Translations under genes and position numbers: made by a program
Shown: positions 1 through 64,000 of the stretch, in pieces
Position numbering within the stretch: position 1 is the stretch's first letter
Layout: every line of letters starts with the position of its first letter
Notes under the pieces: generated by a model
Database searches by the model: none
Told to the model about the DNA's origin: nothing
Seen by the model: only the letters and a program-made list of their open reading frames with translations
Source of the DNA: Sabellastarte sp. h YS-2021
Lineage: Eukaryota; Annelida; Polychaeta; Sabellida; Sabellidae
Length of the DNA: 64,000 nucleotides
Assembly: GCA_964017235.1 (NCBI GenBank)
Contig: OZ024938.1
Span: 10,159,454 to 10,223,453, forward strand
Reading direction: 5' to 3'

Positions 1-33
1 AAGTTTGTTACCACTGTACCACCGGGGCCTTTC
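1..33 (-). repeat. tRNA-derived SINE fragment (edge of window)
   Basis: Read on the minus strand, this has the A-box-like string GGTGGTACAGTGGTAAC, close to the heads of the better copies near 7.0-7.5 kb. It is cut by the window edge, so only the head is visible. Confidence 0.35.
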
Positions 34-201
34 ATTTAAGTGTGAAATACAGCCAGTAATAGTAAATTGCCTGATATTCTTCTGCCTGTTAAACGGGTCG
101 CAAAAGCCCAACTTTTACCTTTGGCCCGATTTCCTTGTACAAAGACTCGGTTAAAAAAAGTAACAAAATAAACAAGAAAAAAAAACCAGTTACATAAATA
201 A

Positions 202-223
202 AACAAGAGCATTCAGACAGTGC
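202..223 (+). repeat. Possible element left end: AACAAGA plus hairpin
   Basis: AACAAGA is followed by a 5-bp stem (GCATT/AGTGC, one G-T wobble) and a 5-nt loop. This is the same arrangement as the better supported left ends at 29.0, 40.1 and 54.2 kb. No matching right end was found, so it may be a relic or chance. Confidence 0.3.
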
Positions 224-454
224 AAATACATTACCTTCATCAAGGCCCAACACCTCAATTACAGCTTATGAGTGCCCCGATTAAAATCTTTTTAAAGATT
301 TCTGAATCCGGAATTGGTTGCAGATTATTACCAAATCAGTTCTACGTCACACCAACACCTGGGACTACTGTGAAAATTGGATGCAAGTCTGTGAAGTAGT
401 TTTTTTTTTCGTAATCTTGCTGACATACAAAGAACATGGACTGAACCCAACAAT

Positions 455-577
455 CACATTTATTTATTTGGGGTTTTACATCGCTTTCAACACTGTACAG
501 GTCATATCACGAACCGCAGCCTCAGAGGTGGGAGGCGAGAGACTGTTACCACTCTGCCACCATGGCCCCCCCCCAAC
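455..577 (-). repeat. tRNA-derived SINE fragment
   Basis: This shares two blocks with the copy at 7000-7220: a leader around CACTGTACAGGTCATATC and a head (minus strand) around GGTGGCAGAGTGGTAAC. The match in order and spacing supports one SINE family. The B-box has decayed. Confidence 0.45.
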
Positions 578-1774
578 AATCACATAAACAGTCACTTATT
601 AATGGAGATATGTTGGGCCTTGGTGTAGGTGTGCGCTCTACGAATACTATTGTTGAAGGTTGTTTTTGCCTTTGATTCTTGTTTACCTTTAACCAGTATA
701 TAAAAAGGAGAGGGGGAGGAGGAGGGGGGCCTGGGGCTTTATCTGTGTCAACCCTTAAGCCCTCTAGTTGACCCGGGGACCAATTCTTCTCAGTGCATAT
801 TTTTATTAAAGTACAGATCCAATTATGCGTAAAATCATTTCAGGGTGTGGAGAAGTCATGTACCACTGTGTGCCAGTTGCCGTTAGTTATGGTAAGCCTC
901 TGATTACACACTACTTAACACTCACAATTACCCCTCATGCCTATAGATACACAAGCACGTGTTTCCACCCGCACGAATTGTCATGGCGACGTCTTATCCA
1001 TTTAGCAGTCTTACTACTGACCGTCAAAAATCCAGTCGAATCAGAATTACCCAACCTTCAAGTATTGCAATTTTAGGTGTGCCACACTCTGTATCACCCA
1101 CGTATTTGTAAGCCCTCCTCCCCACAATCTTAAGTTATCACCAATAAAAGTTAAATTCTTGTTTTTGAGGTAAATATATATATCCATTTTCAACACAATT
1201 TTCCTTATTTTATTTCCTTAGTTTATTTTGCATTTTATTTCACAAAGATTTGCTACCATCAACCGCACTTTGCATCCAGTTGATGTATACTAAAATTTGA
1301 GTACCTAAACTAGGGTCACTTTTTTCGGAATACCCGGTTGGTTTTCACCAGCGTAAAGGCCCAACTTTTGCAAATATTTGGTCGCAAAGCCCATCGGTGC
1401 TTAAGAGGCATAGAACCAGTAGTTTAATGAATTCATTTCCTTTTTCCTAACTTTGTGTTTCTCTATTGTTTTGGTTCTTTACTGTCTCATCTACGGTCAG
1501 ATGAAAATGTTCTTGTTCAGAAACTGTAAGCAACTGACTATGGCTCATTTATGTTCACCCACACACTACTTTACTTAATACTCACACCTGAAAACATAAT
1601 TATAAATACACTCAGACACATAAAACTAATGATATAGTTAATACAATAATATTCTGATCAGTTTGAAACAATATTCTTAACAATAAATACAACAAAAAAT
1701 TCCCAGACTAATACTTGCGGTTTCTACGATGGTTTTAGATAAGAAACACTTTTTAGATAAGGATCACTTTTTTT
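578..1774. other. No recognisable gene; homopurine tract
   Basis: A TATA-like string (TATATAAAAAGG, near 697) runs into a purine-only tract of about 28 nt at 702-729. An 83-codon open frame at 825-1076 starts about 125 nt downstream but resembles no family I know and has no codon-level support. I treat the TATA-like string as unproven. Confidence 0.4.
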
Positions 1775-1936
1775 GTCTCCAGGCTTTCATGGTAAGTGGC
1801 CCGGTGTGATGAGTATCTGGCAGTTCACTGAAGCTAAGCGGCAATGGGCTACATTAGCACTCGGATGGGTGCACTATTCATGTTTCTGATGGCTTTGCGC
1901 TTGTGCTAGTAGACCGAAACCCGTTTCGGCCTTGTT
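1775..1936 (+). repeat. 5S rRNA-derived SINE, copy 1 (internally deleted)
   Basis: The head keeps the pol III internal control region of 5S rRNA: GAAGCTAAGC (A box), then GGGCTACATTAGCACTCGGATGGGTG aligned to the C box. After GGATGGGTG it jumps straight to a tail (CTGATGGCTTTGCGCTT, then CCGAAAC and TTTCGGCC pairing) shared with the copy at 3152-3384. Against that copy about 72 nt are missing between head and tail. The non-5S tail makes this a SINE rather than a 5S gene. Confidence 0.75.
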
Positions 1937-2705
1937 AATTTAGCGCACTGAATGGTGTAACAGCACATGCAAAACCATGCATTAGAATATATGTTGTTCA
2001 GTTTAAAGAGATATACACATTTTATATATCCTGTAGAATCAGTTTGATGTGCACCGGCCATAATTCTAGTGCCAAACACCACACAGAAAATCTGTATGAT
2101 GAAATATCACTTTTACATTGTGGATCTCAACTGAGTGCATGAAAACGCAAACTAAAACTAGGGCGAAATAGTGCTACAAAAAGTGTAACGACTGTTCTCG
2201 AATGCACTAAAACACATGAAAAAAGAACAGTGAGGTCACATGACTCAAGTCTGACTGTCAGGTGTAGAGAAACCCTATGGAAGACTCAGATTTAAAAAGG
2301 GGAAAAGCTTTGCCTTTTCTCAATGCTAGAAGTCCGTGTAAAGTGCTAAAAATTTGCCATATCACGTGAAGTGTGCAACTGCACTACAATTCACAAATAG
2401 CAGGCTGTAATTAATCATTATAGCTAATAACACCCAACTTGAGGGTAAATCTCAAGACCTGACCATATACTTCTAGTTAACTTGGACCTCTAAAGAATAG
2501 GTTTGATTTCAATGAAAAAAACATTCTTCTTAAAGACCTTACATTTGTCACTGCTCTCTGAAAAGGCCCTGGTCGATATGACCAAATCTAAGGATATCGA
2601 TAGGTAATCAAGAGTGCTAGGTGAAGATTACTACTACTGTAATATTTACTGGTCCGTCAAAACTGCCATGTTTTGTTTTTATTTTCTTTATTTCTCGTAA
2701 GCGAT
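1937..2705. other. No recognisable feature
   Basis: AT-rich sequence without a long open frame or a repeat that I can match elsewhere in the window. Confidence 0.4.
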
Positions 2706-2708
2706 ATT

Positions 2709-2880
2709 CGCTTGGGAAGTACTAAAACGCATCATTTTTTGGAATCCCAGAATCGCAAAGGTGTTGGCAGTTGAGAGGGATGTAAAATCCCGATATATAA
2801 ACTTTGCAAAGGTAGAGAAGAAGGGGGGGCGATTAATAGGGAGGGGCGTTTATTCCAATAAATACGGTATACACACGGGA
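2709..2880 (+). repeat. Interspersed repeat shared with the element at 41.08-41.56 kb
   Basis: It contains GGGAAGTACTAAAA, an AATCCC/GCAAAG block, CTTTGCAAAGGTAGAG and a G-rich stretch ending in GGGGCGTTTATTCCAATAAA. The reverse complement of 41,085-41,240 has the same blocks in the same order. The CGTTTATT..AATAAATACGGTA end equals the terminal inverted repeat of that element, so this is a truncated copy with one terminus. Confidence 0.65.
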
Positions 2881-3048
2881 TAGGTGGTTTTGGGAAAAAG
2901 AACCTCTTGGGTATTCCTAAAAACAAACAAAAAACATAAATCTAATTCATTGAACTTTATTTTATTTGTGTACACCAGCAGAGTGTAAAATATGGTTTAG
3001 TAACAGAAAACTATCCTTAACATAGAAGGTGAAGTAACTGCTAAAATA

Positions 3049-3930
3049 GTACCAGAGATGACCATAAACCACAGCCTGAGGGAAAAGCATTTAACATCAT
3101 GAGATATTAAAGATAGTATAAATGGCAGGACACTGTACAAGTACAAGAGAAACAAGGCCGAAAGGTGTTTCGGTCCCCTAGCGTGAGCGCAAAGCCATCA
3201 GAGACACGAGTAGTGCACTAGAAGTCTGGTGACACATAGAAATTCCAACTCAGACACATCCCACAGCTGGTCTAGAACTCAGACGGTCACCCATCCAAGT
3301 ACTAACGCAGCTCATTGCCGCTTAACTTCAACGAGCAGACAAATACTCATCACGCTGCACCACAGCTGATGAAAGTCCGGAGACAAAATTAAAACTAACC
3401 GAAGCTCGCGCTTAAAAAATGATTGTATAGAAAGATAATTTAGTTTCAAAACAAGGCAAATCTATAGAAGATCATAGCATAAGATCATTAGAAAAGTAAA
3501 TGTTATGAAGCCGAGATACAACCCGGACAATGTTTTATAGGTCAAGGTCACTGTGGCAATGTTAAAGGTTAAATGAAGGTCATATCACAATGTTTTATAC
3601 CTAAATGGCCCAATTAGTACTGACCCTACAAAGTATCAGCTTTCTACACCTTATGGTTTTAAGATATATCCCAGACATAATTTTTTAGTTGAAGGTCAGT
3701 ACAACAAGGTCAAAGGCCACGACACCTACACCTAGATATATCCCAGACATAATTTTTTAGGTGAAGGTCAGTACAGCAAGGTCAAAGGCCATGACACCTA
3801 CACCCCACAGCCAATGTCCCTACCAAGTGTCAATTTCCTTAACACCTTACAGGTTGTGAGATACAGCCTGGACAAAATTTCAAGTTTCACCGCCTGTCTG
3901 CCTGCACATCCGCCTGCCCAGCTAGATGCC
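3049..3930 (+). mobile_element. 146-bp-repeat element, copy A (diverged, interrupted)
   Basis: It starts with the family head (CAGAGATG..CCACAGCCTG..CATGAGATAT), also seen at 8.62, 23.54 and 57.91 kb. A 5S-derived SINE interrupts the head. From about 3510 there are two to three core monomers with the recognisable blocks GATATAGCCCGGACAA, TATAGGTCAAGGTCACT and CCTACACC. A C-rich tail (CCTGCACATCCGCCTGCCC) follows. No coding capacity. Confidence 0.7.
3152..3384 (-). repeat. 5S rRNA-derived SINE, copy 2 (fuller)
   Basis: On the minus strand: GTCTCCGGACTTTCATC leader, then a 5S-like head with GAAGTTAAGC (A box) and TTAGTACTTGGATGGGTGAC (nearly identical to the 5S C box). A spacer of about 80 nt and the tail CTGATGGCTTTGCGCTCACG with the CCGAAAC/TTTCGG fold follow. 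It sits inside the head of the 146-bp-repeat element, so it is the younger insertion. The intact A and C boxes suggest it could once be transcribed by pol III. Confidence 0.8.
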
Positions 3931-4465
3931 AAATATATGAATCATATGTAACCTAATATTGGGTAAATAGACTGGAGTTAGTTGGTATGATATGTTAGTT
4001 ATTTCCGGGTGATAACGCATGATGGGGCCCTTTTAAAGAGCAATGTGTATGTTACAGGGAGTTAATTCCCTGAATAATGTTATGGAATTTGAGGAATCCC
4101 TAAACGATTCACTGAATTCGCAAATTCCCTAAAATTTCCAGGGAATTTGTGACATCTCAAGAACTTTTGGATTTTCTTGTAAACTCACTTAATGTATTTA
4201 AAGGAAATTTATTGTATATATTATCATTATTACTGAGAATTATTATTATTATTATAATTTGTTTCAGTTCTGTTAAGTTTTGTGTAACTTTTCAGTTGAC
4301 TGTAATATTAGATAGTCACACATTTTTCTGATAGTCAGACGGTAAGAAACTTTTGCATTCTATATGTCTGCATTTATTGGCGGCTGATGTATCCGAATAA
4401 GGTGAAATATCACTAGTTTACTTCACACATGACACTGAATATATCAATATTGATTCATATGAATA
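3931..4465. other. No recognisable feature; short ATT run
   Basis: AT-rich sequence with a short (ATT)n tract near 4240-4258. No supported gene. Confidence 0.4.
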
Positions 4466-4467
4466 TA

Positions 4468-4692
4468 GAGTAAGAAATCTAAAATTCGCCAGGAATCTAA
4501 AATTCGCCACCTCTAAAACCTTAGTTAATTTTATGAAGAAAATGATGTTTTTGTCTAAAAATTGGTATTTTTCAGTTCAAAAAGCTTTAATTTACTATAC
4601 AGTCAACAAATCTCACCACAATTCATTTATTTTATTAGTATTTTCACATGTGGCGAATTTCAGATATGTGGCGAATTTTAGATTTCTTACTC
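4468..4692 (+). mobile_element. 225-bp MITE, copy 1 (TA target site)
   Basis: Terminal inverted repeats GAGTAAGAAATCTAAAATT / AATTTTAGATTTCTTACTC are flanked by TA on both sides. Inside each terminus the motif AATCTAAAATTCGCCA is repeated a second time, giving doubled subterminal repeats. Three more copies lie at 20.05, 40.12 and 40.53 kb with almost equal length. No coding capacity. The TA flank suggests mobilisation by a Tc1/mariner-like transposase (inference). Confidence 0.9.
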
Positions 4693-6250
4693 TACATAGC
4701 CCTTGTATTTCACAATAATATAGATAACCTACTGTTACAGACAACTTTCTGTACTGGGAGACTAACGTTTTTGTTAATTTAAATTCTGTTCTACATTTAT
4801 AAAAAAAAAGTATTTGCTAAAACACTGTATGCAGCCAGCCACAATAAAGCCCCAAATTTCAATCAAATACAAAACTAGAAAGCACTCCAAGAGTGGAAGA
4901 CCTCCGCCAGGGCACGTTTCTAAAAATTTGGGATATTATTGTATCCCAAATATAGGTCGGATCTTTCCCAAATTGTAATCACCTCTTCTTTTGGCAGGCC
5001 CTATACTAATACAAAAAATTTCATGGGGATCCACTCGTTAGTTTTACAGTAATGTCAATCAGAAAGCCAAAAAAGTTACTGTAGGAATAAAGTTTGAGGG
5101 TGTCTTCTTTGTGCCCTCAATAAAAGGATGGTACTTCTGGTGAATAATAGTCCTTTTATAGAGGTCATAAAGTACGAACCTGAGGACTTTATTTCTACTA
5201 TCTATGAATCCATAAATATTATTATAAATATGATTTCTCACACACCTACTTGTCGCACTATATTTTGTCCGTATTGTTTGGTTCTCTATTATCGATAATC
5301 GTCCATTTACTGCTTTAGATAAATGGACGCAAATATGCGCACTGCATTGTTTTGTGTAGTCTGTGCACTTCCAGTCTATATAATTAAGATTCATTCAAAA
5401 TGGGACCTCTGAAAATTCGGGATTTTTTGTAACCAGAATATGATCTGGAGCTTTTCAAAAAAATTAATCACTTCTTCATTTGGTCAGGGAAAATATCATA
5501 TAAAAATATCACACACAGATAAATTCATTACTTCTGGAGTAATATTTCCATGTTTTGTATAAAAATGTAAACTCGGAATTCATAAGAATTTCTTCAGAGT
5601 ACCTAATAATAACTTCCGATATTTTTAATCTCTAGCCCATTTTAAGTATCAATTGCTGGCAGAAATGAAGCTCAGAGCTCTTATTTAGGGACATATTAAT
5701 ATAACGTATATTAAATTTCTTGTTTTATGACCAATTTTTATCACCGCTTGATGAATATATACTTTCATATGTTTTATAGAGAATAAATTACAATATATCT
5801 TGCCTTTCTTTTTTGGCTCAAGTATATATTGTTCTGTAAAGAAACCAGGTTTAAGTTAATACATAAATGTTGAAACAAATTCCAAACATCCAAATTCCAT
5901 GTCCAATTCTTCAGTTGGTGATTCTGCTGCTTGTTTTCAGACCTAATCTTTTACACACTGTAAAGGCTACTAACAGTGTAATACAGGTTATATAAGGACT
6001 GGACATTCTTTTGCCAGATTTTTAAGCGTGAGCCTCAAAAGAGCTCGCACGTCTACGGATCACTTTTTTTTCCCAAGTATAATATTGCTAATCTTCATGA
6101 ATGATACAGTTTTTTCTGTATACAGTGTGTGTCTATACTGAGGGATGTTTTACTTTTATTATCCATCATTTTGTATGACTCATAGGTTTAATAACATGAA
6201 TATTTAATGAGTGATTGTGAAAAGGCTGTGACGTAGCATGGGCAACAGGG
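4693..6250. other. Diverged repeats, no gene recognised
   Basis: Blocks near 4915-5060 and 5400-5560 share phrases such as AATCACTTCTTC, TTTGG-CAGG and GGGAC-TGAAAA with 21,265-21,480, which suggests an old interspersed repeat. A 111-codon minus-strand frame at 5059-5394 looks like nothing I know and sits partly in this repeat. Confidence 0.35.
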
Positions 6251-6254
6251 TATA

Positions 6255-6525
6255 TAAAAACTTCAATCTTTAACTTGCAATAGAACATTCATTTTTGCAT
6301 GGACTTTTTATGCAACAAATACAAGCAGACGCACTGTAAAATGACCTTTCTAAATGATATATAAATACATATTTGCAGGCAACATAGTTTCTAAGATATT
6401 AGTGAAAAACCAAAAGTTATTGATACTAGTTATCCATGGTACGGAGGTGCACAAAAAATATATCTCACTCCATATATCCCTCTATACGGAACAAATTTGG
6501 TGCGCGGTAGATAATAAATACATAT
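6255..6525 (+). repeat. Interspersed repeat of about 270 bp, copy 1
   Basis: Collinear with 13,213-13,495: CAATCTTTAACTTGCAATAG, CTGTAAAA-GAC-TTTCTAA, CATAGTTTCT-AGATATT-GTG, ACTAGTTATCCATGGTACGG and ATATATC-C-CTCC-TATATCC occur in that order in both. The 143-codon frame across it is not credible as a gene because the second copy lacks it. Confidence 0.75.
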
Positions 6526-6789
6526 ATATAACATCTAAAATAATTTCATTTATTTATGAAATAGCACACTTTTTGACAATTTATTATCGCAAATCTTTTT
6601 GTATGCAGATAAACCAGAACAGCGGAAAATTTATTCGTTTGGTATACGATGGAAGAGTGTGCCATATCTGCAAAAGTTTAGATGGCTTCTGTAACCAATC
6701 AGAATTGAGGACCCAAGTGTATCATGTTAGAATTTTTTATTTAGTGTTTTATGTCAGACCTAGTACCCTATCGGTTATACTGTGATGGG

Positions 6790-6960
6790 TAGTTAAAAGG
6801 GCAGAGGAAACAAGGACTTACAGCTGGTCAAGGTGCTGTACTACAAGATGCTGACCAATGGTAAGGAATTAACAACTTTCCCACACAAGGTCAGGATTCA
6901 AACTCTGATCTCAAGAGGTGGGATGTGAGTGCCTTACCACTGCACCACTGACTCCCTTCA
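6790..6960 (-). repeat. tRNA-derived SINE
   Basis: On the minus strand the head reads AGTGGTGCAGTGGTAAGGCA (A box), followed by a B box around GAGTTTGAATCCTGA. It is the first of three same-strand SINE-like units within about 750 bp. Confidence 0.6.
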
Positions 6961-6999
6961 AATATATTTTACATCTTTTTACATAACTTATGTTTCTTT

Positions 7000-7220
7000 A
7001 TTATTTATTAGCCTTTTAACGTCACTTTCAATGCTGTATAGGTCATATCCCGACAAGTAGGACAGACAAAACCAGAACACACAGTTGGTCAAAGTTCTGT
7101 ACTGTAAACTGCCGACCATTGTGGAGCAACTACCAACTTTCTCACATAGCATCGGGGGTTTGTATAGTAGACCTCAAAGGTGGGAGGTGAGTGTCTTACC
7201 ACCGCGCCACCGTGGCCCCT
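7000..7220 (-). repeat. tRNA-derived SINE
   Basis: The minus-strand head is GGTGGCGCGGTGGTAAGACA, a classical tRNA-SINE A box, with a degraded B box. The distal part (CTGTATAGGTCATATCCCGA on the plus strand) matches the unit at 455-577. Confidence 0.65.
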
Positions 7221-7329
7221 ACATAACTATGCGACCAAAAATATACATAAATATAACAAAATTAATGTAAAATGGCACTGGGATTTCCCAGTATTCCTTG
7301 CGGTTTTTGTAATGGTTTGTTTTCTGTGA

Positions 7330-7545
7330 GAAACATATCGGTGTGAGGATGAAGACAGGAGGCAGTGTTAGTACTGGAGGACACAAGAGTGGATAATGGA
7401 AGGTAAAAATTCTACACAGTAAAGCACCAGCCACTGGCAATCAACTGTAAATTCTTCCCCTTCAGTCCAGAGGTGAGATTTGAACCCAGAATACTATGTA
7501 TGAAAGACAAGTGTCTTACCCACTACAGAACCAGTCTCCAATTTT
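7330..7545 (-). repeat. tRNA-derived SINE
   Basis: The minus strand reads GGTTCTGTAGTGGGTAAGAC then GGGTTCAAATCTCACC, matching A- and B-box spacing. The body is longer than a tRNA, which argues against a tRNA gene. Confidence 0.6.
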
Positions 7546-8422
7546 TGAAATTTAACCCATTACACATCAAAGCCGTTTTGTACTTTTTATCCAAATGAAT
7601 AACCTATAAGATTATTTTCACAAATAAACACTTTCATTTTATGGTCAGAAAACTAGGGGTGAGTAATTCATTTAGAGATTACACCAGTTCTGGTAGCTTT
7701 CATGGAATGCATCTTTGCGTAAACAACCAAAAAATCTATGAATAATCCACTTAATCTAACACATTCCAGCTTCATGACCAGAGTATCAAGTAACATTCTA
7801 TTTTCTCTGAAATTGATTAGAAAAACTGACATATCACAGTACACTATTACCCAATGTAAGTTTAGGATGTTAATTGATAGGCTTATGGGAGAAAGTAAAT
7901 TAAGGACTGCCTTGAGAAGTTATTATTGTAATGCCATATAATGCAATGAGTACTTTAAAATTTATACTTTTAAAATATCAATCAATTTTAATCGACTCCA
8001 ATGCTTAGATCACACATTTCCATACAGTCATTTCTGTCTTTGCTTTCTGGTTGATGATCTAGTCCTTATGCCTCTGAAAATTCTAATTCTAATGTTACTT
8101 TTATAGCACTTAATCTCCATCAAAAGACAGACTCTAAGTTGCAACAACCAGGAATTTCAAACAAGTCCAGAGAATTCATAGTCCAGAGACACAGAATGGG
8201 GGAGAGGGGTCCACACCACAGGGACAGGAAAATGTGATAAAACCTAGGGTGGGTAGGCTTTTGTGAAGAGATAAGTTTTCCCCTTCTTCCAAAAATATAG
8301 AAGATTTTGTCCTGAGAAGACATTGTCAACACAGATGTCTTACCACAGAACTCAAAATCCCACAAGAAGTCCAATAAAACTAATAAAAAATCCGAATTGA
8401 AAATAAACACATCCACACTCTA
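7546..8422. other. No gene recognised; short block shared with 12.3 kb
   Basis: At 8105-8150 the phrases CTTAATCT-CATCAAAAGAC and GCAACAACCA match 12,297-12,345, showing an uncharacterised interspersed repeat. The 98-codon minus frame at 8120-8416 is unsupported. Confidence 0.35.
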
Positions 8423-8562
8423 GGATGGCCAACAAAAATAATGAAGGGTGTTTACTGGCGTGGTCACATGACCACTAGGGGGGACATGCTAGTTCACACT
8501 CACTGGATGGCACCAACATATAGCAATGGTCAGGAAATGGTAAGTGTATTTTTCGCAATAAA
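8423..8562 (+). repeat. Solo terminal-repeat fragment of a DIRS-like element
   Basis: It follows the right terminal repeat of the DIRS element at 52,130-52,320: GGCCAACAAAAATAATGAAG, TGGTCACATGACC, a TTGGATGGC-CCAACA-ATAGC block, GGAAATGGTAAG and TTTCGC-ATAAAA, in order. It lacks the middle of the repeat, so it is a deleted or diverged relative. Confidence 0.65.
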
Positions 8563-8994
8563 AGTGGCAGAGCGAAGGTCACCTGACAAATCATTCTATA
8601 CCTTTGAGTGTCATAGGCAAAAAAATAGCATCAGAGATGCCCGTACCACACAGCCTGGGGAAATAGTTTCAACACCATGAGATATAGAAGTAGTGAAACA
8701 GTACACAGATTGGGATACTTTCAGAGCAGTGGCAGTGTCCTCCAAATAATGTTTAAGTAGAGAAAATAACATCTATTAGTAAGAGAAAGAAATTGCATGT
8801 AAAGAACTAGATTGGGCCAACTCGGCGCCAACATATCCCCAGACAGGTCATCACTCACGCCACAGGTTTTGATCGGAAATTTTTTAAAACATAATTACCC
8901 ATTATTATATGAACTTCAGCACATCAATCTACTCTGTTTATATCTCCCCAAGGAAGATGGTGTATCCCCAGACGCCGAATACATAACTCAAATT

Positions 8995-9275
8995 ATATTT
9001 TCAATCTTCCTGCAATGATAACTCTAAACCTATTTTCAAAGTATTTAAATGATTGATGATTGAATGTCCATTCTAAAATAATAATCCCAAAAGAGCATAT
9101 CTGTTTCTATATTTGTTGACAAATAAAATATTATTTTTAACTCAACTCATCATATTTTTCAATCTTCCTTCAAAGTATTTAAATGATTGATGATTCAATG
9201 TCCATTCTAAAATTCATAATCCCAAAAGCGCATATCTGTTTCTATATTTGTTCACAAATAAAATATTATTTAAAA
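8995..9275 (+). repeat. Two-copy tandem duplication, 134-bp offset
   Basis: TTCAAAGTATTTAAATGATT and the following roughly 100 bp occur at 9035 and again at 9169 with only a few mismatches (for example AAGAGC versus AAGCGC). Confidence 0.85.
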
Positions 9276-10019
9276 AAAAATTGTTTATATTATTATTTTA
9301 TTATATTATTTTTAGAATTTGCAAATTGTTTTCAGTTATTCATTTCCTCTATACCTATATATGTGGTCCATATATATGCAACCTAAATATGTGACACAAT
9401 CTCAGTTCTGACTCCCCTTTGTGTTATATGTAATGAAGCCCACCACCTCCCACCCCCACCCCTCTCCCCTTCTCCACACCTCTCTCACTATTACACAAGA
9501 TCTGCAACCCCATTGAGTTCTTTGTTTCTCATCTGATATCATTAAATACCATTGTTTATTTAGTGTCACTCAATATAGCTGGAGGTCCCAGAGGTGGGTG
9601 GGGGGAATCCGGGTGGGGGATGTGGGTTGAGCATAAATGGTAAACAAACAATCTATATAAAAGGGGTACTCAAATACAAAAAGAATTGAGAATTTTAAGT
9701 ATGTGATTATCAACTGAAATGAGTTCATAACTGTAGGAGCTGTGCCAAAATTAACTGAGGCAAGTTGAATAAAACTGGGCTAGTTGAGGGTTAAAAATCC
9801 CCTAGTTTTACTACATAAGGATATAATTTCATTAATATTGGGACTTAAAGCTCACTTAAAGTGTCCATTTTGTCTACTTGAATATGTTTAACCAGTTTCA
9901 TTTTAAAAGGTGAAAAACTCAGCAAGCAGAGGTATAACACACAAAAATAAGTTCTTAAAAGACTAAGATAGCCATAACATTATTAATATTCAAAATTTAA
10001 ATAGACAGGCATTTCCTTT

Positions 10020-11880
10020 TAAAAATTCAAAGATTTCAGCTCTATACCCCACATCGTTTGACAGTTACTGGGCTTTAAAGTGGCATAATATCCATAAATT
10101 GGGTTTCTGTGGGCATTTTACAATTGTTAAAGAGACCTTAGCAATTAAACTACAGATCTGAAACTTTTTGGGGGACATACATAACAAACAAAAATTATAT
10201 ATAATACAGTTTAAGACTTGTCACACTAAGCATTTCCAAATAACAGGGCAAAATACGGAAAAAATGTCAAAAAAGGCACTTGGGCGAGTGTCTATGGCCC
10301 TCATACACAGGTTAAATGTCTACTAAAAACCTTGATTTTCGGCATATGTAAAAAGGACATAATAATGCATTCCCAGATGGGATTTCAGCTCCATCAATCA
10401 CATAGTTTAACAGTTACAGGGCTTAAAGGTGGTAAAAAGTCCAAATATTGGGTCATTGTGGGCCTTTTAGAGATCTCGATGTGGCTTTCAAATTAAAGCT
10501 TCAGACTTAAAATTTGTTACATACTAAGATTACACATAGAATATGTATCTAATAAAGTTTGAAACTTCTCAGACTTACCATTTCCAAGTTACAGAGCAAA
10601 ATATGTGAAAAATGTCTTAAAAGGGTCACTCAGGTGGGTGTTTAAGGTCCTCATACACAGGTTAAATGTCTACTTGAAGCCTTGATTTTTGGCACATGTA
10701 AAAAGAACATAATAATGTATTCCCAGATGAGATTTCAGCTCTATCAGTCACATAGTTTAACAGTCACAGGCCTTAAAATTGGCAAAAAGTCCAAATATTG
10801 GGTCTTTATGGGGCCTTCTAGAGACCTAAATGTAGCCTTCAAATTAAAGCTTCAGACTTAAAATTTGTCACATACTAAGATTACACATAGAATATGCATC
10901 TAATACAGTTTGAAACTTCTTAGACTTACCATTTCCAAGTTACAGGGAAAAATATGTGAAAAATGTCTAAAAATGGTCACTCGGGTGGGGATTTATGGTC
11001 CTCATACACAGGTTAAATGTCTTCTTAAAGCCTTAATTTTTGGCACATATAAAAATAACATACTAATATCTTCTCAGATAGGATTTGAGCTCTATCAGTC
11101 ACATAGTTTGACAGTCACAGGGCTTAAAAGTAGCAAAAAGTCCAAATATTGGGTCTTTGGGAGCCTTTTAGAGACCTCAATTTGACCTTCAAAATTAAAG
11201 CTTCAGACTTAAAATCTGTTACATACTAAGATTACGCACAGAATATATATCTAATACAGTTTGAAACTTCTCAGACTTACCATTTCCAAGTTACAGGGAA
11301 AAAGATGTGAAAAATGTCTTATAAGGGTCACTCGGGTGGGTGTTTATGGTCCTGATACACAGGTTAACTGTCTATTAAAGGCCTAAATGTTGGGGCACAT
11401 ATAAGAAAACACATAGATATATTCCCAGATGATATTTAACTTAGATGAGAGACATAGTTTGAAAGCTACAGTGCTTGAAAGTGGCAAAAAGTGCATAAAT
11501 TGGGTCTCTGTGGGCACTTTTGAGACCTTAAGTCGACCCCTTTGGGTAAACCTACAGCCCTAAAATTTTCTACAGACAAGGATTACATATCAAAGTTATA
11601 CCTAGCGCAGTTTGAGACTCATCAGAATTATCACTTCCAAATTATAGGGCAAAATATGTGTAAAGTATAGCAAAAAATCCCTAAGTGGGGGTATTTATGG
11701 GCCTCAAACACAATTTTCTCCTCAACTTAAAGTCATGATTTTCGGCACATGTACTAAGAACATATTAATGTGTTGTCAGGTAAAATTTCAGCCAGCTGAG
11801 CATCATAGTTTGTGACCTACAGGGCTCTAAGTGGCCAAAAGTGCAATTTCTGACCTTAAGGTGGCCATAAGTTCTTTTTT
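10020..11880 (+). repeat. Tandem array, about 351-bp unit, about five copies
   Basis: The landmark AATTAAAGC recurs at 10,491, 10,842 and 11,193 (exactly 351 bp apart), with diverged copies one unit before and after. Each unit carries TTTGAAACTTCTCAGACTTA, CATACACAGGTTAAATGTCT and TCACATAGTTTAACAGTCAC. It forms the core of the nested element. Confidence 0.9.
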
Positions 11881-12022
11881 ACTGGGAGTTTAAGGTCACC
11901 TTAAAATAGGGATCTTCCTTTGGGCACCCTTAACATGTGTACCAAGTTTGAAAAAAAAATATTAATTTGTTTTTGAGTTATCGCATCCACAAGGAAATTT
12001 CTACGGCGGCGGCGGAATCCAA

Positions 12023-12051
12023 TATATCCCCGACTTTCGTCTGGGGATATA
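12023..12051. repeat. Right-end hairpin of the nested element
   Basis: Nine-bp perfect stem TATATCCCC/GGGGATATA plus an inner GAC/GTC pair. It coincides with the element border deduced from the restored host sequence. Confidence 0.85.
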
Positions 12052-12429
12052 ATAAGTACTAAAACAAGACAATTCAGTAAACTAAAAATTATGAAGCTTT
12101 AAGACTTCTCCCATTTTGATATTCATTTGTATGGTCGAATTATGGTTTGAATGTTTTGAATATTACCCATACATACAGATGTGGCAATACATGCTTTTAT
12201 GTGGAGTCGGGGCAAAACCCGTGGCTCACATGATGCAATACCAAATGTTATAATGGGAAGTTGCCAAAGTAAAATGGTTATGAATTCTGACTTTAACAGT
12301 GCTTAATCTACATCAAAAGACTTCCAAATGTGCAACAACCAAGATTCAAGTAAAAAAATATGAGAGATACAAGAGAGATAAAATAGTATCCGATATCCCC
12401 GTAGAGAGATAAAATAGCATCAGATATGC

Positions 12430-13135
12430 AAGATCAAAAGTTAAATCAAGGTCACACCATGACGTTGTACACCTATAACCCCCGACCAATGTCCCTACCA
12501 AATGTCAACTTCCTGCACCTTATGGTTTACGAAATATAGCCCAGATAAGGCATTATAGGTCAAGGTCACTACGGCTAAGTCAAAGGTCAAATCAAGTTCA
12601 CACCATGACATTTTACATCTACACACCCTAGCCAATGTCCCTACCCAGTATCAACTTCCTACACCTTACGGATTCCAAAATATACCCCGGACAAGATTTT
12701 ATCGGTCAAGGTCACTACGGCAAGGTCAAAGGTCAAATCAAGGTTACACCATGACTTTGCACACCTACACCGCCTAACCAATGTCCCTACTAAGTATCAA
12801 GTTCCTACACTATATGGTTGCAGAGATATAGCCCTGACAAGATTTTATAGGTCAAGGTCACTACAGCAAGGTCAAAGGACAAATCAATGTCACACCATGA
12901 CATTGCACACCTACAACCCCTAACCAATGTCCCAACCAAGTATCAACTTCCTACACCTTAAGGTTTCCGAGATATAGCCCGAACAAGATTTTATAGGTCA
13001 AGGTCACTATGGCAAGGTCAAAGGTCAACAAGGTCACACCATAACATTGCACACCTACACCCCCTAACCAATGTCCCTACCCTCGTATCAACTTCCTACA
13101 CCTTATGGTTTCCGAGATACAGGCCGGACAAACTT
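12430..13135 (+). repeat. 146-bp satellite array (copy B core)
   Basis: AGGTCAAGGTCACTA-GG recurs at 12,557, 12,703, 12,849 and 12,995, a constant 146-bp step. A unit runs GTTGCACACCTACACC, AACCAATGTCCCTACC, ATCAACTTCCTACACC, GATATAGCCC-GACAAG, TATAGGTCAAGGTCACTA, AAGGTCAAAGGTCAAATCA. It contains the nuclear-receptor-like motifs TCAAGGTCA and AGGTCAAAGGTCA (DR1). Confidence 0.95.
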
Positions 13136-13212
13136 CTTCCCGCCGCCCGCCCACCCACCCATCCGGACACCATGGGTGAAAACAATACCCTGACAGCCCT
13201 TAAGGGCTATGG

Positions 13213-13495
13213 GGTAAAAATGTCAATCTTTAACTTGCAATAGCTCCTTTATTTCTGCATGGATTTGTATGTAACACACATGAGCAGAAGCGCTGTAAAA
13301 CGACTTTTCTAATGATATATAATACATATTTGTAGGTAACATAGTTTCTGAGATATTGGTGAAAAACAGGAAGTTGTCAACACTAGTTATCCATGGTACG
13401 GAGTCACTGCTGTATACAAAAAAAATATATCGCGCTCCGTATATCCGTCAATACGAACATATCAAATACGGACCGCAGTGGATAATAAAACAGAG
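13213..13495 (+). repeat. Interspersed repeat of about 270 bp, copy 2
   Basis: Collinear relative of 6255-6525. It abuts the tail of the 146-bp-repeat element. It includes ATCCATGGTACGGAG and the imperfect palindromic stretch around ATATATCGCGCTCCGTATAT. Confidence 0.75.
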
Positions 13496-14399
13496 GATTA
13501 GATTTACTAAGAGGTATGTACACTTCCATTTGCAACTGAATGACGAGCATTTCTTAACCATTACTCTACACTTCAATGAGTTCCCCAGTACTAGTTCTGC
13601 ATAAATGGTAATCCTACTCATCCACCATCCATTGGAAGGGGTCTTAAACCCACCACCAGATTATGCTCTGTTCAATGTAAAATTCACAAATGGTTTTATT
13701 CTTGTAAATGTACTCTCAACATTAATTTATAACCCTTATTAAACTTTATTAGCCGAAATGTAACTTTCAGGACTCAGGCCAACTGAACTATATTTCTATT
13801 TTTTTATAAGTTGAAGTAATCTGTAATAATCACGATAACAGGTTCCTCCAGTCAATCATTCCTCTGAACTAGATTCCAGCAGGAAAAGACGTCAAATATT
13901 CTCCCGTCAGAGAGTTGAACTTCAAGCACTGACACAGGCCCTCCCTAAAAACAACAGTTCTGAACCATGGACCAATCAATTTCCATCCATAATAAAATGA
14001 TTCCTTTACTATCATGTTATTTCTCCCTATCACCCGCTACTATTTGGACCCCAATTAGTCTGGACTTTATGGAAATTCAATATATATCCCACACATTTTT
14101 ACCAGGAAGAGGTGTTTTTTATCTCAATGACACTAATGTACTTACTGCAGCTCAAGAACTTTTCTCTGAAAAGGAATAAAAAATACACATCAAAAGAAGA
14201 GTGTGATAAATCACCTTGTACTGATGTATCTGCACTGAGACTGTTTAGTCAAGGTAACCAGGCATTGTTTAAACTATTGTTGGGTTCATACTTTTCCAGA
14301 CAAGCTGCGACATGCTTGGATCATCTCCCGTTGAATGGGGCACAAAAAATGAGGCTGGAAAGTGGGTGAGCAGACATGGCTATATTTTCCTCCTTAAGT
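13496..14399. other. No recognisable gene
   Basis: Two overlapping short frames (13,967-14,179 and 14,112-14,369) look like no known family, and I see no splice pattern that links them. Confidence 0.35.
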
Positions 14400-14409
14400 T
14401 TTTACTTGT

Positions 14410-14760
14410 TGATGTCACATTGAAAAATGACATGGCTGTGTCTATGATTCCGACAGGCTAAGGACCTCAGCAAAATTCTATGACACTGTATCCTAGCTAC
14501 TCAAAACTGAAGCTGTTCCATCTGTTAAACCAACACTTTTGACAATATTCCCAAATATTATTTATCTCAATACTGTTAGTCGTCTCATTTGTCAAAACAC
14601 TGTTACTAATATTCTCATTTAAATGTTGTTGGTAATATTAATAAAATTATATTTATATACCTTCATGGTTTATAACCTCAAGCCAGGGTAAAATTCTGCA
14701 TATACCATGCATGGTTTGTCTGGTGTTATTCCTATAATATAAACAATGATTATTGTAGCT
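14410..14760 (+). repeat. Interspersed repeat, copy 1 (pairs with 21.97-22.25 kb)
   Basis: Begins GACATGGCTGTGTC and ends with CATGGTTTATAACCTCAAGCC, a TACCATG-ATGGTTTGTC block and GT-ATTCCTATA. The same start and end blocks occur at 21,978-22,243, while the middles differ in length and sequence. Confidence 0.6.
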
Positions 14761-15373
14761 CTACGAGGTTGCATCACTGAAGCACTAATAGGATCTGACG
14801 ACTCTTAACATCATCCTCAATCCAAAGTGAATATTAAAAGAACATGAAGGAATGGCTCAAAAAGGTAATATAAAGGATGGAGTAGCTGAATGGTCTGTAA
14901 AGGATAAGAAATGATATACAAACTAATTCCCAAAGTGATTCTGTGATGTTCATTATTTAATGCTGGGATCAAAGCCACACAGAATCAGTGAGGAACACGA
15001 AAAAACTCCCAAGTAATATAAGGAACAGCTACCAATCATCAAGGAACAATTAAGACTCACTTAGGAAGTACTTACAAATGTCGTTGAAATCGTATAACAA
15101 TATATTTACTCTGCAAATGCACTGGAAAACTAGAAATAGGACGCCCTGTTGATAGTAGGTGCGAATAGAAACAGGATAGCATAGAAGAACACACATTATC
15201 ATGTGTAATGTCCACCCCATGAACCTTGCCCAAATTGTACAGTAGTCTTACAAGACCCTGTTTCATTTGTAAAATATATCAATGATGCTTAAATATTTAT
15301 TAGTGTAGATGTAAATTATTTCAGCTTCATGCCTTTTTGCATTGGTTGGGTTGAAAATTTTGACGAAATCACT
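14761..15373. other. No gene recognised; satellite remnant at right edge
   Basis: The last 25 nt (GGGTTGAAAATTTTGACG, AAATCACT) match a monomer of the GGCCGCC satellite that resumes after the transposon at 15,374-17,607. The rest holds nothing I can identify. Confidence 0.4.
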
Positions 15374-17607
15374 CCCAGATAGCAAGACGCTAGTGGGCCA
15401 CCGTTGGCTATGGGTGGCAAAATATAGCTTGTGGGCCACCACTGAGCCACTGGTGGCCCACTGACTGCATTTTTTTCAAAATTTTAAAGCATTATAAACA
15501 ACTTCAAAAGCAACCTCAAATACTGTTTTTTGACATATTATTTAACAATATTCAATGTTAAAAACACATTATTTCAAAATATAAATACATTGCGTGGCCC
15601 ACTGTTGGCCCACCAACTACCAGAGTCAGTGGCTGTAGCTCAGGTACCAGCCTACACCCACTGGTGTAAAATCCTGGGAAAAATTAGATAAAATATGTGT
15701 TTTCTTTCACTTAACATAAGTTAATGTCATTTTTTAACAAACTTATTCTGTATTCCTTCATTTTGCTCAGTCAGTCTTTTCTCCACTTTATTACTTTATA
15801 TATTACTTGCTTACATATTTGCCACAGGTGGTCCATCAATGGTCCACCCACTACATAAGTAGTACATGACCCATGATGGGCAGCCAGTGGGCCACTGGTG
15901 GCACATATATATATATATTTTTAGTGAAGGTTAAAGAAAGATATTTTCATTTTTTCCTTTTGACATAAATTTGTTTTTTGATGAAACCTAAAACTATCGC
16001 AGAATTTGTTTTTGTCTGACACATGCAACTATTATCTGAAGGAGTTATACTTAGTTGGTGGACCAATGGTGGTCCTCTGGTGGCTACACCTCAAGCTCTG
16101 CTGAACGGCATTTGTTTTGACAGATCTTGAAGAGAGGCTGTCTTGGCTTAAATTCATTTGTTTCAAGTGAATTACTTTCCAAAAGTAGCTGTTCTGAATT
16201 TTATTACATAAAAAAATTGTAAGATTTGCCACTGGTTGTCCATCAGTGGTCCACATTCTGCCTGCATGGTACACATACTGTTGGCCCACCGGTGGCCCAC
16301 AGACGGCAAAGTAATTGGATACTTTATGTATGTGTCTGTATATCACCGAGACACCAACATTTTTAAATAACAGATGTCACATCACTGCCTTAATATATAT
16401 TTCTTTTCTTCCCATTCTTGGGCCACAAATTTCTTCCAAGATTTACCACTGGCAGCCCACGAACTATATCAGTGGTATATAAGCTATGATCGATGGGCCA
16501 CTGATATGAATTTTCTAATTTCCACCCGGATTTTAGATCTAATCAATAAAATCATCTGATAATTACACAGAAAAGTTAACAGAAGTGAAAGTTTCCCCTG
16601 TAAACAAACCATAAAACATGTACAGGAGAAAAATATGATATTAAATCCTATTAATTGGGGTTGAGGTGTAGCCACCACTGGACGACCCTTGGTCCACTAG
16701 CTGCAATATGTATGTGTCCTATAAAATATAAAGTTTCTTAAGTTGAAAGGAATAATTACCCATGAAATATATTCTAATCAGTGGCCGAATTACCCATGCC
16801 AACCAAAACTCAGGCTGCCAAGGTTGGGCCAACGATGGGCCAATGGTGGCTTTTTATTCAAGATGGCGGCGAGCAATAATAGGGGATATTGAGACACTTG
16901 GTAAAAAATTATTTATTATGGTATGTCTAAAAATCATATTTCAGTGGGCCCACAATTTTTAACTAACTATTTAACAATTTTAGACATAAAAATAACATTC
17001 TCTTTAGAAATTCACAGTAAGAAAAGTTGCTTTTGAACATTATAATTTTATTATTTGACTATGGAACATATCATCCTAAGATACTGTTCCACCATTGTTT
17101 ATGTTTGGTCATGTGACTTATCAGGGATTCCCTTAACTAAAATCCACCCACAATCTGTCAATTATTTGCTTTCTGTTAAACAATGGCCACATAACTTCAT
17201 GTTGCAATCTGATTGGCTGATGCTATATTATAGTGGTAGTAAAATTTTACCAGTGGCTTGCCAATGTCAGACTGACACATCCACCGGCCAAAAAGCCAGT
17301 GAGCCACTCATGGGCCACTAGTAAACCTTATTGTTGGCTGCCAACAGTGGGCCACTGTCTATCAGCTGGTCATGCCACCAGAGAACCACCTTTGATGGCA
17401 CCCAACAGTGGGCCACTGGTGGACCACCGGTCAACCTTGTCGGCTACTGAAGGTGGGCCACTGGTGGGCCAATAGAAAAGCTTATCATAGGCTGCCGACA
17501 GTGGGCCACTGAAGGACCATCAGAAAACCTTATTGTCGGCTACCAACAGTGGACCACTGCCTATCAGCCGGTCACGCCAACGGCCCTACAGAGTCTTGCT
17601 ATCTGGG
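15374..17607. mobile_element. Non-autonomous DNA transposon, 15-bp TIRs, GGGCCAC subterminal motifs
   Basis: Perfect terminal repeats CCCAGATAGCAAGAC / GTCTTGCTATCTGGG. The interior is peppered with GTGGGCCACTGGTGG-type motifs in both orientations, densest near the ends (15,390-15,620 and 17,250-17,590), as expected for subterminal transposase-binding sites. The flanks are two halves of one satellite monomer (..CGAAATCACT and ATCTTGCACGG..). No duplication of the target is visible; about two bases (CT) of the expected monomer are absent. Short open frames inside read through the motif repeats and are not genes. Superfamily undecided. Confidence 0.8.
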
Positions 17608-18480
17608 ATCTTGCACGGTTAAGAAGATAGAAGCAAATTCCTGTTTTTCTATTTTTGGCAAAAATTTGAAAATTCAAAATGGCCGCCATTTTTGGGAAAA
17701 GGAAAATTTTTTTGAAAATTGCCAAGAGTACATTTCTTAGATACCCTATGGGTCGAAAATTTCAACGAAATAACTCTATTTTGCACGGTTAAGGCCAGTT
17801 TGTGTTTTTCCATTTTGGGCAAAAATTCGAAAATTCAAAATGGCCGCCATATGTGGGGAGGGGAAAAATTTTTGAAAATTGCAAAGAGTACATTTCTTAG
17901 ATACCCCTTGGGTCGAAAATTTCGACGAAATCGCTCTATCTCGCATGGTTAAGGAGATAGAAGCAAATTTGTGTTTTGTCATTGTTGGCAAAAATTCAAA
18001 ATGGCCGCCATTTTTGGGGAGGGGAAAATTTTTTGAAAATTGCAAATATTACATTCCTTAGATACCCTGTGGGTTGAAAATTTCAACGAAATCGCTCTAT
18101 CTCGCATGGTTAAGGAGATAGAAGAAAATTTGTGTTTTGCCATTTTTGGTAAAAATTCGAAAATTCAAAATGGCCGCCATTTTGGGGGGGGGGGGGGAAT
18201 TTTTGGAAAATTGTAAAGATTACACTCCTTAGATACCCTGTGGGTCGAAAATTTCGACGAAATCGCTCTATCTCGCACGGTTAAGGAGATAGAAGCAAAT
18301 TTGTGTTTTGCCATTTTTGGCAAAAATTCGAAAATTCAAAATGGCCGCCATTTTTGGGGAGGGGAAATTTTTTTTGAAAATTGCAAAGAGTACACTCCTT
18401 AGATACCCTGTGGGTTGAAAATTTCGACGAAATCGCTCTATCTCGCACGGTTTAGGAGATATGAGCACATTTGCCTTTTT
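17608..18480 (+). repeat. GGCCGCC satellite, 160-171-bp unit, about five copies
   Basis: GGGT(C/T)GAAAATTTC recurs near 17,751, 17,911, 18,072, 18,243 and 18,413. Each unit contains CGCTCTATCTCGCACGGTTA, CAAAATGGCCGCCATTTT and a G-run that varies in length (13 or more G at 18,184). Open frames of 60-89 codons on both strands here are periodic satellite artefacts. Confidence 0.9.
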
Positions 18481-18879
18481 CAGTATTCAAAATAGCCAAT
18501 TACTCATTTATTTAATTAATTACTCACTCATCTATGACGCAATTCCCCCCAAAAGCAATCCCATACAAGCTATTAACCCAATGAACCTCCATACCAAATT
18601 TCAGAAAGCTAGGCTTAATAGCATTCCTTAAAATGTCTGGAAACCAAAGAGCTACTCAAAAGTAGCAAAGTAGCTATTACTCAGGTAGCTATAGAGCTAT
18701 TATCACCAAAAGCAATCCCATACAAGCTATTAACCCAATAAACCTGCATGCCAAATTGGGTAAAGATAGGATAAGAACTGTTGCCTAAAGCATCTGGAAA
18801 CCAAGTGGGACGCCGGACGCCGGATGGCGGAAAAAGCAAAAATAATATATCCACCCCCCAGTGGGGTGGACTTAATACT
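18481..18879 (+). repeat. Array-flanking spacer ending in a hairpin
   Basis: Contains AAAAGCAATCCCATACAAGC twice, then a GACGCCGGACGCCGGA run and a hairpin with 8-bp stems TCCACCCC/GGGGTGGA at 18,850-18,870. The same tail order, with the same AAAAAGCAAAAAT spacer, occurs at 19,735-19,842. I read this as the right end of a hairpin-ended element. Confidence 0.7.
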
Positions 18880-19410
18880 TTCCTACTACCCTACGGGTCA
18901 AAAATTCTGTCCAAATCGCTCTATCTCTTACGGTTTCTGAGATATTAAGAATTTTTCGTTTTTCGCAAAAATTCAAGATGGCCGCCAAAAGTGGCGAAAA
19001 TTGAAATTTTTTAATTTTGTACAGAATACTTTTCTACTACCCTGTGAGTCAAAAATTCTGTCCAAATCGCTCTATCTCTTACGGTTTCTGAGATCTTAAG
19101 ATTTTTTCGTTTTTCGCAAAAATTCAAATATGGCCGCCAAAAGTGGCGAAAATTGAAAATTTTCAATTTTGCACAGAATACTCTTCTACTACCCTGTGAG
19201 TCAAAAATTGTGTCGAAATCGCTCTATCTCTTACAGTTTCCAAGATATTAAGATTCTTTCATTTTTCGCAAAAAATTAAGATGGCCGCCAAAAGTGGCGA
19301 AAATTGAAATTTTTTAAAATTTTGTATAGAATACTTTTCTACTACCCTGTGGGTCAAAAATTCTGTCGAAATCGCTCTATCTCTTACGGTTTCTGAGATA
19401 TTAGCAAATT
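18880..19410 (+). repeat. GGCCGCC satellite, variant with 152-bp unit
   Basis: TACCCTGTG(A/G)GTCAAAAATT recurs at steps of 151-153 bp (18,895, 19,046, 19,198, 19,351). Units carry CGCTCTATCTCTTACGGTTT, AAGATGGCCGCCAAAAGTGG and GGCGAAAATTGAAA. It is closer to the array at 29.0-29.7 kb than to its neighbour. Confidence 0.9.
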
Positions 19411-19850
19411 ACTCAAAAGTAGTACTGAAAATACACAATGAAGTACCTAAATGGCTATTACTCATGTACTGACAAAGCTATCAGTCCCAAATGCAATACC
19501 AAGCGAGCTATGGACATAACAATCTTGTATTCAAAATTGTAGTAAAATATCTTTAATTATTTTGGCTTAAATGCACGGAAACCAATGGGTACTGAAAATA
19601 GCTGTACTTAAGTACTTTTTACTCAGTAAGCAAAAGAGGTACAACAGCCAAAAGCAATCCTAAGCAAGCTACTGACCCAATAAGCCTGCACACCAAATTT
19701 GGTGACAATAGCTCTAATACTTTTCCTTTAAATGAGCGGAAACCATGCGTGACGCCGGACATCGGACGCCTGACGCCGGACATCGGACAACGGACGGCAG
19801 AAAAAGCAAAAATATTATATATCCACCCCCCAGGGGGGTGGACATAATTA
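19411..19850 (+). repeat. Right end of a hairpin-ended element
   Basis: AGTAC-rich spacer, then GACGCCGGACATCGGACGCC, further GAC-rich repeats, AAAAAGCAAAAAT and a near-perfect palindrome with 10-bp arms (TCCACCCCCC/GGGGGGTGGA) at 19,822-19,842. Two frames read through this tail on opposite strands and are not credible. Confidence 0.75.
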
Positions 19851-20052
19851 CGTATTGCACCAAACTTTTGGGAACAATGGCTGACTCGAAAGATAAAGAA
19901 TATTCAGACACTTATTGTGAACAGTGTCAAACCATATCTAGAACAACTCCACTGGCTCCCAATTTCATATTGTATTCTTTCTAAATACAAACTCCTTACT
20001 TTTAAGCTAGTTATAAATTTCTCTTAACCTTCATATTTGTTATTGTTAATTA

Positions 20053-20277
20053 GAGTAAGAAATCTAAAATTCGCCACATATCTGAAATTCGCCACATGTG
20101 AAAATACTAATAAAATAAATGAATTGTGGTGAGATTTGTTGACGGTATAGTAAATTAAGGCTTTTTGAACTGAAAAATACCAATTTTTAGACAAAAACAT
20201 AAGTTTCTTCATAAAATTAACTAAGGTTTTAGAGGTGGCGAATTTTAGATTCCTGCCAAATTTTAGATTTCTTACTC
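20053..20277 (-). mobile_element. 225-bp MITE, copy 2
   Basis: Same family and exact length as the copy at 4468, in opposite orientation, with TA on both sides. One subterminal GGCGAA motif is mutated to GCCAAA. The 122-codon frame across it is a translation of the MITE. Confidence 0.9.
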
Positions 20278-21815
20278 TAAGTGTAGCAGTCTCGCAGAGC
20301 CTCAAGGAAATTACAACCAAATTGTTTGTCACACTTTTGAGTAGATGGATGAAAACTGATACATAATGACAGACTTTAAAACTTTTCTGCAAAAGTTTAT
20401 TTTTGAAAGAAATAAGACGGTTGGTAAAATATCAGAAAAATAGTTTGTATAAATGTCACCGACCAACGGACAAATCTATTCATTGATATGGGGAAGCTCT
20501 GTATGAATATATACATATAGAAAATTTAATATGGTAAATGAAGAGTAAATGATACTATTTTGTTTGTACAAAACCCTATTTTTGAGTGTAAAAAAAGTCT
20601 TAGACTACTAACTGTTCAGTACATTGATACCTCAGTTCAGCAAGTTGGGTTATTTACAGTCTCAAGCACATTTGTTGTGCTTCCCCCTCACTCCCCTCCT
20701 CAGAAACCTTACTCCCAAATCCTCCTTAGATCATTGTATGCAGACCAGTAGAAGTCATCAATCAATAGGTACAAGGAACTGAGTACAAAGGGCAATTTGA
20801 TTGGTTACTACATTCATTGTAGTAGACTGACAGACCGCCCATTGGAGTGTATATTCAGACGTCAGCTATGACATCATGATGACATCCCTACAAGGCCAAC
20901 ATAATTGATGTTTACGTTTTACACTGAAGTACCAAGAACTCTAACTTCTCATATTTAGTCAACATTTTACAGCTAAGGATTTAGCTTGTTACTTCATGAT
21001 CTTCTCAGACTTTTACATTTTTCTGATTTAATGTTAGTGCCTGATGTCTGAACATTTTATGTTCTCCAGAACAAAGGTTGTCCATTCATTTGGAAATTGT
21101 ATTATTGTTAACATATATTTATTTTATCACCAATACAATTAGAAAAAAAGTACTTGTAGAGTGCAAGCCTCTGTTAAAGCAGTCAATTATGCCCTGATAT
21201 TGTAATCTGACCAAACTACTGATTTTTCATTATAGTACTTACAATGGGATAGCATGACCATCATGAAAATCACTGAAAATGGGACATTTGAAAAATTCTT
21301 GATTTTTTTGTATCTGATCCAGACCATTCTTAAAATGTAATTCTATTCTGTTCTATTCTAGACTTTATATTGCTTAATCTCTGCCAATGCGGACTCCACA
21401 ATTAAAATGTTATCACTTCTTCCTTCAACCAGGCATTTAACTAACATTAAAAATTTATAAAGATATGTTCATTACTTTTGGTGGACTTATGAACACAAAC
21501 ATACAGACACATAAACAAATCCAATAACATAAGCTCCCTGGATTAAACAAAATAAGCAACACGTGACTCTATGTGTAAAAATTATGTACACGCACCAGTA
21601 GGTTGCAGGAATTTGACAAATTTTGAACAAAGGGTGTTTTGAGTCATTGTTTCTTTTGGAATAATGTGTTCTATAAAAGTTAGGAAATCTGATCAAAAGA
21701 ATCAAGCCATGACAACTACTAAAATATTAAATGATATCACTAGAAGTTGTCTGTGTATTTCTCTCAATCCATATTAAATCCAAGTTCAGTAAGCCCCCCT
21801 TTTAACAGATGGAGG
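20278..21815. other. No gene recognised; old interspersed repeat
   Basis: 21,265-21,480 shares phrases with 4.9-5.5 kb. There is nothing else I can name. Confidence 0.35.
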
Positions 21816-21819
21816 CCAT

Positions 21820-21935
21820 ATTGGGATGAGATATGTCAGCAGTATTTGTCACACACTATTAGAAGCTGGAATCAAACCCACAATCACAGGGGCCAAACCC
21901 AAGACCAATCACCACTGGACCTGACTATGGCATCA
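21820..21935 (-). repeat. tRNA-derived SINE fragment
   Basis: The minus strand reads AGGTCCAGTGGTGATTGGTC (A-box like) and TGTGGGTTTGATTCCAGC (B-box like). Spacing is tRNA-like. Confidence 0.5.
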
Positions 21936-21964
21936 ATCACCATATGCATGTTGTAAAGAGCATG

Positions 21965-22250
21965 AAAATGATTCTAAGATGACATGGCTGTGTCACTGTA
22001 TCTGATTGGCTGAAAAACTATATGGTAAATTTCTGTATACAATTTTTATTGTTGGCTGTTCCAATAATAACCCTCTGCAAAGAATAATGGATGAAACAGC
22101 CTTAATAAAAATTGTTTTTATCATCAAATTTGTAAGTATTAATAATATTAAAATATTTTAACCTTTGGGGTTTACAACATCAAACCATGGTAACATCCTG
22201 TGTGTACCATGGTTTGTCAGTGTCATTCCTATAGTAATAGGTGTCTCTAT
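21965..22250 (+). repeat. Interspersed repeat, copy 2, with CCATGG hairpin
   Basis: Starts GACATGGCTGTGTC and ends GT-ATTCCTATAGTAAT like the copy at 14.4 kb. Near its end AAACCATGGTA and TACCATGGTTT form an 11-bp perfect stem with a 12-nt loop. Confidence 0.65.
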
Positions 22251-23535
22251 TACCTTTAAGTTCACACTACATGTGCTGGTCTCATGCGCTTAATATACGA
22301 GTGACACAATCTGTCCCTGCCTGGGCTCCTGTCTAATTTGGACATGCTTCATTTAAGGGTAGGCCATCTACTAGACTTTCCTTAAGTATATGAAGACTGA
22401 ATCACTTTTTTTCCTGAATTTGGTGCTTGTATTTCATCAGACAGTTGGAACCCCACCCTTCAGGTGGATTTATAATCATGATTCCATGTATGTCAGATTT
22501 GGTGGAATAAAAAATACAAAGTGCAAGTCTAGCCATCTACATGAGGTCATGGTAGTTTTATATATTTTTGAAATGTAAGTTAAAAAAACCCACCACAAGC
22601 TGGCCATTACACTGCAATTTCTCATCATGAGCTATTTATAAGACTGGTGTACCTTCTGAATTTGGTCAACAATTTTAACTGACCCCTTAATATGAGGATA
22701 ACGGGTGTAAGGCAACCCCAAAACCAAATTTGAACAGGAAACACTGATAGACTGGGAATTAAAACAATAGGCAAATAGGATCATTGTTTTTGAGATGTTT
22801 CTCTGTCGCTCTGTGTACATGAGACCAGGGTATTAATATGATCAACTTTTCATCAACGCTCTAACTTTTCTACACTCAATTCAAGACCACCTGAACCCAA
22901 TATAATGATTCATATATATCTTATTTATTGTATTTCAATATTTTAAACACCTGCATTCAAATGTCTTAATTTAATATTTATAGAGTCTGAAACTCGTGTT
23001 GCAAATTATTGCATTTTCTAAAGGAATCTAAATTTTCGTATTATTTGAACACGACACCGTACTCGTTTTTAATTGATTTCTGACATTATTCCTCAAACTA
23101 CTTGACATTTGCTTGTTGTTAACTCTTGACTGTTTTATATCTTTACTCTAGAGTATAGATTTCATTTTCAATTTTTGAAATGTTAAAGGAAACAAAAGCC
23201 ACTGTGTATACCCTATCATTGCAAGGCATTTTGATTCAAATTACATGCATCTGTGGGTTGAAGAATGTCATAAAGTTCCCATGTACCCCTTCCTTACAAT
23301 CTTAAGTCCTTTTTAAGGATATTTTCAGCAGGCATGTTTGCAGTTTTTTGGTAATTACCAGCATGTTATGTTTACACAGTCAGTAGCATCAGAAATATAC
23401 CAGTAACATTGGGTGTGAAGTCATTCAAAGTCACAGCACAGGAGTGAGTGCAACCTTTTTACAACTTTTGACAATTACATGCAGGTATGACCCTAGATTA
23501 ACCAGATGCACAGCCACTGAAGTTGAAACAGGATA
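22251..23535. other. No recognisable gene
   Basis: AT-rich. Two 62-codon frames (22,390-22,578 and 22,632-22,820) have no recognisable content. Confidence 0.35.
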
Positions 23536-24580
23536 AAAAAAATAGCATTAGAGATGCCCGTACCCCACAGCCTGGGGAAATATTTTTCAACACCATGAGA
23601 TATAGAAGTAGACTAAGTGAAACAGTACATAGATATGGATACTTTCAGCACAGTGTCAGTTATATAAAGTTCCAAATAATGTTTAAATAGAGAAAGTAAA
23701 GTCCAAGGGAAAGAAAATGTACGTAAAGATGAAGTATTAAAACAAGACAATTCAATAGCAAGATGACAGCATGAATCAGTAAGCTAAAAATTATGATGCT
23801 GTAAAACTTATTAACTGGAGAATAGATGTCAATGGAAATAACTCAATTATGCAAAACTACATATAATATTCAGTTGCAGCAATCCATATACCTTTGTCAT
23901 AAGAGAAATATGTCTCAAAAATGGCAGATGAACACATTTTGGCAGAGCCAAAGCTAAAGGTAACACAATGATGCACACCTACACCCTAACCAATGTCCCT
24001 GCCAGGTATCAATCTTCTATACCTTACAGAATTCAAGAGCCCGGACAAGATTTTAAAACTCATGATCAATACAAAGTCAATGGTCAAATCAAGAGCACAC
24101 CATGATGTTGCACACCTACAATCCCCAACCAATGTCCCTACCAAGCATCAACTTCTTACACCTTACGGTTTCCAAGATATAGCCCGGACAAGATTTTATA
24201 GGTCAAGGTCAATACGGCAAGGTCAAAGGTCAAATCAAGGTCACACCATGACGTTGAACACCTACAACTCCCTACAAATATCCTTACCAAGTATCAACAT
24301 TCTACACCATCTGGTCTCTGAGATATAGCCTGGACAATATTTTATAGGTCAAGGTCAAAACAGTAAGGTCAAAGGTCAAATCAAGGTCACACCTTGACAC
24401 TGATCACCTACAACCCCCAACCAATGTCTATACCAAGTATCAACTTCCTACACCCTACGATTTCTGAGATGTAGCCCAGACAAGATTTTATAGGTTAAGG
24501 TCACTACAGCAAGGTCAAAGATCAAATCAAGGTCACACCATGACGTTGCACACCTACACCACCTGACCAATGTCCCTACC
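23536..24580 (+). mobile_element. 146-bp-repeat element, copy C (3' truncated)
   Basis: The complete head serves as the uninterrupted reference: AATAGCATTAGAGATGCCCG, CACAGCCTGGGG, ATGTACGTAAAGATGAAGTA, TTAAAACAAGACAATTCAAT, CTTTGTCATAAGAGAAATAT. About four core monomers follow from 23,960. It stops in mid-monomer at CCAATGTCCCTACCC with no tail. Several monomers hold perfect AGGTCAAAGGTCA. Confidence 0.85.
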
Positions 24581-26380
24581 CATATAATTAAGAGATGGGA
24601 TTCTGTGATTTTTTACTTCACTTAAAACTTTATACGGGGATTATCCCCAAGGTTAAGTCTCACATAATTTCTGTCAAATTTCAGATTTCTTAGAAATTAT
24701 TTTCAAAACATGTTCTGATAGTTGATCTTATCAATGCCTGACTTTAAATTGATTTTCCAGGAATTAAATATTTATTTTATTCCAACTGACGGAGATTTAA
24801 TTACTTCGAACATTCTGGCTAAAATTTGGGGACTATATATTAAGTTGGTCTTTGTTACTTAAACAAACCGTCATAGGAACCACAGAGAATTGTGCAAATA
24901 TTTTTTATAATTATTATGTATCAAATAGTAGTTTATTGTTATTATTTATGAAAACGATTAATCTAATTTTATTTACTGCTTTAAAAATGTTCTCATGTAT
25001 TGTTATATATGTTCACGTGAAGATATATAGAATTGCACAGTTGTGTACAATGGGTCATACCTAGTTTAGTTTTTCCACTTTAAAACCTACTATTCATGAG
25101 AAAAAAACCCTGGGCCAGTGTTTTATACATTTAAACAGTATACTTGTAATTACAGAACTATGCCTGGGATTTAACCAGCTGCACTCAACAGATAACTGGA
25201 TTTCCGGCCAAGGCAAAAATGGTAATACTTTGATAATTAATGAAAACAACAGTTTTATAAAGATATGTGTATCCTCGATGGACGGGGTTTTCAATATGAC
25301 AACATACACAGACACATGAGGAGAATAGAAACAAATGCAAACTAAATTTTCAGACACATAGTAACAAAATTAAATTGCCAAAGTCTCTGTTTTTATGGCA
25401 TTCACAAAAGAAGTTTAAAAAATCTACTGGCCTCCTCGGGCAGGAACCCCAGCCTTCAGGTATCATAAGACAGCATCAGATACATTTGGGAAATTGTCCA
25501 TTTTAAAATTGTAAAAGAAAACCTGGTAAAAATCCATGCACGAGTTCGACAGTGTTGATCAACCAAAAAACATTGAAGATACGTCTACGAGCATCTACAG
25601 CTATTCTTGGGATAATCATGTCCTGAAAATTTGTACACATCTGTGAAGGGTTATGGACTGCCGAACACCCACAAACACTATGCCCGTGGCCTGGACGGCT
25701 TTAGGGACAACTATTAAATTCAATCTTTATGAGCTGGAATTAACAACTAATTATAAACACATATATGTTCAATGAATGGGCAACATCAGTATCTTCCTTT
25801 TTTGGGTACCACCACTGGTGTTGGCTGTTTGTCAATATTTACAAAAACAAATAATAAAAATAAAACATCTACAACTAATAGTTAATATAATTAAATACAA
25901 TTTGTGCTTCACTGTTAATTATCAGTGTTTTCATTCGATTTCGCTTGGAAAATTAGGGCTGAATGATAAAAACCACCAGAGAATTGCACACAAACATTAA
26001 TGTTACCAAAAGTCTGTGATTGTTTACGTTTACATCTTGAAATCTGGTAAAAAAGGCTAAAACAAATAGGCAACTGGGCAACTGAGAGGTTAACCATCAG
26101 CTGTGTGATAACATAGACTAATAAGTTTATCCTGTGCCTAAATATAGAAAAATCCTCCCGATTTGCTTCTTTAAATAGTAAAAAAGTGCAGTACAGCACT
26201 GGTGTGAGACAGTGCTTTGCTCCGAGTTACCTAGATAAATGATTCGTTCGTCAGAGCAAAAGTGAGATTATTGTTTCACTGCAGAGCACCGAAGGAATGC
26301 AAAAGCAATCCTAGAGCACAGGTCTCCATTAAGGCAGCTGAGTATGATCATATTGGAACATGACCCAAATACTGCAAGAA
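24581..26380. other. No recognisable gene
   Basis: Short frames on both strands have no family resemblance. No repeat was matched within the window. Confidence 0.35.
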
Positions 26381-26387
26381 ACCGTGT

Positions 26388-26525
26388 TGTTGTACCGATT
26401 TCAATGGCCAGGATATTGTTAGGACAGGTCCTCTGTATTGTCACCTCTGGGAGTCAAACCCACACAGAGGTGACAGCCTCTGATTAGATACCAAACCTGC
26501 TAATCCACTAGGCCACTTTAGTGTT
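26388..26525 (-). repeat. tRNA-derived SINE, same family as 53.02 kb
   Basis: The minus strand shows a canonical A box TGGCCTAGTGG and a B-box region GGGTTTGACTCC. The body CTGTCACCTCTGTGTGGGTT and the tail around CCTGGC-TTGAA match the copy at 53,021-53,160. Confidence 0.75.
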
Positions 26526-27715
26526 ACCTCTGTTGTACTGATTTAATATCGAAACACAAACCAATACTAACAATAGGTGCATGAGAGGGATTGTAAAACA
26601 AATGAAATGTGTATTTTTATTTATTTATTTCATTTTGTGAACGCGTGCGTGTGTGAGTGTATGTGTGCAACATTCAAAAATATTTTTTGTCAAATGTGTA
26701 CTGAATTATGCAGTGAATAAGCACAATAAATATTTTGTTTTTTTGAAAAAAAAAGTCAATTTTTATCTGTAAAATCTTTGGTAATTTCCATCCAATTATT
26801 TGTTGGTCCTATTGTTATCTAAATGCTCAATAATTTTGAAATTGGCACAATAAAAAAGGTTTCATTTTCCCAGAAGTTTACATCATTGTATCGCAACAGT
26901 AGTTATCTAACATTTGATCCCTTTTTTGTTACATTCTAACCTTATCTGGCATTTTGTTCTGAGAATTTGAGATATTGAGCAACTGTGTTCTGTACAATTC
27001 AGAGCATTTTGTGGCAGGTTACTTTATGTGCCACACATACCAGTGTGCTGTAAACTCAGTGCACTTACAGTACAATCAAGTTTTATAATTAACCTGCTTC
27101 TTCTCTTTCTAATTACTCACCAGGCTTTATTACACTTGTTTATATATTTTAAGTTCACCTTTCTTTTGAGTTAATATGCATTGAGACGGTCAACTTGTAC
27201 GTACAGGTTAACCCAGGTGAATGAAATACATTTTGACCATGGACTTTCACAGATGTCCATGGATATCCATGTTTTTTTTAAATGGCCTCATGGTCAATAG
27301 TCAGAGTCCATGGTCTGTCAAAACCTGGTCTAGTCCAGGGACCCTAATCATGGACACTGACCATGGTCAAAGTCCATTGACCAGAGCATGTTTTGACTGA
27401 CCATTGATTCACTCAACTGTACTTTAGTTAAGCAGCTAGTTAAGTTGTACTTGTTTTTATGACCACGTAAGTGTCCAATAATTGAAAATAATGGATTGTT
27501 TATCAGATTCTAACACTTGCTATTAACCTTAAATTACACTCCTTCCCTATTTTTTTTATATTTTCAAGATGTTGTTTAATGTTTACCATCATTGTTTTTC
27601 ATTTCTACTCTGTATTTTTCTGTTTTAGGCTTTATGGTCATTTAGATAAAATAAAAGCTTTCTTTGGAAATATGTTTGAAAAGGGATTCCATATTTGGTC
27701 ATTATCAGTGAAAGG
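26526..27715. other. No gene recognised; GT-rich stretch and CCATGG cluster
   Basis: A degenerate GT/GC stretch lies at 26,641-26,668. At 27,230-27,420 GACCATGGAC, GTCCATGGATATCCATG, GTCCATGGTC and GACCATGGTCAAAGTCCA form a dense cluster of palindromic words. Confidence 0.4.
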
Positions 27716-27719
27716 AACA

Positions 27720-28385
27720 ACTGTTGCACACCTACACCCCTTAACCAATGTCCCTATCAAGTATCACTTTCATACACCTTACGGTTTACAAGATATAGCC
27801 CTGACAAGATTTTATAGCTAAAGGTCACTACGGCAAGGCCAAAGGTCAAATCAAGGTCACACCATGACGTTGCACACCTACACCCCCTAACCAATGTCCC
27901 TACCACGTAACAACTTCCTGCACATTACGGTTCCCAAGATATAGCCCTGACAAGATTTTAAAGGTCAAGGTCACTTTGGCAGGGTCAAAGGTCAAATCAA
28001 GGTCAGACTATGACATTGCACACCTACACTCAAGTATCACTTTCATACACCTTACGGTTTACAAGATATAGCCCTGACAAGATTTTATAGGTCAAGGTCA
28101 CTACAGCAAGGCCAAAGGTCAAATCAAGGTCACACCATGACTTTGCACACCTTCTAACCAATGTCCCTGCCAATCATCAACTTCCTACACCTTACGGTTT
28201 CCAAGATATAGTCACACCATGATGTTGCACACCTACACCCCCTAACCAATGTCCCTACCAAGTATCAACTTCCTACACCTTATGGTTTCTGAGATACAGC
28301 CCGGACAAACTTTTTCCCGCTGCCCGACCACCTGCCCGCGCATCCAGACATCATGGATGAAAAGAATACCCCATATAAAAACCTT
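27720..28385 (+). mobile_element. 146-bp-repeat element, copy D (headless)
   Basis: Starts inside a monomer (GTTGCACACCTACACC), has about four monomers, one with an internal deletion, and ends with the family tail: GATACAGCCCGGACAAAC, CCCGC-GCCCG, CATCCAGACATCATGGATGA, AAAGAATACCCC. The head is missing. Confidence 0.8.
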
Positions 28386-29021
28386 TACAACAACTTTACA
28401 AGTCAGAACTTTTGCCCCGATGAATCGTGCCTAAATGTTTTCAGTCAGAACTGTGTTGAGACCAATCCACCGGTTATGAACAATCTGTTCCATGACCTAT
28501 CTTGTTGACACTTGTCTTGACATGACCAAGGTTCCACTAAGGATAGCGCCCAGTGATTTGATCTCAAATAGAAAGATTAGTGTCTGTTGTTTAATATTCT
28601 CTGCTATCTAATACCTAATTCATAACTTACATGTGCCATGAGTGTATTTTTGGATGTGGCTCTGTTTGTCGAGCCCCCTCTCATGTCTTGGTGGAAAGTA
28701 TTCCTTGGGATTCATATTTGGATATGATTTGGGGTGATTCGACACAACTTGTATCATGCTGTGCATTCGGAACCATTATAATTTTAAAATGTTTGAAAAA
28801 CCTACCACATCCTCTCACAAGCAGTATTAAAGCTTTATACAATAGATGGGTGAAGTGTAGTGCTGCAAGGAGCTGAATATAACTAGAGTCGTAACTCGGT
28901 GAGCAATAACTCGATTTATGCAATTTAAACTCAAATTTTTAAAAAATCAAAAATACATATTGTGATATACTAACCTTGTTTCAAACTGACACTATTCTAA
29001 TTTGTCAAGCCACAAAAAAAA
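28386..29021. other. No recognisable gene
   Basis: Opposed 80-codon frames at 28,631-28,923 overlap each other and match nothing known to me. Confidence 0.35.
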
Positions 29022-29029
29022 AACAAGAC

Positions 29030-29735
29030 CACTGCCGTGGTATGTATCTCCCGCCGAGTACCGCAGGGGAAGAAATACTACATTGAAATTTTTCCCCTTT
29101 GCATAGGACACTGTTGTACCATCCTGCAGGTCGAAAATTCGCTTGAAACCGCTCTATCTGTTATGCTTTTCGAGATATTGACACTATTGACACAAAAATC
29201 CAAGATGGCCGCCGAAAGTGGCGAAAAATGAAATTTTTCCCCTTTGGACAGGACACTCTTGTATCACCCTGCGGGTCAAAAAATCGCTCGAAATCGCTCG
29301 ATCTGTTACGGTTTTCGAGATATTGACACTTTTTCATTTTCCGCAAAAATGTAAGATGGCCGCCAAAAGTGGCGAAAACTGAAATTTTCCCCCTTTGCAC
29401 AGGAGACTCTTGTACCACCCTGCAGGTCAAAAATTTGCTCAAAATCGCTCTATCTCTTACGGTTTTCGAGATATTGACACTTTTCTATTTTCCGCAAAAA
29501 TCCAAAAAGGCCGCCAAAAGTGGCGAGAATTGATATTTTACCCCTTTGCACAGGACATTCTTGTACTACCTTGCAGGTCAAAAATTCGCTCGAAATTGCT
29601 CTATCTCTTATGGTTTTCGAGATATTCACACTTTTTCATTTTTTTCCGCTAAAATCCAAGAAGGCCGCCAAAAGTGGCGAAAATTGAAATCTTTCCCCTT
29701 TGCATAGGACACTTTTGTACTACCCTGAAGGTCTA
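29030..29735 (+). repeat. GGCCGCC satellite, 151-bp unit
   Basis: (C/A)AGGTCAAAAATT-GCTCGAAAT recurs at 29,128, 29,273, 29,424, 29,575 and 29,729. Units include CGGTTTTCGAGATATTGACA and AAGATGGCCGCCAAAAGTGG. Confidence 0.9.
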
Positions 29736-29994
29736 AATGCAATAGTTTTCAAGTTACAAGTGATTTCACTCATGATGGAAGTTAGTGAAAAATCCAAAAG
29801 TAGCTATTGCTCACTTATCTATTGAGATAGACACCCAAGTTACTCACCATGTTGTTGCTGTGGGAAAAAGTAGGTGAATAACATATTTTAACAAAATGCT
29901 CTAAATACAATACTTTTCAAGTTATAATCGATTTAGTGCATGATTTCATTAATTTTAATGCATAAAAAAAATTATTTTAATAATTCATAAAAAA

Positions 29995-32900
29995 ACTTAA
30001 GCATGTGAAATATCTCCAAAATGTAGGTGAATGAGTTATTTGAGAAATACTGGCTATCTGCAATACTTTTTGTGATAATAGGCAATTACTCATTTTGAGT
30101 AGGTGAGTAATTAGATATGGATCTGAAAATTCACTAATTGAAAGTTCTCCCAAAATATAGGTGAAGTGAGTTATTTGAAAAATACTGGCTATCTGCAATA
30201 CTTTTAGAGATAATTCGCATTTACTCATTTTGAGTAGGTGAGTAATTACCTACAGGTTTCGAACTTCACCATGTGAAAGCTCTTCCAAAAGTAGATGAAT
30301 GAGTTATTTGATAAAAATTGGGTACCCACAATACTTTTAGAGATAATTAGCATTTACTCATTTTGAGTAGGTGAGTAATTACCTATGGGTCTGAAACTTC
30401 ACCATGTGACAGCTCTTCCAAAAGTAGATGAATGAGTTATTTGAGAAAAATTGACTATCTGCAATACTTTCAGAGATAATTCGCATTTACTCATTTTGAG
30501 TAGGTGAGTAATTAGCTACAGGTCTGAAACTTCACCAAGTGAAAGCTCTCCTAAAAGTACATGAATGAGTTATTTGAGAAAAATTGGCTATCTGCAATAC
30601 TTTTAGAGATAATTCGCAGTTACTCATTTTGAGTAGGTGAGTAATTAGCTACAGGTCTGAAACTTCACCATGTGAAAGCTCTCCCAAAAGTAGGTGAATG
30701 AGTTATTTGAGAAAAATTGGCTATATGCAATACTCTTAGAGATAATTCGCAGTTACTCATTTTGAGTAGGTGAGTTATTACCTATGGGTCTGAAACTTTG
30801 CCATGTGAAAGCTCTTCGAAAAGTAGATGAATGAGTTATTTGAGAAAAATTGGCTATCTGCAATACTTTTAGAGAGAATTCCCATTTACTCATTTTGAGT
30901 AGGCGAGTAAGTAGCTATGGGTCTGAAACTTCACAATGTGAAAGCTCTTCCAAAAGTAGATGAATGAGTTATTTGAGAAAAATTGGCTATCTCCTATACT
31001 TTTAGAGATAATTCGCATTTACTCATTTTGAGTAGGTGAGAAATTAGCTATGGGTCTGAAACTTCACCATGTGAAAGCTCTTCCAAAAGTAGATGAATGA
31101 GTTATTTGAGAAAAATTGGCTATCTGCAATACTTTTAGAGATAATTTGCATTTACTCATTTTGAGTAGGTGAGTAATTAGCTACGGGCGTGAAACTTCAC
31201 CAAGTGAAAGCTCTACCAAAAGTAGATGAATGAGTTATTTGAGAAAAATTGGCTATCTGCAATACTTTTAGAGATAATTAGCATTTACTCATTTTGAGTA
31301 GGTGAGAAATTAGCTACAGGTCTCACACTTCACCAAGTGAAAGCTCTTCCAAAAGTAGATGAATGAGTTATTTGAGAAAAATTGGCTATCTGCAATACTT
31401 TTAGAGATAATTAGCATTTACTCATTTTGAGTAGGTGAGTAATTAGCTACGGGTCTGAAACTTCACCAAGTGAAAGCTCTTCCAAAAGTAGGTGAATGAG
31501 TTATTTGAGAAAAATTGGCTATCTGCAATACTTTTAGAGAGAATTCGCATTTACTCATTTTGAGTAGGTGAGTAATTAGCTATGGGTCTGAAACTTCACC
31601 ATGTGAAAGCTCTTCCAAAAGTAGATGAATGAGTTATTTGAGAAAAATTGGCTATCTGCAATACTTTTAGAGATAAAGAAAAATTGGCTATCTGCAATAC
31701 TTTTAGAGAGCATTCGCATTTACTCATTTTGAGTAGGTGAGTAATTAGCTATGGGTCTGAAACTTCACCATGTGAAAGCTCTTCCAAAAGTAGATGAATG
31801 AGTTATTTGAGAAAAATTGGCTATCTGCAATACTTTTAGAGATAATTCGCATTTACTCATTTTGAGTAGGCGGGTAATTAGCTATGGGTCTGAAACTTCA
31901 CCATGTGAAAGCTCTTCCAAAAGTAAATGAACGAGTTATTTGAGAAAAATTGGCTATCTGCAATACTTTTCGAGATATTTAGCATTTACTCATTTTGAGT
32001 AGGTGAGAAATTAGCTACAGGTCTGACACTTCAAGTGAAAGCTCTCGCAAAAGTAGGTGAATGAGTTATTTGAGAAAAATTAGCTATCTTCTATACTTTT
32101 AGAGATAATTCGCATTTACTCATTTTGTGTAGGTGAGAAATTAGCTAGGGGTCTGAAACCTCACTAAGTGAAAGCTCTTCCAAAAGTAGATGAATGAGTT
32201 ATTTGAGAAAAATTGGCTATCTGCAATACTTTTAGACATAATTAGCATTTACTCATTTTGAGTAGGCGAGTAAGTAGCTATGGGTCTGAAACTTTACAAT
32301 GTGAAAGCTCTTCCAAAAGTAGGTGAATGAGTTATTTGAGAAAAATTGGCTATCTGCAATACTTTTAGAGAAAATTCGCATTTACTCATTTTGAGTAGGT
32401 GAGTAATTAGCGATGGGTCTGAAACTTCACCATGTGAAAGCTCTTCCAAAAGTACATGAATGAGTTATTTGAGAAAAATTGGCTATCTGCAATACTTTTA
32501 GAGATAATTAGCATTTACTCATTTTGAGTAGGTGAGTAATTAGCGATGGGTCTGAAACTTCACCAAGTGAAAGCTCTCCCAAAAGTAGGTGAATGAGTTA
32601 TTTGAGAAAAATTGGCTATCTGCAATACTTTTAGAGAGAATTCGCATTTACTCATTTTGAGTAGGTGAGTAATTAGCTATGGGTCTGAAACTTCACCATG
32701 TGAAAGCTCTTCCAAAAGTACATGAATGAGTTATTTGAGAAAAATTGGCTATCTGCAATACTTTTAGAGATAATTCGCAGTTACTCATTTTGAGTAGGTG
32801 AGTTATTACCTATGGGTCTGAAACTTTGCCATGTGAAAGCTCTTCGAAAAGTAGATGAATGAGTTATTTGAGAAAAATTGGCTATCTGCAATACTTTTAG

Positions 32901-35765
32901 AGAGAATTCCCATTTACTCATTTTGAGTAGGCGAGTAAGTAGCTATGGGTCTGAAACTTCACAATGTGAAAGCTCTTCCAAAAGTAGATGAATGAGTTAT
33001 TTGAGAAAAATTGGCTATCTCCTATACTTTTAGAGATAATTCGCATTTACTCATTTTGAGTAGGTGAGAAATTAGCTATGGGTCTGAAACTTCACCATGT
33101 GAAAGCTCTTCCAAAAGTAGATGAATGAGTTATTTGAGAAAAATTGGCTATCTGCAATACTTTTAGAGATAATTAGCATTTACTCATTTTGAGTAGGTGA
33201 GTAATTAGCTACGGGCGTGAAACTTCACCAAGTGAAAGCTCTACCAAAAGTAGATGAATGACTTATTTGAGAAAAATTGGGTATCTGCAATTCTTTTAGA
33301 GATAATTTGCATTTACTCATTTTGAGTAGGTGAGTAATTACCTACGGGTCTGAAACTTCACCAAGTGAAAGCTCTCTCAAAAGTAGATGAATGAGTTATT
33401 TGAGAAAAATTGGCTATCTGCAATACTTTTAGAGATAATTCGCATTTACTCATTTTGAGTAGGTGAGTAATTAGCTACGGGTCTGAAACTTCACCAAGTG
33501 AAAGCTCTCCCAAAAGTAGGTGAATGAGTTATTTGAGAAAAATTGGCTATATGCAATACTTTTAGAGATAATTCACATTTACTCATTTTGAGTAGGCGAG
33601 TAATTAGCTATGGGTCTGAAACTTCACCACGTGAAAGCTCTTCCAAAAGTAAATGAATGAGTTATTTGAGGAAAAAATTGGCTATCTGCAATACTTTTAG
33701 ACATAATTAACATTTACTCATTTTGAGTAGGTGAGTAACTAGCTACGCATCTGAAACTTAACCAAGTGAAAGCTCTCCCAAAAGTAGGTCAATGAGTTAT
33801 TTGAGAAAAAATGGCTACCTGCAATACTTTTAGAGATAATTCGCATTTACTTATTTTGAGGAGGTGAGTAATTAGCTACGGGTCTGAAACTTCACCAAGT
33901 GAAAGCTCTTCCAAAAGTAGGTGAATGAGTTATTTGAGAAAAATTGGCTATCTGCAATACTTTTAGAGAGAATTCGCATTTACTCATTTTGAGTAGGTGA
34001 GTAATTAGCTATGGGTCTGAAACTTCACCATGTGAAAGCTCTTCCAAAAGTAGATGAATGAGTTATTTGAGAAAAATTGGCTATCTGCAATACTTTTAGA
34101 GATAAAGAAAAATTGGCTATCTGCAATACTTTTAGAGAGCATTCGCATTTACTCATTTTGAGTAGGTGAGTAATTAGCTATGGGTCTGAAACTTCACCAT
34201 GTGAAAGCTCTTCCAAAAGTAGATGAATGAGTTATTTGAGAAAAATTGGCTATCTGCAATACTTTTAGAGATAATTCGCATTTACTCATTTTGAGTAGGC
34301 GGGTAATTAGCTATGGGTCTGAAACTTCACCATGTGAAAGCTCTTCCAAAAGTAAATGAACGAGTTATTTGAGAAAAATTGGCTATCTGCAATACTTTTC
34401 GAGATATTTAGCATTTACTCATTTTGAGTAGGTGAGAAATTAGCTACAGGTCTGACACTTCAAGTGAAAGCTCTCGCAAAAGTAGGTGAATGAGTTATTT
34501 GAGAAAAATTAGCTATCTTCTATACTTTTAGAGATAATTCGCATTTACTCATTTTGTGTAGGTGAGAAATTAGCTAGGGGTCTGAAACCTCACTAAGTGA
34601 AAGCTCTTCCAAAAGTAGATGAATGAGTTATTTGAGAAAAATTGGCTATCTGCAATACTTTTAGACATAATTAGCATTTACTCATTTTGAGTAGGCGAGT
34701 AAGTAGCTATGGGTCTGAAACTTTACAATGTGAAAGCTCTTCCAAAAGTAGGTGAATGAGTTATTTGAGAAAAATTGGCTATCTGCAATACTTTTAGAGA
34801 AAATTCGCATTTACTCATTTTGAGTAGGTGAGTAATTAGCGATGGGTCTGAAACTTCACCATGTGAAAGCTCTTCCAAAAGTACATGAATGAGTTATTTG
34901 AGAAAAATTGGCTATCTGCAATACTTTTAGAGATAATTAGCATTTACTCATTTTGAGTAGGTGAGTAATTAGCGATGGGTCTGAAACTTCACCAAGTGAA
35001 AGCTCTCCCAAAAGTAGGTGAATGAGTTATTTGAGAAAAATTGGCTATCTGCAATACTTTTAGAGAGAATTCGCATTTACTCATTTTGAGTAGGTGAGTA
35101 ATTAGCTATGGGTCTGAAACTTCACCATGTGAAAGCTCTTCCAAAAGTAGATGAATGAGTTATTTGAGAAAAATTGGCTATCTGCAATACTTTTAGAGAT
35201 AATTCGCATTTACTCATCTTGAGTAGGCGAGTAATTAGCTATGGGTCTGAAACTTCACCATGTGAAAGCTCTTCCAAAAGTAAATGAATGAGTTATTTGA
35301 GAAAAATTGGCCATCTGCAATACTTTTCGAGATATTTAGCATTTACTCATTTTGAGTAGGTGAGAAATTAGCTACAGGTCTGAAACTTCACCAAGTGAAA
35401 GCTCTCGCAAAAGTAGGTGAATGAGTTATTTGAGAAAAATTGGCTATCTTCTATACTTTTAGAGATAATTCGCATTTACTCATTTTGTGTAGGTGAGAAA
35501 TTAGCTAGGGGTCTGAAACCTCACCAAGTGAAAGCTCTTCCAAAAGTAGATGAATGAGTTATTTGAGAAAAATTGGCTATCTGCAATACTTTTAGACATA
35601 ATTAGCATTTACTCATTTTGAGTAGGTGAGTAACTAGCTACGCATCTGAAACTTAACCAAGTGAAAGCTCTCCCAAAAGTAGGTCAATGAGTTATTTGAG
35701 AAAAAATGGCTACCTGCAATACTTTTAGAGATAATTCGCATTTACTTATTTTGAGGAGGTGAGTA
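29995..35765 (+). repeat. 133-bp satellite array, about 43 units, with higher-order duplications
   Basis: TTACTCATTTTGAGTAGG recurs at 30,487, 30,620, 30,753, 30,886 and 31,019, exactly 133 bp apart, and so on to the end. Each unit holds a dyad (ACTCA/TGAGT) nested in a longer inverted repeat (TTACTCA/TGAGTAA, 11-nt spacer). Segments 31,440-32,718 and 33,869-35,147 are nearly identical at a 2,429-bp offset; 30,735-31,218 recurs at a 2,028-bp offset. A broken unit (GAGATAAAGAAAAATTGG) marks both long copies. Confidence 0.95.
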
Positions 35766-37290
35766 AGTAGGCCAAAGTTCACCAAACCATTTTCCCCTTA
35801 GCATAGGATACTCTAGTACTACCCTGTGGGTCAAAAATTTGCTCGAAATTGCTCTATATCTTACGGTTTGAGAGATATTTCTGATTTTTCACATTTTCAC
35901 TAAAAGTAGCAATAAAGTAGCCATTACTCACTTGTACATCGAGCAACAGTTGTGAAACTTAAATATGTTACAGTTCACAAAAAAGTACATGAACAACATA
36001 TTTGAGAGAAATTGTGTAGCTGCAATACTTTTGAAGATATAAGCCATTTACTCATTATGGTTATCATTAAAAATTGAAAAAGTAGCTATTACTCACTTAG
36101 CTATGGAGATACACTTCCAAATTACTGACCATGTTGTAGCTGTTGAGAAAGTAGCTGAACATCATATTGGAACAAAATTGTGTAGCTGCAATACTTATGA
36201 AGATATAAGCCATTTACTCATTGACAGTTATAAGTCATATAATTATATTAGGTAAAAGCGCTATTACTCACTCAAAAGTAGGCCAAAGTTCACCAAACTT
36301 TTCCCCCCTTAGCAATAGGATACTCTAGTACTACCCTGTGGGTCAAAAATTTGCTCGAAATTGCTCTATATCTTACAGTTTGAGAGATATTTCTGATTTT
36401 TCACATTTTCACTAAAAGTAGCAATAAAGTAGCCATTACTCACTTGTACATTGAGCAACAGTTGTGAAACTTAAATATGTTACAGTTCACAAAAAAGTAC
36501 ATGAACAACATGTTTGAGAGAAATTGTGTAGCTGCAATACTTTTGAAGATATAAGCAATTTACTCATTATGGTTATCATTAAAAATTGAAAAAGTAGCTA
36601 TTACTCACTTAGCTATACAGATACACTTCCAAACTACTGGCCATGTTGTAGCAGTGGAGAAAGTAGCTGAACAACATATTGGAACAAAATTGTGTAGCTG
36701 CAATACTTTTGAAGATATAAGCCATTTACTCATTATGGTTATCATTAAAAACTGAAAAAGTAGCTATTACTCACTTAGCTACGGAGATACACTTCCAAAC
36801 TACTGACCATGTTGTAGCAGAGGAGAAAGTAGCCGAACAACATATTGGAACAAAATTGTGTAGCTGCAATACTTTTGAAGATATAAGCCATTTACTCATT
36901 ATGGTTATCATTAAAAATTGAAAAAGTAGCTATTACTCACTTAGCTATGGAGATACACTTGCAAACTACTGACCATGTTGTAGCTGTGGAGAAAGTAGCT
37001 GAACAACATATTGGAACAAAATTGTGTAGCTGCAATACTTATGAAGATATAAGCCATTTACTCATTATGGTTATAATTAAAAATTGACAAAGTAGCTATT
37101 ACTCACTTAGCTATGGAGATACACTTCCAAACTACTGACCATGTTGTAGCTGTGGAGAAAGTAGCTGAACAACATATTAGAACAAAATACTGTAAATGCA
37201 ATAGTTTCAGAGTTATAAGCCATATAATTATATTAGCTAAAATAGCTATTACTCACTCAAAAGTAGGCCAAAGTTCACCAAACCCCAAAA
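35766..37290 (+). repeat. 166-bp satellite array preceded by two ~509-bp composite units
   Basis: AAGTAGCTATTACTCACTTA recurs at 36,593, 36,759, 36,925 and 37,091 (166 bp). GTAGGCCAAAGTTCACCAAA recurs at 35,768 and 36,277, marking a larger composite unit that also includes a GGTCAAAAATTTGCTCGAAA block from the GGCCGCC satellite. The 86-codon frame at 37,113 is a read-through of this array. Confidence 0.9.
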
Positions 37291-37376
37291 ATATTGAAGA
37301 GCAAAAAAATTCATTAGGACTTGTGATTTACCAAAAATGTGTAACTGTAGTAGTTTCAGAGAAAACTGCGTGACAC

Positions 37377-37431
37377 ACGCACGCACGCACGCACGCACAC
37401 ACGCACGCACGCACGCACGTACACACGCACA
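37377..37431 (+). repeat. (ACGC)n microsatellite
   Basis: Alternating CACGCACGC and CACACGC steps immediately before the right hairpin of the 8.45-kb element. It occupies the place of the GAC-rich repeat in the other elements. Confidence 0.95.
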
Positions 37432-37474
37432 TGGTGCAAATTATGATCTCCCTCCGGCGAGCCGGGCGGGAGAT

Positions 37475-40079
37475 AAAAAATCAACAACTAATGGTTGTAT
37501 TTAATTGCCTTGCTTAAATCATTTCCTTCCAATAAAACAGCACTAAACACAACTAGTGATAATATTTGAACATTATCTTTTATATATTATTTTTCTTCAT
37601 TTACTCAAGTTCAAATTATGCAAGGTGCAGATCCTAAAGCTAGCTTTTTCACATTGGATGAATCACTTATTCATCTGTTCATATTATGTCATTTTCTCAG
37701 CTCTTTATCAGCTGGATCTGTCACAGAGTTTAATTCTGTATAGGTTGTATGATACATCATGAAAGTGGAACCGAAGTATACACAATTAAATTTATGTGAT
37801 CAAGTGATACTCTGCTGCAAACAACAGCAAGGTTTGTTGACAGTTTGGAACATAGTAATCTGCAGCTATCTGGGTCAATGGGTCCTTTCAGAGGACAAGG
37901 ATGCCAGTAAGATAACCTTGTTCTAAAAAGGAAACCTGCTAATTAAATTTCAGATGTATTTCAATGGTCACAATTTTATACTGCATAACAAGTTATAGAA
38001 AAACTTTCATTTGTTTCAGAACAAACTTATGGTTAGCTGATTAAATTAGCTGGGCTAAAAAATAATGAGAAAAATTATTTTTCAAATAGGAAAAGAATTA
38101 AAGATTAAATTTAAATGTAAGTTGGCCTTAAAGTTAAATCAAGGTCCTGACTAATTGTATTTAAGGATAAAATCTGGTAACTTCACACACTAGATATCCA
38201 ATTTCAGGGGCATAAATTACACCTAGCAATTTAATAGATTTGTGTCACTAGATAGTAATATATTCTCTCCTAAATGCAAAATATAAAACTGCAGCAATAA
38301 TTAGTTGGATTTTGATCAATTTATATCTCACAATCAACCTTTATTTTCTCTATGTTTTCATTTTTTTCTTTATAGTTTAAAATGTGTAGATTAAAAACTG
38401 GAAATCAGAAAATTCACTCAGCTTTGCCTTTTTCTTTTTTTTTCACACAGGAGGCAACAAAAAATGAGAAAGGTTCCTTTAAGACTAGCACCAAAATCTA
38501 AAAATCTAATACAAGTTGCAAATGGTCTGTATATGTGTATAAAACTGTTGAATTTATTGTTAAACAATCACTAATTATGCCATTGGTGTTCAGATCTCCA
38601 AAATGAGTGCACCAAATTCATACAAAGAACAAGGACCAGATTCAGGGCTGAATTCTCGGTGCAAAAAGAGCCATCATCAGAGGACAACGGAAAGTAGGTA
38701 AACGTCGTTCATGAAGAAGAGAGTTCAGGACACAATTACATTAGCATTCAGCCTAGCCAAAGTTGACGTGTTTTACACACTGCATTAGTGTCAAGAGGTA
38801 ACCTTCTTGGATTATAAACACAAGCGATATATCTCTTTATCTTTAACATTGATCTTTAGTACAACAAATTATAAACACCAGCTTACAATGCATGTGTAAA
38901 TATAGTAATATATTTATATGCTTATATATAAAATGCATCACAGCCTCTGGATAAATAAAAGTTAATGGCGAATAAAACTATGTAAGCAAATGAATTAATG
39001 GTCATTAGAAGACTGACAGAAGTAGACGAGGGAAAAGGGGGGACAAAAATTATACCAGGCACCAACTAGTATTGTTAAGACTCCACTTTCTGTGACTGAC
39101 TTTTATGCACTGAGGAAGTTTTGCATTAAATGGGCACCAGTTAACAGAGAATCAGGACATCGGGTGAACTTCTGCAGTACACGCAGAAAAAAGTGGGGAG
39201 GAGAAAGAGGGAGGTGTGTTGCTTGCAGGCCTATAAAATGCAAAGGAGAGTTTGGAAGATGGTGACGTAATTGCCAGCCAATCCGATCCTGGGATATTAA
39301 AATAGATTATTGGAGAAGGGAGGGCCCCAGTGTTGGTGTTTGTCTATAAAAGATTCGGGGCGAGGAGAGAGAGGGGGGGGGGGAACCACAGGGAAATGGC
39401 TGGGGAGGGGAGGGTATATAAAGATGATAAAAGAGATTTATAAAATAGTGATGATAAGTGAGTAGTGTTATACTTTTTATGAATGATGTTACCAATCATT
39501 GTGCCTGGGGTTGGCACCTGGGCAGAGCTTGCGATAATAAACATGTGACTATGTACATATAAATAGAAAGGGTTCCAGTGAACCTGTGAGACAGACAGCG
39601 GATCTGACCAACAGGAATATATATAAATCTTGAATCTGACGGATACCACATTAGAACTGTCCAGGGAGTAGGTACTTCACATATCGTCAGAGGACAACTG
39701 AAACAAGCAGATTTCATAATCTTCATTGAAAACTGACTAAATATTGGAGAAATTTATCAAAGAAATGGTTAAGTGATCATAGATTACTCAATGGTAAATT
39801 TTGTCAGTGGTGTACAACTTTTGAAAGGGAACAAAAGCTGTTTGAAGAAGTTAGAAATCCACCAGACTAGTAATACAAATCTCGTACTATTTGCCATACT
39901 CTGAAAGCAAACCCGCTTTTGAAACAGAATTTCTACTGAAACTGTGACGACAATTTTGAATATTCATTGTATAAAATCTACATCACCTTTTCTGTTAATA
40001 ATTCATACTGACGCCTTTAAAGGTAAGTTTATTCAAGATTTATAATACTTTGCATAAGAATTTCTATGTTATAAATAGT
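37475..40079. other. No recognisable gene
   Basis: Contains a G-run (39,370-39,380) and overlapping minus frames at 39,307-39,726 that resemble no family. TATAAAA-like strings near 39,230 and 39,412 are not backed by any downstream gene. Confidence 0.35.
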
Positions 40080-40122
40080 AACAAGAGCACTGGGAAAGTG
40101 CATATCTCCGTCCAGGCATGCA
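40080..40122 (+). repeat. Element left end with hairpin, truncated by a MITE
   Basis: AACAAGA, then a 5-bp stem GCACT/AGTGC with loop GGGAA, then ATATCTCCGTCC. It repeats the left-end arrangement of the elements at 29.0 and 54.2 kb with a different stem. The MITE copy begins 21 nt after the stem. Confidence 0.55.
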
Positions 40123-40346
40123 GAGTAAGAAATCTAAAATTCGCCAGGAATCTAAAATTCGTCACCTCTAAAACCTTAGTTAATTTTATGAAGAAAATGA
40201 TGTTTTGTCTTCAAATTGGTATTTTTCAGTTCAAAAAGCCTTAATTTACTATACAGTCAACAAATCTCACCACAATTCATTTATTTTATTCGTATTTTAA
40301 CATGTGGCGAATTTCAGATATGTGGTGATTTTTAGATTTCTTACTC
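40123..40346 (+). mobile_element. 225-bp MITE, copy 3
   Basis: 224 bp, same orientation as the copy at 4468. The right flank is TA; the left flank has decayed to CA. One base is lost internally. Confidence 0.9.
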
Positions 40347-40528
40347 TAATAATAAGTTAATTGGAAAATCCAGGTTTTTTATATCCAAATGGTGGTCCAG
40401 ATCAGTCTGAAAATTAAATGGAATCTAAGTCGGACCAAGAATTTCCAACCAGTAGTATTTGTGTAATCCTACAAACAAAGGCAATAGGTTTGGACTTAAA
40501 TGAAGTGCAGTAATTTTAGATTACTATA

Positions 40529-40753
40529 GAGTAAGAAATCTAAAATTCGCCACATATCTGAAATTCGCCACATGTCAAAATACTAATAAAATAAATGAAT
40601 TGTGGTGAGATTTGTTGACTGTATAGTAAATTAAGGCTTTTGGAACTGAAAAATACCAATTTTTAGACAAAAACATCATTTTCTTCATAAAATTAACTAA
40701 GGTTTTAGAGGTGGCGAATTTTAGATTCCTGGCGAATTTTAGATTTCTTACTC
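40529..40753 (-). mobile_element. 225-bp MITE, copy 4, inverted to copy 3
   Basis: Full length with TA on both sides. With copy 3 it makes a 225-bp inverted repeat with a 182-bp spacer. A transcript across both would fold into a long duplex. Confidence 0.9.
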
Positions 40754-41082
40754 TAATAATAATAATAATTAAGAATTATTAGACAGTTTCATGGAGTGCC
40801 ATTCCAAAATATATCATGTTTAAAAGGACTGTGTGAAAATAAGTACGTCTGTTTTGCATTTTTCAAATATTCTTTTGAACTAGAAATTCTTTTTCAATGA
40901 TATTCTGAAACAAGAAACAGTTTGGAGGGTTCTTATATTTTCTGGCATTAATGGTTCCACACAGCCTTGCAACCACGACAAAAAAAGAAAAAAAATCTTT
41001 CACCAAATACAGTTCTAGTTTTTTTCACTTCCTTACCCCAAATGTCTTTGCTATGTCTAACTGATCTGGCATTTATTTAAAG

Positions 41083-41561
41083 TACCGTACTTATTCATAT
41101 AAATGCCCACTCCCTATTAAACGCTCCCCCCCTTCCTCTCTACCTTTGCAAAGGTCATATTTTGGGGTTTTACATCCCCCTCAACAGCAGGCACTTTGCA
41201 ATCCCGGGATTCTGAAAAAAGACACCTTTTAGTACTTCCCCAATCGAATTACCATTAACTAGAAATGAATGCAATCGAAACAAAACATGGCAGTATTGAT
41301 TACAAACGACTTAAAATGACAAAATCTACAAAAATACTGGATAAAAGTTTAAAACCTCTACAGATTTAAGGTTTGTTTCTAACATTTGAAGTTCTCCTAC
41401 AATTTTCATACTGGCAATCACGATAAAGGCTGTAAACTGTCCATTATCGCCCACTGTCACCAGACTCAAAAGTTTGATTTTTGTACCTGTTATAATTGCC
41501 TCCCATTACTAAAAAATGCATCGCCCCCCCCCCCAAAGGCATTTATACGAATAATATGGTA
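41083..41561. mobile_element. 480-bp TIR element
   Basis: Ends TACCGTACTTATTCATATAA and (inverse of the right end) TACCATATTATTCGTATAA are followed on both sides by AATGCC and a C-rich run. TTTAAAG lies directly before the left end and two bases after the right end, a possible target duplication. A diverged half-copy is at 2709-2880. Non-coding. Confidence 0.7.
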
Positions 41562-44500
41562 TGTTTAAAGTAAAAAGAAGAATTTTGAAGTTAATCATCT
41601 GTGTCCATGACAATCAAAATATATTTCATGGGGCCTAAAAAGAAATACAACCCTGTGTGTCATTCATTTAATGTCACTGATCTGGTCAAAACTGTATGTG
41701 TCCAGAAACCTAATAGCATAAAATAAGAAATGGCTCTTTGAGAAGCTTGTGATCCCCCATTTTTACTTCAGATAAGTTAATATAAATATCTGACTACATT
41801 TACTGGTTCTCTTTTTATTGTTCTCATGAGATATGAGTCAACAGACAGGGATAATAGAGAGATGTGTTGAAGACATACTGCTTAATAACGCTTATATCAA
41901 GGGGAATCCCCTTAAGCTCAACCTGTTTCTGTACTAGCCTTGAGAGTGTATTGTGTGCAATTATAGAGGTTCCTGGATCCTATCCTATTGGTTCCTTGTT
42001 TTCTTGAAGTCAGTGATAAGTTTGTACCTTTACATATATGATAAGGCACCTACTCTCTAAGGTATTAGCTTGGCAAGGGCAACTGTAAGTTGCAAGGGGC
42101 CTGATATAGAATTAAACTATAGTGCTAGGCAGCCTTTCACCTGGTAATTCAGTGCAGTCACCTCAAACTAACACATACATAAACAATGACATCATGTCTA
42201 GCCAATCAAGCCAATAGGCTCCCTGATACAATGAAAATAACAATTTGTAAGCTATGTGCTGATTGGTCATGCAACAGGCTGTATTATTACCTTTAGCTTA
42301 TTCAAAGCGCTAAACTGAATATTGCCCTTTTAGTTTCAAGCTATTCAAAGGGCAAAACAAATGGCTTAAGTTTAAGGGCACTGACATATCTGGCTTAAGT
42401 TGTTAGTTATCATATATCAATATTTCAATATATATTGATAAAGGTGCTGATGTTTACTTATAAGTTCACCTGAACTTCTGAGATTTCTTTCAGTATTTAT
42501 TTTAAACAAAGCTATAGCACTTCTTTCTATATAATGCTGAATAAAGACCTACTGATTGATTGATTGATTGATTAATCTTAAATTATAGCTTAGATGATCT
42601 ATTTTAACAACTGATGTTTCAAAGCTGTATTGTAATGCTTTGTAGAAGTTATGACAATTGTAATTTTTTACACCAATTAAGCATATTAGTTATTGGTAAA
42701 TTAAATTTAGTTTTAAAGTGATGTATTTTACAGCATGAAATAATATTTCAATACCGATCAATACAGAAAGTCTGAAATTGAAGTTTGATAACTGTTGAAA
42801 TCCTAATTCAATTCCCACAACAGATTTGGTCAGCAGCATGGAAACAAACCCATAATGAAATAAAAATAGAATGAGTTACTCATTTTGTTGCTAAAGATAA
42901 AAGCATGCTGCACAATAAATAAACAACCTATTTTAAACTGCACCAGGAAATACCTGCCGAGAAACCTGTTGTATGCGTCTTGAGGATGGATTTCACCTGT
43001 ACATTAATTAACTAATTGCGTAAATTGAGAGGGGGGGGGGCTTTTACTGCGATATCATTGAGAGGAAACATCCATGTTTGATTGGGGTGAACTAAAATGC
43101 AGAGTTCTGGAATCTGTGAGCGGTTTCACATTGGAGACCTCCCAATCTACACATTTTTGAAACTGACCCACCACTAAGTATTGGAAAACTTAAAGGCTTA
43201 CAAAACTAAATCATTATCACAAAATTATAACATGCTGTTTTAGAAAATGTGAGGAAAAGCATTCAAATAGGACACAAACCGAGTGCAAAACTAGTGAAAC
43301 TGATACTCATAATAAAACTAATATTAAAGAAATTATTCACGAACATCCTTGTCATAAGAAAACTCCAATTAAAATATTTTTTTCTCAGGATGAAAATTCT
43401 TAGGAAAAATTCCAACAATAATAGGCCTCTGCCACTATGCTGATCGACCTTGATTGATTTTTGATCTAATTCAGAGGGAACCGGAACATTTGTAAACCCA
43501 ATCAGAACCTTCGTAGACTGTTTGGGACTGTCTCATGAATCAAGAAACTACTGCACCATGCGGGGGTGTTCACAATTATATCAAATATCGTAAATTGTTC
43601 CCAATCCTTATCAGCTCTTGTGTCCAGGAACCCATCATAAACGTTTAAGTACCTTAAACCTATTTTTAACATTTGCAAAGCAATCTTTTCCATCTTAAGT
43701 CAATCCTAGCAATTAGACAGCACTTCTTGAAGGTCTGCAAACCAACTGGACGGATCAGAAAACAATTGTAAACTTCTTGATAACCTATTGGAGATATTCT
43801 TGAACCAATCCCAGCATCACTTGGAAAAATATCGGAAGCCTACCTTTAAATACACCCTTGGATTGTAAATGGTTTTATTTTTTCCAATAAGGAGGTAGGT
43901 TTATGATCGGATGACCATAATGAAACAGCTCTAACAAGTTTATTTGTAAAAAATCAGGAGTTTTTGAAAATACCATTAAAATATACTTTTAATAGTGTTT
44001 CTCATAATTAATTACTTCCCGATGATCAACAACTAAAATAATCTACCTTTATTCTACATAGTTAATTTGTCCAATTTGTCATTTCTTCCTAATTGGAAAA
44101 ATAAATTCTCAGAAAGTTTACAGTTCTTGTTTTCAGAAATTTGTCTCATTATACTAAGAATTCTTCTGAGAAAGAGTTGCTTTTTTTCAAAAACAAAAGT
44201 GTCAGAATAAGAATTAAATTCCAAGAACCAGCATGTCAGTTGAATAAGTTAATATTTGGAAGAATGCAGTACATAGCTAGGTGAAAGGTGCTTTAGCACA
44301 ATTAGCAGAATTAGAAAATGCAGGAACAGTGAAATTGAAGTCGGCCAAAATTAAGTTTCATAAAAAAAGAAAAAAATGTTTGGTATGGAACAAAAAAGTA
44401 AATAATTTGCTGACATTTTAATACACCAATATGGCAGAATGGGAAAGGATCCATCAAACTGACCATCTCAATAACAGACGGTCTGATAACATACTGTTCT

Positions 44501-45195
44501 TCTGTTCTTATTTTGTCAATTTAAACTATTTTACTGTTAAACATTTAGCACTGTGAGTAATTAATCTGTGTCTGTAGCGTCACATATAAATCAGACCTCT
44601 GACCCAGTTATTGACGAGTCTTCAATACTGTCCTAAAATTTGCTGCGTTTTTTCCCACACGTCAATTCAAATTGAACTAATATTATAAGCATACCTTGAT
44701 CTTACAGGTTTTGGATTTCAAAACAAAACAAGCTCCAGCAACTGTTATCCTCAAAAAGCTTTTATGTATAATTACCGGTATAAAAATGTATTCTGGTGGA
44801 GAGATTTTGGAACCTTAAGTTCACAGATTTATTGCCATGCTTTAAAAGAGTACAGAAAAATGACAGGATGTACGATAGTAGATGTCTTGATTGATAAGTG
44901 CAATGACGTAAGTTCTAAACACCTATCCGACTTTCCCATAACTCTTTGACAGGGCAATGAATCGCCAATAACTGCACTATCTATGGGTGGCCTTTCTCTC
45001 GCCTTAAATACAGAGAAATATAATAGAACCAATGCAATAGAACAGCCAAATTTAGTGTATAAATCCATGCGTAATAGCATAAGTCATACAAGGTATTATT
45101 AAGAAATAGAATCTATGATGGTTGTCCATATATTGTAGGAAAGTGTGAATTTATGCAAGAAATGTTATAACATTTTAACATATGTCCATAGCTAT
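41562..45195. other. No recognisable gene; short TTGA microsatellite
   Basis: (TGAT)n at about 42,551-42,575. Short frames at 43,249, 43,502 and 44,764 lack family resemblance, conserved motifs or matching splice sites. Confidence 0.35.
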
Positions 45196-45330
45196 CTATC
45201 TATATATCTATATATCTACCACTGTGGCCTAGCAGGTAACACACTTGCCTAGGAAGGCAAAGCACCTGGGTTCAATCCCAGGTACAGACAGATACATAGT
45301 GGCTCAGATGACCACTTAAAATGGTGATCC
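45196..45330 (+). repeat. tRNA-derived SINE with TATC microsatellite in front
   Basis: The A box TGGCCTAGCAGG fits the consensus fully. The B box GGTTCAATCCC is also a full match, at tRNA-like spacing. CACCTGGG/CCCAGGTA resembles a retained T-arm. The body continues past the tRNA part (GGCTCAGATGACCACTTAAA), which marks it as a SINE and not a tRNA gene. The 3' border is uncertain. Confidence 0.8.
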
Positions 45331-46706
45331 TCTAATCAGTGGGTCCTATCTCCTGTGAAGGGCTGAAGGACCTCAGTGGTGTTGAAAAGATGGTGTTTCA
45401 TTTACCAGGAACATTAGGGAAAGGCTACTCTGTGTCTTGTAATGCATCTACAGATCATGGAGCTATCAGTAGTTGTACAATGAACCTGATCTATCTGGCC
45501 TCCCTGACCAGACATGTAGAACACTATATGACATTCACCTTAAAGTAAGCCTATAGGTACCTTGTACGAGCTGCTAAACACATTTTTACTGCTGTTTAAA
45601 CATTTGGATGGAATATGCTTTTTGTGTACGTATGACCATAATGCCAGACTTTATGGGCTGGGGTTAAAATTGGAAAGACAAGAGAGTAGATAAAGTTATT
45701 CACCAGAGTTGTAGTTTGTTTTATTTTTCCAAGCATTTGTTGACTTGTATAAATAAGTGATAACTGGTAACAAACCAGTTTTGATAATGCATTACAACAT
45801 GTACAAATATAAAAAAATAAAGCATAATATTAACTTTTTCCATTTTGGACAGTCTCCATGCATGTGGTAATTTTTGCAAGAAAAGGTTCAGATAGTGTGG
45901 TATTTGACCGCTTAACTGGGCTTTTATAAGCTTTTATAATATTTTGATTTGAAGACATGACAGAAACTGATATAAAAATTTAGATTTGATACAAAATGCA
46001 CAAAAATGGTTTCAAATTTATCACCTGTTGATGGTTTTCAAAACCAAAACACTTTAGAATTTCATCAAGATCTTTTTATTACTTTTACAATTATTGTGAA
46101 CACAAATAAAAAACAGACAAAATACTGCACCCAAAGTCATAACCTGCTATTGGAGGTAAACAGATAAACTGATGTTCCATTTACACAACAAATACAGAGA
46201 GGAGAAAATTATTACAATAAGGTATGGGACTATTTAAATGGCTGCATAAAAAGTTATTTTGTATAAGCTATAAGTTACATGATGTTGTAATAGTCTTTTT
46301 ATAGTCTTTTGTTTTTATCAAAACGGTTTGTGATTTTTAAGTGAAAATATTTTTTCCGCAGACACTCAGATTGTACTTGGATCTTTCACCAATGTATTCT
46401 AACTATACCGGGTTTTATTCAAAGATTTATCTTTTTTACTTTCAATTACAAAGCACTGAATGTTCAGGTCTACATAGAGGTACAGAAGAATCATATCTTG
46501 AATTTCACAAAAACTAGACTCTTTTTATGTCCAATTTTATATTGAAATAGATACACAGGGCTGGCAAAAGACAGCTTCCTACTGAAAGAACAGAATACAA
46601 AAAGTTTAAAACTGACTTAATTTTTAATCTAATTTCAACTAGACCAAGGACGCATCCGTGGCCAGATACAAGATGTATCCACCGGAAAAGGCCAACTAAC
46701 ATAGTT
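45331..46706. other. No recognisable gene
   Basis: The 69-codon frame at 45,339-45,548 starts in or near the SINE tail and is unsupported. The rest is AT-rich. Confidence 0.35.
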
Positions 46707-46747
46707 TTGAAAAATTTAATAGTAATTTAAATTTTTATTAGAAATAC

Positions 46748-46920
46748 TTACCATTTCCTAACAGTAGCTATTTGTTGGAGCCATCCAACCCAATGGCCAA
46801 CGCAGAGATGCGATTTTTAAGGTTATATAACAACCTTAATCAAGCCATTGGGTTACAGTAGTCCGTCCTCCCGCCAATTAGGTCACATGACCACATTGTT
46901 TACTTCATTATTTTTGTTGC
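46748..46920 (-). repeat. DIRS inverted terminal repeat, 3' side
   Basis: Inverse of 52,130-52,300 with very few differences. Landmarks are GGAGCCATCCAACCCAATGG, AAGGTTATATAACAACCTTA and GTCACATGACCACATTGTTT. It contains its own small palindromes (AAGGTTATATAACAACCTT, GGTCACATGACC). Confidence 0.9.
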
Positions 46921-46963
46921 AAGTAAAAGAATGACTTGCGGGGAGGCGGGAGGGAAATTTGAG

Positions 46964-47054
46964 TGTTAGGAAATGGTAAGTATTTCTAATAAAAATTTAA
47001 ATTACTATTAAATTTTTCAATTTTATAGCGAAATACCCTTACCATTTCCTAACA
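46964..47054 (-). repeat. DIRS internal complementary region
   Basis: Positions 46,964-47,020 are the inverse of the left outer end 46,707-46,763 (57 nt each). Positions 47,017-47,054 are the inverse of the right outer end 52,286-52,323 (38 nt each). The two halves overlap by TCAA. This is the DIRS template for joining the termini into a circle, kept intact although the genes are dead. Confidence 0.9.
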
Positions 47055-47829
47055 GTAGCTGAATTCAGCCTTGTAGGATGGAGGGAATTCTTTTTAAGAA
47101 AACCACTACCTAACCTACAACTAAATATCATGAGAACTTCATAATGGAATTACATGCATTAATGAACATATAACTTCCAAACATTCACAACATACAACTC
47201 CAAAAAATGGCAGTATGTAGCTGTAGTTCTCACAACTGCTGACAATGTTGGTGTTGCAAATGGATGTCATAAAGATAGCCCATCTACATTGTAACATCCG
47301 ACCCCAAAACAAGGTCAAACCAACCTGTAAGTGTCATCAGCATAATGCCAAATCCTTCCCAAGTCAGATTTAGGCAACATTGATATCTAACTACAAATAC
47401 ATCCAGCATTGCAGACATACCAGCCACAAACTGCAAATGTACCAATATAAGTATGAAACACATACTTATAAAGTAACAAAACTGTAACTGCAACTGTAGG
47501 ACCCAATTTCAAATCTGACCCTATGACAACAGAGGTTTTTCAGACAGAAATTGGTATACATACGATGCAATTTCCAATAACATGTATCAAGAAACTCATG
47601 TAAGGAAATCACCTATAAAAACTAAAGATGCAATCAAAAACATACATCAATAGTTTTCGTGACTCAATCTTGACTCAATCAAGATGAAATAGGTGCCAAA
47701 AGATAAGTCTTATTAAGAAACTTTCTTAATGGCAGTAAAAACAAAAGATTTTGTTCTATCCCAAACCTTTTGATTACCAACCCCTAACAGGACAGACAGA
47801 CCCACATTGAGTCAAACTCTTGTCCAAAA

Positions 47830-48330
47830 AGGCCAAGAGCTGGCATGACCACAGGCTTAATTGCAGTAGGCCCATCCAAAGCAAACTGGATCTGGCAATT
47901 GATGGGGCCAGAGTTACTTGTGACCAATTCTCCTTATAACTAAAGGAAGAATATGTCCAAGCATTAATGTCACTCCTTTACCATGACTCTGCAATCCACA
48001 GAGACAAAAACCACTGGCTCAGTTGCAGTAATTGCAGTAGGCCCATCTGATGCCAACTGGTTCATGGCCAAGAAGGCAGTCATTGGGCCAAAGTTACTTG
48101 TGACCCATTCTCCCTGTAACTAAGGGAAGGGTCCAAACATGAATGTCACTACTTTACCTGAAACCAAGACCAAAGACTGTCTTGAAAGGTATTAACTTCA
48201 AGAAAGCCTTCCTCACAAGATCAAAGGCTGTCTGATAAGAGTATGTAGGATCAATGACAAATTCCAAACATTGGTTTATCTCTTACTAAAAGTTGTTAAT
48301 GTCATATTTATCTCAACTTTTAGATACTTC
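47830..48330 (-). pseudogene. DIRS tyrosine recombinase remnant
   Basis: Minus-strand translation across frames gives a SDIHVW stretch where DIRS recombinases have their R-x-S-x-I-H segment, then VTSNFGPMTAFLAMNQ, like the V-T-L..FLAKNQ stretch of the family. Stops interrupt it (for example just before SDIHVW). A 171-bp direct duplication (GCAGTAGGCCCATC at 47,864 and 48,035) repeats the second segment. The family call rests on remembered motif patterns and position after RNase H. Confidence 0.5.
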
Positions 48331-49324
48331 TTGACCCTTTTGGCCCCAAACCATCCGCAATTACTGTTCTATAGCCCACAATAATGGATGGTATTAGGAT
48401 GTTTCCTTAAACTAGTATTTCAGGAAATTTGCTCCATGTGGAATGGTACCTGGCTCTCTTCACACCACTTCCCAAAAAGGAACAATTGATTCTCAGATTC
48501 TCCTTGAGGAGTGCTCCTTCATTGTTTCACCACTTCCTCTGGGAATCTTCCATAATATTCATGCCTGACTCCAGATGCCAATCATGGAAGATTCAAGTAA
48601 GCTAGATTGTTGTGAAGTCTGTTGCTGAAAAATTGAACTAACAGATTCACCCATTTAGGAGTTTTGTGGAACAGATTCACCAGACACAAAACCAAGATAT
48701 CCCTGGCCACCCAATCATGATGACTCTGCACCTGTAAGTGGTCATCTGTTGAATCACCTGAGGGATGAAGGCCACTGGACATAACTGACCAGACCCTCCC
48801 CAAAGACGTTCAATGCATCTGTTTCCCAAGACTGACTGTCTGGGACATGAGACATATACATGTTACAACACCTGCAGGACCAAGACTCTGGGCAAAAACA
48901 CATGTCTGTCCAGACCTTCACAAGAGATGTTGAAGCACCTGTTTTCAGAGCCTGACATAGGAAGCTTGTGATTCATCTTGTTGCCAAACACATCAACCAC
49001 TGATTGATGGCAGCAATGTCTAAATTGATTGAAAAACCTGAAGATTCATAGCCCCTTTGGTCTGAAAAAACTTATCTTCCTAGACAAGGAATCTGCCAGA
49101 ACATGTAGATTCCCTGGGATGTACTTCCCTGAATCTGAATCATTCTGGCATTGGACTGAACCATGATTCTACAGATCAAGGTACCTATTCCCTGAGTGGA
49201 AGCCTCCCTGGCTGTTCACATATGCAACCACTAAAGAACTGTCTGTGAAAATCAACTGATTTCAACTCAGAAGCTGATTTCTGAATCATTTTAAGGTAAC
49301 AACATAGCTTCCAGCTGTATAATG

Positions 49325-49570
49325 TTATGTTATGAGAAGTCTTGACTCTTCCTGATTCCACAGACCAATGGCTGTGGATGACTCAAGAAAGCACTCCAAC
49401 CCATTAGGGAAGCTTCTGTGAATGGAGAGAAAACTGTGCTCCTGAAGGAGTGGCGAGTCCTCCTTCAAAATTGAACTATTGGTCCACCAGTGAAGATGAT
49501 CCCTGAACCAAAGACCCAAGAAATGGGATATCCAGAGACTGAAGATATCAGCAGTGTTTCCAGATACCAT
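49325..49570 (-). pseudogene. DIRS RNase H remnant
   Basis: One open stretch with LHWWTNSSIL followed by SPLLQEHSF and GLWNQEESRL. It follows the DIRS pattern of a tryptophan-rich WW..NS..L..G.PL block ahead of the RNase H domain and a GxWs..E..hIN block. The TDAS-type catalytic segment is replaced by HRSFPNG, so it should be inactive. Confidence 0.65.
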
Positions 49571-49670
49571 TGGAATGACTTCTGTGCAGATAACTCAATG
49601 GTATAGTCTTCTCCATTGAAATCATGCTTTTAAAATGACATGAGCTTCCCTGAAGATAAGTGAGAAGCTT

Positions 49671-50128
49671 TCAACATGGTAACTGTCTTCCCAAGAAGAC
49701 AATAGATTCCTTTGAGTTGGGAAGACTAGACCTACCCTGAAGTCGAATTGTAACCAAACTTCGATTAATGGAGTTGGAAATAAATCTGATTTTTAAAAAT
49801 TTGATCCAACTCAGGCTCTCGACAAGATGCATCCCCAGTGGGTGTATCCCTGGTATTTCTGTTTTGAATATAATGTCATTAGCCAATCGTCTATATACTG
49901 GCGAATACTGATGCCTTCTGCGAGAGCCATCAGCTTCAATTCTTTTGGTGGACTCGAGAGAGAAACTGTAGTAATACTGAAGGGTAAGGCAGTGAACTGG
50001 TAGAATCTGTAACCTCCAATGAAGCGAAGATACTTGTTAGCTGAGACTACCGGTGAAGAGTGTGTACCCATAAGGTCGAGTGACGTCATCCACTCGCCTT
50101 TTGTAGACGAATTCCAAATATTAAACAT
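49671..50128 (-). pseudogene. DIRS reverse transcriptase remnant
   Basis: The first 105 codons (50,128-49,811) carry the palm domain: SLDL (motif A) at residues 16-19, KYLRF, YQFTALPF at 43-50 and the catalytic YIDDW at 78-82. After YIDDW the frame shifts and continues at 49,886 with LVESLSWI and the thumb-like part up to 49,671. The residues after SLDL that normally read D-A-Y are lost, and the frameshift makes the domain non-functional. This is the strongest protein evidence for the element class. Confidence 0.85.
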
Positions 50129-50868
50129 TCTATATTAAGTAAGGTACATGCAAGCTCAGTTACCTGACCTTAACAACTACTGGCTGCCATTTCTTCCTTG
50201 CTTGTCACAAGAAATAAACTGTAAAACTCCAGCAATGTGACACTGGTGACTGGTGTTATCGCCCTTTTGTCGATCAATCCATAAACAGCTTCTATCAAAA
50301 CTGCTGTTTCTCTCGTTTTTTTTTTTGTTTTGTTTTTTTTTTACTTCTGCCAACCTCACTTCTGAAAGGTCTGGCTGAACATTATCCTGTTACCAAGACT
50401 TGTATACTACCAAAACTTCCATAGGGCCTGTAAAAGTAAGATCCTCTCCCCTTTTAACTAGCTGAGGAGTAAGAATCACTTGTAACTCTATTCCAGGGTA
50501 ACTGTCATGATAGAGACAAAAACAACCTGCCCTGAGGCCTGGTGTCCCTTTATTAGTCTAGACTAGGAGATGCTCACTTCTAGACTTACTAATCATCCTT
50601 ATTTTCATGAAAATACTAGATGAAAATCCACTGAACATCTGACATGTCCAGCAAGAGAACCTCATTAGGAGTGAAAAATGCATTGTAGGTTTGCTAAAGG
50701 CATTCTAAGTTACACCCTCCTGTTGAGTCACATGTTCTTAGACATGGTCAAACTGCAACAAGAAGCAACACACTGGTTGTCTGGACTGGAAATGCAAACA
50801 TCATTGCACCCAGTCCAAGGCATATTGAAGTCTATAACATATCATATCATAATGATCCCTAGGATCCT

Positions 50869-51863
50869 CTAAATTTGACCTGAACTGAAGAAGTGAGTCA
50901 ATACACGCTTCCTCTCTCTCTTACAGTCCCCTACCAGGGACCTTGTTTCCAAAGTGTCTGAAAGGTCATGTTCCTCCTGCAGACCTCCTGCAACTAAGGA
51001 GCTGTCCAGGAAAGTGATGTATGTAAGGAAGTCCAAGCAAAACTTATTCCTGTATAGCTGCTCTTTAAAAACATCAGAGGCTTCAAACTCCTTGAAACCC
51101 AACATAGAAGCCACATTCAATGCTGGCTGTTCACCCAAGGAATGTGGGAATTCCAAAAAGTAAGTAAATGTGACCAAACAAGGGAGCATTCACAGAAACT
51201 GTGACTGTTAAATCAATCCCTAGCCACTCAATAACAGTCAGTCAAATCTAAAATAAGGAATAGACTCCTTGTATTCTTGAGATGAATCATAATCCCCATC
51301 ACCTGACAACCTGAATCTAACCTTTTGAGAGGTATAGAAACCCGATTGTACTCATTTCTTGTCTAAAACTATTGAAACAAAAGCCTTTCCTTGTAGATAT
51401 GAATGACACTCCCCGTCATCTGACAACCAGAATCTAAACCTTTTTGGAGGAATAGAAAACTCGATTGTCTTTTGAATGACGTCATGCAGGTACTTCCCCC
51501 ACTGAATGTTCCGACTGGACCACGAACGGAAGAATTTTCCGAAGAGGTAGTCTTTCCTGCATTCAAAACTCCTCCACGGTGCAGTGTCCATGGCAACTTT
51601 AATGGCTGCCCCCAAGGGAGATTCCTTCTACTGTATAGTCAACAATCTATTCGACTGGGATGCACCCTGTGATAAAATTCCTTCCAACACCTGGCTATTA
51701 GAACCCGACGTGAACAGCAATAACGGCCATTCGAATTGTCATTCTCATGCAAGATGGCGTCGTCCAGATCGCTTCTGTTATTCAAGAGTACATTCTTCCT
51801 AGATATGTATGCTGCAAAATTATAGCTTCCAACGTCCAGCAAACTGAACCAAACGACTGGCAA
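50869..51863 (-). pseudogene. Possible DIRS gag-like region
   Basis: Several overlapping minus-strand open stretches (51,639-51,863, 51,352-51,615, 50,869-51,189) lie 5' of the RT, where DIRS elements encode a gag-like protein. I recognise no specific motif, so the call is positional. Confidence 0.35.
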
Positions 51864-52129
51864 GCTAAATAAAGATATTATTGTAGCATTAAGACCTTCT
51901 TAATGTTGATTTATTTCCTCGAGGTAGAAGACTATGGAACTTCCGATGTCACCATCCAAAAGTCCTTATTTTGCATAATATAATGCATACCTTCGAAGAT
52001 CTAATAAATGAAAGTTATGTATATATACATGTGAAAAATGAAGTGAGATTCACAGTAAAATCTCAAAAAATAAATAAAACCCTGACAAAACTTGTCCTAA
52101 TTTCCAAAGACGTCCATACTGTTGATGGC

Positions 52130-52300
52130 CAACAAAAATAATGAAGTAAACAATGTGGTCATGTGACCTAATTGGCAGGAGGACGGACTACTGTAACCCA
52201 ATGGCTTGATTAAGGTTGTTATATAACCTTAAAAATCGCATCTCTGCGTTGGCCATTGGGTTGGATGGCTCCAACAAATAGCTACTGTTAGGAAATGGTA
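52130..52300 (-). repeat. DIRS inverted terminal repeat, 5' side
   Basis: Inverse partner of 46,748-46,920. A diverged relative survives alone at 8423-8562. Confidence 0.9.
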
Positions 52301-52331
52301 AGGGTATTTCGCTATAAAATTGAATATAAAC

Positions 52332-53000
52332 AGTATTTTTCAATAATAAGTAGTTAAAAGCACTTTTAAGTTTGGCTACCCTCATTTGACCTTGAAGACA
52401 GGGCCCAAGGTCAAATCTGACCACATCAGAAGATTCGCAGCCCATGATTTCTTATTGGTTGGTTTCACATTGCAAACCTCTAGGACCAATAACAAGTGAG
52501 TTATAAGCACTTTTAAGTTCGGCTATCCTCAATTGACCTTCAAGGAGAGGCCCAAGGTCAAGTCTGACCACATGAGAAGATTTCCACCCCATGATTTCCC
52601 ATAGGTTGGTTTCACATTCTAAACCTCTAGGACCCATAATAAGTGAGTTATAAGCACTTTTAAATTTGTCTATCCTCGTCTGACCCTGAAGGAGGGGCCC
52701 AAGGTCAAATCTGACCACATAAGAAGATTTGCAGCCCATGATTTCCTATAGGTTGGTTTACCATCCCAAATGTCTAGGACCAATAATAAGTGAGTTATAA
52801 GCACTTTTAACTTTGGCTATCCTCGTTTGACCTTGAAGGAGGGGCCCAAGGTCAAATCCCACCACACCACAAGATTCCCAGCCCATGATTTCCTACAGGT
52901 TGGTTTACCATCCCAAACCTCTAGGACCAATAATAAGGGAGATATAAGCACTTTTCATGACTGAAAAGAAACGTCAATGGTGTACTTTGGCACTATGTCT
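52332..53000 (+). repeat. 147-bp satellite array, four to five units
   Basis: AGTTATAAGCACTTTTAA steps: 52,507, 52,654, 52,801, 52,948 (147 bp). Each unit holds TTTGACCTTGAAGGAGGGG then CCCAAGGTCAAATCTGACC, an inverted pair of TCAAGGTCA-like half-sites, plus CCCATGATTTCCTA and CCTCTAGGACCAATAATAAG. It begins nine bases after the DIRS edge. Frames in it are periodic artefacts. Confidence 0.9.
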
Positions 53001-53020
53001 TTTAGTTCAAATTGGGTACT

Positions 53021-53160
53021 TAGTGACCTTAGTGGTTAGCAAGTCTGTGGCATCCAAGTACAGACTGTCACCTCTGTGTGGGTTCGAGTTCCACAAGTGG
53101 CAATGCTGAGGATCTGTCTCAGTATGACCCTGGCTGTTGAATGAGACATAAAAACACCAA
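53021..53160 (+). repeat. tRNA-derived SINE
   Basis: A-box-like TGACCTTAGTGG and B box GGTTCGAGTTCC. Body CTGTCACCTCTGTGTGGGTT is shared with 26,388-26,525, and the tail is GTTGAATGAGACATAAAAAC. Confidence 0.75.
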
Positions 53161-53815
53161 CTTTGAACAACTTTGTAGGTCTAATCATCTTTCATACCTG
53201 TCTTTTTAATATCATCTAATCTGATCTACTGCATTCTCAGGTGAAATATCTTCCCTTATATATATATGTCTGTTATATAATCTCGAATCATGCAAGGATT
53301 AAGGCTGTGAAAGAGGGTAAATACTTGATGCGCAGAAACTTAATTTGAAGATTTTGTTTCTGAGATGCATCGAAACAAGGAAGAAAAGTGATCTCTGGAA
53401 ACTAATCTAGTGTGTAAACTTTTATTGTATCCAATGTCTTTCAATTGACAGACACTTAAAGGACCAGCTAAACATACACAAGGTGAATGATTGTGAGCAC
53501 CTAAAAGGATGTTACATAGGGATTGATTCTTATTTGAAGTAGGAGGGAATTCTAGAATGGAAGTACAAATTGGTGGACAAAATACAAATGTGTTTGTGGG
53601 ATTAATGTATTTATTAACAGGTAGAGCCATGCTGATATACATAAAACAATCAAAAAGAGGGTCAAAGATGCCCCAAAAGGCGGGTTGCGCAGGCAGTAAT
53701 AAGGGTAGCAACTGCTGTAATTAAATTTTAAAAAAAGGAAAGAAATGTTAGGAAAGGTAAATGTGTTAGACGTGCTAAGAAATGTAAAACTTGTAATCTA
53801 GGTTACATAATTGTA
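53161..53815. other. No recognisable gene
   Basis: A 123-codon minus-strand frame (53,340-53,711) is the longest here. I see no family motif in it and cannot support it. Confidence 0.35.
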
Positions 53816-53819
53816 TCTA

Positions 53820-54180
53820 TGCCTTAAACAGACAAACAAACAGACGGAATTACACCAATTTCAAAGTAACTGAGCTATGATGGTGATCTAACTCCCTGTC
53901 AAGTTTGAATTCGATTGGACAAAGCATTTTTGAGTTAGAGTCCGGTAACGCAAATATTGATGGACAAATGGACAAAAAACAAACAAACGAATGGACAGAA
54001 ATTACACCAATCTCGAAAGGAACCTAGCTATGATGGTGATCTATCTCCCTGTCAAGTATGAATATGATAGGACAAAGTGTTTTTGAGTTAGAGTCCGGAA
54101 ATAAAAATGTTGACAGACAGACGGACATCGGACATATCATTCTAATAGGCAGGTTGGTTAAACACAACCTGCCTAAAAAT
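53820..54180 (+). repeat. Right part of a hairpin-ended element
   Basis: Two diverged copies (about 175 bp apart) of GAGCTATGATGGTGATCTA, CTCCCTGTCAAGT, TTTTTGAGTTAGAGTCCGG. Then GACAGACAGACGGACATCGG and a hairpin with 9-bp stem AGGCAGGTT/AACCTGCCT at 54,147-54,174. The next element starts a few bases on. No left end was found. Confidence 0.7.
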
Positions 54181-54449
54181 AAACAAGAGGAGAGTGCCCG
54201 TGAACGGGCACTGTGTCAGCTGACTGAGTGTTTTTGATTTGTGAAGGTGATTAGAGGACAGAATAATTATCAGGAAAAGGGCTGTACAGAAATACAGTAA
54301 ATGGTAACTGAACAGCAAGTTCGAAAGAAATTCCGAAGCTGACAGAAGAAAAGGATAAAAAAGTTGTGCCCTGTAAATGGTATTATGAAGGAAAATAAGG
54401 TAATTGTTTAAGTGTAAAAAATAGGTTAAAACATATTTAAAGAAATACT

Positions 54450-55035
54450 ACAAATGCAATATCCTCGTTCGACCTTGAAGAAGGGGTCCAAGGTCAAATC
54501 TAACCACACAAATACATTCCCAGCCCATGATTTCCTATGGTTTACCATTCCAAACCTCTAGGACCAATTATAAATGAGTTATAAGCACTTTTAAGCTTGG
54601 CTGTCCTCATTTGACCTTGAAGGAGGGGTCCAAAGGTCAAATCTGACCATACCAAAAGATTCCGAGCCAATGATTTCCTATGGGATGGTTTACCATCCCA
54701 AATCTCTGTCACCAATAATAAGCGAGTTGTAGGCACTTTCAATTTTCGCTATCCTCATTTGACCTTGAAGGAGGGTTCCAAGGTCAAATCGGACCATATC
54801 AACAGATTCACAGCCCATGATTTCCTGTCTGTTTACCATCCCAAACCTCTGGGACCAATAATAAGCGAGTTATAAGCACTTTTAAGTTTGGCTATCCTTG
54901 TTTGACCTTGAAGGAGGGGTCATTGAAGGTCAAATCTGACCACACCAAAAGATTCCCACCCCATGATTTCCTACAGGTTGGTTTATCATCCCAAACCTCT
55001 AGGATCAATAATAAGGGAGATATAAGCACTTTTCA
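54450..55035 (+). repeat. 147-bp satellite array, second locus
   Basis: Same unit as 52,332-53,000 (GCAC landmarks 54,585, 54,733, 54,876, 55,026). The transition out of the array (ATATAAGCACTTTTCATGAC) is identical at both loci. Confidence 0.9.
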
Positions 55036-55039
55036 TGAC

Positions 55040-56830
55040 TGACAAAAACACCTGTGGCGGCCATCTTGTTTCTCAAAATGAGGCCAAAAATATTCCCAGA
55101 CAACATTTTATGGTTATTAATATATACTGCAAACTTAAGAAAGCTAGCTATAATATTTTTTTTCATCAGAGCAGTAATGGTGAAATCTCTCTCTACACAC
55201 TGCGGCTATCCAGTGGATACAATGATTTACTCAACAGTGAGAACCTGAAAGTAGCTATTGCTCAGCTATGCCATGACATAGAGGTCTGCAATTTCACTAT
55301 GTTATAGCTGACCAAAAATTCTGTGAATAACATATTTAACAAATTACTCTAAATGTAATAGTTTTCAAGTTACAACTGATTTACTCAACAGTGAGAACCT
55401 CAAAGGAACTATTACTCAGCTATGCAATGAGCTACATGTCTGAAATTTTACTATGTTATAGCTAACCCAAAAGTAGGTGAACAACATATTTAAGCAAACT
55501 ACTGTAAATGCAATAGTTTTCAAGCTACAACTGATTTACTCAATAGTGAGAACCTGAAAATAGCTATTGCTCCGCTATGCCATGAGCTATAGGTCTGTAA
55601 TTTCACTATGTTATAGCTGACCCAAAAGTAGGTGAACAATATATTTTAACAAAATACTCCAAATGCAATATTTTTCAAGTTATAGCTGATTTACTCAACA
55701 GTCAGTACCTGAGAATAGCTATTGCTCAGTTGTGCCATGAGCTATAGGTCTATAATTTCACTATGTTATAGCTGACCCAAAAGTAGCTGAATAACATATT
55801 TGCACAAATTTCTGTAAATGCAATAGTTTTCCAATTATAACTGATTTACTCAACAGTGAGAACTTCAAAGTAGCTATTACTCAGCTATGAAATGAGCCAC
55901 AGGTCTGAAACTTCACAATGTTATAGCTGACCCCAAAATAGGTGAATAACATATTGAAACAAAATACTCTAAATGCAATAGTTTTCAAGTTATAAGTGAT
56001 TTACTCAACAGTGATAACCTAAAAGTAGCTATTACTCAGCTATGCCATGAGCTACAAGTCTGAAATTTTACTATGTTATAGCTGGCCCAAAAGTAGCTGA
56101 ATAACATATTTATACGAAATTCTCTAAATGCAATAGTTTTTAAGTTACAAGTGATTTTACTCATGATGGAAGTTACTGAAAAGCCCAAAAGTAGCTATTA
56201 CTCACTTAGCTATTGAGACAGAAACCCAACTTACTCACCATATTGTAGCTATGAAAAAAGTAGCTGAATAACATATTTTAACAAAATGCTCTAAATGCAA
56301 CACTTTTCAAGTTATAAGTGATTTACTCAACAGTGATAACCTAAAAGTAGCTATTACTCAGCTATGCCATGAGCTACAGGTCTGAAATTTTACTATGTTA
56401 TAGCTGACCCAAAAGTAGCTGAATAACATATTTATACGAAATTCTCTAAATGCAATAGTTTTCAAGTTATAAGCGATTTACTCAACAGTGATAACCTAAA
56501 AGTAGCTATTACTCAGCTATGCCATGAGCTACAGGTCTGAAATTTCACTATGTTATAGCTGGCCCAAAAGTAGCTGAATAACATATTTATACGAAATTCT
56601 CTAAATGCAATAGTTTTTAAGTTACAAGTGATTTTACTCATAATGGAAGTTACTGAAAAGCCCAAAAGTAGCTATTACTCACTTAGCTATTGAGACAGAC
56701 ACCCAACTTACTCACCATATTGTAGCTATGAAAAAAGTAGCTGAACAACATATTTTCACAAAATGCTGTAAATGCAACACTTTTGAAGTTATAAGTGATT
56801 TAGTGCATGATTTCATGAATTTTAATGCAT
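55040..56830 (+). repeat. 155-bp satellite array related to the 166- and 133-bp arrays
   Basis: CTATGTTATAGCTGACC recurs at about 153-156 bp steps (55,298, 55,451, 55,605, 55,761, 55,915, 56,071 and on). Shared vocabulary with the 8.45-kb element includes AAAGTAGCTATTACTCA, AAAAGTAG-TGAATAACATATT, AATGCAATA-TTTTCAAGTTA and GATTTACTCA. Frames in it are artefacts. Confidence 0.9.
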
Positions 56831-57220
56831 TAAAAATTATTAAAAAAATTTATTTAAAAAAAAGTAAGACAGATCCAGGTCTCATACTCACACAACAGAA
56901 TCTACCTCTGGCCTAGTACATATATGCAAGATATGAGAGAAATCCCTGCAATAGTCACTGAGAAAATTGTGATAAAAAGTTGAAATTTTCACACTTTTGG
57001 TGGGGGTACCCCCCTTGTAATGTCTCTAGCAAACAGACAAACAGACAGATTTGCATGCCTTGAACAATTTTTCATCCTCGATAGATAAGGTATCTTTTAA
57101 AAAAAAACAGCATGTCTCTAGGCCTTGTAGTTTTGGAGAAGAAGTTGTTCACGCGGACACGGACGCCCACGCCGCAGAGTGATGACATAATGTCAGCTGA
57201 CTGACAAGTCAGCTGACATA

Positions 57221-57905
57221 AAAATTATTTTGAAGCAGAATTTCCGAAAGGCATCTTTAAATATTCCATACCCTGGGCAAGTTTTGGGCAAACTATGGTA
57301 CAAACTTGTAGCCCTTGGATGATTGACAGGTATCCTATTTATGGGGAAATGTGTGACACACTTGATGTGGGAATGCATTACTCTGCAAACTTCTCCAAGT
57401 ACACTTACTGCCTTCTAGTAAAGGTCACCACACTGACTTAAAATGCTCTAAATTCTTAAATAACTCTCTAGACAATGAAAAAGGAGCTTTTTTATTAGTA
57501 ACTTGATCCAGGCTTATAATATATATAAATGGAGAAAAAAAAGTGAAACTTAAGATTGAATGTCTGTACCAGATATGGTTGAATAAGAATTTACCATATG
57601 TATCTAAATTAGGCTAAATATCCCTTATGTATATAACAAATTACTTACTAACAGAGCTAAATTAAACAGGCTTCTGTCAAGAGTAAGTAATCCATGAAGA
57701 AATCCTTGAATGTTTCTTTTGCAGCTGTATACCAGCAAGTGATAAAAGATTTATTTAAGACAAATCTCTGTTAATTTGTAGAATAAATTATATTATTAAA
57801 ATGTTCCGACAACTGTTTTCTTGGAAAAATATCTAAAAGGAATTTCTAAATTAATGAGAATTTTTTGGAATTCTAAATATATTCATGACAAGGTATATAG
57901 CATTA
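57221..57905. other. No recognisable feature
   Basis: AT-rich sequence. No matched repeat and no supported frame. Confidence 0.4.
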
Positions 57906-57910
57906 TAGAA

Positions 57911-58650
57911 TATAGCATCGGAGATGCCTGTACCCCACAGCCTGGGAAAGTTTTCAACATCATCAAATATAGCAGTTGAGAACCACTCTAAAGAGTGTCA
58001 GTTATATAAAGGTCCAAGTAGAGTGAGTAAAGAAAATAATGTTTAAGAGAAAGAAAATGTATGTAAAGATAAAGTATTAAAACGAGATAATTCAATAGCA
58101 AGATGACAGCATTAATCAGTAAAACATTAGTATAGCAGTAAATGGAAATAGCATAATTATGTAAAAGTAGAATCAGTTGCAATCCATATATTTTTGTCAT
58201 AAGAGAAACATGTCTCAAATATCGCAGGCAACGTCCTACACTTTTACCGTTTCCAATATTTTGCCCGGACAAGACTTTAAATGTCAAGGTCACTACGCTA
58301 AGGTCAAAGGTCAAGATCACTCCATGATGTTGCACACCTACAAACCCCAAGCAATGACCCTACCAAGTATCAACTTCCTACATGTTACGGTTTCTGAGAT
58401 ATAGCCCAGACAGGATTCTATAGGTCAAGGTCAATAACAGCAAGGTCAAAGGTCAAATCAAGGTCACACCATGACGTTGCACACCTACACCCTCTAACCA
58501 ATGTCCCTACCAAGTATCAACTTCCTACACCTTATGGCTTCTGAGATACAGCCAGCACAAACTTTTTCCTGACCCAACACCCGCACTACCATCCATTTAA
58601 GGCCCATCCCGACACCATGGGTGAAAACAATACCCGGACAGCCATTAAAA
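57911..58650 (+). mobile_element. 146-bp-repeat element, copy E (head, core and tail)
   Basis: The most compact complete copy: head from AGCATCGGAGATGCCTGTAC, CACAGCCTGGG to TTTGTCATAAGAGAAACATG, about two and a half monomers, tail with CCATC, CCGACACCATGGGTG, AAAACAATACCCGGACAGCC. Its head shows the empty site for the insertion at 8805. Perfect AGGTCAAAGGTCA motifs lie at 58,301 and 58,443 and TCAAGGTCA at 58,284 and 58,425, about 1.35-1.5 kb upstream of the UGT start codon. Confidence 0.85.
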
Positions 58651-59498
58651 GTAAAAAATACACAAGTTTACCTACTATTAAAGAGGTCACAATATGCACA
58701 TCATCTGAAAATGATTTATGTTTTCTTTTGTATATTTGTCTGTCTTTTTGCACAATAACTCAAAAAGTTGGGAACAGACTTTGATGAAAGTTTCACGAAA
58801 TCTCCGCAATGGTACATGGAACAGATGATTTGATTTGTGAGTGATTCAGAAAACTGTCTGTTTCCAGGAATATTTTAAGGATTTTTTTTTTACGATTGCA
58901 CTAAAAGGCAACAATGGTGGTGTTGGGTCATGGCAGAGGTATGTACTCTCGGAGTACTCTTGTTAATCCGTGATTTTTTTTTATATATGCTAAAAACTGT
59001 CCTTACTTCATCTATAACTTATCCACGGGAGTAACAAAAATACTTTCAAAATGCCTTTGAACTAAATGCACTGAGCTTGATAAGACTTATTATGTTCAAT
59101 TAGGTCCGTTTGTTTTGTTATATGGTGGAATGTTTTGACACAAATCGGGGATGTTTTTAAAGGCTGTTGGAATGGCTGAATGAATTCTGAGAACACTTTC
59201 ACAAATATTATTGTCACCAGGCCAGCTTCCAAACAGAACTGTTTTTGTGACAGATATTCTCAGTAAAGATACAAACATTTTATATGATAATTAAAATATA
59301 CTAGCAACAAAATAACTGTTTACTTCCTGTTCATCTGAAGTGATACATTGTTTCTGAGATATTTTCGTAATCATTGGAAATTTGTTATTGTATTAACTGT
59401 TAAATGCTAATGTTTCCATCAATTTTTCCCACTTAAAAATAATCATCTTTTTTCCAAATTACAATTACTGACTTCCTTTATTCACTGTTATGTTTTAG
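58651..59498. other. UGT upstream region, no promoter recognised
   Basis: No convincing TATA/Inr pair or CpG-rich block. If the gene has upstream non-coding exons, the promoter may lie farther away. Confidence 0.35.
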
Positions 59499-59513
59499 CA
59501 GATACCGAATCAG
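59499..59513 (+). other. Candidate 15-nt micro-exon in the UGT 5' region
   Basis: A pyrimidine-rich stretch ends in GTTATGTTTTAG, followed by CAGATACCGAATCAG and a consensus donor GTAAGC. The acceptor, 15-nt body and donor line up, and a second acceptor waits at 59,724. It may be chance; only transcripts can decide. Confidence 0.3.
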
Positions 59514-59724
59514 GTAAGCAAATTAACTCTTCCTCATTCAGAATCTTCAATCTTTACATAAATATGCTTATCTAATCTAATCTTGTCGAATATGAACTTT
59601 TATTGCCCTTAAGCTCCATCTTTTGACAGAATCTAAGGCACCACAAATGCTAAAACCTGTTCAATAAGAGTTGATAAAAAAAATTTCTTTATATTTTACA
59701 TTTTTATATATTTTCTTATTTCAG

Positions 59725-59794
59725 TTCACACAGACAAATTGGGTGAAATAGCAGCAGCCTCAGACAATATTGGTAACAGCCTCTCAGATCTACA
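59725..59794 (+). other. Likely UGT 5' untranslated stretch after a splice acceptor
   Basis: TTTTCTTATTTCAG at 59,711-59,724 is a strong acceptor. In the UGT frame a TAA at 59,774-59,776 lies between it and the ATG, so this stretch is untranslated if spliced here. Confidence 0.5.
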
Positions 59795-61519
59795 ATGGAA
59801 GGTTTAAATCACAAAGTCATCCTGAAATGCTTCAGAACGTTGGCAGTGATAATTTTAATCGCTTGTCAATCCTCCCAGTGTGGTCGTATTCTCATGTATC
59901 CATTCGCCCACTGCATCAACTCACATCTACTCAACATGGAAAAGCTAGCCGCCATTCTCCTCAAAGATGGACATGACATCACCATGTTCGTCCCAAGGAC
60001 ATATGAGGGACCATACACCAACACTGACCTTTCCAAGGTCAACTACATCTACTTCCAACCACCAGATCATGTCAAGTCTATCTGTAAGTTTGACTCCTTA
60101 GACGATTTCCTCAGTGCTTCGCTCACAGAAATACTCAAGACCTTCTACAGGGGGACGTACGTTTACTGCGAGAGTCTGGTGCAAAATCGCCGTGTCTTGG
60201 ACAAGATCAAACAACAGGGTTACGACCTGGCTATCTATGATGCAGTTGACCAATGCAGTAAGATCCTGGCAGACTACATAGATATTCCTTTCATTGTGTT
60301 TCATACCAGTGGCATGGAGTCTATATTGCCCAGAAACCCTGCCTATTTACCATCCATGATGACCAGCTTCACAGATGACATGAATTTGTACCAGCGTGTC
60401 ATCAATACTATGGGCTACTTAGTCCAGAAACTCATTGTCCACTACACTTACAACTACTACCAGGAGCTACGTGTCAACAACGGCATGAATGCCTCGCTAA
60501 GTGTCTATGACAGCTTCAATAGAGCCTCACTGAGGCTTATTCTCGGGGAATATGGTGTGGATTATGTGGGACCAACACGACCCAATCATGTGACTGTTGG
60601 TGGATTTATTCATCCTGAGCCCCACTCCTTGCCGCAAGGACTTAAGGACTTTCTAGACAAGGCCGACCGGGGTGTTGTCATTGTCAGTTTTGGTTCCATT
60701 GCCCGAGAGTTTGGCAACCACTGGCGAGAGATCTTTGCAAAAGCTCTGGCAATGCTGCCAATGCAGGTGATTTGGCGGTACGACGAAGAACCTCCAAAAG
60801 CCCTGGGAAATAATACACTGCTCGTAGACTGGTTCCCACAATCTGATGTATTGGCTCATCCGAATGTCAAGGTCTTCATAACTCACTGCGGCATGAACGC
60901 GGCCTATGAAGCAGCATACACTGGTGTACCTGTAGTAGCCATACCTCTGTTTGCAGATCAGTTTTTCCAGGCATCTAAACTCATAAAACATGTTGGCATG
61001 GGGGAACAGCTCAGCATACGGACAATGACTCCACAAATTCTGCATGATGCAGTGATCAATGTCTATAATAACAAGCAGTTTGCAATAAGGGCCAAAGCAA
61101 TATCCAAGATCATGCTTCAGCGGCCGATTCCACAAAGCCAGGAGATTCAGAGGTGGGTGAACTATTTGATATTTCACCAAGGAGCATTCCATCTCCAGTC
61201 CAAGGAGCACGATCTGACCTGGTACCAGTACTACCTGCTTGATGTGGTCTGCATCCTCCTCATTCTACTGGCAGCCGTGGGTTTTCTGCTGTTTCATATA
61301 CTTTCCGCAATATTTCGGTTCTTCAAGTCTAAGCTGCTGCAAATAACAAAGTCTGTGAGTACAAAGCCAGAACTGAAAGAGGAACTTAAGGAGTCCTTCT
61401 TGGATGACAAAACCTCTGCTATGAGTCAACAAAGCAAAGCTGCTAGATTTCTATCTAAAGACTTAATACCCAAGGCAGCAGCAACAACAAGAGTTGGGCG
61501 AGATTCCAATTTGACCTGA
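59795..61519 (+). CDS. UDP-glycosyltransferase (UGT family, GT1), membrane-anchored
   Basis: Transfers a sugar from a UDP-sugar to small lipophilic acceptors; animal members sit in the ER membrane facing the lumen. Visible in the 574-residue product: signal peptide about 10-29 (LAVIILIAC), acceptor-half catalytic His44 in the SHL motif, partner Asp149 (IYDAVDQC), sequons at Asn232 and Asn339, and the UGT signature 346-389 from WFPQSDVL through HCGMNAAYEA to FADQ. HCG replaces the commoner HGG. The membrane anchor is about 480-505. The cytosolic tail of about 65 residues is long for the family and lacks a C-terminal KKxx signal. The start is supported by an in-frame upstream TAA (59,774) and a good context (ACAATGG). 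The coding part is one uninterrupted exon. Sugar donor and substrate cannot be read from sequence. A 185-codon antisense frame is a shadow. Confidence 0.95.
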   Translation: MEGLNHKVILKCFRTLAVIILIACQSSQCGRILMYPFAHCINSHLLNMEKLAAILLKDGHDITMFVPRTYEGPYTNTDLSKVNYIYFQPPDHVKSICKFDSLDDFLSASLTEILKTFYRGTYVYCESLVQNRRVLDKIKQQGYDLAIYDAVDQCSKILADYIDIPFIVFHTSGMESILPRNPAYLPSMMTSFTDDMNLYQRVINTMGYLVQKLIVHYTYNYYQELRVNNGMNASLSVYDSFNRASLRLILGEYGVDYVGPTRPNHVTVGGFIHPEPHSLPQGLKDFLDKADRGVVIVSFGSIAREFGNHWREIFAKALAMLPMQVIWRYDEEPPKALGNNTLLVDWFPQSDVLAHPNVKVFITHCGMNAAYEAAYTGVPVVAIPLFADQFFQASKLIKHVGMGEQLSIRTMTPQILHDAVINVYNNKQFAIRAKAISKIMLQRPIPQSQEIQRWVNYLIFHQGAFHLQSKEHDLTWYQYYLLDVVCILLILLAAVGFLLFHILSAIFRFFKSKLLQITKSVSTKPELKEELKESFLDDKTSAMSQQSKAARFLSKDLIPKAAATTRVGRDSNLT

Positions 61520-61532
61520 AGTATTGCTTTTT

Positions 61533-61575
61533 TACTGGAAGTGTAACCCAACTTTTACTGGAAGTGTAACCCAAG
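61533..61575 (+). repeat. Short direct duplication in the UGT 3' region
   Basis: TTTTACTGGAAGTGTAACCC occurs twice in succession just after the stop codon. It probably lies in the 3' UTR. Confidence 0.85.
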
Positions 61576-62734
61576 GATACTGGGCCTGTCTGGTTTAGTT
61601 TGGCTAAGAAGCAGCTTAACAGGCTTTCAAAGGTCTTAATCTGTTGTGAAAAGATCTTGGACAAACCAAGGAAGTCTACAGTACTATCTGAAGATTCCAG
61701 CAATGACAGTCCATTCTGGAAAATGGGTGACGAATAGTACAAAATGGCAAAGACTGCCTGATAAAAATGATAGTTTTATCTGAAGAGATTCATATTTTTG
61801 AAGACTATGGAGACTTACCCAAAACTGTTGCAAATATACATTCAGTGTTACTTAATATATCTGTGTTATTTATTTACTTATAATTTGTGTATCAAGCGTG
61901 CTAAGTTATGATAATGATGTTTAACACTGTCCTATTTTGATAAAACAAAGCTCTATGATTATATCTGTGTTTGAGAATCAATATCTAATTCCCCCCACAC
62001 AGGATCCATATGCAGCCTTCATTGATTACTGATAATACACCTTCAAACCCTGTTCACACTTTGCCAATAACACACCTAATATAACCCACGTTTGAATGTT
62101 ATGTATTGTATGACTTCATAAGCATGTCATTAGTTACCAGTCTTTTCATTAATGTTATGCATTACATTACACCCTACCCTTAATTACCAACCATAAATTT
62201 ATTTTCTCTTACCCTGAATTTTGAAGAATTTAGCCTTAAACTGTCCATCAATATAACCTGGAATGTACTAAATGCCCAAATAGGCTGGAGTTTCCTATTT
62301 TTAAGCATTTGTCAAACAATTGCTCTAACAATTCTAGAACTTCCTCGCTCTTCATATAAGGACCCCGAATTTTTCAGTAATATCCTTTAAGAATCATCTT
62401 AAGACTAACCTCATATCAAGTTTTAACTAGTACCTTGTAACTTTCCCTCATTTATACTGGCAACCCTAGATTAATCACCTAGAAGATCCCCTGATTAGCA
62501 TACCGAGATCCCCTGTGGGGATGATATTGTGCCTACAAAGTCATTTGGATGAAATAACCACCAACAAATATTCTAAAAACATATTATTGAAAATGTCATA
62601 GTTTTAGACTTTCTAATAGCTCATACTTCATGAAAGCAAAAACATAAAAACTTAGGGGTAATATATTATTACACTAATGTTTCCACTTAATATTGAGTGA
62701 AAAATCAAGGCTCTAAAATCTTTGTGATATGAGA
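61576..62734. other. UGT 3' flank; no further gene recognised
   Basis: I saw no obvious AATAAA within the first several hundred bases, so the polyadenylation site is open. The minus frame at 61,455-61,742 overlaps the UGT end and is not credible. Confidence 0.35.
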
Positions 62735-63150
62735 AATATGTCACAAATATGGCAGTAAAAACATTCAAAGGTCACACCGAAGGTTGCCTGCCTACACCCC
62801 TCAATCAATGTCCATGCCAGCTATAAACTTTGTACATCTTAGTTTCCACGATATAGCTCAGACAACATTTTAAAGGCCAAGGTGATATCAAGGTCACACC
62901 ATAATGTTGCACCACCTATCAATGTCTCTACCAAGAGTCACCCTCCAACACACCTTACAGTCTCCAAGATAAAGCCCAGTCAAGATTTCAAAAGTCAAAG
63001 TCACTACAGCAAGGTTAAAAAAGGTCAAATCAAGGTAACACCATGGCACGGTACACCTACACACCCCCAACCAAAGTCCTCACCAAGTATGAAATTCTTA
63101 CACCTCATGTTTTCTGAGATATGGACCAGACAAAATATTTTTTCCGCCAC
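62735..63150 (+). mobile_element. 146-bp-repeat element, copy F (diverged)
   Basis: The end of the family head (TTTGTGATATGAGAAATATG, ATGGCAGT) is followed by about two and a half decayed monomers (CCTACACCCCTCAATCAATG, GATATAGCTCAGACAACATT, AAGGTCAAATCAAGGTAACA) and the start of the tail (TTTTTTCCGCCACCC). With copy E it brackets the UGT gene. Confidence 0.7.
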
Positions 63151-64000
63151 CCAAAAAACAACATTTTTTTTCAAATAACACCAAAAACCTAAACAATTCC
63201 AATTATAACCTGTTGGGGTAAACATTTCCTGAAAATTTCAGTAAAATTCATGTATAGGTATTGTCCTCCAGAGCTCAAAATCCCACACAAAAAACATTCA
63301 AAACCTATTCAGCTACAGGTGCTGACTGTTGATAAATATGTCCTGAAAATGTGCTGAAATATCTGTACACAGTGGTTGGCACAAATTACAAGTCTTGATG
63401 TAAATATATCCTGAATATTTGATAAAATCTGTGCAGGAACTTAAACTGCAGGGCACATGGAAACTCGACATAATTTGTCCTAATTCATCTCTATATAGTC
63501 AATGACTTTATAATAAAAAAACTTTTTATTCAAATTTATACAACAGGAAAGAATGCTGCCATGTTATTAGTGTTCTAAGAATTAGAACGCATATCTTGAC
63601 TTCAATCTTACTATCAACTGTTTTGGTATCACAAGCATTTCTCCAGAAATATTTAAGTGATTGGCTTGAATGTTTTTTAAACTTCCAAAAATAACCGGCC
63701 TTTTCCTGTCAGCTGTACTGTAATATTTGGCATAGTTCAGATGAACAGGAGTTGACTTGACTTTTTTCTAATGTTTATCGCCTCAAAGGAATTTCACTGT
63801 AAAAGTAACGCAATCATTAGAATTCTCAATATTTTGATTTTTGAGTCACAAGCTAAAAAGGAATCAACTGATACCTTTTTGTCTGTATATTATGAGAAAA
63901 AAATTTGAAAAAAAATGATGTTTATTAATTTTGCAAATTATACAACAATTTGTGTGAATTCTCTACTTTTTTAGGACCTCAAGATCTATCCCATTGTAAT
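63151..64000. other. No recognisable feature
   Basis: AT-rich sequence to the window edge without a supported frame or matched repeat. Confidence 0.4.

Follow-up and report, generated by a model that had tools for sequence, protein, structure and literature searches.

Several families of hairpin-ended, tandem-repeat elements in a Sabellastarte genome are very probably non-autonomous Helitron2-type transposons (HINEs)

Introduction

Helitron2 elements were described by Bao and Jurka in 2013 as carrying hairpins at both ends together with asymmetric terminal inverted repeats (ATIRs), with compensatory changes reported between two related Culex elements (PMC3627910). In that description, the 5′ ATIR sits 0–2 bp in from the 5′ end and pairs with the bases that follow to form a hairpin, and the 3′ ATIR lies about 20–30 bp from the 3′ end, directly before the 3′ hairpin. 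HINEs with subTIRs, a 3′ palindrome and tandem repeats were set out by Thomas and Pritham in 2014 (PMC4067079), and the oyster HINEs of Vojvoda Zeljko (2020) consist of a left subTIR, an inverted repeat (IR) and a microsatellite, then a satellite-like middle, then a right subTIR and palindrome (PMC7492417). The oyster study also reports related flanks around unrelated repeats, and states the autonomous partner of satellite-carrying HINEs as unresolved. In Helraiser, a Helitron1, the hairpin near the 3′ end functions in transposition (PMC4778049).

Here, we analyzed 64,000 nucleotides of the annelid Sabellastarte sp. h YS-2021 (assembly GCA_964017235.1, contig OZ024938.1, forward-strand positions 10,159,454 to 10,223,453; “the window”). 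An initial annotation had noticed a shared terminal layout around tandem arrays, had suggested a structure-recognized mobile system possibly related to Helitron/Helentron HUH elements, and knew of no exact description of it. Our analysis demonstrated that the recurring end pattern is real and is the already published HINE/Helitron2 end structure, seen in reverse. We therefore assign the elements, with high confidence, to several families of HINEs (non-autonomous rolling-circle transposons of the Helitron2/Helentron type), most of them in minus-strand orientation; the window contributes further families of a known kind, and no new system.

Results

Three complete elements share the HINE plan

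Three complete elements are present in the window (8805-12051, 29022-37475 and 54182-57219; elements A, B and D), and all three run, in plus-strand order, from AACWAGA through a hairpin and a short repeat to tandem arrays, a microsatellite and a right hairpin. In minus-strand order, they show a 5′ ATIR within the 5′ hairpin, a microsatellite, a tandem core, a 3′ ATIR, a 3′ hairpin and TCTWGTT, so that the 3′ end, TCTTGTT or TCTAGTT, is the one that had been called left, and the 5′ end the one that had been called right. The features are as follows.

8805..12051, minus strand: element A, complete, very probably a HINE (12-bp inverted ATIR pair; 5′ end at the high coordinate)
8805..8832, minus strand: 3′ end of element A, TCTAGTT motif and 3′ hairpin (DNA fold -4.7 kcal/mol; 8 of 200 shuffles as good)
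8833..8844, minus strand: 3′ ATIR of element A (inverted match to 12039-12050)
10198..11528, minus strand: tandem core of element A, period 351 (repeat analysis; second short array at 9035-9280)
12023..12051, minus strand: 5′ hairpin of element A, containing the 5′ ATIR 12039-12050 (adjoining GGC microsatellite; boundary read in locus L027)
29022..37475, minus strand: element B, complete, very probably a HINE (11-bp inverted ATIR pair)
29022..29055, minus strand: 3′ end of element B, TCTTGTT, hairpin (CCAC/GTGG) and 3′ ATIR 29045-29055 (ATIR match and fold)
29082..37223, minus strand: tandem cores of element B at 29082-29737, 29993-35770 and 35982-37223 (repeat analysis)
37376..37475, minus strand: CACG microsatellite of element B (37376-37430) and 5′ hairpin (37446-37475) with 5′ ATIR 37465-37475
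54182..57219, minus strand: element D, complete, very probably a HINE (12-bp inverted ATIR pair)
54182..54225, minus strand: 3′ end of element D, TCTTGTT, 8-bp hairpin 54193-54212 and 3′ ATIR 54214-54225 (fold -9.2 kcal/mol; 0 of 200 shuffles as good)
54460..56802, minus strand: tandem cores of element D at 54460-55033 and 55218-56802 (repeat analysis)
57190..57219, minus strand: 5′ hairpin of element D with 5′ ATIR 57207-57218 (hairpin scan and ATIR match)
202..224, minus strand: decayed family-E 3′ end (matches the family-E end at 91% over 23 bases; no 5′ partner found)
40080..40113, minus strand: 3′ end resembling family E (assigned by eye, with no BLAST match; no 5′ partner found)
58932..58964, plus strand: family-E 3′ end on the opposite strand (91% identity over 33 bases; absent from the initial annotation)
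18847..18871, minus strand: 5′ hairpin G (no 3′ partner found)
19819..19846, minus strand: 5′ hairpin H (no 3′ partner found; related copy in locus L015, 492-520)
54146..54175, minus strand: 5′ hairpin of a further element, I (the element D 3′ end is six bases away)

A TIR element sits 11 bases beyond the 40080..40113 end. The window gave no match to Rfam at gathering score, and ARAGORN found nothing in it.

The ATIRs of elements A, B and D are 12, 11 and 12 bp long, within the 8–15 bp of HINEs, and confirm the earlier claim that the left repeat and the outer right-hairpin arm of each complete element are inverse to one another. In each element, the 5′ ATIR lies at the 5′ end and is part of the 5′ hairpin, and the 3′ ATIR lies 28, 23 and 32 bases (A, B and D) in from the outer edge of AACWAGA and is followed by the 3′ hairpin, as in the 20–30 bp of published elements, with the 3′ boundary here taken from the pattern and not from an empty site. 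A microsatellite near the 5′ end and a tandem core are likewise present, the latter in all three elements, as first reported. Right hairpins are also found where they had been placed (12023, 18850, 19822, 37446, 54147 and 57190), beside short repeats of GGC, GAC or CACG type. Under a strict definition of the inverted partner, 3 of the 32 AACWAGA sites on both strands of the window had an 11-bp inverse within a hairpin lying no more than 10 kb downstream, vs. 47 of 4000 random positions. A looser estimate, which 1041 of 2000 random positions passed, was dropped in favor of this strict version.

Among described elements, the Cg_HINEs of oyster (PMC7492417) share with those described here a subTIR pair, an IR forming the 5′ hairpin, a GTC-type microsatellite, a tandem core, a 3′ palindrome, a T-rich or TT target and modules shared or swapped between elements, a likeness drawn from their description and not from end or core sequences. 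DINE-1 and the mite HINEs (PMC4067079), again compared by description and not by end sequences, share subTIRs, an IR, a microsatellite, central repeats, a 3′ stem-loop and a TT target, although our host is, as far as we know, neither insect nor mite. Helitron2 as described (PMC3627910) has the same 5′ ATIR hairpin at the end and a 3′ ATIR 20–30 bp in, before the 3′ hairpin, and differs in that the elements here have no RepHel gene inside and that the 3′ ATIR of family D is 32 bases in. Canonical Helitron1 elements also have a 3′ hairpin close to the end; however, our elements begin ATATCC, end TCTWGTT and use a T run as target, in place of the 5′ TC, 3′ CTRR and A/T insertion of Helitron1, and were not assigned to that class. 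A TIR transposon or MITE was likewise rejected, as the inverted repeat is terminal at one end and 22–32 bases inside the other.

End patterns are abundant in the genome, and family D ends are paired

Full 3′-end patterns were searched on both strands of the 1.786-Gb assembly containing the window, with reversed patterns as controls and with counts for repeats being lower bounds. The 3′ ends of the genome belong to four families (A, B, D and E) or more. Family A gave at least 5120 + 5267 matches (about 10,400; reversed control 91 + 100, i.e., 191), family D at least 4259 + 4302 (8561), family B at least 1248 + 1185 (2433) and family E at least 235 + 224 (about 460), with a reversed control of zero for each of the last three. 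In addition, the family D 5′ hairpin, a palindrome counted once per strand, occurs at no fewer than 6394 genome sites.

The proposal that borders coincide with the two ends was borne out for family D. Of 62 D 3′ ends on one contig (C1, 0.79–17.04 Mb), 38 have a 5′ hairpin within 10 kb on the expected side and 8 on the wrong side, whereas random placement gave a mean of 1.8 partners and a maximum of 9 in 1000 trials, showing that these ends pair in the expected orientation and hence that the borders coincide. The partner lies at 2.8–3.2 kb in 13 of the 44 pairs found within 20 kb, and the window copy spans 3.0 kb. Truncation, divergence past the exact pattern, or greater element length may explain the 24 of 62 ends for which 10 kb contained no partner, and the excess of wrong-side ends over random placement probably stems from clustering and nesting.

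The full patterns stand far above their controls. The AACWAGA motif alone is a poor marker, since this structure is absent behind most of 105 AACWAGA sites sampled in the window and in loci L001–L023. AACAAGA occurs 244,500 and 243,599 times in the genome (reversed word, 169,207 and 166,720); we rejected a reading of this excess as HINE ends, because most sampled sites have no such end. A stem of at least 4 bp follows AACAAGA at 21 of 59 sites, compared with 32 of 90, 19 of 46 and 24 of 68 for other 7-mers, and no clear excess of hairpins was seen relative to AACTAGA or to eight further 7-mers, permuted or similar.

A family-A element interrupts a Helitron replicase gene

Helitron_like_N (PF14214) has 24 matches in this genome, and was found in 0 of 14 control genomes. 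Four loci (L027, L029, L030 and L032) carry the same gene in copies 99% alike, and five further loci compared did not match; the L030 stretch carries both DUF6570 and Helitron_like_N. In L027, this RepHel gene is broken by a family-A element: homology ends after TTGTTTATT, and is followed by ATATCCCCAGAC..., which is the family-A 5′ hairpin. The intact copies L029, L030 and L032 provide the empty site, TTGTTTATT/TTGG, a T run. The family-A element begins at its 5′ ATIR within this T run, as expected of HINE insertion into TT or T-rich DNA, and the run leaves its exact start uncertain to within one or two bases. This is one insertion, read at its 5′ junction only: in the L027 stretch covered beyond this junction, gene homology does not resume and no family-A 3′ end was found. 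The window element A is 97.7% identical to the insert over 1506 bases, and a further copy, in locus L013, is 98.8% identical over 1245 bases.

At the ends of 20 RepHel loci, each extending about 1.5 kb to either side, we found none of the family end sequences, and we saw no RepHel element that carries them; the ends of the RepHel elements themselves fall outside these loci.

Stems differ between families and do not covary within them

Five left ends had been listed as carrying different, still-paired stems, suggestive of compensatory change. AACTAGA at 8805 and AACAAGA at 202, 29022, 40080 and 54182 are indeed each followed by a hairpin-capable stretch; however, these are not five independent stems, as 202 (and 58964) match family E and 40080 resembles it by eye. 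The difference between GCACT and GCATT is one-sided, yielding G.T and no compensated pair. The stem at 8805 is bulged, and was overlooked by an ungapped hairpin scan and recovered by folding.

Within families, covariation was analyzed in the first places by coordinate, mainly on contigs C1–C3, which are not a random sample. Stem pairing was 0.796 in family E (shuffled 0.794; 428 of 1000 shuffles as high; 93 rows, being the 100 places listed less 7 of other length), 0.889 in family B (shuffled 0.884; 729 of 2000; 27 distinct rows, after dropping 8 of other length and 1 non-aligning) and 0.914 in family D (shuffled 0.912; 1120 of 2000; 16 distinct 20-base stretches, with 7 rows of other length left out). 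No covariation was therefore detected within families B, D and E, where double changes were paired no more often than in shuffles, which lends no support to compensatory change there: copies within these families decay independently, and the stem differences lie between families, a variation that the published structure permits. Among the papers listed by literature searches on Helitron with CTTGTT or covariation, nothing beyond PMC3627910 bore on this point.

Of 20000 shuffles, 3308 (A), 3603 (B), 56 (D) and 11 (E) gave stems of the observed length, and the consensus 3′ hairpin was equalled in folding by 8 (A), 105 (B), 0 (D) and 0 (E) of 200 shuffles, although for element B the window copy did better (6 of 200). 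These results support the 3′ hairpin well in families D and E, moderately in A and weakly in B. The four families have little sequence in common beyond AACWAGA, and different stems at the same position fit structure recognition while falling short of proof of it.

Tandem cores are partly related across different ends

The interiors had been described as unrelated, which does not hold throughout: arrays between different ends are 62–84% alike, and interiors are thus partly related. For example, the B array 29082-29737 is 77% identical to 18874-19403 over 519 bases, the D array 54460-55033 is 84% identical to 52341-52955 over 583 bases, and the B array 35982-37223 is 68% identical to the D array 55218-56802 over 802 bases.

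Discussion

Our assignment of these elements as HINEs draws on an element plan that agrees with the Helitron2 and HINE descriptions (PMC3627910, PMC4067079, PMC7492417), which both confirms the suspected Helitron/Helentron relationship and supplies the description that had been thought lacking. It also draws on ATIR pairs and 3′ ATIR positions close to those published, on end patterns far above reversed controls, on the pairing of D ends, on the family-A 5′ end in a RepHel gene with three empty sites, and on the presence of Helitron_like_N in this genome and none of the controls. Against it stand the lack of these sequences at the ends of 20 RepHel loci (about 1.5 kb on each side), the single, 5′-side junction, the family B consensus hairpin that folds no better than shuffles, the lack of covariation within families, and the wrong-side D ends above random placement. 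The same RepHel result, together with the scant sequence shared by the four families, would fit a distinct, undescribed structure-recognized system merely resembling Helitron2; we consider this very unlikely, as every testable HINE feature was found, including the T-run target and both ATIR positions.

A reading as foldback or TIR transposons (MITEs), or as satellite arrays that happen to lie between hairpins, would fit tandem-array cores, and genuine TIR elements are present in the window, but asymmetric ends, thousands of copies sharing both ends in an unchanged orientation, and the family D pairing contradict this explanation and make it highly improbable. We give almost no credence to chance alone, i.e., to a common word beside common short hairpins: the loose tests around AACAAGA, with their little excess, and the many AACWAGA sites with no end would suit it, yet for families A, B, D and E it is refuted by full patterns with few or no control matches and by end pairing.

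Under the HINE interpretation, and going by published work, a RepHel protein combining HUH nuclease and helicase, supplied in trans, would start at the 5′ end, move one strand and stop at the 3′ end, the end point being marked by the 3′ hairpin and perhaps also by pairing of the two ATIRs, as proposed in PMC3627910; the tandem cores would be satellite-like passengers. It is conceivable, though we think it rather unlikely, that one RepHel enzyme moves families with sequence-unrelated 3′ stems and ATIRs by recognizing only the terminal TCTWGTT, a hairpin whatever its sequence, and two ATIRs that match each other, with ends replaced wholesale and cores exchanged between families.

That these are new members of the HINEs is a judgment from their structure, and not from absence from databases. 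They add at least four HINE families, two with more than 8,000 matches each, in a 1.8-Gb genome, with cores common to different ends, and the presence of near-identical RepHel copies and recent HINEs in the same genome makes the link between HINE and RepHel testable here.

Head-to-tail ends and unpaired 5′ hairpins

Within 54146–54225, a gap of six bases separates the 5′ hairpin of a second element from the 3′ terminus of element D, a complete HINE (a non-autonomous Helitron2/Helentron). Both elements have the same orientation and form a head-to-tail pair. Two similar 5′ hairpins, at 18847–18871 and 19819–19846 and ~970 bases apart, are each preceded by related arrays; a search for the 3′ partner of these two hairpins found none. 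Three 146-base tandem arrays in the window (12428–13131, 23975–24580 and 27723–28152) make up one family, being ~81% alike, and no end structure of the HINE type was found near them.

Other repeats and coding sequence

Window positions 458–571 recur at 85–98% in five loci of the source genome outside the window (L006, L009, L010, L017 and L043) and partly in L011; this stretch is a dispersed repeat. The stretch at ~1800–1930, with an inverted counterpart at ~3190–3370, resembles a 5S rRNA-derived SINE; neither stretch had an Rfam match at the gathering score. An open frame in the window matches a protein family:

59777–61519, + strand, open frame of 580 codons, UDP-glucuronosyl/glucosyltransferase match (PF00201, E 7.3e-93)

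An inverted-end element and a repeated palindrome

Long inverted ends (GAGTAAGAAATCTAAAATTCGCC) bound a 221-base element with these copies:

4470–4690, window copy
20055–20275, window copy
40125–40344, window copy
40531–40751, window copy
6654–6873, L009 copy (local coordinates)

Identity is 96–99% across the four window copies and 87% for the L009 copy, and, as judged by eye, TA flanks the element on both sides in 3 of 4 copies. A 9-bp palindrome (GGAGATATG/CATATCTCC) occurs twice in L019, another outside locus (6426–6449 and 6687–6710, local coordinates; spacing 261 bases), and this pair perhaps represents a further hairpin-ended family.
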